From Sphingobium sp. CR2-8 (lineage in GTDB: Bacteria; Pseudomonadota; Alphaproteobacteria; Sphingomonadales; Sphingomonadaceae), in NCBI RefSeq assembly GCF_035818615.1, contig NZ_JAYKZY010000002.1:1428501-1492500 (forward strand): a DNA stretch of 64,000 nt, given 5' to 3'. The notes beneath the pieces are model-generated. The model had not been told where the DNA came from, searched no databases, and was given only the letters and a program-made list of their open reading frames with translations. A program made the position numbers and the translations under genes. Each line of letters opens with the position of its first letter. Position 1 is the stretch's first letter. This document shows positions 1 to 64,000 of this stretch, piece after piece.

Positions 1-618
1 CCCGACAGCGGTCAGATCATCTTCCTGCGCATGCCGCGCGCCAGCGTGCTGAGTCGCAACCCGCATCTGGAGCATCGCACCGTGTGCCCATTGCGTAGCG
101 GAGAAGCCGACACCAGCATGATTGCTGATGCGCTGATGAGCGCATTGCGGTCTGCGGCGCTGTTGGGGGAGGACCGTCGACGCGCGGTTCTAGTCTCCAT
201 AATCCATCTGATGGGGGCGGCGGAATTCGCGCAGGACGAAGCGCCGTCAAAGCCGGTCTGGCGGGTGCAGAATGCGCTCCTGTTCATCGACCTCCATCTG
301 GCCGAACCCGCACTATCCGCCGAAGCTGTCGCGCGATCCCAGCATATCAGCCGCCGTCATCTGGACCAGTTATTTCATGATACGTTGGGTGCCTCCATCA
401 CAGATCGCATCTGGAAACGACGGATTGAACAGGCCGCCGAAGACCTGCGCGATCCAGCGCGCGCGGGCATGACCATATCCCAAATCGCTTTTGCCAACGG
501 CTTTCAGGATGCGGCGCATTTTACCAATGCCTTCCGACGCAATCGCCATTGCACGCCGACGCAATGGCGCGCCTGCACTCCGTTGCTCGCTGTGGGTCAG
601 CCTGCCAGATCGGTCTGA
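1..618 (+). CDS. AraC-family transcriptional regulator, 3' part
   Basis: The reading frame is open from base 1, so the N-terminus lies outside the window. About 205 residues are visible. The C-terminal 100 residues form the two helix-turn-helix motifs of the AraC/XylS family, with AVARSQHISRRHLDQLF as the first and TISQIAFANGFQDAAHFTNAFR as a hallmark second motif (shown only in part by family pattern). The upstream part would be the ligand-sensing domain. It converges on the carotenoid oxygenase gene, with only 20 bases between the stops. The target is unknown; regulation of the neighbouring catabolic genes is inferred from position only. Confidence 0.88.
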   Translation, partial: PDSGQIIFLRMPRASVLSRNPHLEHRTVCPLRSGEADTSMIADALMSALRSAALLGEDRRRAVLVSIIHLMGAAEFAQDEAPSKPVWRVQNALLFIDLHLAEPALSAEAVARSQHISRRHLDQLFHDTLGASITDRIWKRRIEQAAEDLRDPARAGMTISQIAFANGFQDAAHFTNAFRRNRHCTPTQWRACTPLLAVGQPARSV

Positions 619-638
619 TCCGGCTTGGGCCATCCAGT

Positions 639-2107
639 TTACCCGGCCTTCGCAAGCGCAGCCGCATCAACCCAGCAGCCATGAACCTGCGGACGCAGAC
701 GTTGGGGGATGGACACCTTCGCCACTGGCCCTGCGCCGATATTCCCTGCGTCGATGATCCAGCATTGGTGCTCGAAATCGTCAGATCCAGTTTGTTGGTC
801 GACGACCGTTATCAGCCACCCTTCATGCCCGGCTTGTTTGCTGGGCACATGGACCGGTTCATTGAAGCAATGGGCCGGTGGCAAGGCGAGCGCTTGCAGA
901 GGCCCACCGTTGAAATCCAGGCGAATAAGCCTGTTGAACATGGCCCCCACCGGCCCGCCCAAAACGGGGGGGCACGCATGTCGGGATCCATTGTCAGCAT
1001 CCAGCCATAGTCGAGTGGCCGTCCCTGCTTATGCGCCGGAATGATGGGAAAGTCCCCGGAAGGGCCGATGCGCGCAGCGGTGATAGTGTCGCTGCCATCC
1101 GTCAGATTAATGGTCCAGCGTTCCAGCCGACCATCGGCTTCCCAAGCTGGAATATTAAGGCCCGACGCGCGCTGAACGAAGGGGAAGGCGTTGACGTTCG
1201 ACAGGCACTGATCGAAATGAATAAGCCCCTCTGCATCCTCATGGGCGTTCATCATATGATAGCAGAAGACGCCTTTTGGCCCCTTGAACCAGCGGAGTTC
1301 GGCGGTATCGCCATAGCGCGGCATCACACCAACCCAGCTGTCGATATCCATATGATGGACCCAATGATCGCCCCCTGCCTTCAGGCGATCCAGATCGGCG
1401 GTCGTCGGATATATGGGGAACAGCACATAATTTTCGGTAATGGCGAAATCGTGCATCATCGCGCAGTAAGGCGCATCGAACCATTGTTCCCGCAACAGGA
1501 TGCCGTCTTTATCCACGATGAAATAGGCGATTTTCCGTGATGCCAGTCCGTCGGCCTCATAACCGAACATGAAGAGTTCCCCGGTGTCGGGATCGACCCT
1601 GCCATGGGCGGTTGATGTCTGGGATTGCAGCTTGCCGTCGAAATCATAAGAACCGACCGTCGCCAGCGTGGCCGGGTCGACGCGATAGGGACGTCCATCC
1701 TCTTTGGCGAGCAGCAGTCGTCCGCCATGCCAGATGGGGGTGGTGTTCGCGACGGTGCGATCCAATCCTGCCGCAACAGGCTTGTCGGTAAAAGGATTGC
1801 GATATTTCCCATACACCGCTTCACCGGCGGCTGCCTCGACCTCATGCCGAACGGTTTGTACGTATCGCATGGAGATGCTGACATCGTCCGCTGCAAAGCG
1901 GATCGCCGAAATCATGCCATCGCCCGACAGAATGGCGCCACCATCTTCGATGAATGGGGGATAGGCAGGGTCCGGCACAGCGCGAAAAAAGACGCCCTTC
2001 ACGTCGGCGGGTATGACGCCCTCAACCTTCAGATTATGCAAATCATATTCAGCGCCAAGCGGTGTGTTCAGGCCGGTATATTCGGGTGTTTGTGGAAATG
2101 CTGCCAC
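639..2107 (-). pseudogene. carotenoid oxygenase (lignostilbene-dioxygenase family), frameshifted
   Basis: The product belongs to the non-haem iron carotenoid cleavage oxygenase family, seven-bladed propeller enzymes that split a C=C bond of carotenoids, stilbenes or related compounds. From the start at 2107 the frame gives about 380 good family residues, with three of the four expected iron-binding His in STAHGRVDP, MMHDFAI and YHMMNAHED. Near 966-972, at a run of seven C on the coding strand, the frame shifts. The natural C-terminus (FNEPVHVPSKQ, then the last His in PQVHGCW) continues in another frame to 639. The unshifted product would end in about 55 unrelated residues and lack the fourth iron ligand. 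One extra base in the C run would restore a protein of about 488 residues. Sequencing error and real inactivation cannot be told apart here. Confidence 0.85.
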
Positions 2108-2420
2108 CGCCTCTTCCTCCTATCATTATTGCGTGGCTATGTGCATCACGATCAAAGAATGCGCAAGAATGTTGCGAATTAACTCCGCAATGTTTCTTAA
2201 AATGTTGATATGTAATGAAATTTGCGCGTTGACATTGTTCGAAGAGTTAGAGGCTGACATGGTGACCGCCATATCGCGTCAGACATCGCCTGACGGCTGC
2301 GACCGCCAGGTGATTTCAGGCCTGATTTTATGCTCGTCCGCCCTCCTATTCATGGCAAGCCATTCCCATCTTGCCGGTGGCGGACGGCAGCGAGCCGATT
2401 GCATGTGAAAGGACGTCAGC
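2108..2420. other. divergent intergenic region
   Basis: This 313-base stretch separates the leftward carotenoid oxygenase from the rightward DsbA-like gene and must hold both promoters. It is richer in A and T than its flanks. An imperfect inverted repeat, TTGCG and CGCAA about ten bases apart, lies near 2170-2195, and a TTGACA sequence lies near 2231. No convincing -10 partner was found for it. No coding frame of family type was recognised. Confidence 0.5.
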
Positions 2421-3077
2421 ATGGCCGAGCGTTTGAAGATCGATTTCGTATCGGACATTGTCTGTCCCTGGTGCATCATCGGGCTTAAAGGTCTGCAAGT
2501 GGCCCTGAAACGCCTCGATGGCGAGGTCACGGCGGATATTCGCTTCCACCCGTTCGAACTTAATCCGGACATGGAGCCGCAAGGCCAGAATCTGGGCGAG
2601 CATCTTGCCCAGAAATATGGATCGACGCCCGAGCAGTCGGCCGCCAATCGGGCGATGATAAAGGATCGCGCCGCAGCGTTGGGCTTTGACATCACGATGA
2701 CCGCAGACAGCCGGATGTATAATAGCTTCGATGCCCACAGGCTTCTGTGCTGGGCCGCTGAGGAGGGCGGGCAGGCCGATCTCAAGCTCGCGATGTTCGA
2801 GGCCTATTTCACCCACGGCCTCAATGTGGCCGACCATTCGGTTCTTCTTGGCGCTGTGGCGAAGGCCGGTCTGGACATCGAACGGGCCCTGACGATCCTT
2901 GAAAGCGACGAGTTCGCGGCGGCCGTGCGCAGTGAGGAAGCCCTATGGCAGTCCCGCGGGATCAACAGCGTTCCCGCGGTCGTAGTGAACGGGAAATATC
3001 TCATCAGCGGCGGGCAGCCGCCCGAAGCGTTCGAACAGGCGCTGAGAAAGATCGCCACGGAAAGCCGGTCAGTCTGA
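2421..3077 (+). CDS. DsbA-family oxidoreductase, FrnE/HCCA-isomerase type
   Basis: The 218-residue protein has the thioredoxin-fold signature of the FrnE branch of the DsbA family, with a CPWC active site at residues 15-18 and the cis-Pro segment NSVPAVVVNG near residue 187. There is no signal peptide, so it is probably cytoplasmic. Relatives act as dithiol oxidoreductases or, in the 2-hydroxychromene-2-carboxylate isomerase branch, as glutathione-linked isomerases in aromatic breakdown. The CPWC pair favours the redox branch. AAAGGA lies about 10 bases before the ATG. A 160-base gap separates it from the oxygenase operon, so co-transcription is uncertain. The substrate is unknown. Confidence 0.88.
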   Translation: MAERLKIDFVSDIVCPWCIIGLKGLQVALKRLDGEVTADIRFHPFELNPDMEPQGQNLGEHLAQKYGSTPEQSAANRAMIKDRAAALGFDITMTADSRMYNSFDAHRLLCWAAEEGGQADLKLAMFEAYFTHGLNVADHSVLLGAVAKAGLDIERALTILESDEFAAAVRSEEALWQSRGINSVPAVVVNGKYLISGGQPPEAFEQALRKIATESRSV

Positions 3078-3237
3078 CCCAGGGCTGTTGGGCGAGAAGA
3101 CGCCTTTATGATGGTCGCGGCAATGAATATCTGAAGACCGACCCTGATATAAAGCCGAGGTTCGCGGCCGTCCTCCAGTGCCTAGACTGTCCCCAAATCC
3201 GCGCGCCAATCAAGAGCGCTCGGGCAGAGGACAGGCA

Positions 3238-4572
3238 ATGGCGAGAGAGCATTTTCTGGGAAGGACGCTAGCGGATTTCGAGCCCCCGGTGCGCGGCGAT
3301 CCGATCACCGGAGAACGCTATTATTCCAAGCGCTGGGCGCGCGCCGAATGGCGCCACGTCTTTGCCAAGGTCTGGCATATCGGCGGGATGCTGGCCGATC
3401 TGGAGGAACCGGGCGACTGGATCACCCATAATCTGATGCGCGACAGCGTCATCATGATCCGGCAGGAGGATGGCTCGATCAAGGCCTTCTTCAATGCCTG
3501 CGTCCATCGCGGCAACCGGCTGCTCTGGTCCGACATGGGCAGCAGCGAGCGGATCACCTGCTCCTATCATGGCTGGCAGTTCGGTAAGGACGGCACCTTG
3601 TTGTTCGCGCAGGATGCAGAGGATTTTCCCGGCGGCAATCCGTGCGGCAAGGCGCATCTGACCGAGATCGCGGTCGGCACATGGGGGCCGTTCGTCTGGT
3701 TTAACATGGACAAAGACGCCACGCCGCTGCTCGACTGGCTGGCGCCGCTGCCCGATCAACTGGCAGGCTATCAGATGGAGACGATGACGCGCGTGCTGGA
3801 CGTGCGCTGCGAAATTCCCTGCAACTGGAAGATCATTCGCGACAATTTCAACGAAAGCTATCATTTGCCCACGCTCCACCCGGAACTGGCGAGCTTTATC
3901 GACGACGAATATACCGACACCAGTTTCGAGATGTATCCCAGCGGCCATAACCGCATGGTGCAAAAGGGATGCCACCCGTCCAAGCGGCTGGACTATCCCG
4001 ATGCGATGCAGCCGCTGGTCGAGGATAATCTGCGCGAATGGGGGCTGGACCCCGCCGATTTCACCGATCGCGCGACGCAGGCACGGGTGGCGATCCAGCA
4101 GGCCAAGCGGCGGTTGGGACGCGAACGCGGCTATCGGCATTTCGACACGATGACCGACAGCATGCTGACCGACTATTATCATTATACGCTCTGGCCAAAC
4201 ACAACGATCACGATGAGCCCGGACGGGTTCCAGATATTGCGGTCCGAACCGCATCCGACCGACCCGGAAAAATGCATCTTCGACCATTGGTATCTGATGC
4301 CGCCGGTTGACGGGCGCACGGAAGTGGTCACCCCGGTCGGCATCGTGCCCTTCGCGCCTGCCGAGCGGGAGGTCGTGATCTATGGCGACAAGACGCTGGG
4401 CTATGTCGCGGATCAGGACATGTCGGTGGCTGTGGGCCAGCAGCAGGGGCTGCATTCGATGGGCTATAAGGGCGGCACGATTTCAGGGCAGGAAAAGCGG
4501 ATTCAGCGCTTCCATGAATTGCTGAACGATGCGTGCGGCATTCATGGCGCGTTACCGGCGGATGGGGACTGA
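3238..4572 (+). CDS. Rieske non-haem iron oxygenase, alpha subunit (copy 1)
   Basis: This is the catalytic subunit of a ring-hydroxylating or demethylating Rieske oxygenase, 444 residues from the ATG at 3238. That start was chosen over one 60 bases upstream because homology begins there and a GAGG sits just ahead. The [2Fe-2S] ligands are C88-x-H90 and C108-x2-H111. The mononuclear iron site is visible as NFNESYHLPTLH, with H209 and H214. It needs an electron donor; the Rieske ferredoxin at 17399 is the only candidate in the window. It is the first gene of a five-gene operon with a SnoaL-like protein, two SDRs and a TIM-barrel isomerase, with stops and starts overlapping or nearly so. The substrate is unknown. 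Confidence 0.94.
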   Translation: MAREHFLGRTLADFEPPVRGDPITGERYYSKRWARAEWRHVFAKVWHIGGMLADLEEPGDWITHNLMRDSVIMIRQEDGSIKAFFNACVHRGNRLLWSDMGSSERITCSYHGWQFGKDGTLLFAQDAEDFPGGNPCGKAHLTEIAVGTWGPFVWFNMDKDATPLLDWLAPLPDQLAGYQMETMTRVLDVRCEIPCNWKIIRDNFNESYHLPTLHPELASFIDDEYTDTSFEMYPSGHNRMVQKGCHPSKRLDYPDAMQPLVEDNLREWGLDPADFTDRATQARVAIQQAKRRLGRERGYRHFDTMTDSMLTDYYHYTLWPNTTITMSPDGFQILRSEPHPTDPEKCIFDHWYLMPPVDGRTEVVTPVGIVPFAPAEREVVIYGDKTLGYVADQDMSVAVGQQQGLHSMGYKGGTISGQEKRIQRFHELLNDACGIHGALPADGD

Positions 4573-4973
4573 TGTCCGCGTTCGAAGACCGGGTGGCGAT
4601 CAACGACGTGTTGGCGCGCTATGCCGATGGCGTGAACCGGCGTGACGCGGTCTTATGGGCATCGACCTGGGACGAAGACGGCGAATGGCGGCTGTTCGAT
4701 CCCGATCCGGTGAAGGGTCGGGCGGCGATCCTGGACGCCTGGCGACAGGCAATGGCGGGATTCCCCTTCGTGATCATGATGGTGTCGCAGGGTGAGGTCG
4801 TGATCGATGGCGACGCGGCTACCGGGCGATCCTATTCCAGCGAAGTCGCGCGCACCGCCGATGGCAAAAGGCTACGGGTGCAGGGCTGCTACGAGGATCG
4901 CTATCGCAAACGCAATGGCGTCTGGGGCTTTGCCTTCCGTGCGTTCACCGCCGTCGACAGCGAAGACTATTGA
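4572..4973 (+). CDS. SnoaL-like / NTF2-fold protein (copy 1)
   Basis: A 133-residue protein of the SnoaL_4 (NTF2-like cone fold) family; the opening pattern FEDRVAINDVLARYADGVN is typical. The ATG at 4572 overlaps the TGA of the oxygenase, so translation is coupled. It resembles the small beta subunit fold of Rieske dioxygenases, but family members also act as hydratases, isomerases or scaffolds. It could be the oxygenase partner or a separate enzyme. It is clearly related to the protein at 21195, sharing the YADxVNRxDxxLWAS pattern. Confidence 0.85.
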   Translation: MSAFEDRVAINDVLARYADGVNRRDAVLWASTWDEDGEWRLFDPDPVKGRAAILDAWRQAMAGFPFVIMMVSQGEVVIDGDAATGRSYSSEVARTADGKRLRVQGCYEDRYRKRNGVWGFAFRAFTAVDSEDY

Positions 4974-4992
4974 GATCGATCGGGAGAGGATG

Positions 4993-5772
4993 ATGGCACG
5001 ACTGGACGGCAAGGTTGCGGTGATATTGGGCGCGTCCGACCCCCGCAGCATGGGCGCGGCGACGGCGCGGCGCTTTGCGGCCGAGGGCGCGAAGCTGGTG
5101 CTGGCGGCGCGGCGAGCGGACGCGGTCGCAGCGGTGGCGACAGATCTGGGCGCGGTCGCCATCGCCTGCGATATCACCGACGAAGCGCAATTGGCCGCGC
5201 TCGCCAAGGCGGCGGTCGATAATTATGGGCGGCTCGACATTGCGATCAACTATGCCGGTATAGGTGGGTCGGGCGCGATCCTGGACACCAGCGCCGAGCT
5301 GTTCCGCCAGCAGGCGGAAGTGCATTTCGTCGGGACGGGCCTGTTCATCAAGCAGATGGCGCTGGCCATGACCCCTGTTGCCGATGGCAAGGGTGGCGGA
5401 TCGATCATCACCGCATCGTCGCTCACCGTGCTGGTGCAGGCGACCGATTATGGCGCCTATGCGGGGTCCAAGGGCGGGGCGGACGTGCTGGTCAAAGTCG
5501 CCGCCAATGAACTGGGCGCACGCGGCATCCGGGTCAATTCCATCGCGCCGGGCTTCACCAAGAGCGCCATGACGGAGGATTATTTTGCCATGCCGGCTGT
5601 CACGAACGCTTTCCTCAAGGAAATGCCGCTGGGGCGCTTTCCTACGGTCGAGGATATTGCCAATACCGCCTTGTGGCTCGCCAGTGACGAGGCGTTCGTG
5701 ACCGGCCAGCGGATCGATGTCACCGCCGGACAGGCGCTACGGCGAACGCCGCGCCCGGAGGAGTTCGTCTGA
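4993..5772 (+). CDS. SDR-family oxidoreductase (copy 1)
   Basis: A classical short-chain dehydrogenase/reductase of 259 residues, using NAD(P) to oxidise an alcohol or dihydrodiol or to reduce a ketone. The cofactor motif GASDPRSMG is at 13-21, the structural motif appears as NYAG rather than NNAG near 86, and the catalytic Ser is at about 142 with Y156 and K160 in YAGSK. Two ATGs stand side by side; the second (4993) has GGGAG at the better distance. It follows the SnoaL-like gene by 19 bases and overlaps the next SDR by ATGA. An attractive guess is oxidation of the oxygenase product. Confidence 0.9.
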   Translation: MARLDGKVAVILGASDPRSMGAATARRFAAEGAKLVLAARRADAVAAVATDLGAVAIACDITDEAQLAALAKAAVDNYGRLDIAINYAGIGGSGAILDTSAELFRQQAEVHFVGTGLFIKQMALAMTPVADGKGGGSIITASSLTVLVQATDYGAYAGSKGGADVLVKVAANELGARGIRVNSIAPGFTKSAMTEDYFAMPAVTNAFLKEMPLGRFPTVEDIANTALWLASDEAFVTGQRIDVTAGQALRRTPRPEEFV

Positions 5773-6563
5773 TGGGCCGGCTGTCGGGCAAGGCGGCGCT
5801 GGTCGTGGGTGCCGCCAGCGCGGGGAATATGGGACAGGCGATCGCTCGCCGCTTTGCGGATGAAGGCGCGCGGGTCGTGGTCGCCGGGCGCAACATGCAC
5901 GTGCTGGAAACGCTGGCGGGCGAGATTGGCGGCGTGGCGCTGCCTTGTGACTTTTCCGATCGGGCGAGTATCTTCGCCCTGGTCGAAGGCACGAAGGCGG
6001 CGCTGGGCGGCCTGGATATTGCGGTCAACGCCACCGGCTGGGGCCTGCTCAAACCGTTCCTCGAAACGACCGACGAGGATTTCGATCGGATGTATGCGCT
6101 GCAACTGCGCGGACCGTTCCAGTTCCTGCAAGCGCTGATCCCGGCGATGGGCGCAGGCGGGTCAGTCATCCAGATCAGTTCGGCGACCGCGACGATCATG
6201 TTCCACGATCATGACGCCTATATGGCGACCAAGGCGGGCACCGACCATATGATCCGCAGCGTCGCCAACCAGTTTGGCGACCGCGGCATCCGTTTCAATA
6301 GCGTGTCGCCGGGCGTCACCGATACGCCGATGACGGCCGATGCGGCTGCCGTGCCCGGCCTGATGGACGCCTTCAACAAAGCCTATCCGCTCGGTCGCTA
6401 TGGCACGCGGGAGGATATCGCGGCGGCCTGTGTCTGGCTCGCCAGCGACGAATCTTTCATGACCGGTGAGAATATGCAGGTGAATGGCGGGCTAAGCCTG
6501 CGCGGTAATCCGTCCAAGGCGGACATCGCAGCGTCGGTCGCGGCGGCGATTGCGGCGGGCTGA
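5772..6563 (+). CDS. SDR-family oxidoreductase (copy 2)
   Basis: A 263-residue classical SDR. The glycine-rich motif is GAASAGNMG at 13-21, NATG replaces NNAG at 86-89, and S136/S137, Y150 and K154 form the catalytic set. The ATG overlaps the stop of the previous SDR. The C-terminal 20 residues are Ala-rich and longer than usual. The two tandem SDRs are divergent paralogues, which suggests two successive dehydrogenation or reduction steps rather than redundancy. The substrate is unknown. Confidence 0.9.
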   Translation: MGRLSGKAALVVGAASAGNMGQAIARRFADEGARVVVAGRNMHVLETLAGEIGGVALPCDFSDRASIFALVEGTKAALGGLDIAVNATGWGLLKPFLETTDEDFDRMYALQLRGPFQFLQALIPAMGAGGSVIQISSATATIMFHDHDAYMATKAGTDHMIRSVANQFGDRGIRFNSVSPGVTDTPMTADAAAVPGLMDAFNKAYPLGRYGTREDIAAACVWLASDESFMTGENMQVNGGLSLRGNPSKADIAASVAAAIAAG

Positions 6564-6565
6564 CG

Positions 6566-7363
6566 ATGGGCCGCCGCCATCCGCTGGCCATGTCGGCGGG
6601 CATCATGCCGGAAGCGACCCCGGTACAACTGGTCGAGGCGGCCGCCCAGGCCGGGTTCGACTATGGCGGCATGTGGGTCGAGATGGCCGACTGGACGACG
6701 GCCACGACGCGGGAGGTCAGGGCGGCGCTGGCGGCGACGGGCCTGCCACTGCTGGACGTCGAAGTGGTGTGGATCAAGCCTGGCCCGCTCGACCCCGATC
6801 ATCTGCGTATCGTCGACATCGGGCTGGAGCTTGGCGCGCACAATGTCCTGTGCGTCAGCAGCGACCCTGATGCGGGGGCGACGCGGGACAAGCTGGCGGC
6901 GTTGATGGCGCATGGGGGCAGCGGGATCAGGGTCAATCTGGAGTTCGGCCTGTTTACAGCGGTCAAGACCATCGATCAGGCCAGCGCGATCCTGCGGGAA
7001 ATCGATGCACCGAACATGGGGTTGCTGATCGATGCGCTGCACTGGACCCGGTCTGGGGGCACGCTGGCGGATGTCGCCGCCGTGCCGATAGAGTGGCTGG
7101 GCTATGCCCAATTATGCGATGCGCCGATGCCGGGGGCGGACCCTGGCGACCCCGATGCGATCCTCGTCGAGGCGATCGATGGCCGGGTCGCTTTGGGGCG
7201 GGGCGGCCTCGCGATCGATGGGTTGCTGGCAGGATTGCCAGATGGATTGCCGATCGGAATCGAGGAGCGGTCGAAGGCGCTGCGGGAGGACTTTCCCGAC
7301 TTTAACGATCGCGCTGCGGAACTGATGCGGACCAGTCGGGCCTGGCTGGGTGGCCGGGCTTAA
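6566..7363 (+). CDS. xylose-isomerase-like TIM barrel (sugar phosphate isomerase/epimerase family)
   Basis: A 265-residue protein of the AP-endonuclease-2/xylose-isomerase-like TIM-barrel family. Typical signs are the N-terminal TPVQLVEAAAQAGFDYGG, acidic and His positions along the strands such as LIDALHW and QLCDAP, and the final GIEERSK strand. These proteins bind a divalent metal and isomerise, epimerise, lyse or hydrolyse many small molecules, so the sugar label should not be taken literally. It starts 2 bases after the SDR stop and ends the operon. A perfect hairpin follows at 7441. Confidence 0.82.
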   Translation: MGRRHPLAMSAGIMPEATPVQLVEAAAQAGFDYGGMWVEMADWTTATTREVRAALAATGLPLLDVEVVWIKPGPLDPDHLRIVDIGLELGAHNVLCVSSDPDAGATRDKLAALMAHGGSGIRVNLEFGLFTAVKTIDQASAILREIDAPNMGLLIDALHWTRSGGTLADVAAVPIEWLGYAQLCDAPMPGADPGDPDAILVEAIDGRVALGRGGLAIDGLLAGLPDGLPIGIEERSKALREDFPDFNDRAAELMRTSRAWLGGRA

Positions 7364-7440
7364 CTTCGCACATTTCCCGCTCATTTTGAAATATTGTTAC
7401 GGTCGGTTGATCCTATTCATGTGTCTGACCGACATTATGA

Positions 7441-7474
7441 AGAAGCGGGGGCGTATAGGACAGCCCCCGCTTCT
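7441..7474. terminator. bidirectional hairpin between convergent operons
   Basis: A perfect 12-base inverted repeat (AGAAGCGGGGGC and its complement) encloses a 10-base loop. It sits between the end of the rightward oxygenase operon and the end of the leftward E2 gene. There is no long T run, so it could be a terminator or simply a 3'-end stabilising structure for either transcript. Confidence 0.6.
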
Positions 7475-7476
7475 CC

Positions 7477-8136
7477 TCATGCCGTCAGCAGTTTCGGGTC
7501 TTCGATCAGGTCTTTCAACGTCCGCATGAAGGCCGCGCCGACTGCGCCGTCGATGGCGCGGTGATCGCAACTGAGCGACATTTCCACGATCGTGGCGAAG
7601 CCCAAAGCATTGCCGATCTCGATCGGCTGGCGCGTGCCGGCGCCCACTGCCAGGATCGCGCCCTGCGGCGGATTGATGATCGCGTCGAACTGGTCGATGC
7701 CGAACATGCCCAGGTTGCTGATCGAGAAGCTGCCGCCCTGAAATTCTTCGGGCTGGAGTTTGCCGTTGCGCGCCTTGTCCGCCAATGCTTTGATCTCGCG
7801 CGCGATAGCGGCGACCGACAGTGTGTCGGCCCCCTTCACGATAGGCGTGATCAGTCCCTTGTCCGTGGCCACCGCCACCGAAATATCCGCGCTGCCGAAG
7901 CGGTGGATTTCGTCGCCATGAACCTGCACATTGACGTCGGGATGCTGCGCGAGCGCCAGGCCGCAGGCGCGGACGACATAGTCGTTGATGCTGGGCGCTT
8001 CGCCGGTCGCGGCCTTCGCCTGCGCGCGCAGGCCCAGTATCGCGTCGATCCTTATCTTCGATCGCAGGTAGAAATGCGGGATGGTCGATTTGCTGTGACT
8101 GAGCGCCTTGGCGATCGCCTTGCGCATCGGCGTCAT
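7477..8136 (-). CDS. 2-oxoacid dehydrogenase E2, catalytic (acyltransferase) half
   Basis: This 219-residue frame is the C-terminal acyltransferase domain of a dihydrolipoamide acyltransferase. It begins MTPMRKAIAKAL, the usual start of the catalytic domain, and holds DHRAIDG near its end with H192 and D196 as active-site residues. Its ATG overlaps the TGA of the lipoyl half (ATGA). In relatives both halves are one chain. Either a one-base indel in the C/G-rich linker around 8150-8165 split a single gene, or the two pieces are made separately by coupled translation. Confidence 0.88.
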   Translation of the reverse strand: MTPMRKAIAKALSHSKSTIPHFYLRSKIRIDAILGLRAQAKAATGEAPSINDYVVRACGLALAQHPDVNVQVHGDEIHRFGSADISVAVATDKGLITPIVKGADTLSVAAIAREIKALADKARNGKLQPEEFQGGSFSISNLGMFGIDQFDAIINPPQGAILAVGAGTRQPIEIGNALGFATIVEMSLSCDHRAIDGAVGAAFMRTLKDLIEDPKLLTA

Positions 8137-8933
8137 CTTGACGATCTCGGCCGTCCGGGGGCGGGGCGGGCGAAGGCCATGGGGGCGGCTGGTTCCGCCG
8201 ACGCCGGTGCCGATGGCTGCACCTGCGAGAGCACATCCGCCTTGCAGATGCGCCCCTTCGGCCCAGTCCCTCGTAGGGCGGAAAGATCGACCTTGTGCTG
8301 GACCGCGAGCCGTTTCGCCAGTGGGCTGGCATAGACGTCGCCCAGCATGTTGCCGACCGGTGTGGTGTCGACAGCCGCGCCGCCACCGACTGCGACCGGG
8401 GGCAGGCTGGCCTGCTGCACGTCCTGAAGGGTGATTCGGCCATCGGGACCGGAGCCGATGATATGGGCGATATCGATGCCCTCCGCTTCGGCGAAAGCGC
8501 GGGCGGCAGGGCTGATTGCCGCGTCGGCGGGAATGGTGATGGCCTTGGCCGGGGGCGGAGGAGTAGCTTGCCCATAACCGGCCGAGGGGGGCGGCGACGA
8601 TGGTGCTGCCGCCTTGGACGCAGGCTTGGCGTCGGCAGGCTGGAACCCGGCAACGAACGCCTCCACCTCTTGGGCCGACGGTTGTTCATCGGCGCCGGTC
8701 AAGACTGCGATCAGATCCCCGACCTGATAGGTGCCGCCCTTTTCGGCCAGCAGGCGGGGGAACATACCGTCGGCTTCGGCCTCGACCTCATTGGTGATCT
8801 TGTCGGTCTCGATGAGCGCCAGCGTGTCGCCCTTCTTGAACGGCTGCCCTTCGGCGACCATCCATTCGGCAACGACGCCCTCGGTCATTTCGATGCCCCA
8901 TTTGGGCATGGCGAATGCGCGCAGATTGGCCAT
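8133..8933 (-). CDS. 2-oxoacid dehydrogenase E2, lipoyl and subunit-binding half
   Basis: This 266-residue frame carries a lipoyl domain at about 1-80, with the lipoyl lysine K45 in ETDKITNEV, and an Ala/Pro-rich linker. It then has two peripheral subunit-binding domains at about 140-173 and 202-236, both with the pattern SPxAxxxA...GxGPxGRI. E2 proteins usually have one such domain; two is less common. The frame ends just after the linker, where the acyltransferase half begins in another frame. It starts 6 bases after the E1beta stop. No lipoamide dehydrogenase (E3) is encoded in the window, so E3 must come from elsewhere. Confidence 0.88.
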   Translation of the reverse strand: MANLRAFAMPKWGIEMTEGVVAEWMVAEGQPFKKGDTLALIETDKITNEVEAEADGMFPRLLAEKGGTYQVGDLIAVLTGADEQPSAQEVEAFVAGFQPADAKPASKAAAPSSPPPSAGYGQATPPPPAKAITIPADAAISPAARAFAEAEGIDIAHIIGSGPDGRITLQDVQQASLPPVAVGGGAAVDTTPVGNMLGDVYASPLAKRLAVQHKVDLSALRGTGPKGRICKADVLSQVQPSAPASAEPAAPMAFARPAPGRPRSSR

Positions 8934-8939
8934 GGCTGC

Positions 8940-9956
8940 TTATCCCCGCCTGTAGGACATAGCCTTGACCGCCGCCGCCACGATTTTTTCGGGCGAGGGC
9001 AGATAGGCGGATTCAAGTTCGCGGGCGAAAGGCACCGGGCTGTGCGGGCCGGTCACCATCTCGATCGGGGCGCGCAGGCTGGAAAAGGCCTTGTTGGCGA
9101 CCAGCGCCGACAGATCGGTGGCGAAGCTGCACCGGGGCGGCAATTCGTCCACGATCAGCAGGCGGCCGGTGCGCTCCACGCTGTCCAATATCGCTTCCTC
9201 GTCCAGCGGACTGGTGGTGCGCAGGTCGATCAGGTCGCAGCCGATGCCGTCCTGCGCCAGCTGCGCTGCGGCATTTTCCGCAAAGCCGACCATCATACCG
9301 GTGGCGAGCACGGTGATGTCATCGCCCTGCGTCACCTGCCGCGCATGGCCGAACGGGATCAGATAATCGCCGTCGGGCACTTCGCCCTTCACGCCATACA
9401 GCGCCTTATGCTCCAGGAAGATGACCGGGTCGTCTTCGCGGATCGCCTGCGCCAGCAGGCCCTTGGTATCGGCGGCGGTCGATGGCATCACGACCTTCAA
9501 CCCTGGCATCGCCGTCACCATCGCGTGGATCGACTGGCTGTGCTGGGGCGCGGCATTGTAGCCGCCGCCATAGGGCATGCGGATCACGATCGGACATTTG
9601 CTCTTGCCGCCGAACATGTAGCGGAACTTGGCGACCTGATTCCAGATCTGGTCCATGCAGACGCCGATGAAGTCGGCGAACATGATTTCGGCGATGGCGC
9701 GCTTGCCGGTCAGCGAAGCGCCCGCCGCCGCGCCGATGATGGCGCTTTCGGAAATGGGGGTGTCGATCACACGGTCGGACCCATATTTGGCCCACAGCCC
9801 GCCAGACGTGCCCCAGATGCCGCCAATCGCTTCCGGCCCGCCGGGCGACCCCATGCCGCCGACGATATCCTCGCCCAGCATGATGACGCTATCGTCGCGC
9901 GCCATTTCCTCGTCGATCGTGTCGCGAATGACGTCGCGGATCATTTTCATGGCCAT
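8940..9956 (-). CDS. 2-oxoacid dehydrogenase E1 beta subunit
   Basis: A 338-residue transketolase-like beta subunit of a thiamine-diphosphate 2-oxoacid dehydrogenase, of the acetoin/branched-chain/pyruvate E1beta type. The N-terminal RDTIDEEMARD, the GEDIVGGMGSPGGPEAIGG stretch and RMPYGGG are family features. With E1alpha it decarboxylates a 2-oxoacid, or cleaves an acetoin-like compound, and hands the acyl group to E2. Gene order is E1alpha-E1beta-E2, with 18 and 6 base gaps. Within this operon the product would be an acyl-CoA for the adjacent acyl-CoA dehydrogenase and thiolase; that link is inferred. Confidence 0.92.
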   Translation of the reverse strand: MAMKMIRDVIRDTIDEEMARDDSVIMLGEDIVGGMGSPGGPEAIGGIWGTSGGLWAKYGSDRVIDTPISESAIIGAAAGASLTGKRAIAEIMFADFIGVCMDQIWNQVAKFRYMFGGKSKCPIVIRMPYGGGYNAAPQHSQSIHAMVTAMPGLKVVMPSTAADTKGLLAQAIREDDPVIFLEHKALYGVKGEVPDGDYLIPFGHARQVTQGDDITVLATGMMVGFAENAAAQLAQDGIGCDLIDLRTTSPLDEEAILDSVERTGRLLIVDELPPRCSFATDLSALVANKAFSSLRAPIEMVTGPHSPVPFARELESAYLPSPEKIVAAAVKAMSYRRG

Positions 9957-9974
9957 GATGGAAAATCTTTCGCG

Positions 9975-10937
9975 TCAGTAGCTGATATAGACGTCTTCAA
10001 GGACGTGGTCGGCCGTGGGGCGGGCGGCGGCCTTGGACTCGGCGACGGCGCGGTCGATAAGCGCCGTGACTTCCGCGTCCAGCGCGTCGAGCGCCGCGCC
10101 TTCCAGCAGCTTGGCCTCCGTCACCTTGGTGCGGAAGAGTTTGAGGCAATCGCGTTCCTCGCGCAGCCGATCCAGTTCGCCCTTGCCGCGATAGCGCTGC
10201 GGATCGCCTTCGAAATGACCGAAGAAGCGCTCGCAATCCAATTCGATGGAGGCGGGGCCATTGCCCGCCTTGCAATAGGCGATCAGCTCCCGCATCGCCT
10301 CATAGACGGAAAAGAAATCGATTCCGTCGGCCTTGATTGCCTTCATGCCGAAGGCGGCGGCGCGGGTCGTCATGCTTTCCGCGCCGACCGCGTAGGATTC
10401 GCCGGTATGCTCGGAATAATGGTTGTTTTCGAACACGAAAATGACCGGCAGTTTCAGCACCACCGCCATGTTCATCGCCTCGAACGTCGTGCCCTGGTTG
10501 CACGCGCCGTCACCGGAAAAGGCGATCGAGACATTGCCCGTCCCCTTGGCCGTGATGCCCGCACCCACCGCGATCGGTGCGCCTGCCCCGACGATGCCGT
10601 TGGCGCCCAGCATCCCCTTGGTCACGTCGGCGATGTGCATGGAGCCGCTCTTGCCCTTGCACAGCCCTTCGCTGGAGCCGTAGATTTCCTTCATCATGCC
10701 GACGACGTCGCATCCCTTGGCGATGCAATGGCCGTGGCCGCGGTGGGTGGAGATGATGAAATCCTGTGCGTCCAGACGTTCGCACACGCCCACGGCGCAG
10801 GCTTCCTGCCCAGCATAGAGATGGGTGAAGCCGGCGATCTCGCCCAGCGCGATCTCGTCATGCAGGCGATCCTCGAAGACACGGATCGTCTTCATCTGGC
10901 GATAGGCCTGTAACAGGGCTTCGCGGCTAAGCTGCAT
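9975..10937 (-). CDS. 2-oxoacid dehydrogenase E1 alpha subunit
   Basis: A 320-residue thiamine-diphosphate-binding alpha subunit. The ThDP/Mg motif runs from GDG at 142-144 to NN at 171-172. THLYAGQEA near 38 and the phosphorylation-loop-like HRGHGH near 65 match the acetoin/pyruvate E1alpha type. The length is normal. It lies 30 bases downstream of the acyl-CoA dehydrogenase. The substrate may be acetoin-like, branched or aryl 2-oxoacid; sequence reading alone cannot decide. Confidence 0.92.
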   Translation of the reverse strand: MQLSREALLQAYRQMKTIRVFEDRLHDEIALGEIAGFTHLYAGQEACAVGVCERLDAQDFIISTHRGHGHCIAKGCDVVGMMKEIYGSSEGLCKGKSGSMHIADVTKGMLGANGIVGAGAPIAVGAGITAKGTGNVSIAFSGDGACNQGTTFEAMNMAVVLKLPVIFVFENNHYSEHTGESYAVGAESMTTRAAAFGMKAIKADGIDFFSVYEAMRELIAYCKAGNGPASIELDCERFFGHFEGDPQRYRGKGELDRLREERDCLKLFRTKVTEAKLLEGAALDALDAEVTALIDRAVAESKAAARPTADHVLEDVYISY

Positions 10938-10967
10938 GTCGTCCGTCTCCCATGATGGTGTCGCAGG

Positions 10968-12176
10968 TCACAGACCCAGCACCGTTTTGGCGATGATAGT
11001 ACGCTGGACCTCGTTCGTCCCGCCAAAGATGGTCCAGGCGCGGCTGTTGAGGTAGCGGGGGGACGCGACCTGCGCCGCCTTGTCGCGCAGCGGTTCGGGC
11101 GCGCCATTGCCGTAAAGTGGGCGATGTTCCTCCAGCGCTAGGCCTGCATAGCCGTAGAGCCGCACCGCCAGGCCATCCACCTGCTGGCGCAGGGTGGAGG
11201 CGACCATTTTGCAGAGCGAGGTTTGCGGGCCGGGCGGCAGGCCCTTGGCCATGTCAGCGAGGATGCGCAATTCGGTCATTTCCAGCGCCTGCGCTTCCAG
11301 TTCGGTGCGGCCGATGGCGGCCATGAACGCGGTATCGTCCGCCATGCATCCGCCCATACCGTCGGGTTCCTGGGCTGCGGCCCTGCGTAATTTCTGGAGG
11401 TCGGAGAGCAATTTGGGCGCGTGGCAGGCGCCGCCGCGCTCGTTTTCCAGCAGGAATTTGGCGATCGTCCAGCCGCCGCCTTCCTCCCCCACCAGATTGT
11501 CGAGCGGCGCTACGACATCGTCCAGATAGACTTCGTTGACCTCATGATCGCCCGCCAGGCCGATGATCGGACGGACCTCCACGCCGGGCTGGTTCATGTC
11601 GATCAGGATGAAGCTGATGCCCGCCTGCGGTTTGGCGGCAGGGTCGGTGCGCAGCAGGCAGAAGATGTGGGTCGCGTGCTGGGCATGGGTGGTCCACAGC
11701 TTGCGGCCGTTGACCAGATAATGATCGCCCTTGCGCTCCGCCTTGCTCTTGAGGCTGGCGAGGTCGGACCCGGCGCCCGGTTCCGAAAAGCCCTGGCACC
11801 AGTAATCGGTGCCGTCCAGGATGCGGGGCAGAAGGGTCGCCTTCTGCTCCGCCGTGCCGAAGCGGCAGATGACCGGGCCGAGCAGTTTGAGGCTGAGGAC
11901 CGGCAGACTGGGCGCATCGGCCAGCGCGCATTCCTTCTCGAAGATATAGCGCTGGGTCATGGTCCAGCCGGTGCCGCCGCAATCGACGGGCCAGTTATAG
12001 GCAAGCCAGCCCTTGGCGTGCAGGATCGCCTGCCATTCGCGGCCGATGTCAGGTTCGACGAAGACCGTAGGGGTGGCCTGCATCCCCGCGCGCAGATGGT
12101 CGGGCAGGTGGCCGTCCAGGAACCTGCGCACCTCTGCGCGGAAGGCTTCGTCTTCGGGGGTGAAATGCAGGTCCAT
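10968..12176 (-). CDS. acyl-CoA dehydrogenase (copy 1)
   Basis: A 402-residue FAD acyl-CoA dehydrogenase that desaturates an acyl-CoA at C2-C3. The Q/S-G-F-S-E-P-GAGSDLA signature is present (GFSEPGAGSDLASL), and FGGTNEVQRTIIAK near the C-terminus is the usual FAD/dimer motif. It follows the thiolase-fold gene by 6 bases. Closest in style to the large FadE-type subunits found in pairs in steroid and aromatic side-chain pathways. The shorter acyl-CoA dehydrogenase at 15016 could be its partner; this is inference. Confidence 0.92.
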   Translation of the reverse strand: MDLHFTPEDEAFRAEVRRFLDGHLPDHLRAGMQATPTVFVEPDIGREWQAILHAKGWLAYNWPVDCGGTGWTMTQRYIFEKECALADAPSLPVLSLKLLGPVICRFGTAEQKATLLPRILDGTDYWCQGFSEPGAGSDLASLKSKAERKGDHYLVNGRKLWTTHAQHATHIFCLLRTDPAAKPQAGISFILIDMNQPGVEVRPIIGLAGDHEVNEVYLDDVVAPLDNLVGEEGGGWTIAKFLLENERGGACHAPKLLSDLQKLRRAAAQEPDGMGGCMADDTAFMAAIGRTELEAQALEMTELRILADMAKGLPPGPQTSLCKMVASTLRQQVDGLAVRLYGYAGLALEEHRPLYGNGAPEPLRDKAAQVASPRYLNSRAWTIFGGTNEVQRTIIAKTVLGL

Positions 12177-12182
12177 AGGCCG

Positions 12183-13328
12183 TCAGCGCTGGAGGATGGT
12201 CACGCCGGAAATACCGGGCGCGCCGTAAACATGGGTGTAGGCGGTCTTGGGGTTGCCCGGCACCTGGCGGCCGCCGCCATGCCCGCGCAACTGGATGACA
12301 TTTTCATAGACCTGCCGGAGGCCGGATGCGCCGATCGGCTCGCCACAGGCCAGGCAGCCGCCATCGGTATTCACCGGCAGCCTGCCGTCGATCCGGGTCC
12401 AGCCCTCCGCCAGCCATTCCTCCTGCGCGCCGTCGGCGCAGAACCCGTTTTCGGCCATGTGCATGATTTCCGCTCCCGACTCGGTGTCCTGCAACTGGGC
12501 GACGTCGATATCCTCCGGGCCTACGCCTGCCATCTCGTAGGCGGCGGCGGAGGCGAGGAGGGTCGGCGCGCCACCGCGCACGACGTCCAGGCCCGGCGCG
12601 AACACCTCGAACGATCCGGGCGGGCGGGTGCGGATCGCCGCCGCCTTGACGCGAACGTCGGCGCGGCCGAGTTCGCGCGCCTTCTTCTCGCTCGCTAGGA
12701 TCAGCGCCACGCCGCCTTCAGCGGGCGAACAGAACATATATTTGGTCAGCGGATCGTTGATCATCGCGGCGTTCAGGATGGTGTCGATGTCGACCGGCGC
12801 GCGCCGCCAGGCATGGTCGGCGTGGACCGCGTTATCGAACGCCTTTTCCGACACGCGGCCCAGCGACTGGCTGGTGATGCCATGCTGGGCCATATAGCGT
12901 TGCAGCTTCATGGCGAAGAACTGAGTCGTGACCATCAGGCCGACCGACCCATACCAGTCGGGCAGGCTGTAGTCGGCGGGCATGGCGTTGAACGCGCCGC
13001 GCGGATGCTTGTCGAACCCCAGCGCGATGCCAATGTCATATTGGCCGGACGCGATGCCCTGCCACGCCCCGATCATCGCCGACCCACCAGTCGCGCAGCC
13101 ATTTTTGACGTTGATGAAGGGCAGGCCGGTCAGGCCCAGTTCGTTGACGATCGTGTCGGCATTGCCCGACGCGTCGGAGCCGCCGAAGCCGAACTGGATG
13201 TCGCTCCAATCGACACCCGCATCAGCCATCGCCGCCCGCGCTGCATAAGCGCCCTGCTGAAGGCCTGACAGGCCATCGGTGCGGCCGAAGGGGTGGATGC
13301 CCACCCCGACGATGAAGACATCAGCCAT
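12183..13328 (-). CDS. thiolase-fold protein (SCP2-thiolase/aldolase-like)
   Basis: A 381-residue thiolase-superfamily protein. The ATG at 13328 was chosen because MADVFIVGVG is the usual start. The nucleophile Cys is kept (C78 in KNGCATGG). The GHP motif is GEP at 329-331, so its His is Glu, and the C-terminal Cys-Gly-Gly region reads VYGAPG near 367-372, so the second catalytic Cys is missing. It therefore need not be a normal thiolase. Thiolase-like aldolases of steroid side-chain breakdown, which work with a DUF35 partner, are a precedent. Its start overlaps the end of the DUF35 gene by 8 bases. Confidence 0.9.
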   Translation of the reverse strand: MADVFIVGVGIHPFGRTDGLSGLQQGAYAARAAMADAGVDWSDIQFGFGGSDASGNADTIVNELGLTGLPFINVKNGCATGGSAMIGAWQGIASGQYDIGIALGFDKHPRGAFNAMPADYSLPDWYGSVGLMVTTQFFAMKLQRYMAQHGITSQSLGRVSEKAFDNAVHADHAWRRAPVDIDTILNAAMINDPLTKYMFCSPAEGGVALILASEKKARELGRADVRVKAAAIRTRPPGSFEVFAPGLDVVRGGAPTLLASAAAYEMAGVGPEDIDVAQLQDTESGAEIMHMAENGFCADGAQEEWLAEGWTRIDGRLPVNTDGGCLACGEPIGASGLRQVYENVIQLRGHGGGRQVPGNPKTAYTHVYGAPGISGVTILQR

Positions 13329-13755
13329 GCTGCCTGTCCTCCTGAAGTGGCGCGAAGGCATAGGTGAGGACGGCGCGACCCGAAGCGTCGGTGGCGAAGG
13401 GAATGATGACCGTCTGCATCTCCATGCCGATGCGGATCGCATCGAAGGCGATGCCGACGATCCGCGTCTCGACGATCACCGCGTCGGGCAGTTCGACATA
13501 GCCGATGGCGAACGGCTCGAACGCTTGCGCGCCGATATAGGGCGGAGTCTTGGGGCGGAAGCGCTGGATGGTCCAGGACCAGACCCGGCCGCGCGCAGGC
13601 AGAGCGATTGCTTCGAACCGGGGATCGCCAGCGGGATAGGGAAAGACGATGCGGCCCGTTTCGCGATCACGCCCGCCGATCAGATGCGGTTGCGGCTGCG
13701 CGGCGAAAAGGCCCTCTGCTACGGCAACGCTATCGAGGCTGGCGATGTCGGTGAT
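13321..13755 (-). CDS. DUF35 OB-fold protein with probable ATC start
   Basis: This 144-residue frame has no ATG, GTG or TTG near its 5' end. An ATC at 13755 stands 7 bases after a good ribosome site (AGGGAG) and just after an in-frame stop, so it is the likely start; a one-base change to ATG would give MTDIASLDS. The C-terminal part is a DUF35 OB fold (PALGRVWSWTIQ-like, then YVELPDAVIVETRIVG). The N-terminal zinc-ribbon position reads GGRDRETGRIVFPYPAG and has no Cys, so no zinc is expected. DUF35 proteins bind thiolase-like partners; the 8-base overlap with the next gene supports this. It may be overlooked by automatic gene finders. Confidence 0.8.
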   Translation of the reverse strand: MTDIASLDSVAVAEGLFAAQPQPHLIGGRDRETGRIVFPYPAGDPRFEAIALPARGRVWSWTIQRFRPKTPPYIGAQAFEPFAIGYVELPDAVIVETRIVGIAFDAIRIGMEMQTVIIPFATDASGRAVLTYAFAPLQEDRQHG

Positions 13756-13863
13756 GGTTCAGCTCCCTGGTCTGCTTGTCTGCGACGACTATGGAAATGC
13801 GGGCGGGCAAATGCTGCTGTAAGAAAGCATAGGTTATCGTCGCAGGTCGCCCCGATGGACAAG

Positions 13864-13900
13864 AAAAGGCCCGCCGCGGCATTGCCGGGCGGGCCTTTTT
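13864..13900. terminator. rho-independent terminator
   Basis: A GC-rich stem (AAGGCCCGCC pairing with GGGCGGGCCTT) is flanked by A residues on one side and TTTTT on the other. It lies directly after the leftward LuxR-type gene and before the DUF35 gene, so it should end the regulator transcript. The symmetric A/T flanks would let it act in both directions. Confidence 0.75.
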
Positions 13901-13921
13901 CCTGTGCTGTCGCTGCGCTGC

Positions 13922-14812
13922 TCAGTTGGCGGCGGCGGCGTCCATCATGTCGTGATTGGTCGGCGTCGTCACGGTGGCGACGCTGCCCAGATAGCCGAGC
14001 TGGGTGGCCTTGAACACGGTCTGACTGCGATTGACGGCTTCCAATTTTGTGGCGGCATTATGGATGTGAAAGCGCACCGTGGCGCAACTGCGCGTCAGGA
14101 TCATCGCAATCTCCACGTCGGTCTTGCCGACCGCCGCCCAGCGGAGGCATTCCACTTCCCGCTTGGACAGGCGGCAATTGGTGGGGATCCACGGCCGCTG
14201 GCTGGTGACGCGCGAATAGCCGCCGACGAAGCGGCGGCTGTGATATTCCAGCTGATCGGCGTACAGGTCGAACTCGCGCGACAGGTCTTCGCGCGTATCG
14301 TCGATAGGTGAAAAGCTGACCGCGCCGATCTGGCCGAAGGGCAGGTGGATCGGCACGACGATGACGGCGCTGGCGTTCACCTGCTCGCTGAAATGCGACA
14401 GGTCGATCTGGCCGAGCAGCGGGTTGTGGGCGCGGGTGTGGATGCCATGGGCGTTGACCCAGAAAGGATCGCTTTCATAGCGGCAGGCGAAGGGCAGGGG
14501 GGAACTGAGCGCCAGAAGCGGCTTCTTCCACCATTGTTCCTTGGTCGATGGCCAGCCGAAGACGGAATGGGCCAGGACATTGCCGTCCGCATCGCACATC
14601 GGCATCTTGGACGCGATATTGGCGCATGCGGCGACGCGGAAATTGCCGACATCCATGGCGATGTCGCGCAATGCCTGCGCCGCGGGCAATATATCGGCCG
14701 ACGTCGCAATCGCGGTGGGAACATGCCTGTCGAAACGGGCGTCGGTGCCGATCTGTGCCGGGATTCCGCCGTCGTTAGAACAGGCGACGGATATGTCGCC
14801 TAATCTCTCCAT
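13922..14812 (-). CDS. LuxR-family transcriptional regulator (solo)
   Basis: A 296-residue protein with a C-terminal GerE/LuxR helix-turn-helix at about 215-275 (LSKREVECLRWAAVGKTDVE). Its N-terminal 190 residues have the layout of an autoinducer-binding-like domain, with aromatic-rich segments such as EQWWKKP and ESDPFWVNAHG. No LuxI-type synthase is present in the window, so it would be a solo. It may sense a pathway compound instead. It is divergent from the acyl-CoA dehydrogenase at 15016 and upstream of the DUF35-thiolase-E1/E2 operon, which makes either a plausible target. Confidence 0.85.
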   Translation of the reverse strand: MERLGDISVACSNDGGIPAQIGTDARFDRHVPTAIATSADILPAAQALRDIAMDVGNFRVAACANIASKMPMCDADGNVLAHSVFGWPSTKEQWWKKPLLALSSPLPFACRYESDPFWVNAHGIHTRAHNPLLGQIDLSHFSEQVNASAVIVVPIHLPFGQIGAVSFSPIDDTREDLSREFDLYADQLEYHSRRFVGGYSRVTSQRPWIPTNCRLSKREVECLRWAAVGKTDVEIAMILTRSCATVRFHIHNAATKLEAVNRSQTVFKATQLGYLGSVATVTTPTNHDMMDAAAAN

Positions 14813-15015
14813 AGCCGAAAGCTACGCCCCAAGCTGATAAGGATCAAGCGAAACAAAACCTATGAATAGTGGCAGGTCCGCAATGTCATGATGCCGCAAA
14901 CTATCGGAAAATGCAGGCTGGCCTGGGCGCGGCGGGGTCTATCCTTTTGGCACGGATGAAGGATGCCGCCGTCGAAGCAGGCGCGGCGTCACCGATAGCG
15001 GAAGCGAGGGGCAGC

Positions 15016-16104
15016 GTGAATTTCGATCTCAGCGAGGAACAGGCTCTCCTGCGCAACCTTATCGAGAAGTTTGCGGGCGATCGCTACGACCCGGCCAAAC
15101 GGCTGAGCTATGTCAGGCAGGCGCATGGCTTCTGCCTGGAGGGGTGGGCCGCGCTGGCGGACACCGGACTGCTCGCCTTTCCCTTCGCCGAGGAATGGGG
15201 CGGTTTTGGTGGCGGCAGCGTCGAACTCATCACCGTGATGGAGGCGATCGGCCGCGCCGTTGCCGTGGAGCCGATATTGCCGGTCATCCTGATGGCGGGC
15301 GGCATGATCGACAAGTTGGGCACGGATGCGCAAAAGTCCCATTGGCTGCCGCGCCTGTCCGCTGGCGAAGCGATGGCGAGCCTGGCGCATGGCGAGCATA
15401 GCGCGCGCTTCAATCAGGACAGCGTCGCCACCCGCGCGAAGGGTGCGCGGCTGAGCGGCGCGAAGCAGATGGCGCTAGCGGGCAGCGTCGCCGATGTCTT
15501 CGTGGTGTCCGCGATCGATGAGACGGGTGAGGCGCGCTTTTTCCTGGTGCAGGCCGACGCGCCGGGGCTGACGTTGCGCCATTATCGCATGACCGACGGG
15601 TCGATCGCGAGCGATCTGGTGCTGACCAATGTGCCGGGCGAAGCGATGGCGGGCGGGCTGGCGGCGCTGGACGATGTATTGATCGACGTGCGACTGGCGA
15701 TCAGCGCTGAATTGATCGGGTTGATGGCGATGATGTTCGACGCCACGCTGGACTATATCAAGACGCGCAAGCAGTTCGGCCAGCCGATCGGCGGTTTCCA
15801 GGCGATCCAGCATCGCATGGCGGACAATTATGCCCGCATGGAATTGAGCCGTTCGCAGCTTTATCGCGCCGCGGCGACGCGGCGGGAAGATGCCGCTCGC
15901 GCTGCGGCGATCACGGGGGCGAAGGCCTATATCAGCGCCAGCGCGATGGCGCTGGGCGAAGATGCGGTCCAACTCCATGGCGGCATCGGTACGACCGAGG
16001 AACTGATGGTCGGGCAGGCGTTCAAGCGCGTCATGCTGCTGGCGTCATTGCTGGGCGATAGCGAGTGGGAATTGCGGCGTTACGAGGCGCTGGTGGCGGC
16101 CTAG
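15016..16104 (+). CDS. acyl-CoA dehydrogenase, short form (copy 2)
   Basis: A 362-residue acyl-CoA dehydrogenase. The start is taken as GTG at 15016 (then NFDLSEEQALLRN), with GAGGGG 5 bases ahead; the frame stays open upstream but those residues are not family-like. It has VQLHGGIGTTEELMVGQAFKR and a C-terminus EWELRRYEAL, features of the smaller subunit of heteromeric acyl-CoA dehydrogenases. The SGAKQMALAG stretch replaces the usual substrate/FAD region. It probably needs a partner subunit; the enzymes at 10968 and 30290 are candidates. Confidence 0.88.
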   Translation: MNFDLSEEQALLRNLIEKFAGDRYDPAKRLSYVRQAHGFCLEGWAALADTGLLAFPFAEEWGGFGGGSVELITVMEAIGRAVAVEPILPVILMAGGMIDKLGTDAQKSHWLPRLSAGEAMASLAHGEHSARFNQDSVATRAKGARLSGAKQMALAGSVADVFVVSAIDETGEARFFLVQADAPGLTLRHYRMTDGSIASDLVLTNVPGEAMAGGLAALDDVLIDVRLAISAELIGLMAMMFDATLDYIKTRKQFGQPIGGFQAIQHRMADNYARMELSRSQLYRAAATRREDAARAAAITGAKAYISASAMALGEDAVQLHGGIGTTEELMVGQAFKRVMLLASLLGDSEWELRRYEALVAA

Positions 16105-16136
16105 CCTGAGGCGCATGAGATACCCGTCACGCCCAT

Positions 16137-16220
16137 CCGTTCGAGCCGAGCCTGTCGAAGCTCCTTTCTTTTTCGGCGTTGAGGGAAAGAAAAGCCCTTC
16201 GACAGGCTCAGGGCGAACGG
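16137..16220. repeat. sphingomonad REP-like palindrome
   Basis: Two arms of about 36 bases, 16137-16173 and 16185-16220, are near-complementary. They contain the dyad GAGCCTGTCGAAG / CTTCGACAGGCTC, a repeat met many times in sphingomonad chromosomes. It lies between the convergent ends of the acyl-CoA dehydrogenase and an oxidoreductase gene, where such repeats commonly sit, and may act as a transcription end or mRNA-stabilising structure. Confidence 0.85.
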
Positions 16221-16258
16221 ATTTCATGTGAAGCGCCTGCGCTGGCTCTGACGGTGGC

Positions 16259-17273
16259 CTAACTGGCGCTCAGGTCCACCATCACCTTGCCGATATTGCC
16301 GCCGGAAAACAGCTTGCCATAGGCGTCCAGCGTGTTCTCCAGGCCATTGGTGACGTCGAATTCCATCGTCACCACGCCCGATGCCAGCCATGGCGCGGTC
16401 AGCCGGTTGATCTCGCCGCCGCGAAAATAGAAGTCGGGCGAAAAGAAGCCCGCCACGGTCAGGCGCTTCATCAGGATCAGGTCGAAATTCTGCGGGCCGA
16501 CCCGCTCCGCCTTGTCATAGGTGGAGATAAGGCCGCAGATTGCGATCCGCCCGTTCATCGCCATGGCGGGCAGCACGGTATCAAGCGTATCCCCGCCGAC
16601 GCAGTCGAAGAAACAGTCGATCCCACCGGGCGCCAAGGCGGCGAGCCGCGCGGCGAGATCGTTCGCCTTGTAATCGATCGCGGCGGCCAGGCCATAGCGA
16701 TCGGTCAGCAAGGCGCATTTGGCAGCGCCGCCCGCAATGCCGATCACCCGGCATCCCATCGCCTTGGCGAACTGCGCGGCGAGCAGCCCGGTCGCGCCTG
16801 CGGCAGCCGACACCAGCACGGTTTCGCCCGGACGCACCCGGCCATATTCGGTGAGGCCCACATAGGCTGTCCAGCCATTGGGGCCGAGCACGGCGAAATG
16901 CTGGCGCATGTCGGCGATGGCATCCACGATCCAGATAGCGCCCCTGTCGGGGGGCAAGCACGCTATAGTCGGCCCACTGGCCATAGGCCCGCACGATATC
17001 GCCCGGCTTGTACCCGGCGTGGCGCGATTCCACGACCTGGCCCAGGACGAAGCCCACGATCTTGCTGCCCAGCGGGGTGGGGGCCATATAGCTGTCCGTG
17101 CGCGGGGTCAGCCACATGCGCGTGCCCGCATCCAGCGACAGCCACAGATTGCGCACCAGCAACTGGTTGTCGCCAATGGTCGGCACCGCCTCTTCGCGCA
17201 GCTTGATGCCGGACGCGAAATCCGTTCCGTTCGGATAGCTTTCCAGTTGCCAGAAGCGGTTCATGCCGGTCAT
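16259..17273 (-). pseudogene. zinc-free MDR oxidoreductase (copy 1), frameshifted
   Basis: An NADP-dependent oxidoreductase of the leukotriene B4 dehydrogenase/curcumin reductase type. The N-terminal part runs from ATG at 17273 (MTGMNRFWQLES) to RAYGQWADYSVLAP. At 16951-16956 a run of six C shifts the frame, and the protein continues as DRGAIWIVDAI... with the NADP motif SAAAGATG and ends at 16259. Five C would restore about 337 residues. Such enzymes reduce the C=C bond of alpha,beta-unsaturated ketones. Three intact paralogues are in the window (26593, 31480, 32927). Confidence 0.85.
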
Positions 17274-17398
17274 CCTCTTTTCCTGACCATGGCATGGAAC
17301 GTTCGGGTCCGTCATGCAGCTATGACAAGCATTAATTGTCGGCTGTATCGGCTTGGGCCAGACGGGTCGGATATGGAGAGGCCGGATGTTCAAGACCT

Positions 17399-17764
17399 AT
17401 GAGTGAGACCTATCATCGCGTGATCCAGGCGTCGGATGTGGCGGAAAAGGCGATGCTACCCTTCATCGTCAACCGCTGGCCGCTGTTCCTCTGCCGTGAA
17501 GAGGGCGCGATCCACGCGATCATCAATCGCTGCACCCATGCCGCGGCGGAACTCGCCCCGGCTGGGAAGGTCCGGCGCGGATCGGTGATGTGCCCGCTGC
17601 ACGGCGCGCGGTTCAAGCTGGACAGCGGCGAATGCCTAGGCGGGGCAGGCTACAAGCCGCTCAAGCTGTTCCCATGGCGGGTGACCGACGACGGCTGGAT
17701 CGAAGTCGCGGTGCCGGACGACGCGCCGGGGATGGAGCATCTGCCGGTGAAGGCGCTGGTCTAG
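17399..17764 (+). CDS. Rieske [2Fe-2S] ferredoxin
   Basis: A 121-residue stand-alone Rieske domain protein, carrying electrons from a reductase to an oxygenase. The start is ATG at 17399 (MSETYHRV). The cluster ligands are in NRCTHAAAE and MCPLHGARF, matching C-x-H and C-x2-H with the usual spacing. It is monocistronic and 4 bases overlap the convergent ThuA gene. It is the only ferredoxin in the window and no ferredoxin reductase is present, so it may serve all three Rieske oxygenases with a reductase from elsewhere. Confidence 0.92.
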   Translation: MSETYHRVIQASDVAEKAMLPFIVNRWPLFLCREEGAIHAIINRCTHAAAELAPAGKVRRGSVMCPLHGARFKLDSGECLGGAGYKPLKLFPWRVTDDGWIEVAVPDDAPGMEHLPVKALV

Positions 17765-18513
17765 GCCCGCCTTTCCTTGGCCCAATCAATGCCGCGCCGC
17801 AAAAGATCGTAGAAGACCGGCAGGTCCCAGGCGCAGCGATCCACGGTCGGCCAATAGTCGAGAAGGGGTTGCATGTCATAATGCCCCCGGCAGTGGCCCA
17901 GCGTGTTGTAGAGGACGGCGCCCTTGTCCTGCGGCTTGATGTAGAGGACAGGATGCTTGTCCTGCGCCCAATCGGCCTCGTCAAAGCCGGTCGCTTCGCC
18001 GGCAAATTCGGTTTCGAGCAGGACGTGCAGGTCGCCGTGCCGTTCCATCAAATAGAGTTCGTCGGTGGTTTCGAACGGTGCGATGCCGCGCGTGATCGGA
18101 TGGTCGGGATCGGCGACGGTCACGCTGTAGGGCGCGATCGGCGGGTGGGCGATGAACTGGCTGCCCAGCGTGTCCATGAACAGCGGCGCCCAGCGCGGGC
18201 TACCATACAGGCCGTTGTCGAACAGGCGCAGCACCGAATTGGTGCCGTGCAGCGCATACCAGCGCCCGCCGCCCTTCACCCAGTCGCGCAATGCTTCCTG
18301 CGCGGCAAGTGATGGCACGACGTCGCAGGTATAGGTGACGAGGAAGTCGGCCTGGACGATGGCGTCGATATTGTCGTAGTTTTCGAACACGCGGGTGCGG
18401 ACCCGGTCGTCCTCGCCCAGCAGCTTGAGCAGTTGCAGCCGGGCGAAGTCGATGTCGTGATACAGGCCGCCTGCGATCAGGACGCAGTCGATCCGCTCGG
18501 GATGGTCACTCAT
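17761..18513 (-). CDS. ThuA-domain protein
   Basis: A 250-residue ThuA-like protein with the class I glutamine-amidotransferase-like fold. Family signs are VLIAGGLYHDIDFARL at the N-terminus, GGGRWYALHGTNS and the late KGAVLYNTLGH. There is no catalytic Cys triad to indicate amidotransfer. The family is named from trehalose utilisation but its biochemical role is not settled; it often sits with sugar-dehydrogenase or SDR genes. Its stop overlaps the convergent Rieske ferredoxin. An SDR lies upstream, separated by repeat elements. Confidence 0.83.
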   Translation of the reverse strand: MSDHPERIDCVLIAGGLYHDIDFARLQLLKLLGEDDRVRTRVFENYDNIDAIVQADFLVTYTCDVVPSLAAQEALRDWVKGGGRWYALHGTNSVLRLFDNGLYGSPRWAPLFMDTLGSQFIAHPPIAPYSVTVADPDHPITRGIAPFETTDELYLMERHGDLHVLLETEFAGEATGFDEADWAQDKHPVLYIKPQDKGAVLYNTLGHCRGHYDMQPLLDYWPTVDRCAWDLPVFYDLLRRGIDWAKERRA

Positions 18514-18531
18514 GCCCTAAATCCTTTGTCC

Positions 18532-18631
18532 AGAGCATAATCCGATCATACAGGATCGGATCATGCTCTCGTTATTCTTTGTTTTCCGCATTTTCCCAGC
18601 CAGCAGATGATGCCATCTGCTTCGAAAATGC
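18532..18631. repeat. two adjacent inverted repeats
   Basis: The first, 18532-18569, pairs AGAGCATAATCCGATC with a near-perfect complement (one mismatch of 16). The second, 18588-18631, pairs GCATTTTC...CAGATG with CATCTG...GAAAATGC. Both fill the gap between the leftward SDR and ThuA genes. They look like alphaproteobacterial intergenic palindromes and could stabilise or attenuate the transcript. Confidence 0.7.
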
Positions 18632-18632
18632 T

Positions 18633-19394
18633 CTAGAAAGACACGCCCTTGGTCATCGACCCGTCAATCCGCACGTTGGCGCCGGTCATGTAGCGGCAGG
18701 CGGGGGAAGCGATGAAGGCGATGGCCTTGCCGATCTCCTCGCCCGTCCCCATCCGGCCGAAGGGGATTTGTTGCAGGATCGAATCGTGGAAATCGGCCAT
18801 ATTGTCCTTGATATATTGCCATGGTCCGTCCGGCGTGAACACCGGACCGGGGGTCACGCAATTGACCCTTATGCCCTGCGGCGCATGCTTCTGCGCCAGC
18901 GCGGCGCTGTAATTCATGATTGCGGCCTTGAGCGCATTATAGGGCTGCGGCCCCATAAATTCCTCTATCGCACCGGTGGAGGAGATGGTGACGATCGATC
19001 CGGCATCGGACTGTTCCAGCGACGGCAGCGCTGCCTGGATACCGCGCACCAGCGGCAGGATGTCGCCGTTGAACACGGTGTTCCAGCCTTCGACCGTATC
19101 GGCGCCCGGATTGACCGAGACGAAGGAAATGAAGATGTCGCAACCACCCAGTTGGCTGGTGGCCTGTTCGATCCATGCCGGGAAGGCATCGGCGTCGGTG
19201 ACATCGACCGATGCGCCAAATGCGTTGACGCCCAGCGCGGACAGTTCGGCGACAGCGCCGTCGACCTTGCCCTGCGTGCGCCCGCACAAGGCGATGTCGC
19301 AACCTTCGCCCGCCAATATGCGCGCGACGGCCAAGCCCATGCTGGCATTCGCGCCAGCCAATATGGCCTTACGGCCTTTCAGTCCCAGATCCAT
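18633..19394 (-). CDS. SDR-family oxidoreductase (copy 3)
   Basis: A 253-residue SDR from the ATG at 19394 (MDLGLKGRKAILAG). The cofactor motif is degenerate, GANASMG at 14-20, and the NNAG position reads FISFVSVNPG. The catalytic residues S138/S139, Y152 and K156 (YNALK) are intact, so it should be active. This variant with ANASMG belongs to the 3-oxoacyl-ACP-reductase-like group often met in catabolic clusters. The substrate is unknown. Confidence 0.88.
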   Translation of the reverse strand: MDLGLKGRKAILAGANASMGLAVARILAGEGCDIALCGRTQGKVDGAVAELSALGVNAFGASVDVTDADAFPAWIEQATSQLGGCDIFISFVSVNPGADTVEGWNTVFNGDILPLVRGIQAALPSLEQSDAGSIVTISSTGAIEEFMGPQPYNALKAAIMNYSAALAQKHAPQGIRVNCVTPGPVFTPDGPWQYIKDNMADFHDSILQQIPFGRMGTGEEIGKAIAFIASPACRYMTGANVRIDGSMTKGVSF

Positions 19395-19586
19395 ACATCG
19401 CTCCTCTCGGTCCGCCCGTGCTTCGGCGTAGCCTGTTGCGCTATATCTAGCCGATGACGGGGTGGGAGGCACTGGCGTTTCCGACAGTGTTCGCCTGTCG
19501 CCCCGACCCCATGGAATTGACAGGGGCGGATGGGCCATCGCTGCCCTATAGATGGTGGCATAAACGCCAGGAGAGATGTTCCGCTC

Positions 19587-21116
19587 ATGGGTAAGCCCGT
19601 TCTCGCCGACCTTATCCGAAGCCATGCGATAGTGCGAGGCGAGGCGATCGCCCTGACGTTCGAGGGGCGGGACAGCAGCTATGCCGCGCTGGACGCCCAT
19701 GCCAGCTGCGTGGCCGCCGCGATGGTCGCCATGGGCCTGTCGCCGGGTGATCGGGTCGCGTTTCTGGGGAGGAATAGCGATCTCTATTTCGAATATTGGC
19801 TGGGCGCGGCGAAGGCGGGCGTCGTGCTGGTGCCGATCAACTGGCGGCTGGCACTGCCGGAGGTCGCCTATATATTGGGTGACGCCAGGCCCCGGCTGGT
19901 GCTGGCCGATCCCGAATTTCTCGACCGGCTGGACGGGCAGGGCGACTATGCCATTTTGACGACCGAACCCGTCGCGGAGCGGGTGGACTTTGCGGCTTGG
20001 CGGGACGCGCAGGCACCGATCGATCCGCATCGGGATGCGGACTATGATGAGCCGGTCCTGCAACTCTACACGTCCGGCACGACCGGTAATCCCAAGGGCG
20101 CGATGCTGACCAATCGCAGCCTGCTGGCGCTGCGGCAGGACACGCCGGACGCCATCATGCCCGCCTGGAACAGGTGGAGCGCGCAGGATGTCGCGCTGAT
20201 CGCGATGCCCATCTTTCATATCAGCGGGTCGGGGTGGGGGCTGTGGTCGCTGCAACATGGCGGCAAGGGCGTGGTGGTGCGCGAGTTCGATCCGCATCAG
20301 GTGCTGGGCCTGCTGACCGCGCATCGCATCACGAAGATCATGATGGTGCCGACCGCGATGCGGATCGTGTGCGATCATCCCGCCGCAGCCACCACCGACT
20401 TCAGTTTTCTCCAGACTATCTGCTATGGCGGATCAGCCATTCCGCTGGACCTGATGCGCCAGGCGATCGCCGTGTTCGGCTGTGGTTTTGCGCAGATGTA
20501 CGGCATGACGGAGACGGCCGGGACGATCGTCGGGCTGCCGCCGGAGGATCATGATCCAAACGGCAATGCGCGGATGCGCGGGGTCGGATTGCCGCTGCCG
20601 GGCGTGGAGGTGCGGATCATCGATGAATCCGGCATGGAGCTGCCGCGCGGCGATGTGGGAGAGATCGCGGTGCGATCGGCCGCCAACATGATCGGCTATT
20701 ATGGGCGGCCCGACGCGACGGCCGAGACGATCGACGCCGAGGGGTGGATGCGCACGGGTGACGCGGGCACGATGGATGCGGACGGCTATCTCTATCTGGC
20801 CGACCGGATCAAGGACATGATCATCACCGGCGGGGAGAATGTCTATCCGGCGGAGGTCGAAAACGCCCTCTACAGCCATCCCCAGGTCAGCGATGTCGCG
20901 GTCATCGGCGTGCCGGACGTCAAATGGGGTGAAGCGGTCAAGGCGATCGTCGTGCCGGTCGAGGGTGAGACGCCTGATCCGGTGGCCCTGATCGCCTGGG
21001 CGCGGGAACGGATCGCGGCTTACAAAGCGCCCAAGAGCGTGGAGTTTCGCGCGCAGCTGCCGCGCAATCCATCGGGCAAGATATTGCGCCGCCTGTTGCG
21101 CGACGAATATCGCTGA
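19587..21116 (+). CDS. acyl-CoA synthetase (AMP-forming)
   Basis: A 509-residue ANL-superfamily ligase that activates a carboxylic acid to its CoA thioester through an acyl-AMP. The phosphate loop YTSGTTGNPK is at 161-170, followed by YGMTETAG, the hinge GWMRTGD and the C-terminal lysine in NPSGKILRR. The start at 19587 matches family length; AGGAGA lies about 13 bases ahead. It probably supplies CoA esters to the acyl-CoA dehydrogenases nearby. The hairpin at 21115 directly follows. Confidence 0.93.
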   Translation: MGKPVLADLIRSHAIVRGEAIALTFEGRDSSYAALDAHASCVAAAMVAMGLSPGDRVAFLGRNSDLYFEYWLGAAKAGVVLVPINWRLALPEVAYILGDARPRLVLADPEFLDRLDGQGDYAILTTEPVAERVDFAAWRDAQAPIDPHRDADYDEPVLQLYTSGTTGNPKGAMLTNRSLLALRQDTPDAIMPAWNRWSAQDVALIAMPIFHISGSGWGLWSLQHGGKGVVVREFDPHQVLGLLTAHRITKIMMVPTAMRIVCDHPAAATTDFSFLQTICYGGSAIPLDLMRQAIAVFGCGFAQMYGMTETAGTIVGLPPEDHDPNGNARMRGVGLPLPGVEVRIIDESGMELPRGDVGEIAVRSAANMIGYYGRPDATAETIDAEGWMRTGDAGTMDADGYLYLADRIKDMIITGGENVYPAEVENALYSHPQVSDVAVIGVPDVKWGEAVKAIVVPVEGETPDPVALIAWARERIAAYKAPKSVEFRAQLPRNPSGKILRRLLRDEYR

Positions 21117-21136
21117 CCTGCTGTTTCCAGCAGGTC
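21115..21136 (+). terminator. hairpin after acyl-CoA synthetase gene
   Basis: A perfect 8-base stem (GACCTGCT with AGCAGGTC, loop of 6) begins in the stop codon region. There is no T run, so termination is uncertain; it may only protect the 3' end. The next gene starts 59 bases later in the same direction. Confidence 0.4.
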
Positions 21137-21194
21137 ACGCGCCGGTCGTGACGGCATAGCCTGCTGCCAAACAGACTATGGGAGAGCCACGCGC

Positions 21195-21617
21195 ATGACC
21201 GCCAATTTCACCGGGCCGCTGGAAGATCGCATGGCGATCCGCGAGGTGTTGGAAACCTATGCCGACGCGGTCAATCGCGTGGACGAGGACCTATGGGCCT
21301 CGATCTGGGTCGAGGATAGCCACTGGGATTTGTCGCACTATCCCGAATTGGGGATCGTGGAGGGCAAGGACGCGATCGTCGCGCTGTGGCGCGGGGCGAT
21401 GCCGCATTATCCCAAGCTCAGCTTCATGATATCCGTCGGCATGATCCAGGTCGACGGCGACGTCGCGCAGGCGCGCACCTACATCTCCGAAGTCTATGAG
21501 GAACCGGAAACCGGCAAGGATAAGCGCGCCCGCGCCTGCTATAATGACAAGCTGGTGAAGCGCGGCGGCGCGTGGTTCCTGCAAAGCCGCAGCTTCACCA
21601 TCATCCACCAGAGCTGA
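21195..21617 (+). CDS. SnoaL-like / NTF2-fold protein (copy 2)
   Basis: A 140-residue SnoaL_4 protein, clearly a paralogue of the protein at 4572 (EDRMAIREVLETYADAVNR, then LWASIW). GGGAGA stands 9 bases before the ATG. It is followed by a small monooxygenase-fold gene after 17 bases. No catalytic residues can be assigned with certainty; hydratase, isomerase or non-catalytic roles are all possible in the family. Confidence 0.85.
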   Translation: MTANFTGPLEDRMAIREVLETYADAVNRVDEDLWASIWVEDSHWDLSHYPELGIVEGKDAIVALWRGAMPHYPKLSFMISVGMIQVDGDVAQARTYISEVYEEPETGKDKRARACYNDKLVKRGGAWFLQSRSFTIIHQS

Positions 21618-21634
21618 GCCAAGGAGCCGTACCG

Positions 21635-21940
21635 ATGATCGTGATTACCGGACAGATTTTCACCGACCTGGACACACTGCCCGCGCTTTATGGGCGCCTG
21701 AAAGAACTATGCGCGCCATCTCGCGCAGAAGATGGTTGCCTATTCTACCATATGGCGCTTGAGGACGCGGAGCGCGGCATTATCATGGCGACGGAAGGAT
21801 GGCGCGACCAGGCGGCGCTGGATACGCACCTGGCTCTTCCCGCGGTCGCCGCGCTGGTACAGGATTTCAAAGGAAAGTTTCGCACCGCCGTTCAGATACA
21901 TCAGGTCGTCAGTAGCGAAGTGCTGACGGTGACATCCTGA
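21635..21940 (+). CDS. antibiotic biosynthesis monooxygenase (ABM) family protein
   Basis: A 101-residue protein with the ferredoxin-like ABM/quinol monooxygenase pattern: MIVITGQIF at the start, then GCLFYHMALEDAERG and ATEGWRDQAALDTHL. The start ATG at 21635 has AAGGAG 7 bases ahead. Relatives are cofactor-free oxygenases acting on quinols or similar electron-rich rings, or have unrelated small-molecule roles. It may form a small operon with the SnoaL-like gene. Confidence 0.87.
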   Translation: MIVITGQIFTDLDTLPALYGRLKELCAPSRAEDGCLFYHMALEDAERGIIMATEGWRDQAALDTHLALPAVAALVQDFKGKFRTAVQIHQVVSSEVLTVTS

Positions 21941-21955
21941 TCCACACGCTGCTTT

Positions 21956-21985
21956 GCATGACCGCCATTTATTTGGCGGTCATGC
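21956..21985. terminator. hairpin between convergent genes
   Basis: A perfect 12-base stem (GCATGACCGCCA and complement) with a short A/T loop overlaps the last codons of the leftward SDR and lies 16 bases after the ABM gene. Its place between convergent genes suggests a shared terminator. Confidence 0.6.
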
Positions 21986-22751
21986 CACCATCGATCACCA
22001 GTTCCGCGCCGGTCATGAAGCTGGCTGCCGGGCTGGACAGATAGGCGATGCCCGCTGCGATCTCGTCCGGTTCGCCCATTCGCCCCATCGCGTGGTTCGC
22101 CGACACGGTGGCGCGCGCGGTGGCTTCGTCGGGGAACAGGCCATCATCGACATAGCGGGCGTAGATCGTGTCCATCATGTTGGTGTCGATCCCGCCAGGG
22201 TGGACGCTGTTCACGCGGATGGGCAGCCCCATCATCGCAAATTCCAGGGCCGCGCTCTTGCTGAACAGCTTCACCGCGCCCTTGCTGGCGCAATAGGTGG
22301 ACATGAGCGCTGCCCCGCGCAGGCCGCCGACGGATGAAAGGTTGACGATGGACGAGCCACCCTTGCGGTCCGTCCCGCTTTTGGCCAGCAAGCTCTGCGC
22401 GGCCTGCGTGCCCAAAAACACGCCCTCCACATTGATCGCCATGCATGTGCGAAATTCGGCCAAGGTCGTGTTGGCGATGCTGTTGGTCACGGATATCCCG
22501 GCATTGTTGACCAAGATGTCGAGCCGACGATGCGTGGTGTCGATCTGGGCGATCAGCGCGGCCCAATGGGCTTCATCGGTCACGTCCAGCCGACGATAAT
22601 CGGCAGCGCCTGCAATGTCGGCGCTGTCGGCCAGGTCGGTGGCGATAACCCTCGCGCCGGATTCCGCGAGGGCGAGACAGGTCGCGCGACCGATGCCGCC
22701 GGTCGCGCCGGTGACGAGCGCCACCGCGCCGTCGAGACCGAAGTTGGGCAT
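21969..22751 (-). CDS. SDR-family oxidoreductase (copy 4)
   Basis: A 260-residue classical SDR with all motifs intact: TGATGGIG at 14-21, D39 after the second strand (favouring NAD), NNAG at 82-85, S140, Y153 and K157. The overall look is that of 3-alpha/7-alpha-hydroxysteroid dehydrogenase or cyclohexanol dehydrogenase-like SDRs, but the substrate is not determined. It follows the next SDR upstream by 23 bases, so the two are likely co-transcribed. Confidence 0.9.
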   Translation of the reverse strand: MPNFGLDGAVALVTGATGGIGRATCLALAESGARVIATDLADSADIAGAADYRRLDVTDEAHWAALIAQIDTTHRRLDILVNNAGISVTNSIANTTLAEFRTCMAINVEGVFLGTQAAQSLLAKSGTDRKGGSSIVNLSSVGGLRGAALMSTYCASKGAVKLFSKSAALEFAMMGLPIRVNSVHPGGIDTNMMDTIYARYVDDGLFPDEATARATVSANHAMGRMGEPDEIAAGIAYLSSPAASFMTGAELVIDGGMTAK

Positions 22752-22774
22752 TATCTATCCTTCCACGACAGGGA

Positions 22775-23578
22775 TCAGCGGGCGGTCCATCCGCCATCGA
22801 CCACGACTTCGCTGCCCGTCATGTAGCTGGCGTCGTCGCTGGCGAGGAAGGCGACGACCTTCCCGATCTCGACCGGCTGGGCGAGGCGCTTGGTCGGCGT
22901 GGTCGCGGCCATCTCATCGATCCGTTCCTGCGCGGTCCCGCCCTCGCGCTCGGCCCAGAGGGCCATGCCCTGATGCAGAAGCGGCGTTTCCACAAAACCG
23001 GGGTGAATGCTGTTGACCCGGATCGGGATGCCAGCATCGGCAAATTCCATCGCATTGGACTTCGTGAACAGCCGCACCGCGCCCTTGGACGCGTTATAGG
23101 CCGATACGTCGCCCATGCCGACCAGCCCGAAGATCGAACTGACATTGATGATGCTGGAGCCATAGGGGGTGCCTGCACCCGCCTTCGCCAGCAGGGGCTG
23201 GAACGTCTTGGTCCCCAGGAATACGGTATCGACGTTCAGCGTCATCAGACGCCGCCAGTCGGCCAGCGGCATGTCCTGTACCTTGCCGTTAAGGGCGCCA
23301 CCGACATTGTTCACCAATATGTCCAGATGGCCAAAGTCCCGCTCTACCTGCGTCCGCGCGGCGATCCACGCGTCCTCCTGCGTGGCGTCCAGTTGGATAT
23401 AGCTGGCGTTTTCGACCGTGCCGATGGCCGCGACGGCGTCCGGGCTGTCGGGGCCATCCAGATCGGTTATGATGACGCTTGCCCCATCGGCGGCCAGACA
23501 GATGCAGATAGCGAGGCCGATGCCCCGCAAGCCACCGGAAACCAAAGCAATGCGTCCGTCCAAACGGCCTGCGCCCAT
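22775..23578 (-). CDS. SDR-family oxidoreductase (copy 5)
   Basis: A 267-residue SDR. The cofactor motif reads SGGLRGIG at 14-21, D39 suggests NAD, NNVGG at 90-94 replaces NNAG, and S148, Y161 and K165 are present. It is a close paralogue of the downstream SDR (both share PIRVNSxHPG and TGxExVxDGG). It is the first gene of a leftward pair whose promoter is in the 332-base divergent gap. Confidence 0.9.
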   Translation of the reverse strand: MGAGRLDGRIALVSGGLRGIGLAICICLAADGASVIITDLDGPDSPDAVAAIGTVENASYIQLDATQEDAWIAARTQVERDFGHLDILVNNVGGALNGKVQDMPLADWRRLMTLNVDTVFLGTKTFQPLLAKAGAGTPYGSSIINVSSIFGLVGMGDVSAYNASKGAVRLFTKSNAMEFADAGIPIRVNSIHPGFVETPLLHQGMALWAEREGGTAQERIDEMAATTPTKRLAQPVEIGKVVAFLASDDASYMTGSEVVVDGGWTAR

Positions 23579-23910
23579 ATCCTCGCCCTCCCGTATATGG
23601 CCGGTGTCGGCCCTATGTTCCTGCCCATCCTTGTCCCTTTATATCGGCCATGCAGCACCTGCGGCTTTTCACAGGGTGACCTGATGCGGCGCCGGGTGCA
23701 TGCCGCCGTCGTCGGCAGTCCGCGCCCCTGATATCGGGCAATCGGGTTGCCGGAGACATTCAACGGAACAAGCCCGACATCGGACCTTGGGCGGACGATC
23801 GAAGGGGCTGGGCATCATGACTATCGCTATTGCGCCTCGGGCTTCGGCGCGCTGCCCCGGACGGTGATGGTGCAGGTTTCGACCAAGTTTTGACAGCAAG
23901 GGACACGCGC
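23579..23910. other. divergent intergenic region
   Basis: A 332-base stretch between the leftward SDR pair and a rightward SnoaL-like gene. It should hold both promoters. Open frames run through it but show no family likeness. The only structure noticed is a weak repetition of ATCGGGC near 23732 and 23740; nothing firm can be called. Confidence 0.4.
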
Positions 23911-24330
23911 ATGGATGCCGAACGCTATGCTGCCCTCAAGGGCCAGATCGAACATCTCTATTCGCTGACGGGCACGGGACAGTGGGACAAGGTCGAGGCG
24001 CTGCTGACCGACGACTTCAGGATCGTGGAGGCGGAATGTCTGCCCTTCGGCGGCGTCTATGAAGGGAAGGGTGCGTTGCAGGCGCTCTTCACCAAAGTGT
24101 TCGCCTTCTGGGAAGATCCGGCGCTGGACTATAAGGATATCGCGATATCGCAGGATAATATCGTCGTCCTCCTGTCTTTCCATGCGACCTCCCGGTTCAA
24201 CGGCGAACGGCTGGAAATGCCCTTGTGCGAGGTATTCCACCTGCGCGATGGCAAGTTCAGCGGGATCACGCCCTATTATTTCGACACGGCGGCGATCTGC
24301 CGCGCGACGGGCACGCCGGTCGATAGCTGA
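23911..24330 (+). CDS. SnoaL-like / NTF2-fold protein (copy 3)
   Basis: A 139-residue NTF2-fold protein from ATG at 23911 (MDAERYAALK); the frame upstream of it is not family-like. The pattern WDKVEALLTDDFRIVEAECLPFGGVYEGKGAL is typical of ketosteroid-isomerase-like/SnoaL proteins of the YesE type. It precedes an SDR by about 100 bases in the same direction, with a small hairpin (CCGCCTGC / GCAGGCGG, 24342-24365) between them. Its role is unknown. Confidence 0.82.
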   Translation: MDAERYAALKGQIEHLYSLTGTGQWDKVEALLTDDFRIVEAECLPFGGVYEGKGALQALFTKVFAFWEDPALDYKDIAISQDNIVVLLSFHATSRFNGERLEMPLCEVFHLRDGKFSGITPYYFDTAAICRATGTPVDS

Positions 24331-24431
24331 CATCATATGCCCCGCCTGCCATTTATAGCAGGCGGCAAAGGGCTTGCGCCTTGCCATGATGGCCGCAAAC
24401 AGGCGTAATCGGGCGAGAGGATGATGGGCAT

Positions 24432-25211
24432 ATGAACAATTTGGCGGGCAAGGTGGCGTTGGTCACCGGCGGGACGTCGGGCATCGGCAAGGCGACGGTG
24501 GAGCGCCTGTCCGCTGACGGCGCGCGGGTGATCTTCACCGGATCGAACGAGGCCGCAGCCTCCGCGATCACCGCCTCGACCGGCGCCACCTTCCTCAAGG
24601 GCCGGGTGCAGGAGCCTGCCGACTGGGCGCGGTTCGATGCGCTGGTCCGGGCGGACTTCGGGCGGCTCGACATCGCCTTCGCCAATGCGGGTATGGAACG
24701 GGGCGACAGCAGCGTCGAACATATCGCGCTCGACGCCTGGAACGGCCTGCTGGACGTCAACTTGACGGGCGTGATGCTGACCGCGCAGGCGGCCGTGCGC
24801 CTGATGCGTCACAATCCGGGCGGGGCGACCGGATCGATCATCGTCAACAGTTCGATGAGCGCGCACAAGGTGATGGGCAATTTCGTCGCCTATTCGACCA
24901 CCAAGGGCGCGGTGCTGGCGCTGTCGAAATCCGTGGCGATGCATTGCGCGAACGAGGGGATGAATATCCGCTGCAACGCGATCCTGCCAGGCGTTGTGCA
25001 GACCGACATGATCCAGGCGATCATCGACAAGTCGCCCGATAGCGCCGCGGCGCTGGCCGCCTATCAGGGCATGTCTCCGCTACGCCGCATGGCCCAGGTG
25101 GAGGAGGTGGCGGCGCTGGTGTCGTTCCTGGCGTCGGACGAAGCTGCGTTCATATCCGGCGCGGAATATGCCATCGACGGCGCGTCGACGGCCGGGATGA
25201 TGGGGGTTTAG
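24432..25211 (+). CDS. SDR-family oxidoreductase (copy 6)
   Basis: A 259-residue classical SDR with TGGTSGIG at 12-19, ANAG at 84-87, S140/S141, Y154 and K158. There is no acid at the end of strand two (TGSN), so NADP is possible. A strong palindrome follows between it and the convergent Rieske gene. The substrate is unknown. Confidence 0.9.
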   Translation: MNNLAGKVALVTGGTSGIGKATVERLSADGARVIFTGSNEAAASAITASTGATFLKGRVQEPADWARFDALVRADFGRLDIAFANAGMERGDSSVEHIALDAWNGLLDVNLTGVMLTAQAAVRLMRHNPGGATGSIIVNSSMSAHKVMGNFVAYSTTKGAVLALSKSVAMHCANEGMNIRCNAILPGVVQTDMIQAIIDKSPDSAAALAAYQGMSPLRRMAQVEEVAALVSFLASDEAAFISGAEYAIDGASTAGMMGV

Positions 25212-25313
25212 GGTGAGATGATTATGGCTTGGTCCCGCCGATCATGGCGAACTGAGCCAAAAGTCATCGCGGTGTGAAAGTGGCAAGCTATGCCAAGACG
25301 CGATGATGTTGAA

Positions 25314-25379
25314 GTTCCCCGGCGCAGGCCGGGGTCCAGTTCAGAGCGCGGGACTGGGCCCCGGCCTGCGCCGGGGAAC
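25314..25379. repeat. large GC-rich inverted repeat
   Basis: Arms of about 27 bases (starting GTTCCCCGGCGCAGGCCGGG) flank a loop of about 10 bases and are nearly perfectly complementary. It lies between convergent genes. The CCCCGGCCTGCGCCGGGG core is a common alphaproteobacterial REP-like element and can also end transcription from both sides. Confidence 0.8.
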
Positions 25380-25397
25380 AAGCCATAGGTTTTTGTG

Positions 25398-26576
25398 TCA
25401 GAGGACCGGCGGCGTCTTGCCCGGATCGTCGCTCAGATAATAGTCGACATAACGGTGGAAATACTGGTTCCCGCGCTCGTTGCGGCCAAATGTGACGTTC
25501 GGCCGCGCGCCGGACTCCATGCCCTTCTGCACCTGTAGCCCGACGCCATAATCCTCTACATCCACCACGTCGCGCAGCCAGTCCATCATGCCCTCGATGG
25601 CGGCGGCGTCGGCCTCGTCCTTGGGGCCATGGCGGCGGATGAACAGCAGGTTGGTCATGTTCTTGTCCGGCGTCGGGCCGGGGATCAGTTGCGCGACCTG
25701 GGTGATTTCGGGCGCGAAGAAGATGCTGACATTGGGAAAGATGGTGCGCACGAAGTCATAGCCTTCATTTTCATGCTCGCCCCAGGTCTCGCGCGGCAGC
25801 GCGCCCAGCGCTTCCTTGATGCGGACCTGCGGATAGCCCACGCGCAGATGCGGGCCATAGGCGGTGAAACTCATGATGTTGCTGAAGGTGCGCGGATGGA
25901 TGGTTTCGGGATGGGCGGCGGCGAAATGATAGCCTTCTAGATAGCCATCATAGGCGACCTTCCAGTTCGCGCCATATATGCGGCGCGACCCGCAAAAATG
26001 CCATTGATCCAGTGCATAGGCGTTGAGGTCGTCCAGCATCCCGCCCAGATGCTTGCCGATGTCCATGTCGGCCTTCGGGTCCAGGCTGACCCAGATGATG
26101 CCGCCCGCCTCGACGCAGGGCAGGGCGGTGAGATTATGGTCCTCCTTGCAGATCGCACCGAACTTCTTGGGTTCGGCGACACCGATCAGCTTGCCGTCAT
26201 TGGCGAAGGTCCAGGCGTGGTAGGGGCAGGAAAAACGCTTGGCGTTGCCATGGCCTTCGGGCTTGAGGATCATGCCGCGATGCGAGCAGACATTATACAT
26301 CGCCGCGACCGACCCGTCCGTCTTGCGGGTGATGAGGATGGGCTTACCCATCAGGTCCATCGCCTTGTAATCGCCCGGATGGGGCATTTCGGCAGTCACC
26401 GCGGCCAGCAACGGCAGCTTCAGGAAAATCTCCGACATCTCCCGGTCGAACCAGGCCGGGTCGGTATAGGCGGCGGCGGGCACGGCCATGGTTTCGGCTG
26501 CGCAGTCGGTCGTGCCGCTTTCCACATAGTCCAGCATCCTGGCGGCTTCGTTGCCGATGATGTCATGATAGCCCAT
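25398..26576 (-). CDS. Rieske non-haem iron oxygenase, alpha subunit (copy 2)
   Basis: A 392-residue Rieske oxygenase alpha subunit. Cluster ligands are C97-x-H99 and C117-x2-H120; the mononuclear iron site has H217 and H222 in DGYLEGYHFAAAH. It is only distantly like copies 1 and 3. It forms a two-gene leftward operon with the MDR oxidoreductase upstream (16 bases). This pairing of an oxygenase with a C=C reductase suggests successive steps on one intermediate. Steroid 9-alpha-hydroxylase-like and demethylase roles are among the possibilities; none is proven. Confidence 0.93.
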   Translation of the reverse strand: MGYHDIIGNEAARMLDYVESGTTDCAAETMAVPAAAYTDPAWFDREMSEIFLKLPLLAAVTAEMPHPGDYKAMDLMGKPILITRKTDGSVAAMYNVCSHRGMILKPEGHGNAKRFSCPYHAWTFANDGKLIGVAEPKKFGAICKEDHNLTALPCVEAGGIIWVSLDPKADMDIGKHLGGMLDDLNAYALDQWHFCGSRRIYGANWKVAYDGYLEGYHFAAAHPETIHPRTFSNIMSFTAYGPHLRVGYPQVRIKEALGALPRETWGEHENEGYDFVRTIFPNVSIFFAPEITQVAQLIPGPTPDKNMTNLLFIRRHGPKDEADAAAIEGMMDWLRDVVDVEDYGVGLQVQKGMESGARPNVTFGRNERGNQYFHRYVDYYLSDDPGKTPPVL

Positions 26577-26592
26577 GCTCGTGTCTCTCTCC

Positions 26593-27606
26593 TCACGGCA
26601 GGCAGACGACGGTTTTCCCCGTCGTCCTGCCGCTCATCAATCGTATGAAGGCGTCCGGCGTCGCGTCCAGCCCATGCGTTACATTTTCCAGCGGGCGCAG
26701 GTCGCCAGCCTTGACCCATGCACCGATACGCGATTGCGCCTCGGCCAGAAACTCTGGATGCTCATAGGTCAGGAACCCCTGCATCGTCGCGCGCTTCACC
26801 AGCAACTGCCACAGGTTGCGGATCGGATATTGTTCATCGGCATTGTTATAATTGGCGATCATGCCGCACACGATGACCCGGCCATGATCAGTCAGGTGGG
26901 GCAGTATGCCGTCCAGTATCTCACCCCCCACATTGTCGAAATAGACGTCGATCCCCTGCGGCGCGGCGGAGGCGATCTTCGCGTCCAGCGTGCCGGGTGC
27001 GTTGTAATCGACGACGGCGTCGAAGCCCAGGTCGCGGCACAGCGCGGCCTTGTCGGGTGAACTGGTGATGCCGATCGTCCGGCAGCCGGACAGGCGCGCG
27101 ATCTGGCCCGCGACATTGCCCACCGCGCCCGCCGCCGCGCTGATCGCGACGGTATCGCCCGGCTTGATCCGGCCGATCGCAAACAGGCCGACATAGGCGG
27201 TCAGGCCCGACGGGCCGAGCGTGCCCATATAGAGCGAGAGCGCCCCCCGATCGGGACAGTCGCATTTTTCCAGGCCCAGCGCGTCGGCAGTGAGCAGGCT
27301 ATATTCCTCCCACCCAGCCAGCGCGCGCACGATGTCGCCTGCGGCGAAACCGGGCAGGCGGCTGTCCACCACTTCGCCCAGCGCCATGCCGCGGATGGTT
27401 TCGCCGATCGCCAGCGGCGGCAGATAGCTGGGCCGGTCGTCCATGAAACCGCGGATCGCCGCATCGATCGCAAATACCCGGTTGCGGACCAGCATCGTGC
27501 CGTCCGCCACCACCGGCAACGGCGCCTGCGCCAACTGGAAATCGCCCGCCTGTGGAAGCCCTGTGGGGCGCCGGGCCAGCGTGATGGTGCGATGCGTGCC
27601 GGTCAT
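26593..27606 (-). CDS. zinc-free MDR oxidoreductase (copy 2)
   Basis: A 337-residue NADP-dependent oxidoreductase of the prostaglandin/curcumin reductase type. ISAAAGAVGNVAGQIARLSG is the dinucleotide motif, DAAIRGFMDDRPSYLPP the family N-terminal segment and YFDNVGGEILD the late signature. No zinc ligands are present. It is expected to reduce an activated C=C bond. It begins the leftward transcript that also carries Rieske copy 2. Confidence 0.9.
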   Translation of the reverse strand: MTGTHRTITLARRPTGLPQAGDFQLAQAPLPVVADGTMLVRNRVFAIDAAIRGFMDDRPSYLPPLAIGETIRGMALGEVVDSRLPGFAAGDIVRALAGWEEYSLLTADALGLEKCDCPDRGALSLYMGTLGPSGLTAYVGLFAIGRIKPGDTVAISAAAGAVGNVAGQIARLSGCRTIGITSSPDKAALCRDLGFDAVVDYNAPGTLDAKIASAAPQGIDVYFDNVGGEILDGILPHLTDHGRVIVCGMIANYNNADEQYPIRNLWQLLVKRATMQGFLTYEHPEFLAEAQSRIGAWVKAGDLRPLENVTHGLDATPDAFIRLMSGRTTGKTVVCLP

Positions 27607-27672
27607 GACTCTCCTGGACGCCGGTCATAGCCGACGACGCGATGATAGAGCGTGCGCGGTTGGCGCTTCCCT

Positions 27673-27683
27673 GTGATTATCAC
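27673..27683. promoter_or_regulatory. possible operator in divergent promoter region
   Basis: A perfect 11-base palindrome, GTGATTATCAC, lies in the 178-base gap between the leftward MDR gene and the rightward Rieske operon. Its place suits a regulator acting on both promoters. No regulator gene lies next to it and no second copy was noticed, so this is weak. Confidence 0.35.
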
Positions 27684-27784
27684 TAGGTCGACACATCAAC
27701 GCCTTGGGTGGCCTGATGCAATCCATAGGTCATAAAGCGCCCGACTTTCGATAGATTGGGCGCAGGAAGAGGAGATTCGAGACT

Positions 27785-29212
27785 ATGGCTGACGCCGATC
27801 CCCAGATCAAAGCCCCGCCGCAGATCAAGGGAGAGCCGCTGCCACGCTGTCCGGGGCCGTCCTATCGCGACCTGGCCCTGGCCGACACCAATGAAGTGCC
27901 GGAATATCTCTATCAGGATGTCTATGAAAATCTGGGGTCCGATCCGATCCCCACATCCCGCTACACCGACCCGGCCTTTTTCGAGCTGGAAAAGCAGAAA
28001 ATGTGGCCCAAGGTCTGGCAATTCGCCGTGCGCGAGGAGGAACTGCCCGAGCCGGGCGACTATGCCGTATATGAGAATGTCGGCAAATCCTTCATCATCG
28101 TGCGGCAGGCGGATATGTCGGTCCGCGCCTTCTACAATGTCTGCCTGCATCGCGGCCGCAAGCTGAAGCTGGAAAGCGGCTGGGCAGGCGAACTGCAATG
28201 CCCGTTCCATGGCTTCACCTGGAATATGGACGGGTCGATGAAACAGATCCCGTGCCGCTGGGATTTTGCGCATCTGTCGGACGATCAGATGGCGCTGCCC
28301 GAAGTGTCCGTCGGGCGCTGGGGCGGCTATATCTTCATCCGGGAAGCGGGCGAAGGGCCGACGATCGAGGAATTTCTGGCCCCGCTGCCCGAACATTTCC
28401 AGCGCTGGAAGCATGAGGAATGCACGACCGTCATCTGGGTCGGCAAGGTCGTTCCCGCCAATTGGAAGGTGGTGATGGAGGCTTTCATGGAAAGCTGGCA
28501 CACCGTCGTCACCCACCCGCAATTGCTGCCGTTCACCGGCGACGCCAATTCATCCTATAATATCTACGGCGACTATACGAACCTGACGGTCACGCCCTTC
28601 GGCACCATGTCGCCCCACATCGATCCCGAAGGCAAGCCGCAGCAATGGATCGTCGACGAGTTCGTCAAATATAATGGCCGCTCGTCCGACAATTATGAGG
28701 AGCAACCCGAAGGCGGCTATAACGTCAAGGTGCCGGATGGGGTTACGGCCCGCGCGGCGTTGGGCGCCAGCCTGCGCGAAACGACCAGCAAGATGTTCGG
28801 GCAGGACATCAGCTTCGCATCCGACAGCGAGATGATGGATGCGCTGCTCTATAATGTCTTCCCCAATTACAGCCCCTGGGCGGGGTTCCAGCCCAATATC
28901 GTCTATCGCTGGCGGCCGTGGCATGATGTCGACCATTGCCTGATGGAAGTGCGCATCCTTACCCGCACGCCGCCCGGCGAAACCCCGCCCAAATGCCCGC
29001 CGATGCATTTCCTGACGGACGCGCAGAAATGGACCGAAGCGGCCGAGATCGGCATTTTGGGCGATGTGTTCGAACAGGATATGGAAAATCTGCCCTTCGT
29101 CCAGCAAGGCTTGAAAAGCTCCGCCAACGGGCAGGTGCAACTGGCCAATTATCAGGAAATCCAGATCCGCCAGTTTCAGAATACGTTGATGAAATTCATC
29201 GAGGCGGCATGA
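27785..29212 (+). CDS. Rieske non-haem iron oxygenase, alpha subunit (copy 3)
   Basis: A 475-residue Rieske alpha subunit, longer than copy 2 because of an N-terminal extension of about 50 residues. Cluster ligands are C120-x-H122 and C139-x2-H142; the iron site has H239 and H244 (MEAFMESWHTVVTHP). AGGAGA stands 7 bases before the ATG. It heads a rightward operon of five genes with overlapping or near-overlapping junctions: phosphotransferase-fold protein, acyl-CoA dehydrogenase, MDR oxidoreductase and SnoaL-like protein. The acyl-CoA genes suggest that the oxygenase substrate may be a CoA ester or its parent acid. Confidence 0.94.
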   Translation: MADADPQIKAPPQIKGEPLPRCPGPSYRDLALADTNEVPEYLYQDVYENLGSDPIPTSRYTDPAFFELEKQKMWPKVWQFAVREEELPEPGDYAVYENVGKSFIIVRQADMSVRAFYNVCLHRGRKLKLESGWAGELQCPFHGFTWNMDGSMKQIPCRWDFAHLSDDQMALPEVSVGRWGGYIFIREAGEGPTIEEFLAPLPEHFQRWKHEECTTVIWVGKVVPANWKVVMEAFMESWHTVVTHPQLLPFTGDANSSYNIYGDYTNLTVTPFGTMSPHIDPEGKPQQWIVDEFVKYNGRSSDNYEEQPEGGYNVKVPDGVTARAALGASLRETTSKMFGQDISFASDSEMMDALLYNVFPNYSPWAGFQPNIVYRWRPWHDVDHCLMEVRILTRTPPGETPPKCPPMHFLTDAQKWTEAAEIGILGDVFEQDMENLPFVQQGLKSSANGQVQLANYQEIQIRQFQNTLMKFIEAA

Positions 29213-30282
29213 CGATGACGAACAGCGCGCAGCAGCGTTTCGCCGGATCGGGCGCGATCCGCGAAGGCCATGGTTTCGATATCGAACGCCTCGCCGAATG
29301 GATGGCGGCGCATGTGGAGGGCTTTGCCGGGCCGCTGACCGTCGAGCAGTTCAAGGGCGGCCAGTCCAACCCGACCTACAAGCTGATTACGCCGACGCGT
29401 AAATATGTGATGCGCCGCAAGCCGCCGGGCCAGTTGCTCAAGGGCGCCCACGCGATCGAGCGGGAATATCGCGTAATCAGCGCGCTTGGCGCGGCGGGCT
29501 TTCCTGTCGCCAAGGCCTATGCCTTGTGTGACGACGACAGCATCGTCGGCACCGCCTTCTACCTGATGGAGATGGTGGAGGGCCGCATTTTCTGGGATTC
29601 GACGCTACCCGGCCTGACGACACAGGAACGGCCGCTCTATTTCGACGCCATGAACGCGACCATCGCAAAGCTGCACGGCTTTGCCCCCGACGCGATCGGG
29701 CTGGGCGATTATGGACGGCCGGGCAATTATTTCGAACGCCAGATCGCGCGCTGGTCGCGCCAATATGGTGAAGATGTCGAAGCCGGGCGGCTGGACGATA
29801 TGGACTGGCTGGTCGACTGGTTGCCTACGAACATCCCTGCCGGCGACGAAAGCAGAGTCGTGCATGGCGATTTCCGTGCCGACAATATGATCTGGCACGC
29901 GACAGAGCCGACGATATTGGCGGTGCTGGACTGGGAGCTTTCGACCCTGGGCCATCCGCTCGCCGATTTCACCTATCATCTGATGATGTATCATCTGCCG
30001 CCCCATATCATCGGCGGGTTCAAGGGCGCGGATCTGGTAGCGCTCAACATCCCGCGCCAAGACGCCTATGTGGCGGCCTATTGCGCGCGGACGGGCAGGG
30101 CGGGGATCGACAATCTGTCCTTCTACCTCGCCTTCAACATGTTCCGCTTCGCCGCGATCCTGCACGGGATCAAGGGGCGGATGGCGCGCGGCACGGCCGC
30201 CTCGCCCGAAGCGGCCAGCCTGGTCGATACCTTGCCCGAACTCGCCGGCCTGGCCCGCGCCATGGCAGCCCGAAAGGACTGA
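29209..30282 (+). CDS. APH-fold phosphotransferase (ACAD10/11 kinase-like)
   Basis: A 357-residue aminoglycoside-phosphotransferase-fold protein. Start ATG at 29209 overlaps the stop of the oxygenase. The kinase loop VVHGDFRADNMIWH and the metal-binding LDWEL are intact. Members of this branch sit beside acyl-CoA dehydrogenases and resemble the kinase domain of ACAD10/11, which phosphorylates 4-hydroxyacyl-CoA so that the hydroxyl can be removed. The next gene is indeed an acyl-CoA dehydrogenase 7 bases on, so a 4-hydroxyacyl-CoA route is a reasonable inference. Confidence 0.88.
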   Translation: MTMTNSAQQRFAGSGAIREGHGFDIERLAEWMAAHVEGFAGPLTVEQFKGGQSNPTYKLITPTRKYVMRRKPPGQLLKGAHAIEREYRVISALGAAGFPVAKAYALCDDDSIVGTAFYLMEMVEGRIFWDSTLPGLTTQERPLYFDAMNATIAKLHGFAPDAIGLGDYGRPGNYFERQIARWSRQYGEDVEAGRLDDMDWLVDWLPTNIPAGDESRVVHGDFRADNMIWHATEPTILAVLDWELSTLGHPLADFTYHLMMYHLPPHIIGGFKGADLVALNIPRQDAYVAAYCARTGRAGIDNLSFYLAFNMFRFAAILHGIKGRMARGTAASPEAASLVDTLPELAGLARAMAARKD

Positions 30283-30289
30283 ATTGCCC

Positions 30290-31480
30290 ATGATTACCGC
30301 TCCCCATCCCGCGCCCACCCAGCGCGCCGCCGATCTGGCCGCGCGGGTCGAACGTTTCGTGCGCGATGTCGTTATCCCCTATGAAAAGGACCCGCGTCAG
30401 GACGCCCACGGCCCGGAGGAGGCACTGGTCGCCGAGATGCGCGACAAGGCGCGCGCCGCCGGGCTGATGACGCCCCATGTCCTGCCCGATGGCGGGCATC
30501 TGACCCATCGCGAAACCGCTTTGGTGCTCAAGACATCGGGTCTGTCGATCCTTGGCCCGACCGCGCTCAACACCGCCGCCCCGGACGAAGGCAATATGTA
30601 TCTGATCGGCAAGGTGGGGACGCAGGCGCAGAAGGATCATTTCCTGGCCCCCATGCATCGCGGCGAGGCCCGATCCGCCTTCTTCATGACCGAACCGGCC
30701 GAGGATGGCGGGGCCGGGGCCGACCCGTCGATGATGCAGACGCGCGCCGTGCAGGACGGCAACCATTGGGTCATCAACGGGCGAAAGGCGTTCATCACCG
30801 GCGCGAAGGGCGCGAAGGTCGGCATCGTCATGGCCAATAGCGGCACGGCCGAGAAAATGGCCGCGACCATGTTCCTGGTCGATCTGCCCGATCCGGCGAT
30901 CAGTATCGAGCGGGTGATGGATACGATGGATGGCTCGATGCCCGGCGGTCATTCGGTGATCGCGATCGATAATCTACGGGTGTCGCCGGACCAGGTGCTG
31001 GGCGAACTGCACAAAGGGTTCGACTATGCGCAGATCCGTCTCAGCCCGGCGCGGCTCACCCACTGCATGCGCTGGCTGGGCGCATGCATCCGCGCGCAGG
31101 AGATCGCCTCCGCTTATGCCTGCAAGCGCCATGCTTTCGGCAAGCCGCTGATCGACCATGAGGGCGTGGGCTTTCCGCTGGCGGAAAACCTCATCGACCT
31201 GAAACAATGCGAACTCATCATCGACTGGTGCGCCGACGTGCTGGACAGCGGCGAACTCGGCACCACCGAAAGCTCGATGGCCAAGGTCGCGGTGTCCGAA
31301 GCGTTGTTCCGCGTCGCCGATCGCTGCATCCAGGTGATGGGCGGCACCGGCGTCACGCAGGACACGATGGTCGAACAGGTGTTCCGTGAGATTCGCGCCT
31401 TCCGCATCTATGACGGGCCGACCGAGGTCCATAAATGGAGCCTCGCCAAGAAGATCAAGCGCGCGAACGCGGGGCGCTGA
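30290..31480 (+). CDS. acyl-CoA dehydrogenase (copy 3, ACAD10/11-like)
   Basis: A 396-residue acyl-CoA dehydrogenase from ATG at 30290. FFMTEPAEDGGAGADPSMM is the substrate/FAD loop, and VMGGTGVTQDTMVEQVFREIRAFRIYDG with GPTEVHKWSLAKK the C-terminal motif. With the APH-fold neighbour it recalls the ACAD10/11 two-domain enzyme split in two genes, which turns 4-phosphoacyl-CoA into 2-enoyl-CoA. Its stop overlaps the MDR start. Confidence 0.92.
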   Translation: MITAPHPAPTQRAADLAARVERFVRDVVIPYEKDPRQDAHGPEEALVAEMRDKARAAGLMTPHVLPDGGHLTHRETALVLKTSGLSILGPTALNTAAPDEGNMYLIGKVGTQAQKDHFLAPMHRGEARSAFFMTEPAEDGGAGADPSMMQTRAVQDGNHWVINGRKAFITGAKGAKVGIVMANSGTAEKMAATMFLVDLPDPAISIERVMDTMDGSMPGGHSVIAIDNLRVSPDQVLGELHKGFDYAQIRLSPARLTHCMRWLGACIRAQEIASAYACKRHAFGKPLIDHEGVGFPLAENLIDLKQCELIIDWCADVLDSGELGTTESSMAKVAVSEALFRVADRCIQVMGGTGVTQDTMVEQVFREIRAFRIYDGPTEVHKWSLAKKIKRANAGR

Positions 31481-32469
31481 TGCGCCAGCTTGTTCTTGCC
31501 GATCGCCCGGTCGGTCGCCCCGTCGCCGCGACCGACTTTACGATGGTCGATGTGCCTATGCCGACACCCGGTCCCGGCCAGATGCTGCTGGCGACCCGCT
31601 GGCTGGGGTTTGAGCCGGCGCAAAAGGGGTGGATGGAAAATTTCGGCGGCTATGTCGCGCCCATCGAACTGGGCGACGTCATGCGCGGCATGGGCGTGGC
31701 GGAGGTGGTCGCAAGCGAGGGCGGCAAATTCCCGATCGGCACGATGGTCGTCGGCATGACCGGCTGGACCGAAGCGCTGGTCAGCGACGGCGCGGGGTTC
31801 GACGCCTGCCATCCCGACCTGCCGCCCCAAGCGATGCTGGGGCTGCTGGGCATACCCGGATTGACCGCCTGGGTCGGGCTGCACGACATCGGACGCCCCG
31901 TGGCCGGTGACACGGTCCTTGTCTCAGGCGCGGCCGGGGCGACAGGATCGGTCGCGGGGCAACTGGCCAAAATCGCGGGATGCCGGGTGATCGGCATCGC
32001 CGGTGGCGCGGAAAAATGCGCCTGGCTGGTCGATGAAGCCGGGTTCGACGCCGCGATCGACTATAAGGCGGGCGATATCTCGAAGCAGATAAAGGCGCTC
32101 GCGCCCGATGGCGTTGATGTCGTCTATGACAATGTCGGCGGCGAGGTGCTCGACGCGATGCTGGCGCGACTGGCGATCGGCGCACGGGTGGTGCTGTGCG
32201 GGGGCATCAGCCGGTACGAACAAGGCGGCAAGATCGCCGGGCCGACCAATTATTTCAACCTGATCCTGCGCCGGGCGACGATGGGCGGGTTCATCATCCT
32301 GGACCATGAGGCGGCGTGGCCCCGCATACGCGCGCGGTTGGCGGCACTGGCGCTGGCCGGGCGGATCAGTTGGCAGACGGATGTGCTGGACGGTCTGGAA
32401 AACGCCCCGGCGGCGCTGGCCCGGCTGTTTACCGGCGCGAACCGGGGAAAGCAGGTCGTGCGGCTTTGA
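31480..32469 (+). CDS. zinc-free MDR oxidoreductase (copy 3)
   Basis: A 329-residue MDR oxidoreductase. Start ATG at 31480 overlaps the previous stop. The dinucleotide motif is SGAAGATGSVAGQLAKIAG, followed by DVVYDNVGGEVLDAML. It is co-transcribed with Rieske copy 3 and the acyl-CoA dehydrogenase. It probably reduces an unsaturated carbonyl intermediate with NADPH. Confidence 0.9.
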   Translation: MRQLVLADRPVGRPVAATDFTMVDVPMPTPGPGQMLLATRWLGFEPAQKGWMENFGGYVAPIELGDVMRGMGVAEVVASEGGKFPIGTMVVGMTGWTEALVSDGAGFDACHPDLPPQAMLGLLGIPGLTAWVGLHDIGRPVAGDTVLVSGAAGATGSVAGQLAKIAGCRVIGIAGGAEKCAWLVDEAGFDAAIDYKAGDISKQIKALAPDGVDVVYDNVGGEVLDAMLARLAIGARVVLCGGISRYEQGGKIAGPTNYFNLILRRATMGGFIILDHEAAWPRIRARLAALALAGRISWQTDVLDGLENAPAALARLFTGANRGKQVVRL

Positions 32470-32930
32470 CGCGCGAACATAGGCCCGTCGACCCTCGATC
32501 CGTGGTGGAGCAGTGGTATCGCTGCCTCTCCGCGATGGACATCGACGGGTTCGCTGCGACCTTGCATGAGGATTTCATCAATAATGTCGCCGGTCGGACT
32601 CCTGTGTCGGGTCGCTCCTATGGCAAGCGGCAATTGTTCGAGGATATTTTCCCGCTGGTCATGGCCAACCTCGTGCCCGGCACCGTCAATCTCGCCCGCC
32701 GCCATCGCATCATGGCCGTCGATGGCCCGACCGTGGTCGGCATGATGGAGGGCGGCGCCGAAACCAAGGACGGCAACCGTTACGAGCAGACCTATTGCCA
32801 GATATTTCGCGTCGAGGATGGCACCATCCGCGAAATCTGGGAATTTTTCGACACGATGCACGCGCAAGTGCGGCTGTTCGGCCATCCCGCCGATCCGGGC
32901 CATCCGGTGAACGATCCGCTGCGCTTCTAG
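32466..32930 (+). CDS. SnoaL-like / NTF2-fold protein (copy 4), TTG start
   Basis: A 154-residue ketosteroid-isomerase-like/SnoaL protein. Family likeness begins at VDPRSVVEQWYRCLSAMDIDGF. The most fitting start is TTG at 32466, which overlaps the TGA of the MDR gene (TTGA); upstream in-frame residues belong to the reverse of nothing recognisable and overlap the MDR gene. It ends the operon and its stop overlaps the convergent MDR copy 4 by 4 bases. Confidence 0.8.
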   Translation: MTREHRPVDPRSVVEQWYRCLSAMDIDGFAATLHEDFINNVAGRTPVSGRSYGKRQLFEDIFPLVMANLVPGTVNLARRHRIMAVDGPTVVGMMEGGAETKDGNRYEQTYCQIFRVEDGTIREIWEFFDTMHAQVRLFGHPADPGHPVNDPLRF

Positions 32931-33937
32931 ATCAGCTTCAGGATCATCTTGCCCTGGTTGCTGCCCTCGAACAGGCGCAGGAAGGCGGGGAAGGCGTTGT
33001 CGATGCCTTCATCGATATGCTCGTCGAACCGCAGCTTGCCCTCGCCGACCAGTTTCGCCATCGCCATGCCGCCCTCGGCGAAGCGATCGAGAAACTCGCT
33101 GATCAGAAAGCCACGAATGGTCGCCATTCGGGCGATCAGCTTCCACAGGTTGCGGGTGCCATAGGGTTCGCCATTATATTCGGAGATCAGGCCGCACAGA
33201 CCGATGCGCGCATGGGCGTTGATATGCTCCAGCGTCGCGTCCAGCCCGATGCCGCCGACATTTTCGAACACCAGGTCGATGCCGTCCGGGCACGCCTCCC
33301 CGATCGCGGCCGTCAGCGCATCGACATCCTTGCCGCGATAATCGACCGCCGCGTCGAAGCCGTAATCGGCGATCAGGCGGCGGCATTTGTCCGGTCCGCC
33401 CGCTATGCCGACGACCCGCGCGCCGACCAGCTTGCCCAGCTGCCCGACCAGCGATCCGACAGCGCCGGCCGCGCCGCTGATGAGGAAAGTCTCGCCTGCC
33501 TGGGGCTTCAATATGTCGTTCACCCCGAAATAGGCGGTGAGGCCGACAGCGCCCATGACGGAGAGATAATGGGTCACCGATGGCACCAGCGCCGCATCGA
33601 TCGGGCTGGTGAAACCGCCTTTGCGCGCCACAGAATAGTGCTCGATCTTGTTGAGGCCCATCACCCAGTCGCCCGGCGCGAAGCCCTCCAGATTGCTGGC
33701 CTCCACCACGCCCACCGTCGTCGCCCGCACCGCGTCGCCCAGTGCGACCGGCGGCAGGTAGCTGGGTACGTCGTCCAGCCAGCCGCGCATGGCCGGGTCG
33801 ATCGAGGCATAATGGTTGCGCACCAGCATCTCGTCGGGGCCGATGGCGGGGACCGGTTCGTCGACCAGCGTGAAATCGCCAGGCTTGATAAGGCCGTCGG
33901 GCCGGGCGGTGAGGAGAAAGCGGCGGTTGATGGTCAT
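32927..33937 (-). CDS. zinc-free MDR oxidoreductase (copy 4)
   Basis: A 336-residue MDR oxidoreductase from ATG at 33937 (MTINRRFLLTARPDG). It has SGAAGAVGSLVGQLGKLVG and LVFENVGGIGLDATL. It is the closest paralogue of copy 2 in layout. It is the last gene of a leftward set with two SnoaL-like genes and probably the TetR gene. C=C reduction is the expected activity. Confidence 0.9.
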   Translation of the reverse strand: MTINRRFLLTARPDGLIKPGDFTLVDEPVPAIGPDEMLVRNHYASIDPAMRGWLDDVPSYLPPVALGDAVRATTVGVVEASNLEGFAPGDWVMGLNKIEHYSVARKGGFTSPIDAALVPSVTHYLSVMGAVGLTAYFGVNDILKPQAGETFLISGAAGAVGSLVGQLGKLVGARVVGIAGGPDKCRRLIADYGFDAAVDYRGKDVDALTAAIGEACPDGIDLVFENVGGIGLDATLEHINAHARIGLCGLISEYNGEPYGTRNLWKLIARMATIRGFLISEFLDRFAEGGMAMAKLVGEGKLRFDEHIDEGIDNAFPAFLRLFEGSNQGKMILKLI

Positions 33938-33942
33938 GTCTG

Positions 33943-34245
33943 TCAGCGTCCCGATATGCCCGACGCCCGATCGCGCGTCTGGCTGAAATCCGTGCCCCTG
34001 CGGCCCGGCAGATGGATGAGCGGCATGCCCGCCATGAAGGCGTCGCTCGGCGCGTCCTTGCGCGCCCAGTCGATATGGGCCTCTGGCCCGCCGCGCAGCA
34101 GGCCGCAATCGACGTCGGAATCGGCATGCAAGGCGCGCATCTGCAAATCGGGATCCAGCCGGTCCTGCCTGCGCATATAATCGAAGATCGCCTTTTGAAT
34201 GTCGCGCCGCGCGGCCAGATCGCGCATTTCCGCTTCAAGGTTCAT
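33943..34245 (-). CDS. truncated SnoaL-like protein (copy 5)
   Basis: This 100-residue frame starts like a SnoaL_4 protein (MNLEAEMRDLAARRDIQKAIFDYMRRQDRLDPDLQMRALHADS is the family opening, given here only as a region of residues 1-43). Family likeness stops near residue 58, and the last 40 residues read as unrelated sequence ending in RASGISGR. Normal members reach 150-180 residues. A deletion or rearrangement seems to have removed the C-terminal half of the fold. The start at 34245 is set by GGAGG 6 bases ahead. It is probably non-functional. Confidence 0.6.
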   Translation of the reverse strand: MNLEAEMRDLAARRDIQKAIFDYMRRQDRLDPDLQMRALHADSDVDCGLLRGGPEAHIDWARKDAPSDAFMAGMPLIHLPGRRGTDFSQTRDRASGISGR

Positions 34246-34260
34246 CCGATCCTCCATGCG

Positions 34261-34818
34261 TCAATGCCAGCGCGGGGCAGGATGGCTGCCCGATCCCTGT
34301 GTGGCGGACGGCGCTTCGTCGGTGCAACTGGTTCCGTCGACGCGGCTCCATTCGCTGACGAATCTGCGCGCCGAGAATTTCCAAACGCCATCGCGGCGCG
34401 TAAACCGGTCGAGATAGCGGCCGCCGGTCAGCATTTCCGATTTGCCACGTTCCAGGTCGGTCATGGTCGACACCGCGACGACATAGGTTTCGCCGATGGC
34501 GGTGTCGCCGGTCACCTCTATCCATTGATGGTCGATGCTATGCAGGGTCTGGTCGAACACGGCCCGGACGATCGCGCAGATTTCGGACGCGAATTGCTGG
34601 CCATTGCCATCGAAGGCGCCGCTGACCACGACGCTGTCGTCATGAAAGATGCTTTTCAGCAGCGTCTCGTCGGCGCGATCGACGCCCCGGCAATAGGCGA
34701 GCGTCAGTTCGACGATCTGCTGGTGCGAGCGCGCGGTGTCGCTGGTAGTATCGAGAGCGCCTCGTGGGCTGGACACGCCCTTCGTCAACGAGGCGGCGGT
34801 GCCTGCTGCTCTGGCCAT
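34261..34818 (-). CDS. SnoaL-like / NTF2-fold protein (copy 6)
   Basis: A SnoaL_4 protein of 185 residues from ATG at 34818, preferred over the ATG at 34848 because GAAGAGG lies 6 bases ahead of it. The core is from residue 30 (SHQQIVELTLAYCRGVDRAD) to about 165; the Ser/Thr-rich N- and C-terminal tails are poorly conserved. It shares the RYLDRFTRRDGVWKFSARR pattern with ring-hydroxylating enzyme beta-like proteins. Its stop is 15 bases before the truncated copy 5. Confidence 0.82.
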   Translation of the reverse strand: MARAAGTAASLTKGVSSPRGALDTTSDTARSHQQIVELTLAYCRGVDRADETLLKSIFHDDSVVVSGAFDGNGQQFASEICAIVRAVFDQTLHSIDHQWIEVTGDTAIGETYVVAVSTMTDLERGKSEMLTGGRYLDRFTRRDGVWKFSARRFVSEWSRVDGTSCTDEAPSATQGSGSHPAPRWH

Positions 34819-34891
34819 GCTGTGCCTCTTCCCGATACTCTTATCCATCAGGCGGAGGCTAGAGCATGGCGCGTCTATTCCCGACTATCAT

Positions 34892-35509
34892 TTAAAGCAG
34901 TTCGGCATTTGGGGCAGATAGCGCAATCGCAGGACTGGGCTGGCGCAGGATGGCATCGACCTGAATAGCCAGCGCGCGATGCTGTTCCTGCGCGCTCCAA
35001 TGATCCTGATCGAGCGCAGCCTGAGTCGCGATCCCCTGGACGATCGCCAGCAACATCCGGGCGACCCGATCCTGTGCTGTGGTCATACCCGGCTGACGGC
35101 TGGCGACGGCGCCGATGATCGCTAGGGCATTGGCCTGCCACCATCGCTGTTCCGCCGCCATTTCGGGATCGCTGACCGTCGCGCGCCAGAAAGCGAAATA
35201 GACGCGCCACGCCTTTATCCCGTCCGGCGTATCCGGCAGAAAAGCGCAGAGTGCGGCGATCAGGTCATCGGGATCGTTGGCTTGCACCGCATCGAAGCGG
35301 CGCTGGGTCGCCTGTGCGGACGCGCGATAGGCCCAGAGCAGCAAGTCGCGCTTATGCGCGAAATAATGGGTGACGATCGCGGTGCTATAGCCTGCCGTTG
35401 CCGCGACGTTGCGGATCGTCGCATTCTCCATCCCGCCCTGCGCGATCAGATCGGCCGCGATGTCGGCGATATGGCGGCGGCGGGCTTCATGATCGACGGT
35501 GGCGGGCAC
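34892..35509 (-). CDS. TetR/AcrR-family repressor
   Basis: A TetR-type regulator. The N-terminal helix-turn-helix runs from ARRRHIADIAADLIAQGG to NVAATAGYSTAIVTHYFAHK, of the BetI-like sort. The C-terminal domain has the WRVYFAFWRATVSDPEM segment. The start is uncertain: the frame is open to an ATG at 35599, but that codon is the centre of the AT-rich palindrome at 35583-35615, a likely operator. GTG at 35509 is therefore given here. It is divergent from the KstD-like gene and probably represses both itself and that gene. Confidence 0.85.
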   Translation of the reverse strand: MPATVDHEARRRHIADIAADLIAQGGMENATIRNVAATAGYSTAIVTHYFAHKRDLLLWAYRASAQATQRRFDAVQANDPDDLIAALCAFLPDTPDGIKAWRVYFAFWRATVSDPEMAAEQRWWQANALAIIGAVASRQPGMTTAQDRVARMLLAIVQGIATQAALDQDHWSAQEQHRALAIQVDAILRQPSPAIALSAPNAELL

Positions 35510-35582
35510 GGCACGAGTTTCTCCAGAGAAAGGCGACGCTGTAAAGGCATGTCTCCCTAGCGATTCCGACAGCTTTCGGTCT

Positions 35583-35615
35583 ATTTTATTATATAACATA
35601 TGTTGTAAATAAAAT
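35583..35615. promoter_or_regulatory. AT-rich palindromic operator, probable TetR site
   Basis: A 33-base imperfect palindrome centred on AACATATGTT, with outer arms ATTTTATT and AATAAAAT. It is strikingly A/T-rich in a GC-rich region. It lies between the divergent TetR and KstD-like genes, ending 13 bases before the latter's start. Position and symmetry suit autoregulation by the TetR protein. Confidence 0.7.
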
Positions 35616-35628
35616 CGGGAGTGGATCG

Positions 35629-37260
35629 ATGGATCAATATGACGTCATTGTGCTGGGCACCGGCGCAGCTGGCCTTACGGCGGCGATCACCGCGCATGAG
35701 GGTGGCGCGAAGGTCGGCCTGTTCGAGAAAGCGGATACGGTGGGCGGCACCAGCGCCTGGTCGGGCGGGCAGGTCTGGATACCCAACAACCCGCACCAGC
35801 GCGCACTGGGCAAGCCAGACAGCCGGGACGACGCATTGACCTATTTGATGTCGCTGTCGCACGGCATGATCGCGCCGGATATGGCAGAAGCGTTCGTCGA
35901 TACCGGGCCGGAGATGATCGACTTCCTCGAAAAATGCTCGCCCGTCAGCTTCTATTCCATTCCCGATTTCCCCGATTACCACCCCGAATTTCCGGGCGGC
36001 AAGCCGGAAGGCGGACGGACGCTGGAATGTCGGCTCTTTCCCTTTGGCGAATTGGGCGATTGGGCCGACCGGGTCGGCACCTCGCCCTATTATCTGGATT
36101 ATACCATCACCGTGGGCGAAACCACGCTGGGCCAACCTGTACCGGTCGAAGTGCCGCAGGCGGAAAAGGCGCGCCGGCGCGCCAATGACGAGCGGGGCAT
36201 GGGGCTGGCGCTGATCGGGCGGTTGCTGAAGGGCTGTCTCGATCGCGGGATCGAACCACAGACCGGTTGCCGCGCGGTCGAACTGGTGATGCGGGACGGC
36301 GCGGTCGCGGGCCTGAAGCTGGAGGGGCCGGGCGGTCCGTTCGAGGTCGCAGCGAAGAATGTGATCCTGGCGACCGGCGGGTTCGAATGGGACGCGAAGA
36401 TGGTCCGGGCCTTTACGCGCGGGCCGATGACCCATCCGCTGTCGATCAAGACCAATACCGGCGATGGCCTGAAGATGGCGATGCGTGTGGGCGCGATGCT
36501 GGGCAATATGCGGGAAGCCTGGTGGATGCCGGTGATCGAAGTACCGACCGAAGTGAACCGCATGGGCAAACAGTTGCTGACCTATGAACGCACCATGCCC
36601 GGCACGTTGATGGTCAACAAACAGGGCAGGCGCTTCACCAACGAGGCGTCCAATTATAATGCTTTCGGTGCGGCGTTTCACGAGCAGGATGTCAGTCGCT
36701 TCGACTATGCGAACCTGCCCTGCTGGCTGATCTTTAATCAGGATTTCTATGCCAGATATCCCTTCGTCGGCGGTCTGCGCGATGAATATGAGCATGGCCT
36801 GACGCCGCCCCAATGGATAGCGGGCGCGCCCACCTTGCGGGAACTGGCCGACCGGATCGGCATCGACCCCGACCAGCTGGAGGCGACGGTGGACCGGTTC
36901 AACGGTCATGCGGCGGCGGGAACCGACCCTGATTTCCGACGGGGCGAAAGCGCCAATGACCTGTGGTGGGGCGATCCGGCCTGGCGCGGCGACAAACGGG
37001 CGACCCTCGGCGCTTTGGGGAAGGGGCCATATTATGCGGTGGAGGTGAAGAGTGGCGCGCTGGGCACCAAGGGGGGACCGCAGACCGACGTGGACGCGAA
37101 TGTGCTGGACGTCGATGGGGCCGCCATTCCGGGCCTCTATGCGGCAGGGAACGTGATGGCTTCACCCATGGGCATGACCTATGGCGGGGCGGGCGGCACG
37201 CTGGCGCCGGGCATGGTGTTCGGTTATCGCGCGGGGCTTCATGCTGCGGCGCGGGGCTGA
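35629..37260 (+). CDS. FAD-dependent KstD-like dehydrogenase
   Basis: A 543-residue flavoprotein of the fumarate reductase/3-ketosteroid delta-1-dehydrogenase group. GTGAAG at 10-15 is the FAD motif, with GGTSAWSGGQVWIP next and ILATGGFEWD later. Near the C-terminus, TYGGAGGT has a Tyr (518) and Gly (522) spaced as the Tyr-x3-Gly pair that acts in known 3-ketosteroid dehydrogenases. It is likely to desaturate a ring ketone. The upstream operator suggests TetR control. It might also act on non-steroid cyclic ketones. Confidence 0.88.
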   Translation: MDQYDVIVLGTGAAGLTAAITAHEGGAKVGLFEKADTVGGTSAWSGGQVWIPNNPHQRALGKPDSRDDALTYLMSLSHGMIAPDMAEAFVDTGPEMIDFLEKCSPVSFYSIPDFPDYHPEFPGGKPEGGRTLECRLFPFGELGDWADRVGTSPYYLDYTITVGETTLGQPVPVEVPQAEKARRRANDERGMGLALIGRLLKGCLDRGIEPQTGCRAVELVMRDGAVAGLKLEGPGGPFEVAAKNVILATGGFEWDAKMVRAFTRGPMTHPLSIKTNTGDGLKMAMRVGAMLGNMREAWWMPVIEVPTEVNRMGKQLLTYERTMPGTLMVNKQGRRFTNEASNYNAFGAAFHEQDVSRFDYANLPCWLIFNQDFYARYPFVGGLRDEYEHGLTPPQWIAGAPTLRELADRIGIDPDQLEATVDRFNGHAAAGTDPDFRRGESANDLWWGDPAWRGDKRATLGALGKGPYYAVEVKSGALGTKGGPQTDVDANVLDVDGAAIPGLYAAGNVMASPMGMTYGGAGGTLAPGMVFGYRAGLHAAARG

Positions 37261-37264
37261 TCCG

Positions 37265-38476
37265 TCAGCGATCCCATCGCAGCGGCAGCGCCGTGCAGGC
37301 GCCGACATTGCCCGTCCGCATCGTTACGCGATGCGCCGGGTCCAGGTCGAACAGGGGTATGACGGGTAGCCATTCCTGGAGGACGGTGATGATCTCCATA
37401 CGGGCGAGCGCGGCACCGACGCAACGGTGCGCGCCATTGCCCATGGTCGTATGTTTGAGCGGCGATAGTTTGCGGTCGAACCGCACATCCTGTGGCGCAT
37501 CGAAACTGCGTTCGTCCAGATTGTGCAGGACGCTGGCCAGATAGATCGTGTCCCCCGCCTGCATCGTGACGCCATCCAGTTCCATGTCCACGCGCAGATT
37601 GCGGCTGACAGATACGCTGGCATAACGGCGCATCAGTTCGTCGGCGGCATCGGGGATCAGGGCCGGATCGTCGCGCAATTGTGCCTGCTGCGCGGGGTGG
37701 CGGGCCAGATGGAGCATGACGAAGCCCAGCATCGCCACCACGGTGTCGAGACCGCCGAACAACAGGTTGCGGCACATCCGACGCGCTTCGTCCTCGGTCC
37801 ACGCCCGGCCATCGATGGGAACCGTCAATATGCGGCTGAACAGGTCGTCGCCGGGGTTCGCCAGGCGCGCCTGAACGAAGGGCCACAGATAATCGTCCGC
37901 CGCCTGCATCAGGTCTGCTGGCGTCATGGTGCCGTCAGGCCGGGTCAATTGGGCGCCGAACTCCCGCAGCATCGGGCGATCGGCCAGTGGCACGTCGATC
38001 AGCGTCAGGAAGATGTTGATCGGCAGGATTTCGGCGAAGTCCGTCATGAAATCGCATGTCCCGCGATTTTGCAGACCGGCGATCAGTTCGCGGGCGACGG
38101 CTCTGACCTGCGGCTCCATCGCGACGATATGGCGCGACGCAAAGCCCGTCATCACCGCCTTGCGGAATGGCCCATGTTCGGGCGGGTCGAGTTGCAACGG
38201 GATGAACCGCATCACCTTGCCCACTTCGGGCGGGACGGTGAGCACTTCGTTGGACAGATTGTCCGTATCCGCCCAGAGCCGGTGAATATCCTCGCCCCGC
38301 GTCGCGATCCAGTGGCCGCCATTATGCGGCGTCCAGACCAGCGCGGGTTTACCCGGTGCCTGAAGCGCCTTCCACGCCGAGAAATAATCCTGCTCGATCA
38401 GGGGCGGTTGATAGACATCGAAATCGACTACGCGATCGGCAGGGACATGGTCGGGAACCGGCGTCGGGATAGTCAT
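37265..38476 (-). CDS. cytochrome P450
   Basis: A 403-residue class I bacterial P450 from ATG at 38476. The haem loop is MGNGAHRCVGAALARME with the haem-ligating C352; the Phe usual at the start of this loop is Met. The I helix has LLFGGLDTVVAM, where Val follows Thr in place of the Thr-Thr pair, and the ExxR motif is ELMRRY. No ferredoxin gene dedicated to it is present. Hydroxylation of a hydrophobic ring compound is expected. It is downstream of the TonB receptor, 82 bases away, in the same direction. Confidence 0.94.
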   Translation of the reverse strand: MTIPTPVPDHVPADRVVDFDVYQPPLIEQDYFSAWKALQAPGKPALVWTPHNGGHWIATRGEDIHRLWADTDNLSNEVLTVPPEVGKVMRFIPLQLDPPEHGPFRKAVMTGFASRHIVAMEPQVRAVARELIAGLQNRGTCDFMTDFAEILPINIFLTLIDVPLADRPMLREFGAQLTRPDGTMTPADLMQAADDYLWPFVQARLANPGDDLFSRILTVPIDGRAWTEDEARRMCRNLLFGGLDTVVAMLGFVMLHLARHPAQQAQLRDDPALIPDAADELMRRYASVSVSRNLRVDMELDGVTMQAGDTIYLASVLHNLDERSFDAPQDVRFDRKLSPLKHTTMGNGAHRCVGAALARMEIITVLQEWLPVIPLFDLDPAHRVTMRTGNVGACTALPLRWDR

Positions 38477-38558
38477 GATGCTCGGCTCCTTCGAGCGCAT
38501 ATCGTGCAGAAATCGACGGGCGGCGCGATGGTAGGCCGCCCGTCGCAGTGGGAGGCCG

Positions 38559-40865
38559 TTAGAATTCGACGCCCAGTGTCGCACCGAATGTGCGGGGTTC
38601 GCGCGCCGATGCAAAGGACCACAGACCAGCAACGGTGAATGCCGCGGATGGCCCCCGGTCATTGGCGAGGTTGCGACCGAACACTGTGAATTTCGCCTTG
38701 GTTTTGCCCATGTCGAAATGCGCGGTCAGGCTGGCGTCGACCAGTCCCTGAGCATCCGAACGGACGCGCGGGTCGTTGCCATTGACGATGACAGTGCCGC
38801 CATTGCTGACCGCGCCGGTATTGCCCGTGAGCGGCCCGAGCGAGATCTGCTGGTCATAACGTCCAATGTAGCGGTAGCCTACATTGGCGACGACATCGCC
38901 AAAGCTGGTGTCCAGCGTATAGTCGATGTTGAACGATGCGTTGAATTTGGGGCTGTAGATCGGATCGTTGCCCGAATAGTCGAACGGGCGGATGACCGTG
39001 CCGACAGGCGCGGGGAAGGTCAGCACGTTGCCGGCGACGAAGTTCTTGAACTTGGTATCCAGAAAACCGGCCGATCCACTGATGCGCAGGGCCGTGGCCG
39101 GACGGGCGACGAAGTCGATTTCCACGCCCTTGATCAATTCCGAGCCGACATTGGACGTGATCGTCTGGTTACCGGTCGGGCCGCCGGGGATCGTCGTGTT
39201 CTGCTGCAAATTCTTATATTTGGCGTAGAAGGCCGCGACATTGAATTGCAGCATCCGGTCGAACAGATCAAGCTTGGCGCCGATTTCATAGCTGTCCACC
39301 GTTTCGGGCTGATACGGCAAGCTGGCGGTATCCGCCGTCGCCGCGCGGGGAGAAAAACCGCCCGAACGATAGCCGCGTGACCAGGATGCGTAGAGCAGCG
39401 TGTTGGCGTCGGGTCGATAATCCAGTCCGATCTTGGGCGTGAATTTCTTGAAATCCGCCGCGCCGCTGCCGACCGGCGTGACACCGAAGGCATTGGTCAG
39501 TTCCTTTTTATCCCAGGTGTAGCGGCCACCGAAGGACAGGCGGAACTGGTCCGCAAAGGCCCAGATGAAGTCGCCGAACACGGCATAGGACCGGTTTTTG
39601 CCGGTGACGTTTTGCGGCGCTGGATCGGCAACCCTGGGATCAAGCGTCGGATTGAAGCCGAACAGGCGGGTGAATTGCGTCAGGTTATATTTGGAGTCAA
39701 AGAAATATCCGCCCACGACATAGTCGAAATTATCGCCGACTTTGCCACCGGCGCGCAATTCCTGACTCCATTGGCGATAATTCTGCAAACGCAACACATA
39801 ATAGAGATCGGCCGTGGATGAATCGAAATCCTGCGTCTGGCGCTCCGTGGATTTGCGATAGCCGGTGATCGATGTAAGTTTGACCGCATCCAGGTCCAGG
39901 TTCATCTCATAGGTGACCGATGGCGCCCGATAGTTGGATGTACCCGGATCGTTGAAAACGGTGTAGAGGTCGCCAGAGGTGTTGCGATTGCACTGGTTGG
40001 CAGGCATGAAATTGCAGAATAGTTCGCCTGTCCTGGCGATGGTGGGGTTGACGACGTCAAATTTCTGTATCTGCTTCTCTACAGTCAGTAACGCGTCGAA
40101 GTTGCTGCTGGGCGTGAAGAGGAAAGACGCACCGAAATTGTCGCTATTGCTGCCGCCGGCACGCTTGCCGGTTATGCCGTGCCGATAAAAGCCGTCGCTT
40201 TCATTGTGGATATACCATGCCTTGGCGGCCAGCTTGTCTGCAACGATGGGCAGGTTGATGATGGATTTGGCGGCCCAGGTATTGTAGCTGCCATAGGTGC
40301 CCTCCAGCTTGGCGCCGAATTCACCGGTAGGGCGCGACCGCTGGATGCTGATGACGCCGCCGATGGTGTTGCGGCCAAACAACGTCCCCTGCGGACCGCG
40401 CAGCACTTCGATCTGCTTGATGTCGAAAAAGTCGAAAAATTGCCCGGTGCTGGTGCCGATGAACACGCCATCGACCACGACGCCGACAGTGGGTTCCTGC
40501 GACTTTTCGATATCGGCATAGGTCAGGCCGCGGATCGACAGGTTGGCTGCGGCCGCGCCGGAATTCTGTTGCGTGATGAGCAGGTTGGGCGCGGACCCCT
40601 GAAGATCGCCGATGGTAACGGCGCCCTTGTTTTCGATCTGCGCCGCGGCGATTGCGGTGATCGCGATCGGCGTCGACTGCAACGTCTCGTCGCGCCGACG
40701 GGCGGTGACGACGATGTCCTGAATCTGGCTTTTTTCCAGCTGCGGCGCAGCGGCAGCATCCTCCTGCGCCATCGCCGGTGCGGCAAGCGCTGCGAAGGCT
40801 AAAGCGGACAGCGCGCAGCCGCCCAGCAGGCCAAATGAAGGCATAATCTTCCTGTCGGTCATCAC
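38559..40865 (-). CDS. TonB-dependent outer-membrane receptor
   Basis: A 768-residue receptor with an N-terminal signal peptide (hydrophobic stretch at about 11-30, cleaved near PAMAQ), a TonB-box-like DIVVTA, a plug domain with PNLLITQQN and VLRGPQGTLFGRNTIGG, and a 22-strand barrel ending in Phe (GATLGVEF). Sphingomonads use such receptors for hydrophobic and aromatic compounds as well as iron chelates. Its place beside the P450 suggests uptake of the pathway substrate across the outer membrane. Confidence 0.95.
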   Translation of the reverse strand: MMTDRKIMPSFGLLGGCALSALAFAALAAPAMAQEDAAAAPQLEKSQIQDIVVTARRRDETLQSTPIAITAIAAAQIENKGAVTIGDLQGSAPNLLITQQNSGAAAANLSIRGLTYADIEKSQEPTVGVVVDGVFIGTSTGQFFDFFDIKQIEVLRGPQGTLFGRNTIGGVISIQRSRPTGEFGAKLEGTYGSYNTWAAKSIINLPIVADKLAAKAWYIHNESDGFYRHGITGKRAGGSNSDNFGASFLFTPSSNFDALLTVEKQIQKFDVVNPTIARTGELFCNFMPANQCNRNTSGDLYTVFNDPGTSNYRAPSVTYEMNLDLDAVKLTSITGYRKSTERQTQDFDSSTADLYYVLRLQNYRQWSQELRAGGKVGDNFDYVVGGYFFDSKYNLTQFTRLFGFNPTLDPRVADPAPQNVTGKNRSYAVFGDFIWAFADQFRLSFGGRYTWDKKELTNAFGVTPVGSGAADFKKFTPKIGLDYRPDANTLLYASWSRGYRSGGFSPRAATADTASLPYQPETVDSYEIGAKLDLFDRMLQFNVAAFYAKYKNLQQNTTIPGGPTGNQTITSNVGSELIKGVEIDFVARPATALRISGSAGFLDTKFKNFVAGNVLTFPAPVGTVIRPFDYSGNDPIYSPKFNASFNIDYTLDTSFGDVVANVGYRYIGRYDQQISLGPLTGNTGAVSNGGTVIVNGNDPRVRSDAQGLVDASLTAHFDMGKTKAKFTVFGRNLANDRGPSAAFTVAGLWSFASAREPRTFGATLGVEF

Positions 40866-41063
40866 CGTCTCCCTGTTGTTCTTATGTCAGCGGCCAAGGC
40901 TGTATTTGTAAGGTTAGTTATGCGGGGCGGGCGGTCGCTTACAACCTCGACAAAACACTAGGGTCGTTACGGCGACGGACAGGTCGGCCTGTTGTTTCGA
41001 CTAGCTGACAGGGCGCGACATCATCCGATGATAGTTTCAGAATCAGAAAAAGGAGAGACCGCT

Positions 41064-42698
41064 TTGGCCGACCAGTTCGATTATATCATCATCGGCGCGG
41101 GGTCGGCCGGATGCGTTCTGACCGAACGACTGTCCGCCGATCCGCGCAATCGGGTGCTGTTGCTGGAAGCGGGCGGCCAGGACAGCAGTTTCCTGATTCA
41201 CATGCCCAAGGGGTTGGGCAAGCTGGTGCTCGATCCCAACCATGCCTGGCATTATCCGGTGGATCAGCCGCGCGAACCGGGCATGCCCGCCTCCGAACTA
41301 TGGATACGCGGCAAAGTGCTGGGCGGCTCCAGCTCGATCAACGGCATGATCTATGTGCGCGGCCAGCCGGAGGATTATGCCGACTGGGAGGCCAGGGGCG
41401 CGACCGGCTGGGGCTGGCCGACCATGAAGGCGGCGTTCATGGAAATCGAGGATCATGAACTGGGGGCGGACGACCAACGCGGCGCGGGCGGTCCGGTGCA
41501 TATCAGCACCGGCAAATTCCGCTATCCTGTGGCCGAGGCGCTGATCGAGGCGGGCGAGCAGATGGGCCTTGCGCGTAAGGAGGATCTGAACCGGGAAGAT
41601 CAGGAGGGCGTGGGCTATTACGCCCATAATATCAAGAATGGCCGCCGTCAGAGCGCGGCGGTGGTGTTCCTCAACCCCGCGCGCAAGCGGCCCAATCTCC
41701 AGATCGAGCCGGGCATATTGGTCGAGCGCATCCTGGTGGAAAATGGCGTGACGACCGGCGTCGTCGGCCGTCGCGGACAGGAATTGCTGACCTTCCACTG
41801 CGCGGGCGAAGTGATCCTGTCGGCGGGCGCGATCAACAGTCCCAAGCTGTTGCAACTGTCCGGCATCGGCCCTGCCGATCATCTGCGATCGCTGGGTATC
41901 GACGTCGTGACCGACAGCCCGGATGTCGGATCGCGGATGCGCGATCATCTGGGCTTTTCGCTGCCCTATCGGTTGCAGGGCGATCCGGGCATCAACCGGC
42001 GGTTTCACGGGATGGGTCTCATGGCCAGCGTCGCGCAATATGTTCTGACGCGCAAGGGACCGATGGCGACGGGGCCGTTCGAAGTCGGGGCGTTCGTGCG
42101 GACGGAACCCCATGTCGATCGACCCGATGCGCAGCTCTATATGGGCGGCTTCACCTTTGCGCGGAGCGACGACAATTTCCCGGTCCCGCTGGCCGATGTC
42201 GAGCGTTTGCCTGGGCTGACCATCTACGGCCAGCTTTTGCGCCTGACCAGCGAGGGCAGCGTAATGGCGCGTTCGTCCGATCCTGCCACGCCGCCGGTCA
42301 TCACGCCCAACTGGCTGACCACGGCGGAGGATGAACATGCCGCGATCGCGATGGTCCGCTATATGCGGCGTTATATGCGGCAACCGGCGCTGACACCCTA
42401 TGTCGGGGAAGAACTGGTGCCGGGCGCCGCCTGTCAGAGCGACGCGGACATCCTCACCGCGTTCCGCCGCCTGTCGCTGTGCGGCACCCATGCGGTGGCG
42501 ACCTGCCGCATGGGCAGCGACAACGCGGCGGTGGTCGACGACCGCCTGCGCGTGCGCGGCGTGTCGGGCCTGCGCGTGGTGGACTGCTCCGTCATGCCAT
42601 CGCCGGTGTCGGGCAACACCAACGGTCCCGTCATGGCGCTGGCCTGGCATGCGGCCAGCCTGATCGCTGCGGATGCGCGCCGGTTCGTGGCGGCATGA
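41064..42698 (+). CDS. GMC-family FAD oxidoreductase, TTG start
   Basis: A 544-residue glucose-methanol-choline oxidoreductase. GAGSAG at 11-16 binds FAD; GGSSSINGMIYVRG and the C-terminal THAVATCRMG with SGNTNGP are the GMC signatures. The TTG at 41064 is taken as start because AGGAGA lies 8 bases ahead and the FAD strand begins directly after. The motif reads ALAWHA near the end where many relatives have Glu-Lys. It oxidises an alcohol to an aldehyde or ketone. It overlaps the next gene by ATGA. Confidence 0.92.
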   Translation: MADQFDYIIIGAGSAGCVLTERLSADPRNRVLLLEAGGQDSSFLIHMPKGLGKLVLDPNHAWHYPVDQPREPGMPASELWIRGKVLGGSSSINGMIYVRGQPEDYADWEARGATGWGWPTMKAAFMEIEDHELGADDQRGAGGPVHISTGKFRYPVAEALIEAGEQMGLARKEDLNREDQEGVGYYAHNIKNGRRQSAAVVFLNPARKRPNLQIEPGILVERILVENGVTTGVVGRRGQELLTFHCAGEVILSAGAINSPKLLQLSGIGPADHLRSLGIDVVTDSPDVGSRMRDHLGFSLPYRLQGDPGINRRFHGMGLMASVAQYVLTRKGPMATGPFEVGAFVRTEPHVDRPDAQLYMGGFTFARSDDNFPVPLADVERLPGLTIYGQLLRLTSEGSVMARSSDPATPPVITPNWLTTAEDEHAAIAMVRYMRRYMRQPALTPYVGEELVPGAACQSDADILTAFRRLSLCGTHAVATCRMGSDNAAVVDDRLRVRGVSGLRVVDCSVMPSPVSGNTNGPVMALAWHAASLIAADARRFVAA

Positions 42699-43222
42699 TC
42701 GCGGGATTGCCGATCCGGCAGGTCGCCTATTTCGTTCAGGATGTGCGCGTCGCCGCCATCGCCCACGCCGCGACCTTCGGCTCCGGTCCCTATTTCGTGG
42801 CCGATCATATCCCGCTCAAACGCTGCCTGCACCGTGGCGTCGCGGTGCCGCTCGATCATAGTTCTGCCTTTGGGCAGTGGAACGACCTGATGATCGAATT
42901 TGCGCAACAAAATGGTCCCGGCCCCTCCGTCTTTCACGATATGTTTGCGCCGGGGGCGGAGGGGTTTCACCATGTCGCCCTCATCGTGGACGATCTTGAG
43001 ACCGCCCGGATCGCTTGCGAACAGGCGGGGTTCGCTACCGCATTGGAGGCGGAGATGAACGACGGATTCCGCTTCCTGATGATGGATGCGGTCGCGCGCT
43101 ACGGCCACATGATCGAATTGTATCAAGGCGCGCCGGTGCTGACCGACTTCTATGATGTCGTCAGGCAGGCGTCGATCGGTTTCGATGGCCGCGACGTAAT
43201 CCGGCCCATCAGCATGGCCTGA
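42695..43222 (+). CDS. VOC-superfamily (glyoxalase-like) protein (copy 1)
   Basis: A 175-residue vicinal-oxygen-chelate protein. Start ATG at 42695 overlaps the GMC stop. It has two beta-alpha-beta-beta-beta modules: RQVAYFVQDVRVAAIAHAATFG and EGFHHVALIVDDLE. His in the first strand is replaced by Gln-Val-Ala, while HHVA of the second module and the late HMIELYQ Glu are kept. Family members are dioxygenases, epimerases or lyases. The role here is unknown; it resembles copy 3. Confidence 0.84.
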   Translation: MIAGLPIRQVAYFVQDVRVAAIAHAATFGSGPYFVADHIPLKRCLHRGVAVPLDHSSAFGQWNDLMIEFAQQNGPGPSVFHDMFAPGAEGFHHVALIVDDLETARIACEQAGFATALEAEMNDGFRFLMMDAVARYGHMIELYQGAPVLTDFYDVVRQASIGFDGRDVIRPISMA

Positions 43223-43238
43223 TGCGCTCGTTCAAGCC

Positions 43239-43697
43239 TCACTCGCCCAGCCAGTCGTCGATCACCGGCTTCAGGTCGGTCGAAATCAGCTCGACCAGCA
43301 ATCCGGGCACCGGCGGCGCGACATAGGCGATCAGCCCATAGCCTTCTTCCGGCGACGCGCCCGCCGCGACCACGCGCCACCCTTCACCGATCATCCGGTC
43401 CGTTTCGCCCTTCAGGTCATCGACCCAGATACCGACATGCCGCGCATCCGGCGCGCGATCGGGGTCATAAAAGGCGCCGCTGCCCTGCACCAGTTCCAGA
43501 TGATGCGGACCGCCCAGCGAATAGGTCGCCTTGACATGCACCTCATGCGATCCGGCTTCCGGCGTCCAAAAGGGCAGGGGGTCGAAATGCCGCACCGCCG
43601 CCCATGTCAGCCCCAGCGTGGAGCCGAACAGGTCCATCGCCGCGTCGATATCGGCCACGGCCATGCCGGTATGGTGAAAGCGTTGCAGGTCGATCAT
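43239..43697 (-). CDS. VOC-superfamily (glyoxalase-like) protein (copy 2)
   Basis: A 152-residue VOC protein from ATG at 43697. Possible metal ligands are in QRFHHTGMAV, GGPHHLELVQG, ARHVGIWV and LLVELIST, giving the His-Glu-His-Glu order of glyoxalase and methylmalonyl-CoA epimerase-like enzymes. It is convergent with copy 1 and follows copy 3 by 27 bases in the same transcript. Confidence 0.85.
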   Translation of the reverse strand: MIDLQRFHHTGMAVADIDAAMDLFGSTLGLTWAAVRHFDPLPFWTPEAGSHEVHVKATYSLGGPHHLELVQGSGAFYDPDRAPDARHVGIWVDDLKGETDRMIGEGWRVVAAGASPEEGYGLIAYVAPPVPGLLVELISTDLKPVIDDWLGE

Positions 43698-43724
43698 GCG
43701 CAAAGGCCTTTCATGGAATAGGGG

Positions 43725-44252
43725 TCACCAGGGGACCATCAACTGTTCGCCGTCCCAGTCGCGCGCCGCTTCGACCGTGCGGGCGTACATGGCGCGGATG
43801 ATGGGATGTTCGGGATAGAGTTCGATGAAATGGCCCAGCGTATCACGCGCATCGACATAGCAGATTTTCGCGCCGAAGCCGGTGGTGAACTCGCTGGCAA
43901 TGGCATGACCGGCCGCGACCCAATGCGCCTTTTCTGCCTCATAATCCTCGCAGAACAGGGCGACATGATGCAACCCGTCGCGCCCCGTGTCGATCATGTC
44001 GTGAAAGGCGCTGGGACCGGGTGAAAGGATCTGGATCAGTTCGATGTTGAGGTCGCCCGACTGGACGAACACGCCCCGCAGCCGGATGGGCGCTGTCGGC
44101 GCACCGCGATAATGATGGTCCTCCAGCGTCACTTCGGTCCCGCCGACAAAAGGCCCGACGCCCAGCATCGCGCGCAGGCGCTCGCACGCCATGTCCAGAT
44201 CGCGCACGACATAGCCATTTTGCACGATCCTGGCGGCGGCGCGTCGCGACAT
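43725..44252 (-). CDS. VOC-superfamily (glyoxalase-like) protein (copy 3)
   Basis: A 175-residue VOC protein, a paralogue of copy 1 (both have GPGPSVFHDM/GPSAFHDM followed by HHVAL). The first module has Gln in QNGYVVRDLD in place of His; the second has HHVALFCED and GHFIELYPEH. It starts the leftward pair with copy 2. Three VOC genes side by side suggest several related isomerase or lyase steps, or paralogues with separate substrates. Confidence 0.85.
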   Translation of the reverse strand: MSRRAAARIVQNGYVVRDLDMACERLRAMLGVGPFVGGTEVTLEDHHYRGAPTAPIRLRGVFVQSGDLNIELIQILSPGPSAFHDMIDTGRDGLHHVALFCEDYEAEKAHWVAAGHAIASEFTTGFGAKICYVDARDTLGHFIELYPEHPIIRAMYARTVEAARDWDGEQLMVPW

Positions 44253-44376
44253 CGGTCCTCTCCTCTGCTCGGGCCAAGCTAGGCTTTTCGTGCGGATCGG
44301 CGACTAACATCTTTGACAGGGGGGTAAGTTCTTCATCGCGCGCTATCATGCGACGATAAGCGTATCGGGAGGATCT

Positions 44377-46470
44377 ATGCCGCATCACAAGGCCATAATC
44401 ATTATGGGGATCGCGGCCACTGCCCTGATTGTGTCGAGTTGCGGCACGACGGTTCGCGACACCACCGATGCGGCGCTGAACCCCAATGATTGGACGGGGT
44501 TCGGACGCACCGGCGGCGAACAACATTATAGCCCGCTCGATGGGATCAACAGCGGCAATGTCGGCAAGCTGGGCCTGGTCTGGTCGATGGACCTGCCACC
44601 GCAGAACAGCGTGTCCGCGCCGCTGGCGATCGACGGGGTCGTCTATACCGCCACAGGGTACACCTTTGTCCGCGCGATCGATGCGGTGACCGGCAAGCTG
44701 TTATGGGAATATGACAGCAAGGCGGCCGAACTATCGGGTCGCAAGCTGCGCCAGGGCTGGGGCATACGCGGCCTTGCCTATGGCGAGGGCAAGATCTTCG
44801 TCGGCACGCATGACGGTCGCCTGCTGGCGATCGATGCGAAGACAGGTGCGCTTGCCTGGTCGTCGCGCACGCTGCCGATCGACAATCCCAGCTACATCAC
44901 CGGCCCGCCCCGCTATTTCGCGGGTAAGGTCATCATCGGCTTCGGCGGCGGCGATGTCAGTTCGGTGCGTGGTTATGTGACGACTTACGACGCGAAAACC
45001 GGCAAGCAACTTTGGCGCTTCTACACCGTGCCGGGCAATCCCAAGGATGGCTTCGAAAGCAAGGCCATGGAAATGGCGGCGCGGACCTGGGCCGGGGACT
45101 GGTGGAAATATGGCGGCGGCGGAACCGTTTGGAACGCGATGACCTATGACGTCAGCACGGATTCCATCATCCTGGGCGTCGGCAACGGTTCGCCTTGGAA
45201 CCACAAGGTGCGCAGCGAGGGCAAGGGCGACAATCTGTTCCTGGCGTCCGTCGTGGCGTTGGATGCAAAGACTGGGGCCTATAAATGGCATTATCAGGTC
45301 AATCCGGGCGAGACGTGGGACTATAACGCCTCGATGGACATGGAATTGGCTGACCTGACCATCGATGGAAAACGGCGTCAGGTATTGATGACCGCGCCCA
45401 AGAACGGCTTTTTCTACGTCATCGACCGGACCAACGGCAAGCTCATCTCAGCTGAACCCTTCGTCAAGGTCAGCTGGGCCAAGCGCATCGACCTCAAGAC
45501 CGGCCGCCCGGTCGAAGATCCCGACGCGCGCTATCCCGATGGCAAGACCTTCACCATGTGGCCCGGCCCGGTCGGCGCGCATACCTGGCTGCCGATGGCG
45601 TATAATCCCAAGGCAGGCCTCGTCTACATCCCGGCGATCGAGATGGCGACCAGCTATAATGACGTCGGCATCACGCGGGCCAACTGGGTGCGGACGCCCG
45701 GCAGCGCGGTGGACGGTGCGGCGATCCCCAATTATGTCGTCAAGGACGCCGGCCCCACCAACGCCACCAGCGCGCTATTGGCATGGGACCCGGTGCGCCA
45801 GCGCGCGGCGTGGAAAGTGCCGACGCCGGGGCCATGGAATGGCGGCGTGATGACCACTGCGGGCAACCTCGTCTTCCAGGGGCGGATCGACGGCCAGTTC
45901 AATGCCTATGCGGCCGACAGTGGCAAGCTGCTATGGCGCTTTGCCGCGCAGGCGCCCGTCACCGCGCCGCCGATCAGCTATGCCGTTAATGGCAAGCAAT
46001 ATGTAACTGTCATCACCGGCATGGGCACCAGCGGCGCGGCGTTCGGCACGCTGCTGCCGGTCAGCATCGACTATCGCACTCAGGCGCGGCGCATCCTGAC
46101 CTTTGCGCTCGATGGTAAGGCTACCCTGCCCAAAGCCGACATCGCGCCGCTGACGCCTGCCACGGACCCGGATTTCAAGCCCGATCCTGCTATGGAGGCA
46201 CGCGGGATGCTGACCTACGCGCTGCATTGCGCCGTCTGTCACGGCGTCAATGTCGTCGCGGCCGGCCATGCGCCCGATCTGCGGGCCTCCACCGTGCCAG
46301 TTGATCCCACGGCTTTTGCGACGGTCGTTCGGGACGGCGCGCTGGTGTCCAACGGCATGCCGCGTTTCGAAGAGTTCGACGATGCCGCCCTCGCGGCGCT
46401 ACGCCAATATATCCGGCGCAATAACGCCGACTGGCATCGGGGCGCCGTCCAGACACCGACCGGGAAATAG
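44377..46470 (+). CDS. PQQ-dependent quinohaemoprotein dehydrogenase, predicted lipoprotein
   Basis: A 697-residue PQQ alcohol-dehydrogenase-type beta propeller (about 36-590) fused to a C-terminal cytochrome c domain with CAVCH at 618-622. The N-terminus ends in a lipobox, VSSC at 19-22, so it may be anchored to a membrane facing the periplasm. The protein has no adjacent Cys pair, so the disulfide ring beside PQQ in classical methanol and quinohaemoprotein dehydrogenases is absent. NPGETWDYNAS provides the catalytic Asp. GGAGG lies 4 bases before the ATG. It would oxidise an alcohol and pass electrons to the respiratory chain. Confidence 0.93.
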   Translation: MPHHKAIIIMGIAATALIVSSCGTTVRDTTDAALNPNDWTGFGRTGGEQHYSPLDGINSGNVGKLGLVWSMDLPPQNSVSAPLAIDGVVYTATGYTFVRAIDAVTGKLLWEYDSKAAELSGRKLRQGWGIRGLAYGEGKIFVGTHDGRLLAIDAKTGALAWSSRTLPIDNPSYITGPPRYFAGKVIIGFGGGDVSSVRGYVTTYDAKTGKQLWRFYTVPGNPKDGFESKAMEMAARTWAGDWWKYGGGGTVWNAMTYDVSTDSIILGVGNGSPWNHKVRSEGKGDNLFLASVVALDAKTGAYKWHYQVNPGETWDYNASMDMELADLTIDGKRRQVLMTAPKNGFFYVIDRTNGKLISAEPFVKVSWAKRIDLKTGRPVEDPDARYPDGKTFTMWPGPVGAHTWLPMAYNPKAGLVYIPAIEMATSYNDVGITRANWVRTPGSAVDGAAIPNYVVKDAGPTNATSALLAWDPVRQRAAWKVPTPGPWNGGVMTTAGNLVFQGRIDGQFNAYAADSGKLLWRFAAQAPVTAPPISYAVNGKQYVTVITGMGTSGAAFGTLLPVSIDYRTQARRILTFALDGKATLPKADIAPLTPATDPDFKPDPAMEARGMLTYALHCAVCHGVNVVAAGHAPDLRASTVPVDPTAFATVVRDGALVSNGMPRFEEFDDAALAALRQYIRRNNADWHRGAVQTPTGK

Positions 46471-47209
46471 CGTCGACGGATGATCGGACATGTCTGGTCG
46501 GTGGATGTTTCGGGTCAATAGGACGCGCGCTTTTGCCACTGTGACGTCTGCCCCTAAAGCCGTAACGGCGGGGGTGCTTGAAAGGCGTTCGCGCAAACCT
46601 GATCGAAGCCTGACGGCGGCATGACAGCATGATCCGCCCTCACGGCAGCCCGGGATACAGACCACCGGTATCAGAAGCGGCTTCACCGCCGACCTCCGGC
46701 TCCGTTTTCGCTCCACTTCTGCCTGGATATGGCGGTGGTGAGCTAAATCCATGTGCGGGAGAGTATTTTGGTGACCCCTACGGGCACCCAGCAGTCATGG
46801 CAAGGTATTGATTTAAAGTCGGTTCTTGCTTCCGACCCACGATTGATACCATCACAAGTGCCATCTGTCCATTATTATCGCGTGGACTCTTATGGCATTG
46901 TTTGAGATGGCGCTTCATCGGCGGATGTGCCGGAAACACCAGTTTTGTCGCGCAGCTTTTGGCCGATTTCGGAATGTCGTTTTACCGGCGGGTAAGAGGG
47001 GATAGCCGCCGGCCGTCTTTAGGGCAGGCGACACAATCGTGGGCGAAAATAGCTGCCTGTCGTTCATCGACCAGTTGCAGGCGTGCCAATAGGGTGACAC
47101 GTTGCGCCACAATTGCAGGAACATTCGGTTCACCGATAACTCCGGTATATGATGCCTGTGCCTTGATCGGAATTACCTTCCGTTTACTCATGCTGAGTAT
47201 GGTCTGGCT
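46471..47209. other. gene-poor stretch at the edge of the catabolic region
   Basis: This 739-base stretch separates the dehydrogenase from the diguanylate cyclase gene. Base composition drops from GC-rich to more balanced near 46740. Short frames exist on both strands (for example a leftward one of 69 codons, 46982-47191, beginning MSKRKVIPIKAQ), but none shows a ribosome site together with a recognisable family. It marks the change from catabolic to accessory DNA. Confidence 0.5.
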
Positions 47210-48343
47210 ATGCCGCTGTTTTCTCGATCAACAAACCGAATGCGCCCAATTTCGCGCGACGATGCGGAGGGCGAGAACTCGGTAGTTTCTCACACCAGAC
47301 CTGCAGGTCCAGTGCACGATCGAGAACGCGCGAGGCGGAGGTTATTTGATGATGTCGGTGAGTTTCTGTTGGCTCACGATCTCTCCATAACTCCGTTGAA
47401 TTTTGGGCTTGCCCATGACTATCTTGCGCGCACCAATCGCGCAGTCGAACTCGAAATTGATGCGATAATAAAATCTGACGATCCGCTGTCGGATGCGGTT
47501 ATGCTGGAAATATCGCAGAGAACGAACCTCGTGCCAACAGCAGAAGCCCTTCTTGATATGCTTAAAAAAGCACAAAAGGGTGTCAATGTGCTGGATGGAA
47601 TAGCGACCGCCTCTCGTATATCTGTGCATATGTATGGCGATGCATTACGCGCAGATATCAATCAGGCCGAACGGGGCAAAGAAGTTAAGCCCTTAGTTTC
47701 TAAATTGCTGGAAATCACTTCTTCCATGGTGTCGCGCACGGACAAACTGCAGAACGAAATGGATCAGAATCAATCTGAAATATCTCGACTTAAGTCTAAG
47801 CTGGATGCGGCCCAACGTGCTGCGAACAAGGACGCTTTGACAAACCTCCCAAACCGACGCGCCTTCGATGCTCAGCTTGAACATGAAGCCAGCAAAGCAT
47901 TCGCAGACGGTGGTCAGCTTGTGCTGGCGATCTGCGACATTGATCATTTCAAGTCGATTAATGATACGCACGGTCATGATGCAGGAGACCGAGTTCTCCA
48001 GTTCGTTTCAAACCAGCTTAAGCAAAACTGCCGACGCTGTTTTGTTGCCCGGATTGGCGGGGAAGAGTTCGGGATATTGCTGCCGGGCCATTCCGTCCCA
48101 GATGCAATGGCCAAACTGGACGCTGCACGTCAAAACCTTAGCGAACGAAACATTGTCAATCGTCGCACTGAGCGCGCTATGGGGCGTGTGACATTTTCAG
48201 CAGGTTTGGCCGACCGGTTGAACTATGTCGACGGGAGCACTGCGCTAAAGGCGGCTGATGAGGCTCTTTACCTCGCCAAGCGCACTGGTCGGGATCGAGT
48301 GTGTGCCGCTTCTTTCGTTCCTCGATCTTCAATAGCCGAGTGA
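47210..48343 (+). CDS. diguanylate cyclase (GGDEF domain)
   Basis: A 377-residue protein with a C-terminal GGDEF domain, about 200-370, that makes cyclic di-GMP. The active site is GGEEF at 283-287 and CDIDHFKSINDTHGHDAGD is intact. The RxxD product-inhibition site is missing (C274 and C277 stand there). The N-terminal 170 residues are helical, unlike PAS or GAF, with a coiled coil near 175-203. There is no membrane segment. Base use is less GC-rich than in the catabolic half. An IS66 copy is inserted 61 bases after its stop. Confidence 0.93.
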   Translation: MPLFSRSTNRMRPISRDDAEGENSVVSHTRPAGPVHDRERARRRLFDDVGEFLLAHDLSITPLNFGLAHDYLARTNRAVELEIDAIIKSDDPLSDAVMLEISQRTNLVPTAEALLDMLKKAQKGVNVLDGIATASRISVHMYGDALRADINQAERGKEVKPLVSKLLEITSSMVSRTDKLQNEMDQNQSEISRLKSKLDAAQRAANKDALTNLPNRRAFDAQLEHEASKAFADGGQLVLAICDIDHFKSINDTHGHDAGDRVLQFVSNQLKQNCRRCFVARIGGEEFGILLPGHSVPDAMAKLDAARQNLSERNIVNRRTERAMGRVTFSAGLADRLNYVDGSTALKAADEALYLAKRTGRDRVCAASFVPRSSIAE

Positions 48344-48396
48344 TTTCATCCAAGCAGGATCGACGTTTAGTATGTCTTTGATAAAACGACGTCCCA

Positions 48397-48404
48397 GCGG
48401 CATG
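48397..48404. repeat. left target-site duplication of IS66
   Basis: GCGGCATG directly before the left inverted repeat; the identical octamer follows the right end at 51030-51037. It shows that the element entered here by transposition and that the flanks were once continuous. Confidence 0.95.
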
Positions 48405-48459
48405 GTAAGCGGTAAAAATCCCCCACGTGGCCTTGGGAGCGGTGCTGTCATCTGAGTGA

Positions 48460-50073
48460 TCAGGCGGCGCTTGCGATGCTGCTTAGTTCGAACGAAGCTT
48501 GGGCGGCGTTGGCATCGAGCCAGTTGTACGGCAACAGATCGTCGATGGGATCGGTGTCTGCGCGGGTGATGATCCGGGCCAGGACATCGCAGAGATAGGC
48601 GTAGGGATTGACGTCCAGCATCTTGCAGGTTTCGACCAGCGAGGAGATCGCTGCCCAGTTTTCGGCGCCGAGTTGGTGGCCGGTGAAGAGTGCATTTTTT
48701 CTTTGGAGAGTCACCGGCCTGACGGCCCGTTCGGCGGCGTTGTTGTCGATCTCGATCCTGCCGTCGTCGAGGAACCGGGTAAAGCCCGCCCAGCGCTTGA
48801 GCGCATATTTCATCGCATCGCTCGTTGCCGATCCAGCCATCATGCGCGGTGCGGTGGCGGCGAACCAGGCATGGAGCTTGTCGACCAGTGGACGGGTTCG
48901 CTCCTGCCTGACGGCAAGGCGTTCCTCGGCCGCGCGCCCCCGGATTTCCTTCTCGATGCGATAGATTTCGGCAATGCGCTGCAAGGCGTCCTGCGCGACC
49001 GGGGCATCGCTGCCTGCATCGACGAAGCCGCGTCGCAGGTGAGCCCAACAAAAGGACTTCGTGACGCCGGCGTCGGCGCTATCATCCTTGCCGAACTGGT
49101 CATAAGCCTGCCAGGCATCGACCTGTAGGATGCCCTGGTATGACCCTAGCAACTGCCTGGCCCACATTTTTCCGCGTCCCGGCATATAGGTATAGAGCGC
49201 CAGAGGCGGATCGACGCCGCCATGAGCGCGATCGTCGCACACTATGACCCACATGTAGCCGGTTTTCGTCTTGCCCGTTCCCGGTGCCAGCACCTTGACC
49301 GTAGTTTCGTCGACGAACAGACGGGCACGGGCAAGCGCATCGGCGCGCATCCTGTCGGTGATCGGCATCAGCGCAGCGATGCCGCGACCAACCCAGTTCG
49401 CCAGAGTGGCGCGGCTGATCTCGATGCCTTGCCGGGCGAAGATCTTCGACTGACGGTAAAGCGGCAAGTGGTCGCAATATTTGTTGATCAGAACATCGGC
49501 GATCAGCGCTTCGGTCGGCAAGCCGCCCGGCACGACATGTGCCGGTGCCAACGCCTGGCGAACGCCGTCGCTACAGCAGCGGCAGGCATAGCGGGGTCGG
49601 ATCGTCACCATCACACGATGCTGGGCCGGGATGATGTCGAGCCTTTCGGACCGGTCCTCACCGATCTTGTGTAGCGCCCCGCCACAGGCACATTCCAGGC
49701 TTTCGGGCTCGATCACTGTCTCGAAGCGCGGCAGATGCGCTGGCAGTGATGCGCGCTCGGCATCCGGAGCCCGTCGACGACGCGGCCTGAGGCCATAACG
49801 TTCGGCCTCCTCGGCGGTCTTGTCCTGCAAGCCATCGGCTTCGCCAAGGGCGACGCCCTGGTCTTCCAGCGTCAATGCCAGTTGATCGACCGGGAGCTTT
49901 TCCGAACGCTTGCCGAAGGTCGAGCGGTTGATCAGCTTGAGGATATGTTCAAGCCGCGCCGCGCGAGCGCGCTCGGCCAGCACCATCGCCTTGAGCTGCT
50001 CCACATTATCGGGAAGCTCGTCATATCCAGCCTCCGGGCTGGTCTCGAGAGGGGGTTCAGGATGCGCCGCCAC
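48460..50073 (-). CDS. tnpC: IS66 family transposase TnpC
   Basis: A 537-residue IS66 transposase. The N-terminus has the coiled-coil/leucine-rich part and NRSTFGKRSEKLP; a Cys-rich zinc-finger region near 110-155 (CACGG, CRCCSDG) precedes the DDE catalytic core with FVDETTVKVL and WAHLRRGF, and the C-terminus has the IS66 C domain with NNAAERAVRP. It is full length and lies inside complete terminal repeats. Confidence 0.96.
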   Translation of the reverse strand: MAAHPEPPLETSPEAGYDELPDNVEQLKAMVLAERARAARLEHILKLINRSTFGKRSEKLPVDQLALTLEDQGVALGEADGLQDKTAEEAERYGLRPRRRRAPDAERASLPAHLPRFETVIEPESLECACGGALHKIGEDRSERLDIIPAQHRVMVTIRPRYACRCCSDGVRQALAPAHVVPGGLPTEALIADVLINKYCDHLPLYRQSKIFARQGIEISRATLANWVGRGIAALMPITDRMRADALARARLFVDETTVKVLAPGTGKTKTGYMWVIVCDDRAHGGVDPPLALYTYMPGRGKMWARQLLGSYQGILQVDAWQAYDQFGKDDSADAGVTKSFCWAHLRRGFVDAGSDAPVAQDALQRIAEIYRIEKEIRGRAAEERLAVRQERTRPLVDKLHAWFAATAPRMMAGSATSDAMKYALKRWAGFTRFLDDGRIEIDNNAAERAVRPVTLQRKNALFTGHQLGAENWAAISSLVETCKMLDVNPYAYLCDVLARIITRADTDPIDDLLPYNWLDANAAQASFELSSIASAA

Positions 50074-50140
50074 GCCCGTATTCTAGCCGGTTTCGCACGG
50101 CTGGGAACACCCCTGCGCCAGACAAAATCAGGCGTGCGAT

Positions 50141-50494
50141 CTACTGTGCATGAAGTGGTTTTGGCACGCGCGGCACATGCATGCGCGACCAGTCCAGCCC
50201 CTCGAACAACGCCGAAGCCTGGGCCGCCGACAGCTTCATCACGCCGTCTCCCGGTCGGGGCCAGCGGAACTTCCCATCCTGCAACCGCTTCGTCACGAGT
50301 ACGAGCCCGGTGCCATCCCATAGCAGGAGTTTTATCCTGTCTGCCCGGCGTGCCCGGAAGACAAAAAGCATGCCTGAGAATGGGTCGAGCCGCAGTTCCT
50401 GCTGCACCAGTGAGGCGAGGCCTACCATGCCCTTCCTGAAGTCCACGGGCTGGGTTGCAACCAGCACCTTCAACGGCCCGGGCGGGATGATCAC
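50141..50494 (-). CDS. tnpB: IS66 accessory protein TnpB
   Basis: A 117-residue IS66 Orf2 protein: VDFRKGMVGLASLVQQEL and MLFVFRARRADRIKLLLWDGTG are family-specific. It starts at GTG 50494, overlapping the TGA of tnpA (GTGA), so translation is coupled. It is needed for IS66 transposition but its exact role is unclear. Confidence 0.95.
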   Translation of the reverse strand: MIIPPGPLKVLVATQPVDFRKGMVGLASLVQQELRLDPFSGMLFVFRARRADRIKLLLWDGTGLVLVTKRLQDGKFRWPRPGDGVMKLSAAQASALFEGLDWSRMHVPRVPKPLHAQ

Positions 50495-50952
50495 GTGGTC
50501 ACCCGCGCGGCCAGGAGCACCCGCTCGATATGGTCGGCATCGACGTGCGACGGGATGCGGATCGACAGCCCGCGGGTCTCGATGACGATCTCACCGCCAC
50601 TCCTCAGGCTCGCGGGCAACGATGACACTGAGGGCGCCGGTGGCCCGGAAGATGGCGGCGGTACGGGAGGTGCAGCCGGGTCTTCGATCACCGCGGGAAC
50701 AAAGGCCATCCCCTCGGCCCGCTCTCGGAAACGCCCTCGCCAGTTATAAAGCTGTTGCGGGAGCATGCCATGACGCCGCGCCACCTCAGACACATTCGCT
50801 CCCTGCTTGAAGCTCTCCTCAATGATCCGCGCCTTCGCCGCCGGAGTCCATCCACGGTTGCCATTCGACAAGGGAATGACATCAAGACGCTCGGCCTTGC
50901 CTACCCTCTCAGCCCTTTCAGTTTCGAAACCCGTTTCGAAATCACCACTCAT
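50491..50952 (-). CDS. tnpA: IS66 accessory protein TnpA
   Basis: A 153-residue protein starting at ATG 50952 (MSGDFETG) with GAGG 5 bases ahead. It has a helix-turn-helix of the transposase-8 type (WTPAAKARIIEESFKQGANVSEVARRHG in part) and a Pro-rich middle segment. It probably binds element DNA. It overlaps tnpB by 4 bases. Confidence 0.93.
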   Translation of the reverse strand: MSGDFETGFETERAERVGKAERLDVIPLSNGNRGWTPAAKARIIEESFKQGANVSEVARRHGMLPQQLYNWRGRFRERAEGMAFVPAVIEDPAAPPVPPPSSGPPAPSVSSLPASLRSGGEIVIETRGLSIRIPSHVDADHIERVLLAARVTT

Positions 50953-51029
50953 CGCAACCTCGCAAATGCAAGGCGCACTAATTACCAAATCGCCAAATCA
51001 TGAAAATGTGGGGGATTTTTACCGCTTAC

Positions 51030-51344
51030 GCGGCATGTACATAGTTTCAGTACTTATTAAATTGCTTCGGGAGATGGTACTCGGGGCTATGACGTTGGCG
51101 GGATCGTCAGGATCTCCGTCGGCTCCCCATAGCGGTCCCCATTGGTGATCCTTGGTAGGCTTTCGCACAATGTTGGAAACAACGGCAAACAATGCGGTCG
51201 AGCTAACCTACTGATACCGATCACCTTAATTTCGGATTAAACACTCACTGCTTCAGCATCCACCCGAAATCGATTTGTTGCTATGTTGGAACAAACGGTT
51301 TCCGCGACAGTTACTACATCCACAAATCGTGGAGGATAAGTGCT
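51030..51344. other. intergenic stretch right of IS66
   Basis: It opens with the right copy of the IS66 target duplication (51030-51037). The rest holds no recognised gene. Near its end lies a possible stress-sigma promoter (51289-51313) for the small membrane protein gene. Before IS66 entered, a leftward frame of about 24 codons (MYMPLGRRFIKDIL...) spanned the insertion point, but its status as a gene is doubtful. Confidence 0.5.
51289..51313 (+). promoter_or_regulatory. possible EcfG (general stress) promoter
   Basis: GGAAC at 51289-51293 and AGTT at 51310-51313 are 16 bases apart. Alphaproteobacterial EcfG promoters read GGAAC-N16/17-cGTT, so only one base of the -10 part differs. It stands 31 bases before the start of the downstream small gene. 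It is a match by eye only. Confidence 0.5.
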
Positions 51345-51620
51345 ATGGTCGACGTTCGTGATGATCGTTTCATTGTGAAGAAGAGCAATACCGGACGGAC
51401 GATTGCAATTCTTGCGATACTCGCGCTTGCGATAGTGGGTCTTTTGTTCGCCACCGGCTTCTGGAGCGCAGATGTTAAAGGTGGCGACTTGCCGGAAGTC
51501 AGCGTCGATGGCGGCGCGCTGCCCAAGGTCGATGTCGATAGTAAGGAAGTCGTTGTCGGCACCAAGAAGGAAGAAATTGAAGTTCCGACTGTCGGCGTCA
51601 AGGACAACGGCGGCGAATAA
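51345..51620 (+). CDS. small single-pass membrane protein
   Basis: A 91-residue protein of unknown function. After a charged 18-residue N-terminus there is one hydrophobic segment at about 19-40 (TIAILAILALAIVGLLFATGF), then a hydrophilic, Val/Lys/Glu-rich tail with repeats of the pattern (L/V)P(E/K)V(S/D)VD. GGAGGATAAG precedes the ATG. It stands alone, with a possible EcfG promoter upstream and a strong terminator downstream, so a role in the envelope under stress is conceivable. Confidence 0.75.
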   Translation: MVDVRDDRFIVKKSNTGRTIAILAILALAIVGLLFATGFWSADVKGGDLPEVSVDGGALPKVDVDSKEVVVGTKKEEIEVPTVGVKDNGGE

Positions 51621-51644
51621 GGTTTCGCTCCCATAGCGAATGGA

Positions 51645-51677
51645 AGGCTCTCCATATCACTATGGAGAGCCTTTTTC
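51645..51677 (+). terminator. rho-independent terminator
   Basis: A 13-base perfect stem (AAGGCTCTCCATA and complement), a 4-base loop and TTTTT follow the small membrane protein gene by 24 bases. It is one of the clearest terminators in the window. Confidence 0.9.
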
Positions 51678-51701
51678 ATTTACGAGGCAGCAACCACTGG
51701 T

Positions 51702-51860
51702 GACTTGCCCCCCCGAGAGTTTTCCCCCTCTAACGTAGAGTCTGCCCACAGAGGCGCAGACGTATGAGGAAGAGCCGTTTTACCGAGGCCCGGATTATCG
51801 GGATGATCAAAGGACAGGAGGCCGGGCTATCGACGGTTCACCCTGCAAAGTCGTGGTAGC
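51702..51860 (+). mobile_element. remnant of an IS3-type element (orfA start)
   Basis: From ATG at 51765 the frame reads MRKSRFTEARIIGMIKGQEA, the usual opening of an IS3-family OrfA (MKKSRFTEEQI-type). Likeness ends at 51839 and the frame stops at 51858-51860. The preceding 60 bases, with the CCCCCCCGAGAGTTTTCCCC stretch, look like the left end of such an element. The rest is missing, so it is a dead fragment. Confidence 0.7.
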
Positions 51861-52128
51861 TATTGCCATTCATCGGTCAAAATCCGCATGTCGTTTTTTC
51901 CTAAACCCGACGATTATCGGTCACTTCTTTAGCTATTCGTGCAAATGGCGGGTTTGGGCGATGTGCGCGTCGAGGTTAATCTAAACGACGGGAAATGACG
52001 CACACCGGACAAGTGCGGCTTCCCAGCAGAAGTGTCGTACGTAAAGCTTTATAGCTGACGATGTTTCGCCCTAAATGGATCGTGTTCGCTCGTGTTTGGT
52101 TGATACACTTACCTCAAGGAGAACCATC

Positions 52129-52575
52129 ATGACCACAGATAGCACGATCTCAACGCTGAACGGCCTGATCAAGACCACCCTCGATAGCATGAAGGGTTAT
52201 CAGGACGCTGCGAAGGATGCTGAAAGCACGCAATTCGCGACGATGTTCGCAGATTTCGCGCGGGACCGTAGCGCAGCAGCGACCGATCTTCAGGCCGAAG
52301 TTCGCCGCCTTAATGGAAACCCTGAGGACGACAGCAGCTTCCTCGCAGCGGCTCACCGCACCTTCATGGACCTGAAGCAAGCGTTCACTGGCAAGGACGA
52401 CAAAGCAATCATTCAGGAAGTCGAGCGTGGTGAAGATCACATCAAGGCCAAGTTTGAAGGCGCGCTTCGCGACACGAACCTGGATCCGTCTTCGCGTGCT
52501 GTTGTAGAAAAGGCGTTCGTATCGGTCAGAGAAGGCCACGATAAAATGAGCGCGCTGAAGCACAGCATTGCATAA
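52129..52575 (+). CDS. DUF2383 / PA2169-type four-helix-bundle protein
   Basis: A 148-residue all-helical, ferritin-like-bundle protein of the PA2169 (DUF2383) group. The opening TISTLNGLIKTTLDSMKGYQDAAKDAES and the central ERGEDHIKAKFEGAL are family features. It is cytoplasmic. AAGGAG lies 8 bases before the ATG. Members are often stress-induced and of unknown biochemical role. A terminator hairpin follows. It stands alone between an IS3 remnant and IS21. Confidence 0.88.
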   Translation: MTTDSTISTLNGLIKTTLDSMKGYQDAAKDAESTQFATMFADFARDRSAAATDLQAEVRRLNGNPEDDSSFLAAAHRTFMDLKQAFTGKDDKAIIQEVERGEDHIKAKFEGALRDTNLDPSSRAVVEKAFVSVREGHDKMSALKHSIA

Positions 52576-52582
52576 CTGGTTG

Positions 52583-52607
52583 AGGCCGCCCCTTTGCGGG
52601 CGGCCTT
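52583..52607 (+). terminator. rho-independent terminator
   Basis: The stem AGGCCGCCC pairs with GGGCGGCCT around a short loop, 8 bases after the DUF2383 stop. The T run is short (TTATT). Confidence 0.75.
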
Positions 52608-52859
52608 ATTCGTATGGACGACGGCCAACTGACCGGTCCTCCGTCATTTACGGTGCCTCCGAAATAGCGATGGGCGTCCGCTTTCGGTGTCAATCGGCGT
52701 CCAAACGGGACCCCCGATCAGCGCGCAAAAGGGACCCCCTTTCGAGTATGGCACGACGGTCGAGGAATGCTCCTTGCGCTGCGCGCGGCGTAGGGAGGGC
52801 GGAGCCCGACCGGAGGCGCGCGCAGCGCAAAGCATCTTAATCCCGACCTGCGGCGGGGA

Positions 52860-53588
52860 TCAGTTTCGGTTCTTGAAGCGCCAGCTGTCATTGCCGGTCT
52901 CGATGATGTCGCAATGATGGGTGACACGATCGAGAAGAGCGGTGGTCATCTTGGGATCGCCGAACACGGTCGGCCATTCCCCGAACGCCAGGTTGGTCGT
53001 GATGATGACGCTGGTTTGCTCATAAAGCTTGCTGACTAGATGGAACAGCAACTGCCCACCTGAGCGGGCGAACGGCAGATAGCCAAGCTCATCGAGCACG
53101 ACGAGGTCGAGGCGAGAGAGCTGGGCGGCAAGCGCCCCGCTTTTGCCGATCCGGGCTTCCTCTTCGAGACGGGTCACCAGATCCACAGTGTTGAAGTAGC
53201 GCCCCCGCGCTCCGGCGCGGACGACATTGGCGGTGATGGCGATGGCCAGATGGGTCTTGCCGGTGCCAGTGCCACCGACCAGGACGACATTGCGCCGTGC
53301 GGGCAGGAACGCTCCGCCGTGCAGCGAACGGACCAGCCCCTCGTTGATCGGCGTCCCTTCGAAGCGGAAGGCATCGAGGTCCTTCACCACCGGCAGCTTG
53401 GCGGCCGCCATCCGGTATCGGATCGAGGCCGCGTGACGGTGCGTTGCCTCTGCGCGCAGCAGATCGGTCAGTATCTCCATCGTTGTGCGCTGACGCTGGA
53501 GCCCTGTGGTGACGGCCTCATCAAACGCGCCAGCCATCCCCTTGAGTCCGAGCCCGCGCATCGCGTCGATCATGTCATGCCGCTGCAT
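52860..53588 (-). CDS. istB: IS21 helper ATPase IstB
   Basis: A 242-residue DnaC-like AAA+ ATPase. Walker A is GGTGTGKTH near 106-114, Walker B is [12 protein letters not shown] and sensor I is [12 protein letters not shown]. It activates IstA and helps choose the target. Its start overlaps the istA end by 14 bases. Confidence 0.96.
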
Positions 53589-55089
53589 GGAAGTTCCTCA
53601 GTTGGTCGTAACGGGCACAGTCGGCGATCGGCGGATGCCTCAGGGCGTTGTCCTCCGAAGTGACGATCGTCAGCGGTTGCGGCGGTTCGCGGCGCCGTGC
53701 CAGGATATTGAGGATCAGATCGTCGCTCGCCGTGCCGGTCGCCAGCGCCTCCCGCACGGCGGCTTCGACGATCTCCAGGCCATCGGTCAGCACGGCCGCC
53801 AGCACGCGCACGAACCGCCGATCGGCATCATCGCCGTTGCCCAGCTTGCGTCGCAACCGGGCGAGCGCCGGCGGCAGTTCCCAGTCCTGGAAGGGTGCGC
53901 CGTTGCGCAAAGCGCCGGGCTTGCGGGCCAGCACCGGGAGATAGTGCCAGGGATCGTAGATGGTCCGGTTCCGCCCGAAGAAGCGGGGATGCTCAGCGGC
54001 GACCTCATCGCCGCATCGCACGACAATGCGGTCGGCATAGGCCCGAACCTGCACCGTGCGCCGCGCCACCGTCGAGAGGACCGAGTAACGGTTGCGATCG
54101 TAGCTGATCAGGCAGGTGCCCGACACGCCGTGCTCGCTCTCGTTGAAGCCGTCGAACGGCCCCAGCATCGACTGTAATGCAGGGCGTTCGATCTCCAGCA
54201 TCTGCGCCACGGTCTGGTCGCCGTGCTCAGGATGGGCCTGTCGTTCGGCCCAGCGCCGACACTCAGCTTCCAGCCAGCCATTGAGCTCCTCAAGGCTGGC
54301 GAACCGCAGACGAGGCTGGAAGAAACGCCCTCGGATCGTCTGCACCTGATTCTCGACCTGACCCTTCTCCCATCCCGCCGCCGGCGAGCAGGCCGTGGGC
54401 TCGACCATATAATGGTCGGCCATGATCAGGAACCGCCGGTTGAACACCCGGTCCTTGCCGGTGAACACGCTCGTCACCGCCGTCTTCATATTATCGTAGA
54501 TGCCGCGCCGGGGCACGCCGCCGAAGAAGGCAAAGCCGCGCGCATGCGCGTCAAACAGCATCTCCTGGGTCTCGCGTGGATAAGCCCGGACATACACAGC
54601 CCGCGACGCGCACAGCCGCATGTGCGCGACCTTTACCCGCATCGGCTTGCCGGCGATCTCGACATCCTCGTGGCTCCAGTCGAACTGGTAGGCCTCGCCG
54701 GGCTGGAACATCATCGGAATAAAGGCCGTCGTCCCGTCGCCGAAATCCCTGCGCCGCTCGACCTTCCACCGTGCCGCATAGCGGCGCACGGCATCGTAAG
54801 AGCCCTCGAAACCCTCACGCACCAGAAGGTCGTGGATACGGGTCATCCGAAGCCGGTCACGCCGGCCCCGTAACTCGTTCTCTTCCAGCAGCCCATCCAG
54901 GCGATCCTGAAACGGACCGATCCGCGGCAGCGGCTGAACCTTGCGTCGATAATCAAATGCGCCTTCCGGCGCCCGGATCGCCTTGCGGATCACCTTCCGC
55001 GACACATGCAGATCACGCGCGATCGCCTTGATCGCCTTCCCGCCGGCATACTCACGCCGGATACGAACCACTGTCTCCAAAACCAACAT
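53575..55089 (-). CDS. istA: IS21 transposase IstA
   Basis: A 504-residue IstA transposase. An N-terminal helix-turn-helix ([21 protein letters not shown]) is followed by the DDE integrase core, with [12 protein letters not shown] carrying the first Asp and [10 protein letters not shown] the second, and the usual C-terminal region. It is full length, so the element may be active. Confidence 0.96.
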
Positions 55090-55209
55090 CCCGATCTCGC
55101 CGCATGAACTTCCACGCGGCTGTGTAAGCTATCGAAATGAGGGGTCCCTTTTAGACGCCGATCACCCCGCTAACGGGGTCCTTTTTGCACGCCGATCCAC
55201 AGCTTTCGG

Positions 55210-55883
55210 GAAAGGAAAACCAGTCCGCTGACGTCAGACAGTGGCGTATTTTCGCCCGGCAGTTCGTTGGCTTAAACTGGCCGATTTTGGGAAGTCCGGT
55301 TTGGAGCGCCCACACCAGAATAGCTGCCTTATGACCAGCGTGGGCTACTGGGGCAATCGGCCGTTCCCAGTTCCGGCGCCGATCGGTGGGAATACTCCAA
55401 AGCCGCTACTCGTTACATAGGCTTAGGACGGGCTTTCTACTCAAGGACACATACCCATAAATCTGATTCCCAAGGTATCTGTGATCCGCTTCAATTCTCC
55501 GAAGGAGAACGGGATGGCGCGGCTCGATCCGGCGGATCTCGAGTAGTCGGTGATCATGCCATTGCTGCCGACCAAGGCTCTAGTCGTAAAGCGCGTCGAC
55601 GACCGGCGGGTGGCCTGAATGGCCGACAGACCTTTACATCTCCTGCATGGGCAGCATTATGCAATGAGTCCCGCGCCGCGCGGCTGGTGCATCGGTATTC
55701 CGAGCGAAAAGAGGCGGGGATTCCACTGGACGCGCCTACGGACCATTCAGTGATCGAGATTGCGTCGGAGCCCGGTTGTGGCAAAAGCGATTCCAATCTT
55801 AATCTACGTTGCGACGATTTTTCAGATACTTAATTTGATATAAACCTTCCTCCGCCATGGATAAATCTACTGGAGGGAGTTCC
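55210..55883. other. gap with IS5-type transposase remnant
   Basis: From ATG at 55514 the frame reads MARLDPADLE, a stop, then SVIMPLLPTKALVVKRVDDRRV to about 55616. This is the N-terminal part of an IS5-type transposase (ADLEWSxIxPLLP) broken by a stop where Trp is expected and then cut off. A further plus-strand stretch at 55680-55790 reads LVHRYSERKEAGIPLDAP and looks like part of a lost gene, but it was not identified. No intact gene is seen. Confidence 0.65.
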
Positions 55884-57863
55884 ATGGGGTTTCTAACGCG
55901 GTTGCGCGACAACCAAGCGGGTAACGTGCTCGTGATGGTCGCGGCTGGCTTTATTCCGCTGCTGGGGTTTATCGGCGGCGGCGTCGATATGGCGCGTATC
56001 TATCTCGTGAAGACTCGCTTGCAGCATGCCTGCGATGCTGGCGCCCTTGCAGGCCGCAAGCAGATGGCGGGCGGCGCGTGGAATGCCAGCAATGAGAAGG
56101 CACGCAGTACCGCAGAGGGCATCTTCAACATCAACTACGTTCCCGGTGCCTACGGATCGGGCGGTCTGACGAAGACCTTCTCGGAAAGCCAAGGGAAGGT
56201 TACCGGGACCGCCTCTGTTTCTCTCCCCATGACGATCATGGTGATTTTCGGTCACTCATCGAAGACGATCGACGTGACGTGCGACGCAGAAATGCGCATT
56301 CCCAACACCGATGTCATGTTCGTGCTCGACACCACAGGCTCGATGGCTTCGGTCAATCCAGGCGACGGTGACACGAAAATCAATGGTCTAAAAGTAGCGG
56401 TCAAGTGCTTCTATGAGGCGTTGGCGAAGGTCGATACGACAGCGAATTGCGGCAGCAACCCGACGGGCAATCGCAACAATGATGTTCAGCTCCGCTTTGG
56501 CTTTGTGCCCTATTCGTCCAATGTGAACGTGGGTCGTCTGCTACGCAACGAATGGATGGTTGATGCAGCGCTCTATCAGTCACGCAAGGCTAAGACGACC
56601 GGGAACACCGATGTCGATGGCTATAAAGAGGGTAAGGCTGAAGTCGCTTCCTCAGAGCAGATTCCCTACAATATGAATTGGAGCGCGTGGGAAAATTTCG
56701 GAAGCGCTAGCGGCTCAAGCTGCACCGGTAAAATCCCAGCCGATTCCATTGAAATGACGGGCACGGAGAGCGCCCCCTATAATCAGAGCACCAGCGGCGG
56801 TGGTGAGACCCGTGTCGTAAGCTGGTCAACCAATCAGGACGGCCGTTACTATAATTACCAGGGCGTAATGGTCACAGGCAAATGCCAGATCCAACGCCGG
56901 TACATCAGTGGCTATTTGAAGCGGAATTATCAGCGCAGCGATACAACAGGCTTCAAGGATTACGAATACGATCAACTCGCCTTCAACGTGGGGGGGCTGA
57001 AGGCAGGCGGAACGAGTTGGAACGCCGGTATTACTGCGCCTGTCGGTCCCTACGGTCAGACAGCCACGATCGCGTGGGATGGCTGCATCGAGGAACGCCA
57101 GACCTATCAAAATACCGATGACGATCCGACGGGCGAATTCAGCCCTGTTCCCAGCAGCGCATTCGATATGAACATCGACATGATGCCCACTGGATCGGAT
57201 GCGACGAAGTGGAAGCCACTGCTCCCCGACCTCGTGTGGGGACGATATGACAGCGTCGGAAACTGGACGACCGCAAAGGTCAAGACAAGCTCCGATCTTA
57301 GTCGAAACTACACCTATGCCTGTCCCACTGCAGCAGCGAAGCTAAAGCCATATTCGAATGCCAACGCATTTGAGGGATATGTAAATACACTTTATCCAAA
57401 CGGTAACACCTACCACGACATCGGCTTGTTGTGGGGCGCGCGCCTCATGTCGCCGACGGGTCTTTTCAGCTCGGAGAATGCGTTTACTCCCAGCGGCGGG
57501 GAAATTGAACGCCATCTGGTGTTCATGACCGATGGTGACACGGTAACCAGCAATCAGGGCTATACCGCGCATGGTGTAGGCTGGTGGGACCGACGACAGA
57601 CCCGCAGCAATGCCGGGCCGAGCGCCAATATCCTTACGGCAGTGGTAAACGAGCGGACGAAAGCCCTTTGTGCCGCCATAAAGTCGAAGAACATCACATT
57701 GTGGGTTGTTTCCTTTGGCACTGGGGTAAGCTCCAGCGCGCAGACGCTGCTGCAATCCTGTGCTTCTCCCAACCGCTTTTACGTTGCCGCCAACAGCGCC
57801 ACCCTTATTTCAAACTTCCAGCAAATTGCGGACGAAATATCGCAATTGAGGCTGACGAAATGA
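55884..57863 (+). CDS. TadG-like pilus-assembly protein with vWA domain
   Basis: A 659-residue TadG-related protein. The start at 55884 is preferred over ATG 55857 because GGAGGGAG lies 5 bases ahead. The N-terminus has the Tad-type hydrophobic segment at about 11-35 (AGNVLVMVAAGFIPLLGFIGG) followed by DMARIYLVKTRLQHACDAGALAG. A von Willebrand A domain begins with DTTGS at 149-153 (MIDAS-like) and resumes near 540 with HLVFMTDGD; a long Gly/Ser/Tyr-rich insert lies between. The bulk should be outside the inner membrane. It heads a compact operon with two TadE-like proteins. Confidence 0.88.
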   Translation: MGFLTRLRDNQAGNVLVMVAAGFIPLLGFIGGGVDMARIYLVKTRLQHACDAGALAGRKQMAGGAWNASNEKARSTAEGIFNINYVPGAYGSGGLTKTFSESQGKVTGTASVSLPMTIMVIFGHSSKTIDVTCDAEMRIPNTDVMFVLDTTGSMASVNPGDGDTKINGLKVAVKCFYEALAKVDTTANCGSNPTGNRNNDVQLRFGFVPYSSNVNVGRLLRNEWMVDAALYQSRKAKTTGNTDVDGYKEGKAEVASSEQIPYNMNWSAWENFGSASGSSCTGKIPADSIEMTGTESAPYNQSTSGGGETRVVSWSTNQDGRYYNYQGVMVTGKCQIQRRYISGYLKRNYQRSDTTGFKDYEYDQLAFNVGGLKAGGTSWNAGITAPVGPYGQTATIAWDGCIEERQTYQNTDDDPTGEFSPVPSSAFDMNIDMMPTGSDATKWKPLLPDLVWGRYDSVGNWTTAKVKTSSDLSRNYTYACPTAAAKLKPYSNANAFEGYVNTLYPNGNTYHDIGLLWGARLMSPTGLFSSENAFTPSGGEIERHLVFMTDGDTVTSNQGYTAHGVGWWDRRQTRSNAGPSANILTAVVNERTKALCAAIKSKNITLWVVSFGTGVSSSAQTLLQSCASPNRFYVAANSATLISNFQQIADEISQLRLTK

Positions 57864-58477
57864 TCGGCGATCGATACTGGCTAGAACGGCTGAGAGGAGA
57901 CGAGAAAGGCGCAACAATCGTTGAATTCGGCCTCATTGCCATCTTGTTTGTATCTACTCTGCTTGGCTTCATGGACCTTGGGCATAGTCTCTATGTCCAG
58001 TCAGTGCTTCAGGGCTCCGTCCAGAAGACCGCGCGGGATGCGACGCTTGAAAGTGGGAAAGCGGAGGTGCAACAATCGGTGCTCGATGCGGCAGTTAGGG
58101 AGCGCGTGCAACATCTCGCTGCAAACTCAACGGTTACATTCTCCCGCCGATATTTTAGGGATTTTACCAAGGCAGCGCAGGCGACGGCTGAGCCTTATCA
58201 GGACATAAACGCCAATGGCCGTTGCGACAATAACGAACCATTTCAGGATAACAACCGCAACACAGTGTGGGATCGCGATGGCGGGGACAATGGTCAGGGT
58301 GGCGCAAAGGACGATGTGGTTTACACGGTTCAGATCACCTTCCCACGCCTCTTGCCAATCGCAAAGCTCGTAGGAATGTCTGAGACGGTGACGGTCGAAG
58401 CAAGGACGGTCCTCGAAAACCAGCCTTTCGGCGAGCAAGGTGCATATGGACCGCCGACTGTGGGAAACTGCATATGA
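57860..58477 (+). CDS. TadE-like pseudopilin (1)
   Basis: A 205-residue TadE-family protein. ATG at 57860 overlaps the stop of the TadG-like gene. GATIVEFGLIAILFVSTLLGF has the Gly-x4-Glu-Phe pseudopilin pattern cut by a TadV-type prepilin peptidase. A loop DINANGRCDNNEPFQDNN resembles an EF-hand or dockerin calcium loop (Dx[N]xNGxxxxxE), followed by a second Asp/Asn-rich stretch. It overlaps the next gene by ATGA. Confidence 0.87.
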   Translation: MIGDRYWLERLRGDEKGATIVEFGLIAILFVSTLLGFMDLGHSLYVQSVLQGSVQKTARDATLESGKAEVQQSVLDAAVRERVQHLAANSTVTFSRRYFRDFTKAAQATAEPYQDINANGRCDNNEPFQDNNRNTVWDRDGGDNGQGGAKDDVVYTVQITFPRLLPIAKLVGMSETVTVEARTVLENQPFGEQGAYGPPTVGNCI

Positions 58478-59124
58478 AGTTGATCTCGTTTTGCAAAAGA
58501 CTTGTTGGCGAGCACCGCGCGGTAGCGGCCGTAGAGTTCGGTTTAGCCCTACCTCTCATGACCGCCATTGCTTTTGCCGGAGCCGAACTCACCAGCTTTG
58601 TGACCACGAAAATGCGCATCAGTCAGCTTGCCCTACATGTCGCCGACAATGCGGCACGGATCGGCACCGGAACGGTCCTTGCCAACAAACAAATCACCGA
58701 AGCGCAGATTAACGATCTTCTGACTGGAGCTGGGCTACAGGGAGGACGGCTTGACCTCTATGGCCACGGTCGCGTCATTTTGAGCAGTCTCGAACCCGTC
58801 GCCAATCCCAATCCCACCAATCGCTACCGGATTAGATGGCAGAGGTGTCGTGGAAGCAAGATTTGGCCGTCCTCATACGGGAGGGCGGGCGATAGCAACT
58901 TGGCAGGCCTTACTGTTGGAGGCCAAACGGCGACCGCGCCAGACGATGGTGCTCTTATTTTTGTGGAAGTTGCGTATAATTACCAGCCGCTGATAACACG
59001 TCTTTTTATACCGAATGATCAGATCACGGCCATCGCGGCCATGACAGTTCGGGATCAGAGAGATTATGGCGGCGGTTCAAACGGCATCTACAATAATGAG
59101 AATGTCGTTCCTTCAACATGCTGA
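58474..59124 (+). CDS. TadE-like pseudopilin (2)
   Basis: A 216-residue TadE-family protein, start overlapping the previous stop. The N-terminal motif is RAVAAVEFGLALPLMTAIAF; the residue before the expected cut is Arg or Ala rather than Gly, so processing may differ. The rest is predicted to lie outside the membrane. It is followed after 15 bases by a small gene. Confidence 0.86.
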   Translation: MKLISFCKRLVGEHRAVAAVEFGLALPLMTAIAFAGAELTSFVTTKMRISQLALHVADNAARIGTGTVLANKQITEAQINDLLTGAGLQGGRLDLYGHGRVILSSLEPVANPNPTNRYRIRWQRCRGSKIWPSSYGRAGDSNLAGLTVGGQTATAPDDGALIFVEVAYNYQPLITRLFIPNDQITAIAAMTVRDQRDYGGGSNGIYNNENVVPSTC

Positions 59125-59139
59125 TGGATAAGTAAAATC

Positions 59140-59415
59140 ATGGATAAGTTCATTTACGTCGCTATTGGTGTAGGTGCATTAGTTGTTGCGGCAGTCGACC
59201 AGGTCGGTGGGGGCGCTCAAGAGGACGCCGCCGTGCCGCAAGGATTTAGCGCGCTGCAATCCCCTGTCTCTAATCCATCCGGTGCCAGTCCGTCGGTCGA
59301 ATATGCCCCAAACTTCGTCCAAGAGCCGAACATCGATCAAGCCTTTAACCCCATACCCCGCGCGGAAGATTTGGGTGGAAGGGTGATCGAAGACCGTTTT
59401 CAGTCAGACGGGTAG
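59140..59415 (+). CDS. small exported protein of unknown function
   Basis: A 91-residue protein with an N-terminal hydrophobic segment at about 4-20 (FIYVAIGVGALVVAAVD) and a hydrophilic, Pro/Ser-rich tail. It resembles no family known to me. It comes 15 bases after the second TadE-like gene in the same direction and probably belongs to that operon. A ribosome site is weak. Confidence 0.6.
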   Translation: MDKFIYVAIGVGALVVAAVDQVGGGAQEDAAVPQGFSALQSPVSNPSGASPSVEYAPNFVQEPNIDQAFNPIPRAEDLGGRVIEDRFQSDG

Positions 59416-59496
59416 AGCAAGCTGGCGGGGTAGGCCGTGCTGTCCCAGGAGATGTATCATAGAACAGAATTCAACCGGACACGAAGAAACTTTCGC

Positions 59497-61650
59497 TTAT
59501 CGAATGGTTAGGCTCTTGGGATCTAGGCGCTCTTTCGGCGCATAAAGCTCGCTGCTTTCTTGCAATAAATAATTGGGCACGAAGGTCTTAAACGAAGCTT
59601 TCGGCTTCACGAGAAAAACATCGTCCAGATTTATGAGGTGGGCGAATTTAACACCGACTCGGCCGTCTTTGGTCCATCGCACATCGGCTTCCAATGGTTC
59701 GGCAAGGCCAATGTCGAGCGAGACTAAATCTCCAACGTGCAGTGGCAGGCTGGTTTCCACCATCGCTCCTGTGCAGGAAATGTTTCGAAGCCTGACTGTC
59801 TCATCCTTCCCTTGCGTGCCGATCCGACCTGCTCTGATGATCCTGCGCCGTTCGGCACGGTCTGTTTTGAAGCCGCTGACGATCGATTGATTAGTCTGCG
59901 TGCGCGAATAGGCTGCTTTCGCATCCATAGGTCGTCCGTAGATGTAACCCTGGATAAGCGTGCATCCCAACTCGCGGACGAGCGCCAGTTGGTCCTCCGT
60001 TTCGACCCCTTCCGCCGTGGTGATCATACCCAGATCGGTCGCAAGATTAACAATTGCTCTGATAATCGGGATGTTATTATTACCAGTGAGCGTAGCGCCC
60101 CGGACAAATGATTGATCAATCTTGATTTTATCGAACGGAATGTTCTTGAGATAGCCAAGGCTTGAATATCCTGTACCAAAATCGTCAAGCGATATTTTGA
60201 CACCGAGGCCCTTTAGCGTCGCGATGGTGGCGCGCGTCTTCGCAGTTTCATCGAGTAGAGCGCCCTCGGTAATTTCGAGTTCAAGTCGGTCTGCGGTCAC
60301 TCCTGCATAAGCCAAGGCGCTAGTCACGAGAACGGGAAGCGCTTGGCTTGAAAACTGAACCGGCGAAATGTTCACAGCCACGCTTATGTGATCAGGCCAT
60401 TTTGCAGCCTCGATGCAGGCGGTACGAAGAACCCAATCACCCAACTCTATGATCAGTCCAGATTCTTCCGCAATCGGGATGAAGACCGCTGGTGACACAG
60501 ATCCACGCACCGGATGTGTCCAGCGTACCAAAGCTTCAAATCCAACCAGATCACCAGTTTGCGTGTTGACCACTGGCTGATAGGCGAGGTGAAACTCTCC
60601 CTTCTCCAGCGCCCGCCGCATATCCTCTTCGATTTGTTGCCGTGAGCGCGCTTGTTCGTGCATCTGGGAGGCAAAGAAGTGAAATGTGCCTTTACCGGCT
60701 GCTTTTGCCGCATACAGTGCCAAGTCTGCATCGCGAACGAGATCGACGGCCGAACGATGGTCATGATCAGATGTGGCGATGCCAATCGATGTCCCGATAG
60801 TGATCAAATGCGATTTAATGAGATAGGGCTGTGACAGGCTATGTATGATGTCCTCAGCGATGCCGGATAGAATCTCAATCTCGCAGATATCTGCAAAGAC
60901 AATCTGAAACTCGTCTCCACCAAGGCGACCGACCTGTCCTCTTCCCGCAATAGAGTTCACGAGACGCTCAGAGACGGATTTGAGCAATTGGTCGCCCACC
61001 AGATGACCAAATGTATCGTTGACGAGTTTGAACCTGTCGAGGTCCAATATCATCGTAGAGCATCGCTGCCTGCGATGGGCGGCGGAGATAAGACTGTTTT
61101 CCAGAGCTTGCCGCATCGTCTCACAATTCGCCAAACTCGTTAGCGAATCAAAGCGCGCCAATTGCAGCAGTTTGATCTCGGAATTCTTCTGATCCGTCAG
61201 GTCAACTGCGAAGCCAACAAAACCGCGATATTGGCCAGCCTCATCGTGCTTGGGTTCGCCCGTAATGGACCACCATATATCCCCTCGTGCCTTGAATTTT
61301 ACCACCAATCCTTCAAACGGTAAGCGGGAGGCAATGTAAAAGCTCAAGCTCCTCTCCGAGGCTTCTTCAGCCAGGCTGGCGTCATTATCGACCAAATCTG
61401 AAAGGCTTGCGGGAAATATCATGCAATCCGCCATAGCGCGACTGATCTTGGGGCTGAGATATGCCAACGTCCCGTCGTCATGTGTTTCCCAGAACCAGCC
61501 CTTCCCACTGTCTTCATATTTTTCAACCAAGCGCGTGGCTTGGCCGTCGGACAGGCAGGCACCTCCAATATTTGATAGTCGGCTTGGTCGCACACAGCCC
61601 TCCTCAATTTCAGTTTGGCATCGGGAGGTTGATATTTCCTTGCAATTCAA
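59497..61650 (-). CDS. PAS-GGDEF-EAL-PilZ cyclic di-GMP protein
   Basis: A 717-residue signalling protein. Domains in order are a PAS-like sensor (about 45-155), GGDEF (160-330; GGDEF at 244-248 intact), EAL (340-585; EAL at 372-374 with DDFGTGYSSL, intact) and PilZ (about 595-690; RAERRRIIR and NISCTGA). It could both make and break cyclic di-GMP, and PilZ could bind it. No membrane segment is visible. It is convergent with the TadG/TadE operon, which suits control of surface structures, but that link is only positional. Confidence 0.94.
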   Translation of the reverse strand: MNCKEISTSRCQTEIEEGCVRPSRLSNIGGACLSDGQATRLVEKYEDSGKGWFWETHDDGTLAYLSPKISRAMADCMIFPASLSDLVDNDASLAEEASERSLSFYIASRLPFEGLVVKFKARGDIWWSITGEPKHDEAGQYRGFVGFAVDLTDQKNSEIKLLQLARFDSLTSLANCETMRQALENSLISAAHRRQRCSTMILDLDRFKLVNDTFGHLVGDQLLKSVSERLVNSIAGRGQVGRLGGDEFQIVFADICEIEILSGIAEDIIHSLSQPYLIKSHLITIGTSIGIATSDHDHRSAVDLVRDADLALYAAKAAGKGTFHFFASQMHEQARSRQQIEEDMRRALEKGEFHLAYQPVVNTQTGDLVGFEALVRWTHPVRGSVSPAVFIPIAEESGLIIELGDWVLRTACIEAAKWPDHISVAVNISPVQFSSQALPVLVTSALAYAGVTADRLELEITEGALLDETAKTRATIATLKGLGVKISLDDFGTGYSSLGYLKNIPFDKIKIDQSFVRGATLTGNNNIPIIRAIVNLATDLGMITTAEGVETEDQLALVRELGCTLIQGYIYGRPMDAKAAYSRTQTNQSIVSGFKTDRAERRRIIRAGRIGTQGKDETVRLRNISCTGAMVETSLPLHVGDLVSLDIGLAEPLEADVRWTKDGRVGVKFAHLINLDDVFLVKPKASFKTFVPNYLLQESSELYAPKERLDPKSLTIR

Positions 61651-62132
61651 ACTGTTGCCTGATCGTAACGGTTTTAGTAGCCGCGTCGCTTCGAGCAGGC
61701 CATTTCACCGACTGCCACGTCTGCTGTTAATATCTGACAAAATACGATGATCTACCAGTAGCGCAAAGATTAGTGTTAATTGTCGGCTTAACGCTGTCTC
61801 GTTCCCTATAGCGGACTGACCGCTCCCGAGCGCCGAAAAATCTGCCTCGAATGGCAAAAAGTGGCGCAAAGCCGTCGGTCGGAGAAAACATCAATCTCGG
61901 TCACGAGCCGCGCATCCTTGCGCTGATGCCGTGAATATCGGCACCGCGTGGGCACGTCACCGCAGGCAGCGTCCGAGAGTCACTGTCGGATTGGCTAGGC
62001 GTCCGACAACGATAGCCGAAGGGTATTCCGCCACCGGTCGATTGTCGCTGGGCGAAGCAGAATGGCCGCGCGCTACCCAACAAGCGCCGAAGCGGCCAGT
62101 CGGCTTCGCGACGAGAGCCCCAAGCCGAACGA
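61651..62132. other. intergenic stretch before conjugation genes
   Basis: This 482-base stretch separates the EAL gene from the DUF6118 gene. The first 100 bases must carry the promoter of the leftward EAL gene. Frames of 60-80 codons occur but overlap each other on opposite strands and match no family. No terminator, repeat or attachment site could be made out, although an element boundary would be expected hereabouts. Confidence 0.45.
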
Positions 62133-62891
62133 TCAAGACTGCGACATCCTTACTCTGACTGTGCAACTTACCGGCACCTTGGCCTTGGCTGCTGCCCTCT
62201 GACATGCGGCAAGGCTGTCGCGATTCTCCCGCGCCAGGTCGGCGGCGTCAACAATTGCCTGCCAGCCTTCCGGGTTCTCGGTTCGCATTAGGCGGATACC
62301 AGCATCCCATACCGTTGCCTCGCCCAGCGTACGACGGGCAACCCGTTCCGGCCAAAGCCAGCTTTGCGGGCCGATGCTGGCCGCCCAGCCGGGATAAATC
62401 AGCCACAGAAGCGATACGGCCAGCGCTGCGCCGCCGCCGCAATACATGATGTGCCAGCGCTGCTGCTGTTTGGTCCGAATGGTTCCGACCGCGCGCATTT
62501 GATCCGCATGGACTTGATGGTGCAATTCCAGCGATTTCTTGATCGTAGCCCGGTCGGTCTCGCGTGCGGCGTGTGCCGCGTCGCCAATCCGCTCCGCCAT
62601 GCTCTCCGGCGTCAACTGCATGGCGGGTGCATCAATGATTGTTTTCGTCTGCGCCGCCAACGTCGCGAGATAGCCGTTCATCTTGGCAAGCGTCGGGCCG
62701 TAGTCGGGGTACTCGATGCTCTGCTTCTCGATGGCGATATGCTCAAGCGCGCGGGCCATCACCGCCATGCGCCCTTCAAGCCGCTCCTCCATAGCGGCGA
62801 CGCGCTCCGAGAGCTGCGCGAACGCCTCGGCGGCGGCGTTGGGCCGGGGTTCCGGCTCCGGTTCGTTCAAAAGGCTTTGTTCGTCGTCCAT
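62133..62891 (-). CDS. DUF6118-family protein
   Basis: A 252-residue protein of the DUF6118 type. The N-terminus is acidic and Pro-rich, then comes a helical coiled-coil-like stretch (FAQLSERVAAMEERLEGRMAVMARAL is typical), one membrane segment at about 150-170 (CGGGAALAVSLLWLIYPGWAA) and a C-terminal domain with QAIVDAADLARENRDSLAACQ. Family members lie directly downstream of traA on sphingomonad and other alphaproteobacterial conjugative elements, as here (18 bases). The role is unknown. Confidence 0.82.
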   Translation of the reverse strand: MDDEQSLLNEPEPEPRPNAAAEAFAQLSERVAAMEERLEGRMAVMARALEHIAIEKQSIEYPDYGPTLAKMNGYLATLAAQTKTIIDAPAMQLTPESMAERIGDAAHAARETDRATIKKSLELHHQVHADQMRAVGTIRTKQQQRWHIMYCGGGAALAVSLLWLIYPGWAASIGPQSWLWPERVARRTLGEATVWDAGIRLMRTENPEGWQAIVDAADLARENRDSLAACQRAAAKAKVPVSCTVRVRMSQS

Positions 62892-62909
62892 GTCGTTGTC
62901 TCCTTGGGG

Positions 62910-64000
62910 TTAGCGGCTCATGCCGCGACTGATGTGGCGTCCGTGATCGAACGGGATGGAGGATGCGAGCTCATGGGAGAGGCTGCGGCCCGCCGGCTGG
63001 CCAATCTCAAGCCCAAGCTCGCGGCTGCGCAGGCCCAGCACGGATTCAAGCTGGGCATCGCGTTCGAGGCTTTTCGCCATGCCCGCCATCTGCTGCGCGG
63101 CACTCTTCGCGCCCCTGAAATTGCCGTCGCGCAAAAGGTTCGCATGATGGCGCTGCAATTGCTGCCACCCTTCCACGAACCGGTCGGCCCGCTGGAAGGG
63201 GTCCATGCGGATTTCGGTCTCCAGCTGCATCGCGCGCACGGCGACCTGGCCACGGCCCTCGGCGGCCTCGCGGACAAGCTCCGGGCTGCTGCGGAAGGCG
63301 CTGTTCAAGTCTGACGAACCTTCAGGGCGGATCGCGTCCAGAGCATCGCGCGCCCTGTCGAACGCCTCGCGCTGGTGCGGCATGGCGTCCAGACCTTGGG
63401 CGCGTGTCTGTTGGATCGCGTCCAGCGCCTTGGCGTAGCGCTCCACCGCACCGCGCACGCCGCCAGCCCACATCGGCTGCGCGTCATGTTCGGGTTGGTG
63501 CCGAACCGCCCGCTCCTGGGCAGGCGGCTCGGCCTTGGGCTGGAAGCCCGCAAATATGTCGCGTTCTTGCTGCGGCGGAAGGTTCGGCCGGAAATTGTCG
63601 AAGATCCCCCGCGCCTTTTCGACCATGGGCCTGACGATTTCAGCGACCCGCTCGCCAAAGCTAATGCCACGCCGCTCGGCATATTCCCTTGCGGGGTCGG
63701 TCTTCTGGTAATCGGTGGCCATATCCTTGCCGCGCTCGCGTGAGAGCGTGCGGACAAGCCGGGACTGATCGCGAAAATCGTCGCGGCCATAATGAAGCGC
63801 CATGCCGTCGCGATGGCGAGACATGGCAACATAAGCCCCGTGCCGATCCATCCCCGGTGTCGCCAGCACATGCGCCCTGTCCACGGTCATGCCCTGCGCC
63901 TTGTGGATGGTGGCGGCATAGCCGTGGTCGAGGTCGCGATAATGTTTGGTGTCGAACGATACGGAACGCCCGTCATCGGTGCGGACGGACATATGCTCCG
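62910..64000 (-). CDS. traA: Ti-type conjugative relaxase TraA, C-terminal part
   Basis: The frame is open to the window edge, so only the last 363 residues are visible. It contains the final helicase motifs of a RecD/TraI-type helicase, DHGYAATIHKAQGMTVDRAHVL and YVAMSRHRDG, after MSVRTDDGRSVSFD. A long helical, Ala/Arg-rich tail with RYAKALDAI follows. TraA nicks oriT and unwinds DNA for transfer. The missing N-terminal part should hold the MobA/MobL nuclease. It implies a conjugative plasmid or integrative element to the right. Confidence 0.93.
   Translation of the reverse strand, partial: EHMSVRTDDGRSVSFDTKHYRDLDHGYAATIHKAQGMTVDRAHVLATPGMDRHGAYVAMSRHRDGMALHYGRDDFRDQSRLVRTLSRERGKDMATDYQKTDPAREYAERRGISFGERVAEIVRPMVEKARGIFDNFRPNLPPQQERDIFAGFQPKAEPPAQERAVRHQPEHDAQPMWAGGVRGAVERYAKALDAIQQTRAQGLDAMPHQREAFDRARDALDAIRPEGSSDLNSAFRSSPELVREAAEGRGQVAVRAMQLETEIRMDPFQRADRFVEGWQQLQRHHANLLRDGNFRGAKSAAQQMAGMAKSLERDAQLESVLGLRSRELGLEIGQPAGRSLSHELASSIPFDHGRHISRGMSR

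Follow-up and report, generated by a model that had tools for sequence, protein, structure and literature searches.

We describe a 43-kb gene block, at approximately positions 3178-46470 of a 64,000-nucleotide stretch of Sphingobium sp. CR2-8 DNA (the window), running from the first Rieske oxygenase to a PQQ dehydrogenase. We tentatively favor reading it as an island of catabolic genes that acts on a small cyclic terpenoid, the likeliest substrates being ionone-type C13 norisoprenoids, which are carotenoid fragments. The best clue to the substrate is the predicted P450, which is 66% identical to the beta-ionone hydroxylase CYP101C1. Carotenoids are among the most abundant plant and algal terpenoids. 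A gene cluster for bacterial ionone or apocarotenoid breakdown was found in none of the titles or abstract openings of the open-licence PubMed Central papers listed for this topic, and the island remains, as the initial annotation proposed, a good candidate for a pathway not described before.

The block is a real unit, since two of its marker genes recur across the genus (23 of 94 genomes) and much of its gene content is found jointly across the Sphingomonadales. This co-occurrence of its genes exceeds chance, because other genera also keep them clustered, and often in an unchanged order. The AraC, lignostilbene-type dioxygenase and DsbA genes that lie before position ~3178 had no match in the inspected stretches of a close relative (G032), and were therefore treated as flank. 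The features of the block are as follows.

3178..4572, + strand: Rieske oxygenase alpha subunit RO1, GbcA-like, orthologue 96% identical in G032
4807-5772 and 5772-6563, + strand: two SDR dehydrogenases, in the same order in relatives
6566..7363, + strand: TIM-barrel (xylose-isomerase-like) protein, PF01261
7477..8933, - strand: E2 dihydrolipoyl acyltransferase, two ORFs here, frame broken near 8135 (compared with G032)
8940-9956, - strand: E1beta of a 2-oxoacid dehydrogenase complex
9975-10937, - strand: E1alpha of a 2-oxoacid dehydrogenase complex
10968..12176, - strand: acyl-CoA dehydrogenase, large-type, PimC-like, family score under cut-off
12183..13328, - strand: SCP2-type thiolase homologue
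13321..13758, - strand: DUF35/OB-fold thiolase partner, PF01796, lacking cysteine, head of the frame without an ATG/GTG/TTG start
13922..14812, - strand: LuxR-type regulator, PF00196, conserved beside the core in relatives
14869..16104, + strand: acyl-CoA dehydrogenase, small-type, PimD-like, family score under cut-off
16259..17393, - strand: MDR-type reductase, frame broken near 16984 (compared with G032), PF16884 and PF00107 on two pieces
within 17336..17764, + strand: Rieske ferredoxin-type protein, PF00355, open frame, coding start probably further in
17761..18513, - strand: ThuA-domain protein, PF06283
18633..19391, - strand: SDR dehydrogenase
19530..21116, + strand: acyl-CoA ligase
21195..21617, + strand: SnoaL-like protein, PF13577
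21969-22751 (- strand), 22775-23578 (- strand) and 24432-25211 (+ strand): SDR trio
25398..26576, - strand: Rieske oxygenase alpha subunit RO2
26593..27606, - strand: CurA/PTGR-type MDR reductase, 308.3 bits, cut-off 440
27785..29212, + strand: Rieske oxygenase alpha subunit RO3
29236..31480, + strand: APH-fold kinase and acyl-CoA dehydrogenase (ACAD10/11-like pair)
31480..32469, + strand: CurA/PTGR-type MDR reductase, 323.0 bits, cut-off 440
32466..32930, + strand: SnoaL-like protein, PF12680
32927..33925, - strand: CurA/PTGR-type MDR reductase, 308.7 bits, cut-off 440
34261..34848, - strand: SnoaL-like protein, PF13577
34892..38500, mixed strands: exchangeable cassette of the next three genes, unmatched at the same place in G032
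34892-35599, - strand: TetR regulator
35629-37260, + strand: KstD-like flavoprotein, from NCBIfam scores and alignment to 4c3x
37265-38500, - strand: CYP101C-type P450
38559..40865, - strand: TonB-dependent receptor, PF00593 and PF07715
40992..42698, + strand: GMC-type oxidase
42701..44252, strand unspecified: three VOC (Glyoxalase_4) proteins, PF13669
44377..46470, + strand: PQQ-dependent alcohol dehydrogenase, cytochrome c-type match at the end, 527.4 bits against a cut-off of 480

All parts named in the initial annotation were recovered, namely the KstD-like protein, the thiolase-DUF35 pair, the dehydrogenases, the kinase pair, the ligase, three Rieske oxygenases, the P450, the GMC oxidase and the TonB receptor. 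Parts that it had not listed are the Rieske ferredoxin-type protein, E1alpha/E1beta/E2, the three CurA/PTGR-type reductases and the broken MDR-type one, as well as six SDRs, the ThuA, SnoaL and VOC proteins and the PQQ dehydrogenase. The window holds four Rieske matches (three alpha subunits and the ferredoxin-type protein, the latter with homologues in 22 of the compared loci). A ThuA-domain protein at ≥45% identity occurs in 42/80 RO3 loci, and in other genera many RO3 loci include an adjoining SDR trio of this kind. E2 is a single gene in Sphingobium sp. TomTYG65. Scoring below the NCBIfam cut-off of 440, the three intact reductases are predicted relatives rather than members of the NADPH-dependent curcumin reductase CurA family.

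Most genes of the block are 81-98% identical in G032, whereas the receptor is only 53-64% identical and the KstD-like and P450 genes are absent there, a pattern that indicates a constant core with a front end that can be exchanged. CYP subfamilies are named by identity above 55%; the P450 shares 260 of 393 aligned residues with CYP101C1, which places it in the CYP101C subfamily. It scores 594 bits to CYP101C1 and at most 337 bits to the next distinct sequence among the solved CYP101 enzymes. The ionone activity of CYP101C1 reportedly came from screening, so ionone may not be the natural substrate of that enzyme. Excerpts of the literature give 4-hydroxy-beta-ionone as a product of both CYP101C1 and CYP101B1, describe CYP101D5 of Sphingomonas echinoides as an ionone hydroxylase, and present the CYP101 family as known for small substrates (PMC9655578). 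The core is present in the source organisms of two of these enzymes, N. aromaticivorans (CYP101C1) and S. echinoides (CYP101D5).

Among 347 genomes of the family, the core thiolase (E ≤ 1e-150) is found in 75 and a CYP101C-like P450 (E ≤ 1e-140) in 17, the present one included; every one of these 17 has the thiolase as well. The best five or fewer candidates per genome were scored. The one-sided Fisher test gives 1e-12, with the genomes spread over 8 genera and thus not independent. Against the norisoprenoid reading, a CYP101C-like P450 at E ≤ 1e-140 is missing from 58 of the 75 genomes with the thiolase, so the core is independent of such a P450. Four genomes of a single genus place the P450 between E2 and the dehydrogenase/kinase pair, and on a 96-kb plasmid of Novosphingobium humi it adjoins KstD (59%) and the core. 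Of the other 16 genomes with the P450, 11 have no copy of it beside the core (20-40 kb examined per locus), and in a twelfth, C. marinus, it lies 31 kb away. In Alpha proteobacterium IMCC14465 the core occurs with no P450 match within the 21 kb examined. The "steroid- or terpenoid-like" assignment of the initial annotation is supported on its terpenoid side, mainly by the CYP101C-type P450 and its co-occurrence with the core thiolase. The norisoprenoid reading also draws on two plasmids where isobutyryl-CoA (valine-type) genes accompany the core, as expected for a substrate with a gem-dimethyl or isopropyl group; against it, such genes are lacking at the present island and adjoin the core in 2/152 loci of one set and 0/25 of another (some of these loci lack the core).

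The main competitor, which we consider somewhat unlikely, is that the island serves another small terpenoid, such as a camphor-, cineole- or menthane-type monoterpenoid or a sesquiterpenoid, with the CYP101C-type P450 merely a local entry enzyme. Cineole is a further substrate among CYP101 relatives, and the family includes the camphor hydroxylases and CYP101J2. Its enzymes are described, in excerpts of the literature, as promiscuous, with relatives accepting camphor or flavonoids. The exchange of the front end among close relatives is consistent with this alternative, as are the other P450s, 32-45% identical to that of the island, in 9/80 named RO3 loci (≥38% in 7); the P450 of plasmid pNL2, directly upstream of the pNL2 Rieske genes and core, is closest to CYP101D5, D2 and J2. 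Against it, the island P450 is far nearer to the ionone-active CYP101C1 than to any other solved CYP101 enzyme.

Larger terpenoids, for example triterpenoid or steroidal sapogenins, are an improbable substrate. In their favor, sugar genes lie near the core in N. aromaticivorans and N. capsulatum, and the core is located on a plasmid of TomTYG65, an isolate from a study of tomatine degraders (PMC10653915). Against them, excerpts of that study propose breakdown of sapogenins by ordinary steroid pathway orthologues. The small substrates described for CYP101 enzymes also speak against sapogenins, as does the presence of the core in IMCC14465, a marine genome.

Steroids or bile acids, degraded via a sphingomonad form of the 9,10-seco pathway, are still less probable. 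Their case draws on the Rieske oxygenases, the two-subunit-type dehydrogenases, the thiolase-DUF35 pair and the KstD-like enzyme, whose Tyr117, Tyr343, Tyr518 and Gly522 align with Tyr119, Tyr318, Tyr487 and Gly491 of the solved KstD 4c3x (numbered with an inferred chain offset of 20), its catalytic residues. The protein thus has the Tyr/Tyr/Tyr/Gly set of 3-ketosteroid Delta1-dehydrogenases, a feature that also counts toward the norisoprenoid reading. Its NCBIfam score for 3-oxosteroid 1-dehydrogenase (416.9 bits) is under the cut-off, and the best score, 430.8 bits, is to 4-oxocyclohexanecarboxylate 2-dehydrogenase (ChcC1; cut-off 1000). The initial annotation had noted the absence of an HsaC-type dioxygenase from the window and advised a search for ring-cleavage genes beyond it. 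That absence extends to the whole genome at the family level: neither the KshA 9alpha-hydroxylase family (KshA_C, PF19298) nor the BphC/HsaC/TesB-type extradiol dioxygenases (BphC_D1, PF22632), the two families searched there, gave a match. With neither family found in the genome, the island looks unlike the known steroid route. As a control, the bile-salt degrader plasmid pNL2 has 3 KshA_C and 2 BphC_D1 matches, all outside its core copy, 46-210 kb beyond it, and S. echinoides carries the core with a match to neither family. Adding to the case for steroids, excerpts of PMC8540908 and PMC8399759 describe sphingomonads as attacking bile salts with Rieske enzymes and a side-chain route of unknown nature. 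The steroid side-chain aldolases described in PMC8399759 are cysteine-less.

The island thiolase, the one thiolase of the genome examined in this respect, in contrast to such Ltp2/Sal-type aldolases keeps the nucleophilic cysteine, Cys78, in 52/52 aligned sequences, which also weighs against the steroid half of the original assignment. Its predicted catalytic set is unusual: in the same 52/52 sequences, Glu330 replaces the His of the GHP motif and Gln280 that of the HD motif. Its DUF35 partner (PF01796) is adjacent, and the best-matching solved structure is the benzoylsuccinyl-CoA thiolase BbsAB (7pxp, 164 bits). Homologues number at least 7999 at E ≤ 1e-40, with the Glu/Gln motif known from the 52 aligned sequences only.

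Lignin-type aromatic dimers, entered through the NOV2-like lignostilbene dioxygenase at the left edge (812-2107, 647.5 bits against a cut-off of 650), are very improbable: NTF2-like and SDR enzymes also act in lignin dimer routes, but the dioxygenase is broken in frame near its end and has no counterpart next to the conserved block in the G032 stretches inspected, and the routes given in excerpts of PMC12997858 leave no room for KstD or the acyl-CoA core.

Returning to norisoprenoids, the gene content, conservation, catalytic residues, P450 subfamily, co-occurrence and two absent hallmark families are observed, and we infer the substrate, each reaction and their order. The TonB receptor would import the substrate, the CYP101C-type P450 would hydroxylate the trimethyl ring, and an SDR, GMC or PQQ enzyme would turn the resulting alcohol into a ring ketone, which the KstD-like enzyme may then desaturate beside the quaternary carbon, as KstD acts beside C10 of a 3-ketosteroid. 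The CurA/PTGR-type reductases may remove the side-chain enone double bond. Hydroxylation by at least one Rieske oxygenase, fed by the Rieske ferredoxin, would lead to ring opening; no ring-cleaving step was identified. The opened acid would become a CoA ester and be shortened by the large/small acyl-CoA dehydrogenase pair, SDRs, the DUF35-thiolase homologue and the kinase/dehydrogenase pair (4-hydroxyacyl-CoA type), with the E1/E2 complex handling a 2-oxoacid or acyloin piece.

It is possible, if more speculative, that this represents a widespread undescribed route for ionone fragments that mimics steroid ring-A attack (P450, ring ketone, KstD-like desaturation beside a quaternary carbon), opens the ring by Rieske chemistry without a catechol or extradiol dioxygenase and shortens the product as CoA esters via the Glu/Gln thiolase, with a constant core and a receptor, P450 and KstD that strains exchange to alter the substrate. 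If so, CYP101C1, studied as a biocatalyst, would be tied to a pathway and given a physiological role, and a thiolase with thousands of homologues would gain a testable function.

When compared with known systems, the island shares KstD-type desaturation, Rieske hydroxylation, a CoA ligase, two-subunit-type dehydrogenases and DUF35 with the 9,10-seco steroid clusters of Comamonas, Pseudomonas and Sphingobium Chol11, but its genome has no KshA_C or BphC_D1 match, its thiolase keeps the Cys, and it contains in addition the CYP101C P450, a 2-oxoacid dehydrogenase and reductases of the CurA type. BbsAB is likewise a thiolase paired with a DUF35-type partner, from which the island pair differs by Glu330/Gln280 and the cysteine-free partner. 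In the 4-hydroxyacyl-CoA systems ACAD10/ACAD11 and LvaAB an APH-fold kinase also goes with an acyl-CoA dehydrogenase, the two being separate genes in the island. ChcC1 gives the top NCBIfam score of the KstD-like protein, yet far under the cut-off. For the steroidal-saponin genes of tomato Sphingobium, excerpts of the study name glycosidases and steroid-pathway orthologues rather than the island, although one study isolate carries the core (PMC10653915). Finally, CYP101C1 of Novosphingobium aromaticivorans appears as an isolated enzyme in excerpts of PMC9655578, whereas its homologue here lies within a catabolic island.

The host genome comprises 4.51 Mb in three contigs, with the window at G000:C2:1428501-1492500 (G000 being the genome itself). 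All parts that the initial annotation had named were recovered in the window by profile and sequence comparison. Our gene list for the island consists of 46 hand-picked reading frames and does not include the Rieske ferredoxin; the features needed below are as follows, "added" marking those absent from the initial annotation.

3178-4572, Rieske oxygenase alpha subunit RO1
7477-10937, E1alpha/E1beta/E2 complex (added)
12183-13328, minus strand, thiolase
13321-13758, minus strand, DUF35/OB-fold partner of the thiolase
within 17336-17764, Rieske ferredoxin (added)
25398-26576, Rieske oxygenase alpha subunit RO2
27785-29212, Rieske oxygenase alpha subunit RO3
35629-37260, plus strand, KstD-like protein
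37265-38500, minus strand, CYP101C-type P450
44377-46470, PQQ dehydrogenase (added)

Also added are three CurA/PTGR-type reductases, a fourth MDR reductase with a broken frame, six SDRs, ThuA, and SnoaL and VOC proteins. Three frames are broken in the window, those of E2 (~8135), the MDR reductase (~16984) and a lignostilbene-type dioxygenase (~960), reflecting either assembly error or decay; the first two show frame-shifting length differences in the alignment with the close relative G032, and the missing end of the third sits in an overlapping frame. This dioxygenase, of the NOV2 type (812-2107, minus strand; 647.5 bits, just below the cut-off of 650), lies at the left edge, outside the conserved block. 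Rightward of the island are an IS66 transposase (48460-50073) and an IS21-type pair (52860-55089). A tRNA scan and an Rfam scan of the window gave no match.

The block is a real unit, whose genes recur together across genomes. RO3 (at least 77% identity) and the thiolase (at least 80%) are found in the same 23 of 94 genomes of the genus, own genome included; among the other 22 genomes, 15 carry both genes on a single contig, 13-30 kb apart, and seven have them on separate contigs of draft assemblies. The 80 named RO3 loci span Sphingobium, Novosphingobium, Croceicoccus, Sphingomonas, Azospirillum and Alpha proteobacterium IMCC14465. Neighbors at 45% identity or more include the SDR at 24432 (at least 46 loci), ThuA (at least 42), LuxR (at least 32), the thiolase (at least 29), the large acyl-CoA dehydrogenase (at least 28) and E1alpha (at least 25), counts that are lower bounds because at most 10 kb on each side was surveyed per locus, with matches below 30% identity or 80 bits and weaker overlapping matches dropped. 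Rieske ferredoxin homologs (38-90% identity) occur in 22 of the compared loci, mostly core loci. One genome, G277, holds a large copy as a single block that includes a CYP101C-type P450; neither the CoA ligase nor KstD has a match there. The 96-kb Novosphingobium humi plasmid NZ_CP117419.1 (loci L156 and L157) combines much of the core with a CYP101C-type P450, a KstD-like gene, and isobutyryl-CoA breakdown and ETF genes, and is possibly a self-contained catabolic plasmid. The host itself has a second catabolic locus (G000:C2:2440000-2459999, L026) with an acyl-CoA dehydrogenase pair, a thiolase, a KstD-like gene, a Rieske oxygenase and TonB receptor fragments.

Gene order from RO1 to the PQQ dehydrogenase is identical in the window and G032, and most genes are 87-98% identical (matches below 30% identity and weaker overlapping ones dropped). 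Lower values were obtained for the SnoaL protein at 34261 (81%), a 35-residue fragment of the frame-broken MDR reductase (77%) and two small frames (23827-24387 and 33943-34257, 70-71%). Identity falls to 53-64% for the TonB receptor, and the G032 block contains a further TonB-like match at another position. Nothing at the corresponding place in G032 matches the TetR-KstD-P450 cassette (34892-38500). From the receptor divergence and the missing cassette, the receptor, P450 and KstD therefore look like a swappable specificity module in the one close pair compared, and these three would choose the substrate.

The KstD-like protein was considered as a member of the fixed core and rejected as such, a copy of at least 70% identity being present in just two of 60 other genomes and no ortholog being detected anywhere in G032 (best E 4.4e-5). 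Both genomes with such a copy also bear the core, and KstD adjoins the core in G088, in S. jatrophae (L102, 74%) and in N. humi (59%). A 66% match in G112 covers a C-terminal piece only, with the rest missing from the next stretch, and was not counted. All four catalytic positions are kept in the window protein.

The P450 offers a clue to the substrate. It shares 66% of aligned positions with CYP101C1 (260 of 393), scoring 594 bits against 337 bits for the next distinct solved chain; CYP101C1 and CYP101B1 are described as turning beta-ionone into 4-hydroxy-beta-ionone (PMC9655578, PMC8197338). Among 347 genomes of the family, with at most the five best candidates per genome scored, a CYP101C-like P450 (E<=1e-140) is present in 17 and the core thiolase (E<=1e-150) in 75, and all 17 P450 genomes have both (Fisher 1e-12, a value that overstates the evidence because these 17 fall into eight genera). 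The thiolase was found in 36 of 96 genera. A smaller comparison set of 16 P450-lacking genomes (two with the thiolase) was not chosen at random, and our conclusion uses the full draw instead. In the window the P450 is part of the island; four genomes belonging to a single genus and the N. humi plasmid have it inside the core, and in C. marinus it is 31 kb from the thiolase. Beyond the host, 16 genomes have the P450, and in 11 of them no linkage to the core is seen in the stretches compared, so that positional linkage in all genomes was rejected. The P450 neighbors in those genomes were grouped by similarity; apart from the P450 and the frames antisense to it, the groups present in three or four loci came from L183, L184, L185 and L187, all one genus. 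As P450 and core co-occur unlinked, this argues for shared function and not hitch-hiking. In two loci of genus g57 (L180, L181), a CYP101C-type P450 lies ~3 kb or less from a PQQ dehydrogenase 72-73% identical to that of the island, with core genes absent from the stretch compared. The P450 of pNL2, a plasmid of the laboratory strain Novosphingobium aromaticivorans DSM 12444, matches the CYP101 family, yet could not be named further for want of a close solved member (384 bits at best).

We tentatively favor degradation of ionone-type norisoprenoids as the function of the island, at somewhat less than even chances. Desaturation beside a quaternary carbon by the KstD-like protein would fit 4-oxo-ionone as it does 3-ketosteroids. 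The isobutyryl-CoA breakdown genes, which accompany the core on two plasmids, fit a gem-dimethyl or isopropyl group; as a constant companion of the core they were rejected (two of 152 loci with matches below 45% identity dropped, then none of 25 with matches below 35% identity or 90 bits dropped) and are kept as a hint. In the host, the sole mmsA above the cut-off is on another contig and the other four module genes do not adjoin. Against the ionone reading, 58 of the 75 thiolase genomes are without a CYP101C-like P450 at the threshold used. Another small terpenoid is the next candidate, albeit an unlikely one, and larger terpenoids are improbable. We found no description of the island in the titles and passages covered by the open-licence literature search.

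Steroids are slightly less probable still. The canonical steroid route was rejected on the missing KshA_C and BphC_D1, with a positive control. A whole-genome profile search gave no match to KshA_C (PF19298), and the absence of an HsaC-type extradiol dioxygenase, first remarked for the window, extends to the whole genome, with no match to BphC_D1 (PF22632). The control pNL2, from a species described as a bile-salt degrader (PMC12175502), has three KshA_C and two BphC_D1 matches at 225-389 kb and its core copy at ~152-179 kb. A plasmid of strain ES2-1 has two KshA_C and one BphC_D1; S. echinoides has the core and a match to neither family. In a MAG labelled Chol11, RO3, ThuA, E1 and E2 of the core are present in the 17 kb compared; the MAG has no match to KshA_C and one to BphC_D1. 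The negative result covers these two families, and a steroid route may run via unrecognized ring-cleavage enzymes. Lignin dimers come last, as a very improbable substrate.

In all 52 thiolases aligned, two Rhodococcus plasmid copies among them (matches below 45% identity or 85% coverage dropped), which are not all independent as they include the window and several genomes of one genus, Cys78 is kept, the GHP-motif His is replaced by Glu330 (GEP) and the HD-motif His by Gln280 (QD). The DUF35 partner lacks cysteine altogether, and in Pfam only its OB-fold part is matched. Both the replaced histidines and these partner features suggest an altered reaction. In the DUF35 frame no ATG, GTG or TTG is reached before 13479, far into the frame; the stretch upstream resembles that of G032, so that translation may begin at a rare codon such as ATC. 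Thiolase relatives (47-63% identity) are found on Rhodococcus, Streptomyces and Mycobacterium plasmids. A possible actinobacterial counterpart is found on two Rhodococcus plasmids (L153, L154), where a related thiolase-DUF35 pair is accompanied by a P450, an APH/acyl-CoA dehydrogenase pair, a mycofactocin-type SDR and two CoA transferases. Of the "steroid- or terpenoid-like" region initially proposed, the terpenoid half gains from the CYP101C-type P450 and its co-occurrence with the thiolase; the steroid half loses by the lack of KshA_C and BphC_D1 and by the thiolase itself. Steroid side-chain breakdown is described as using a Cys-less aldolase (PMC8399759), whereas the island thiolase has its cysteine in place.
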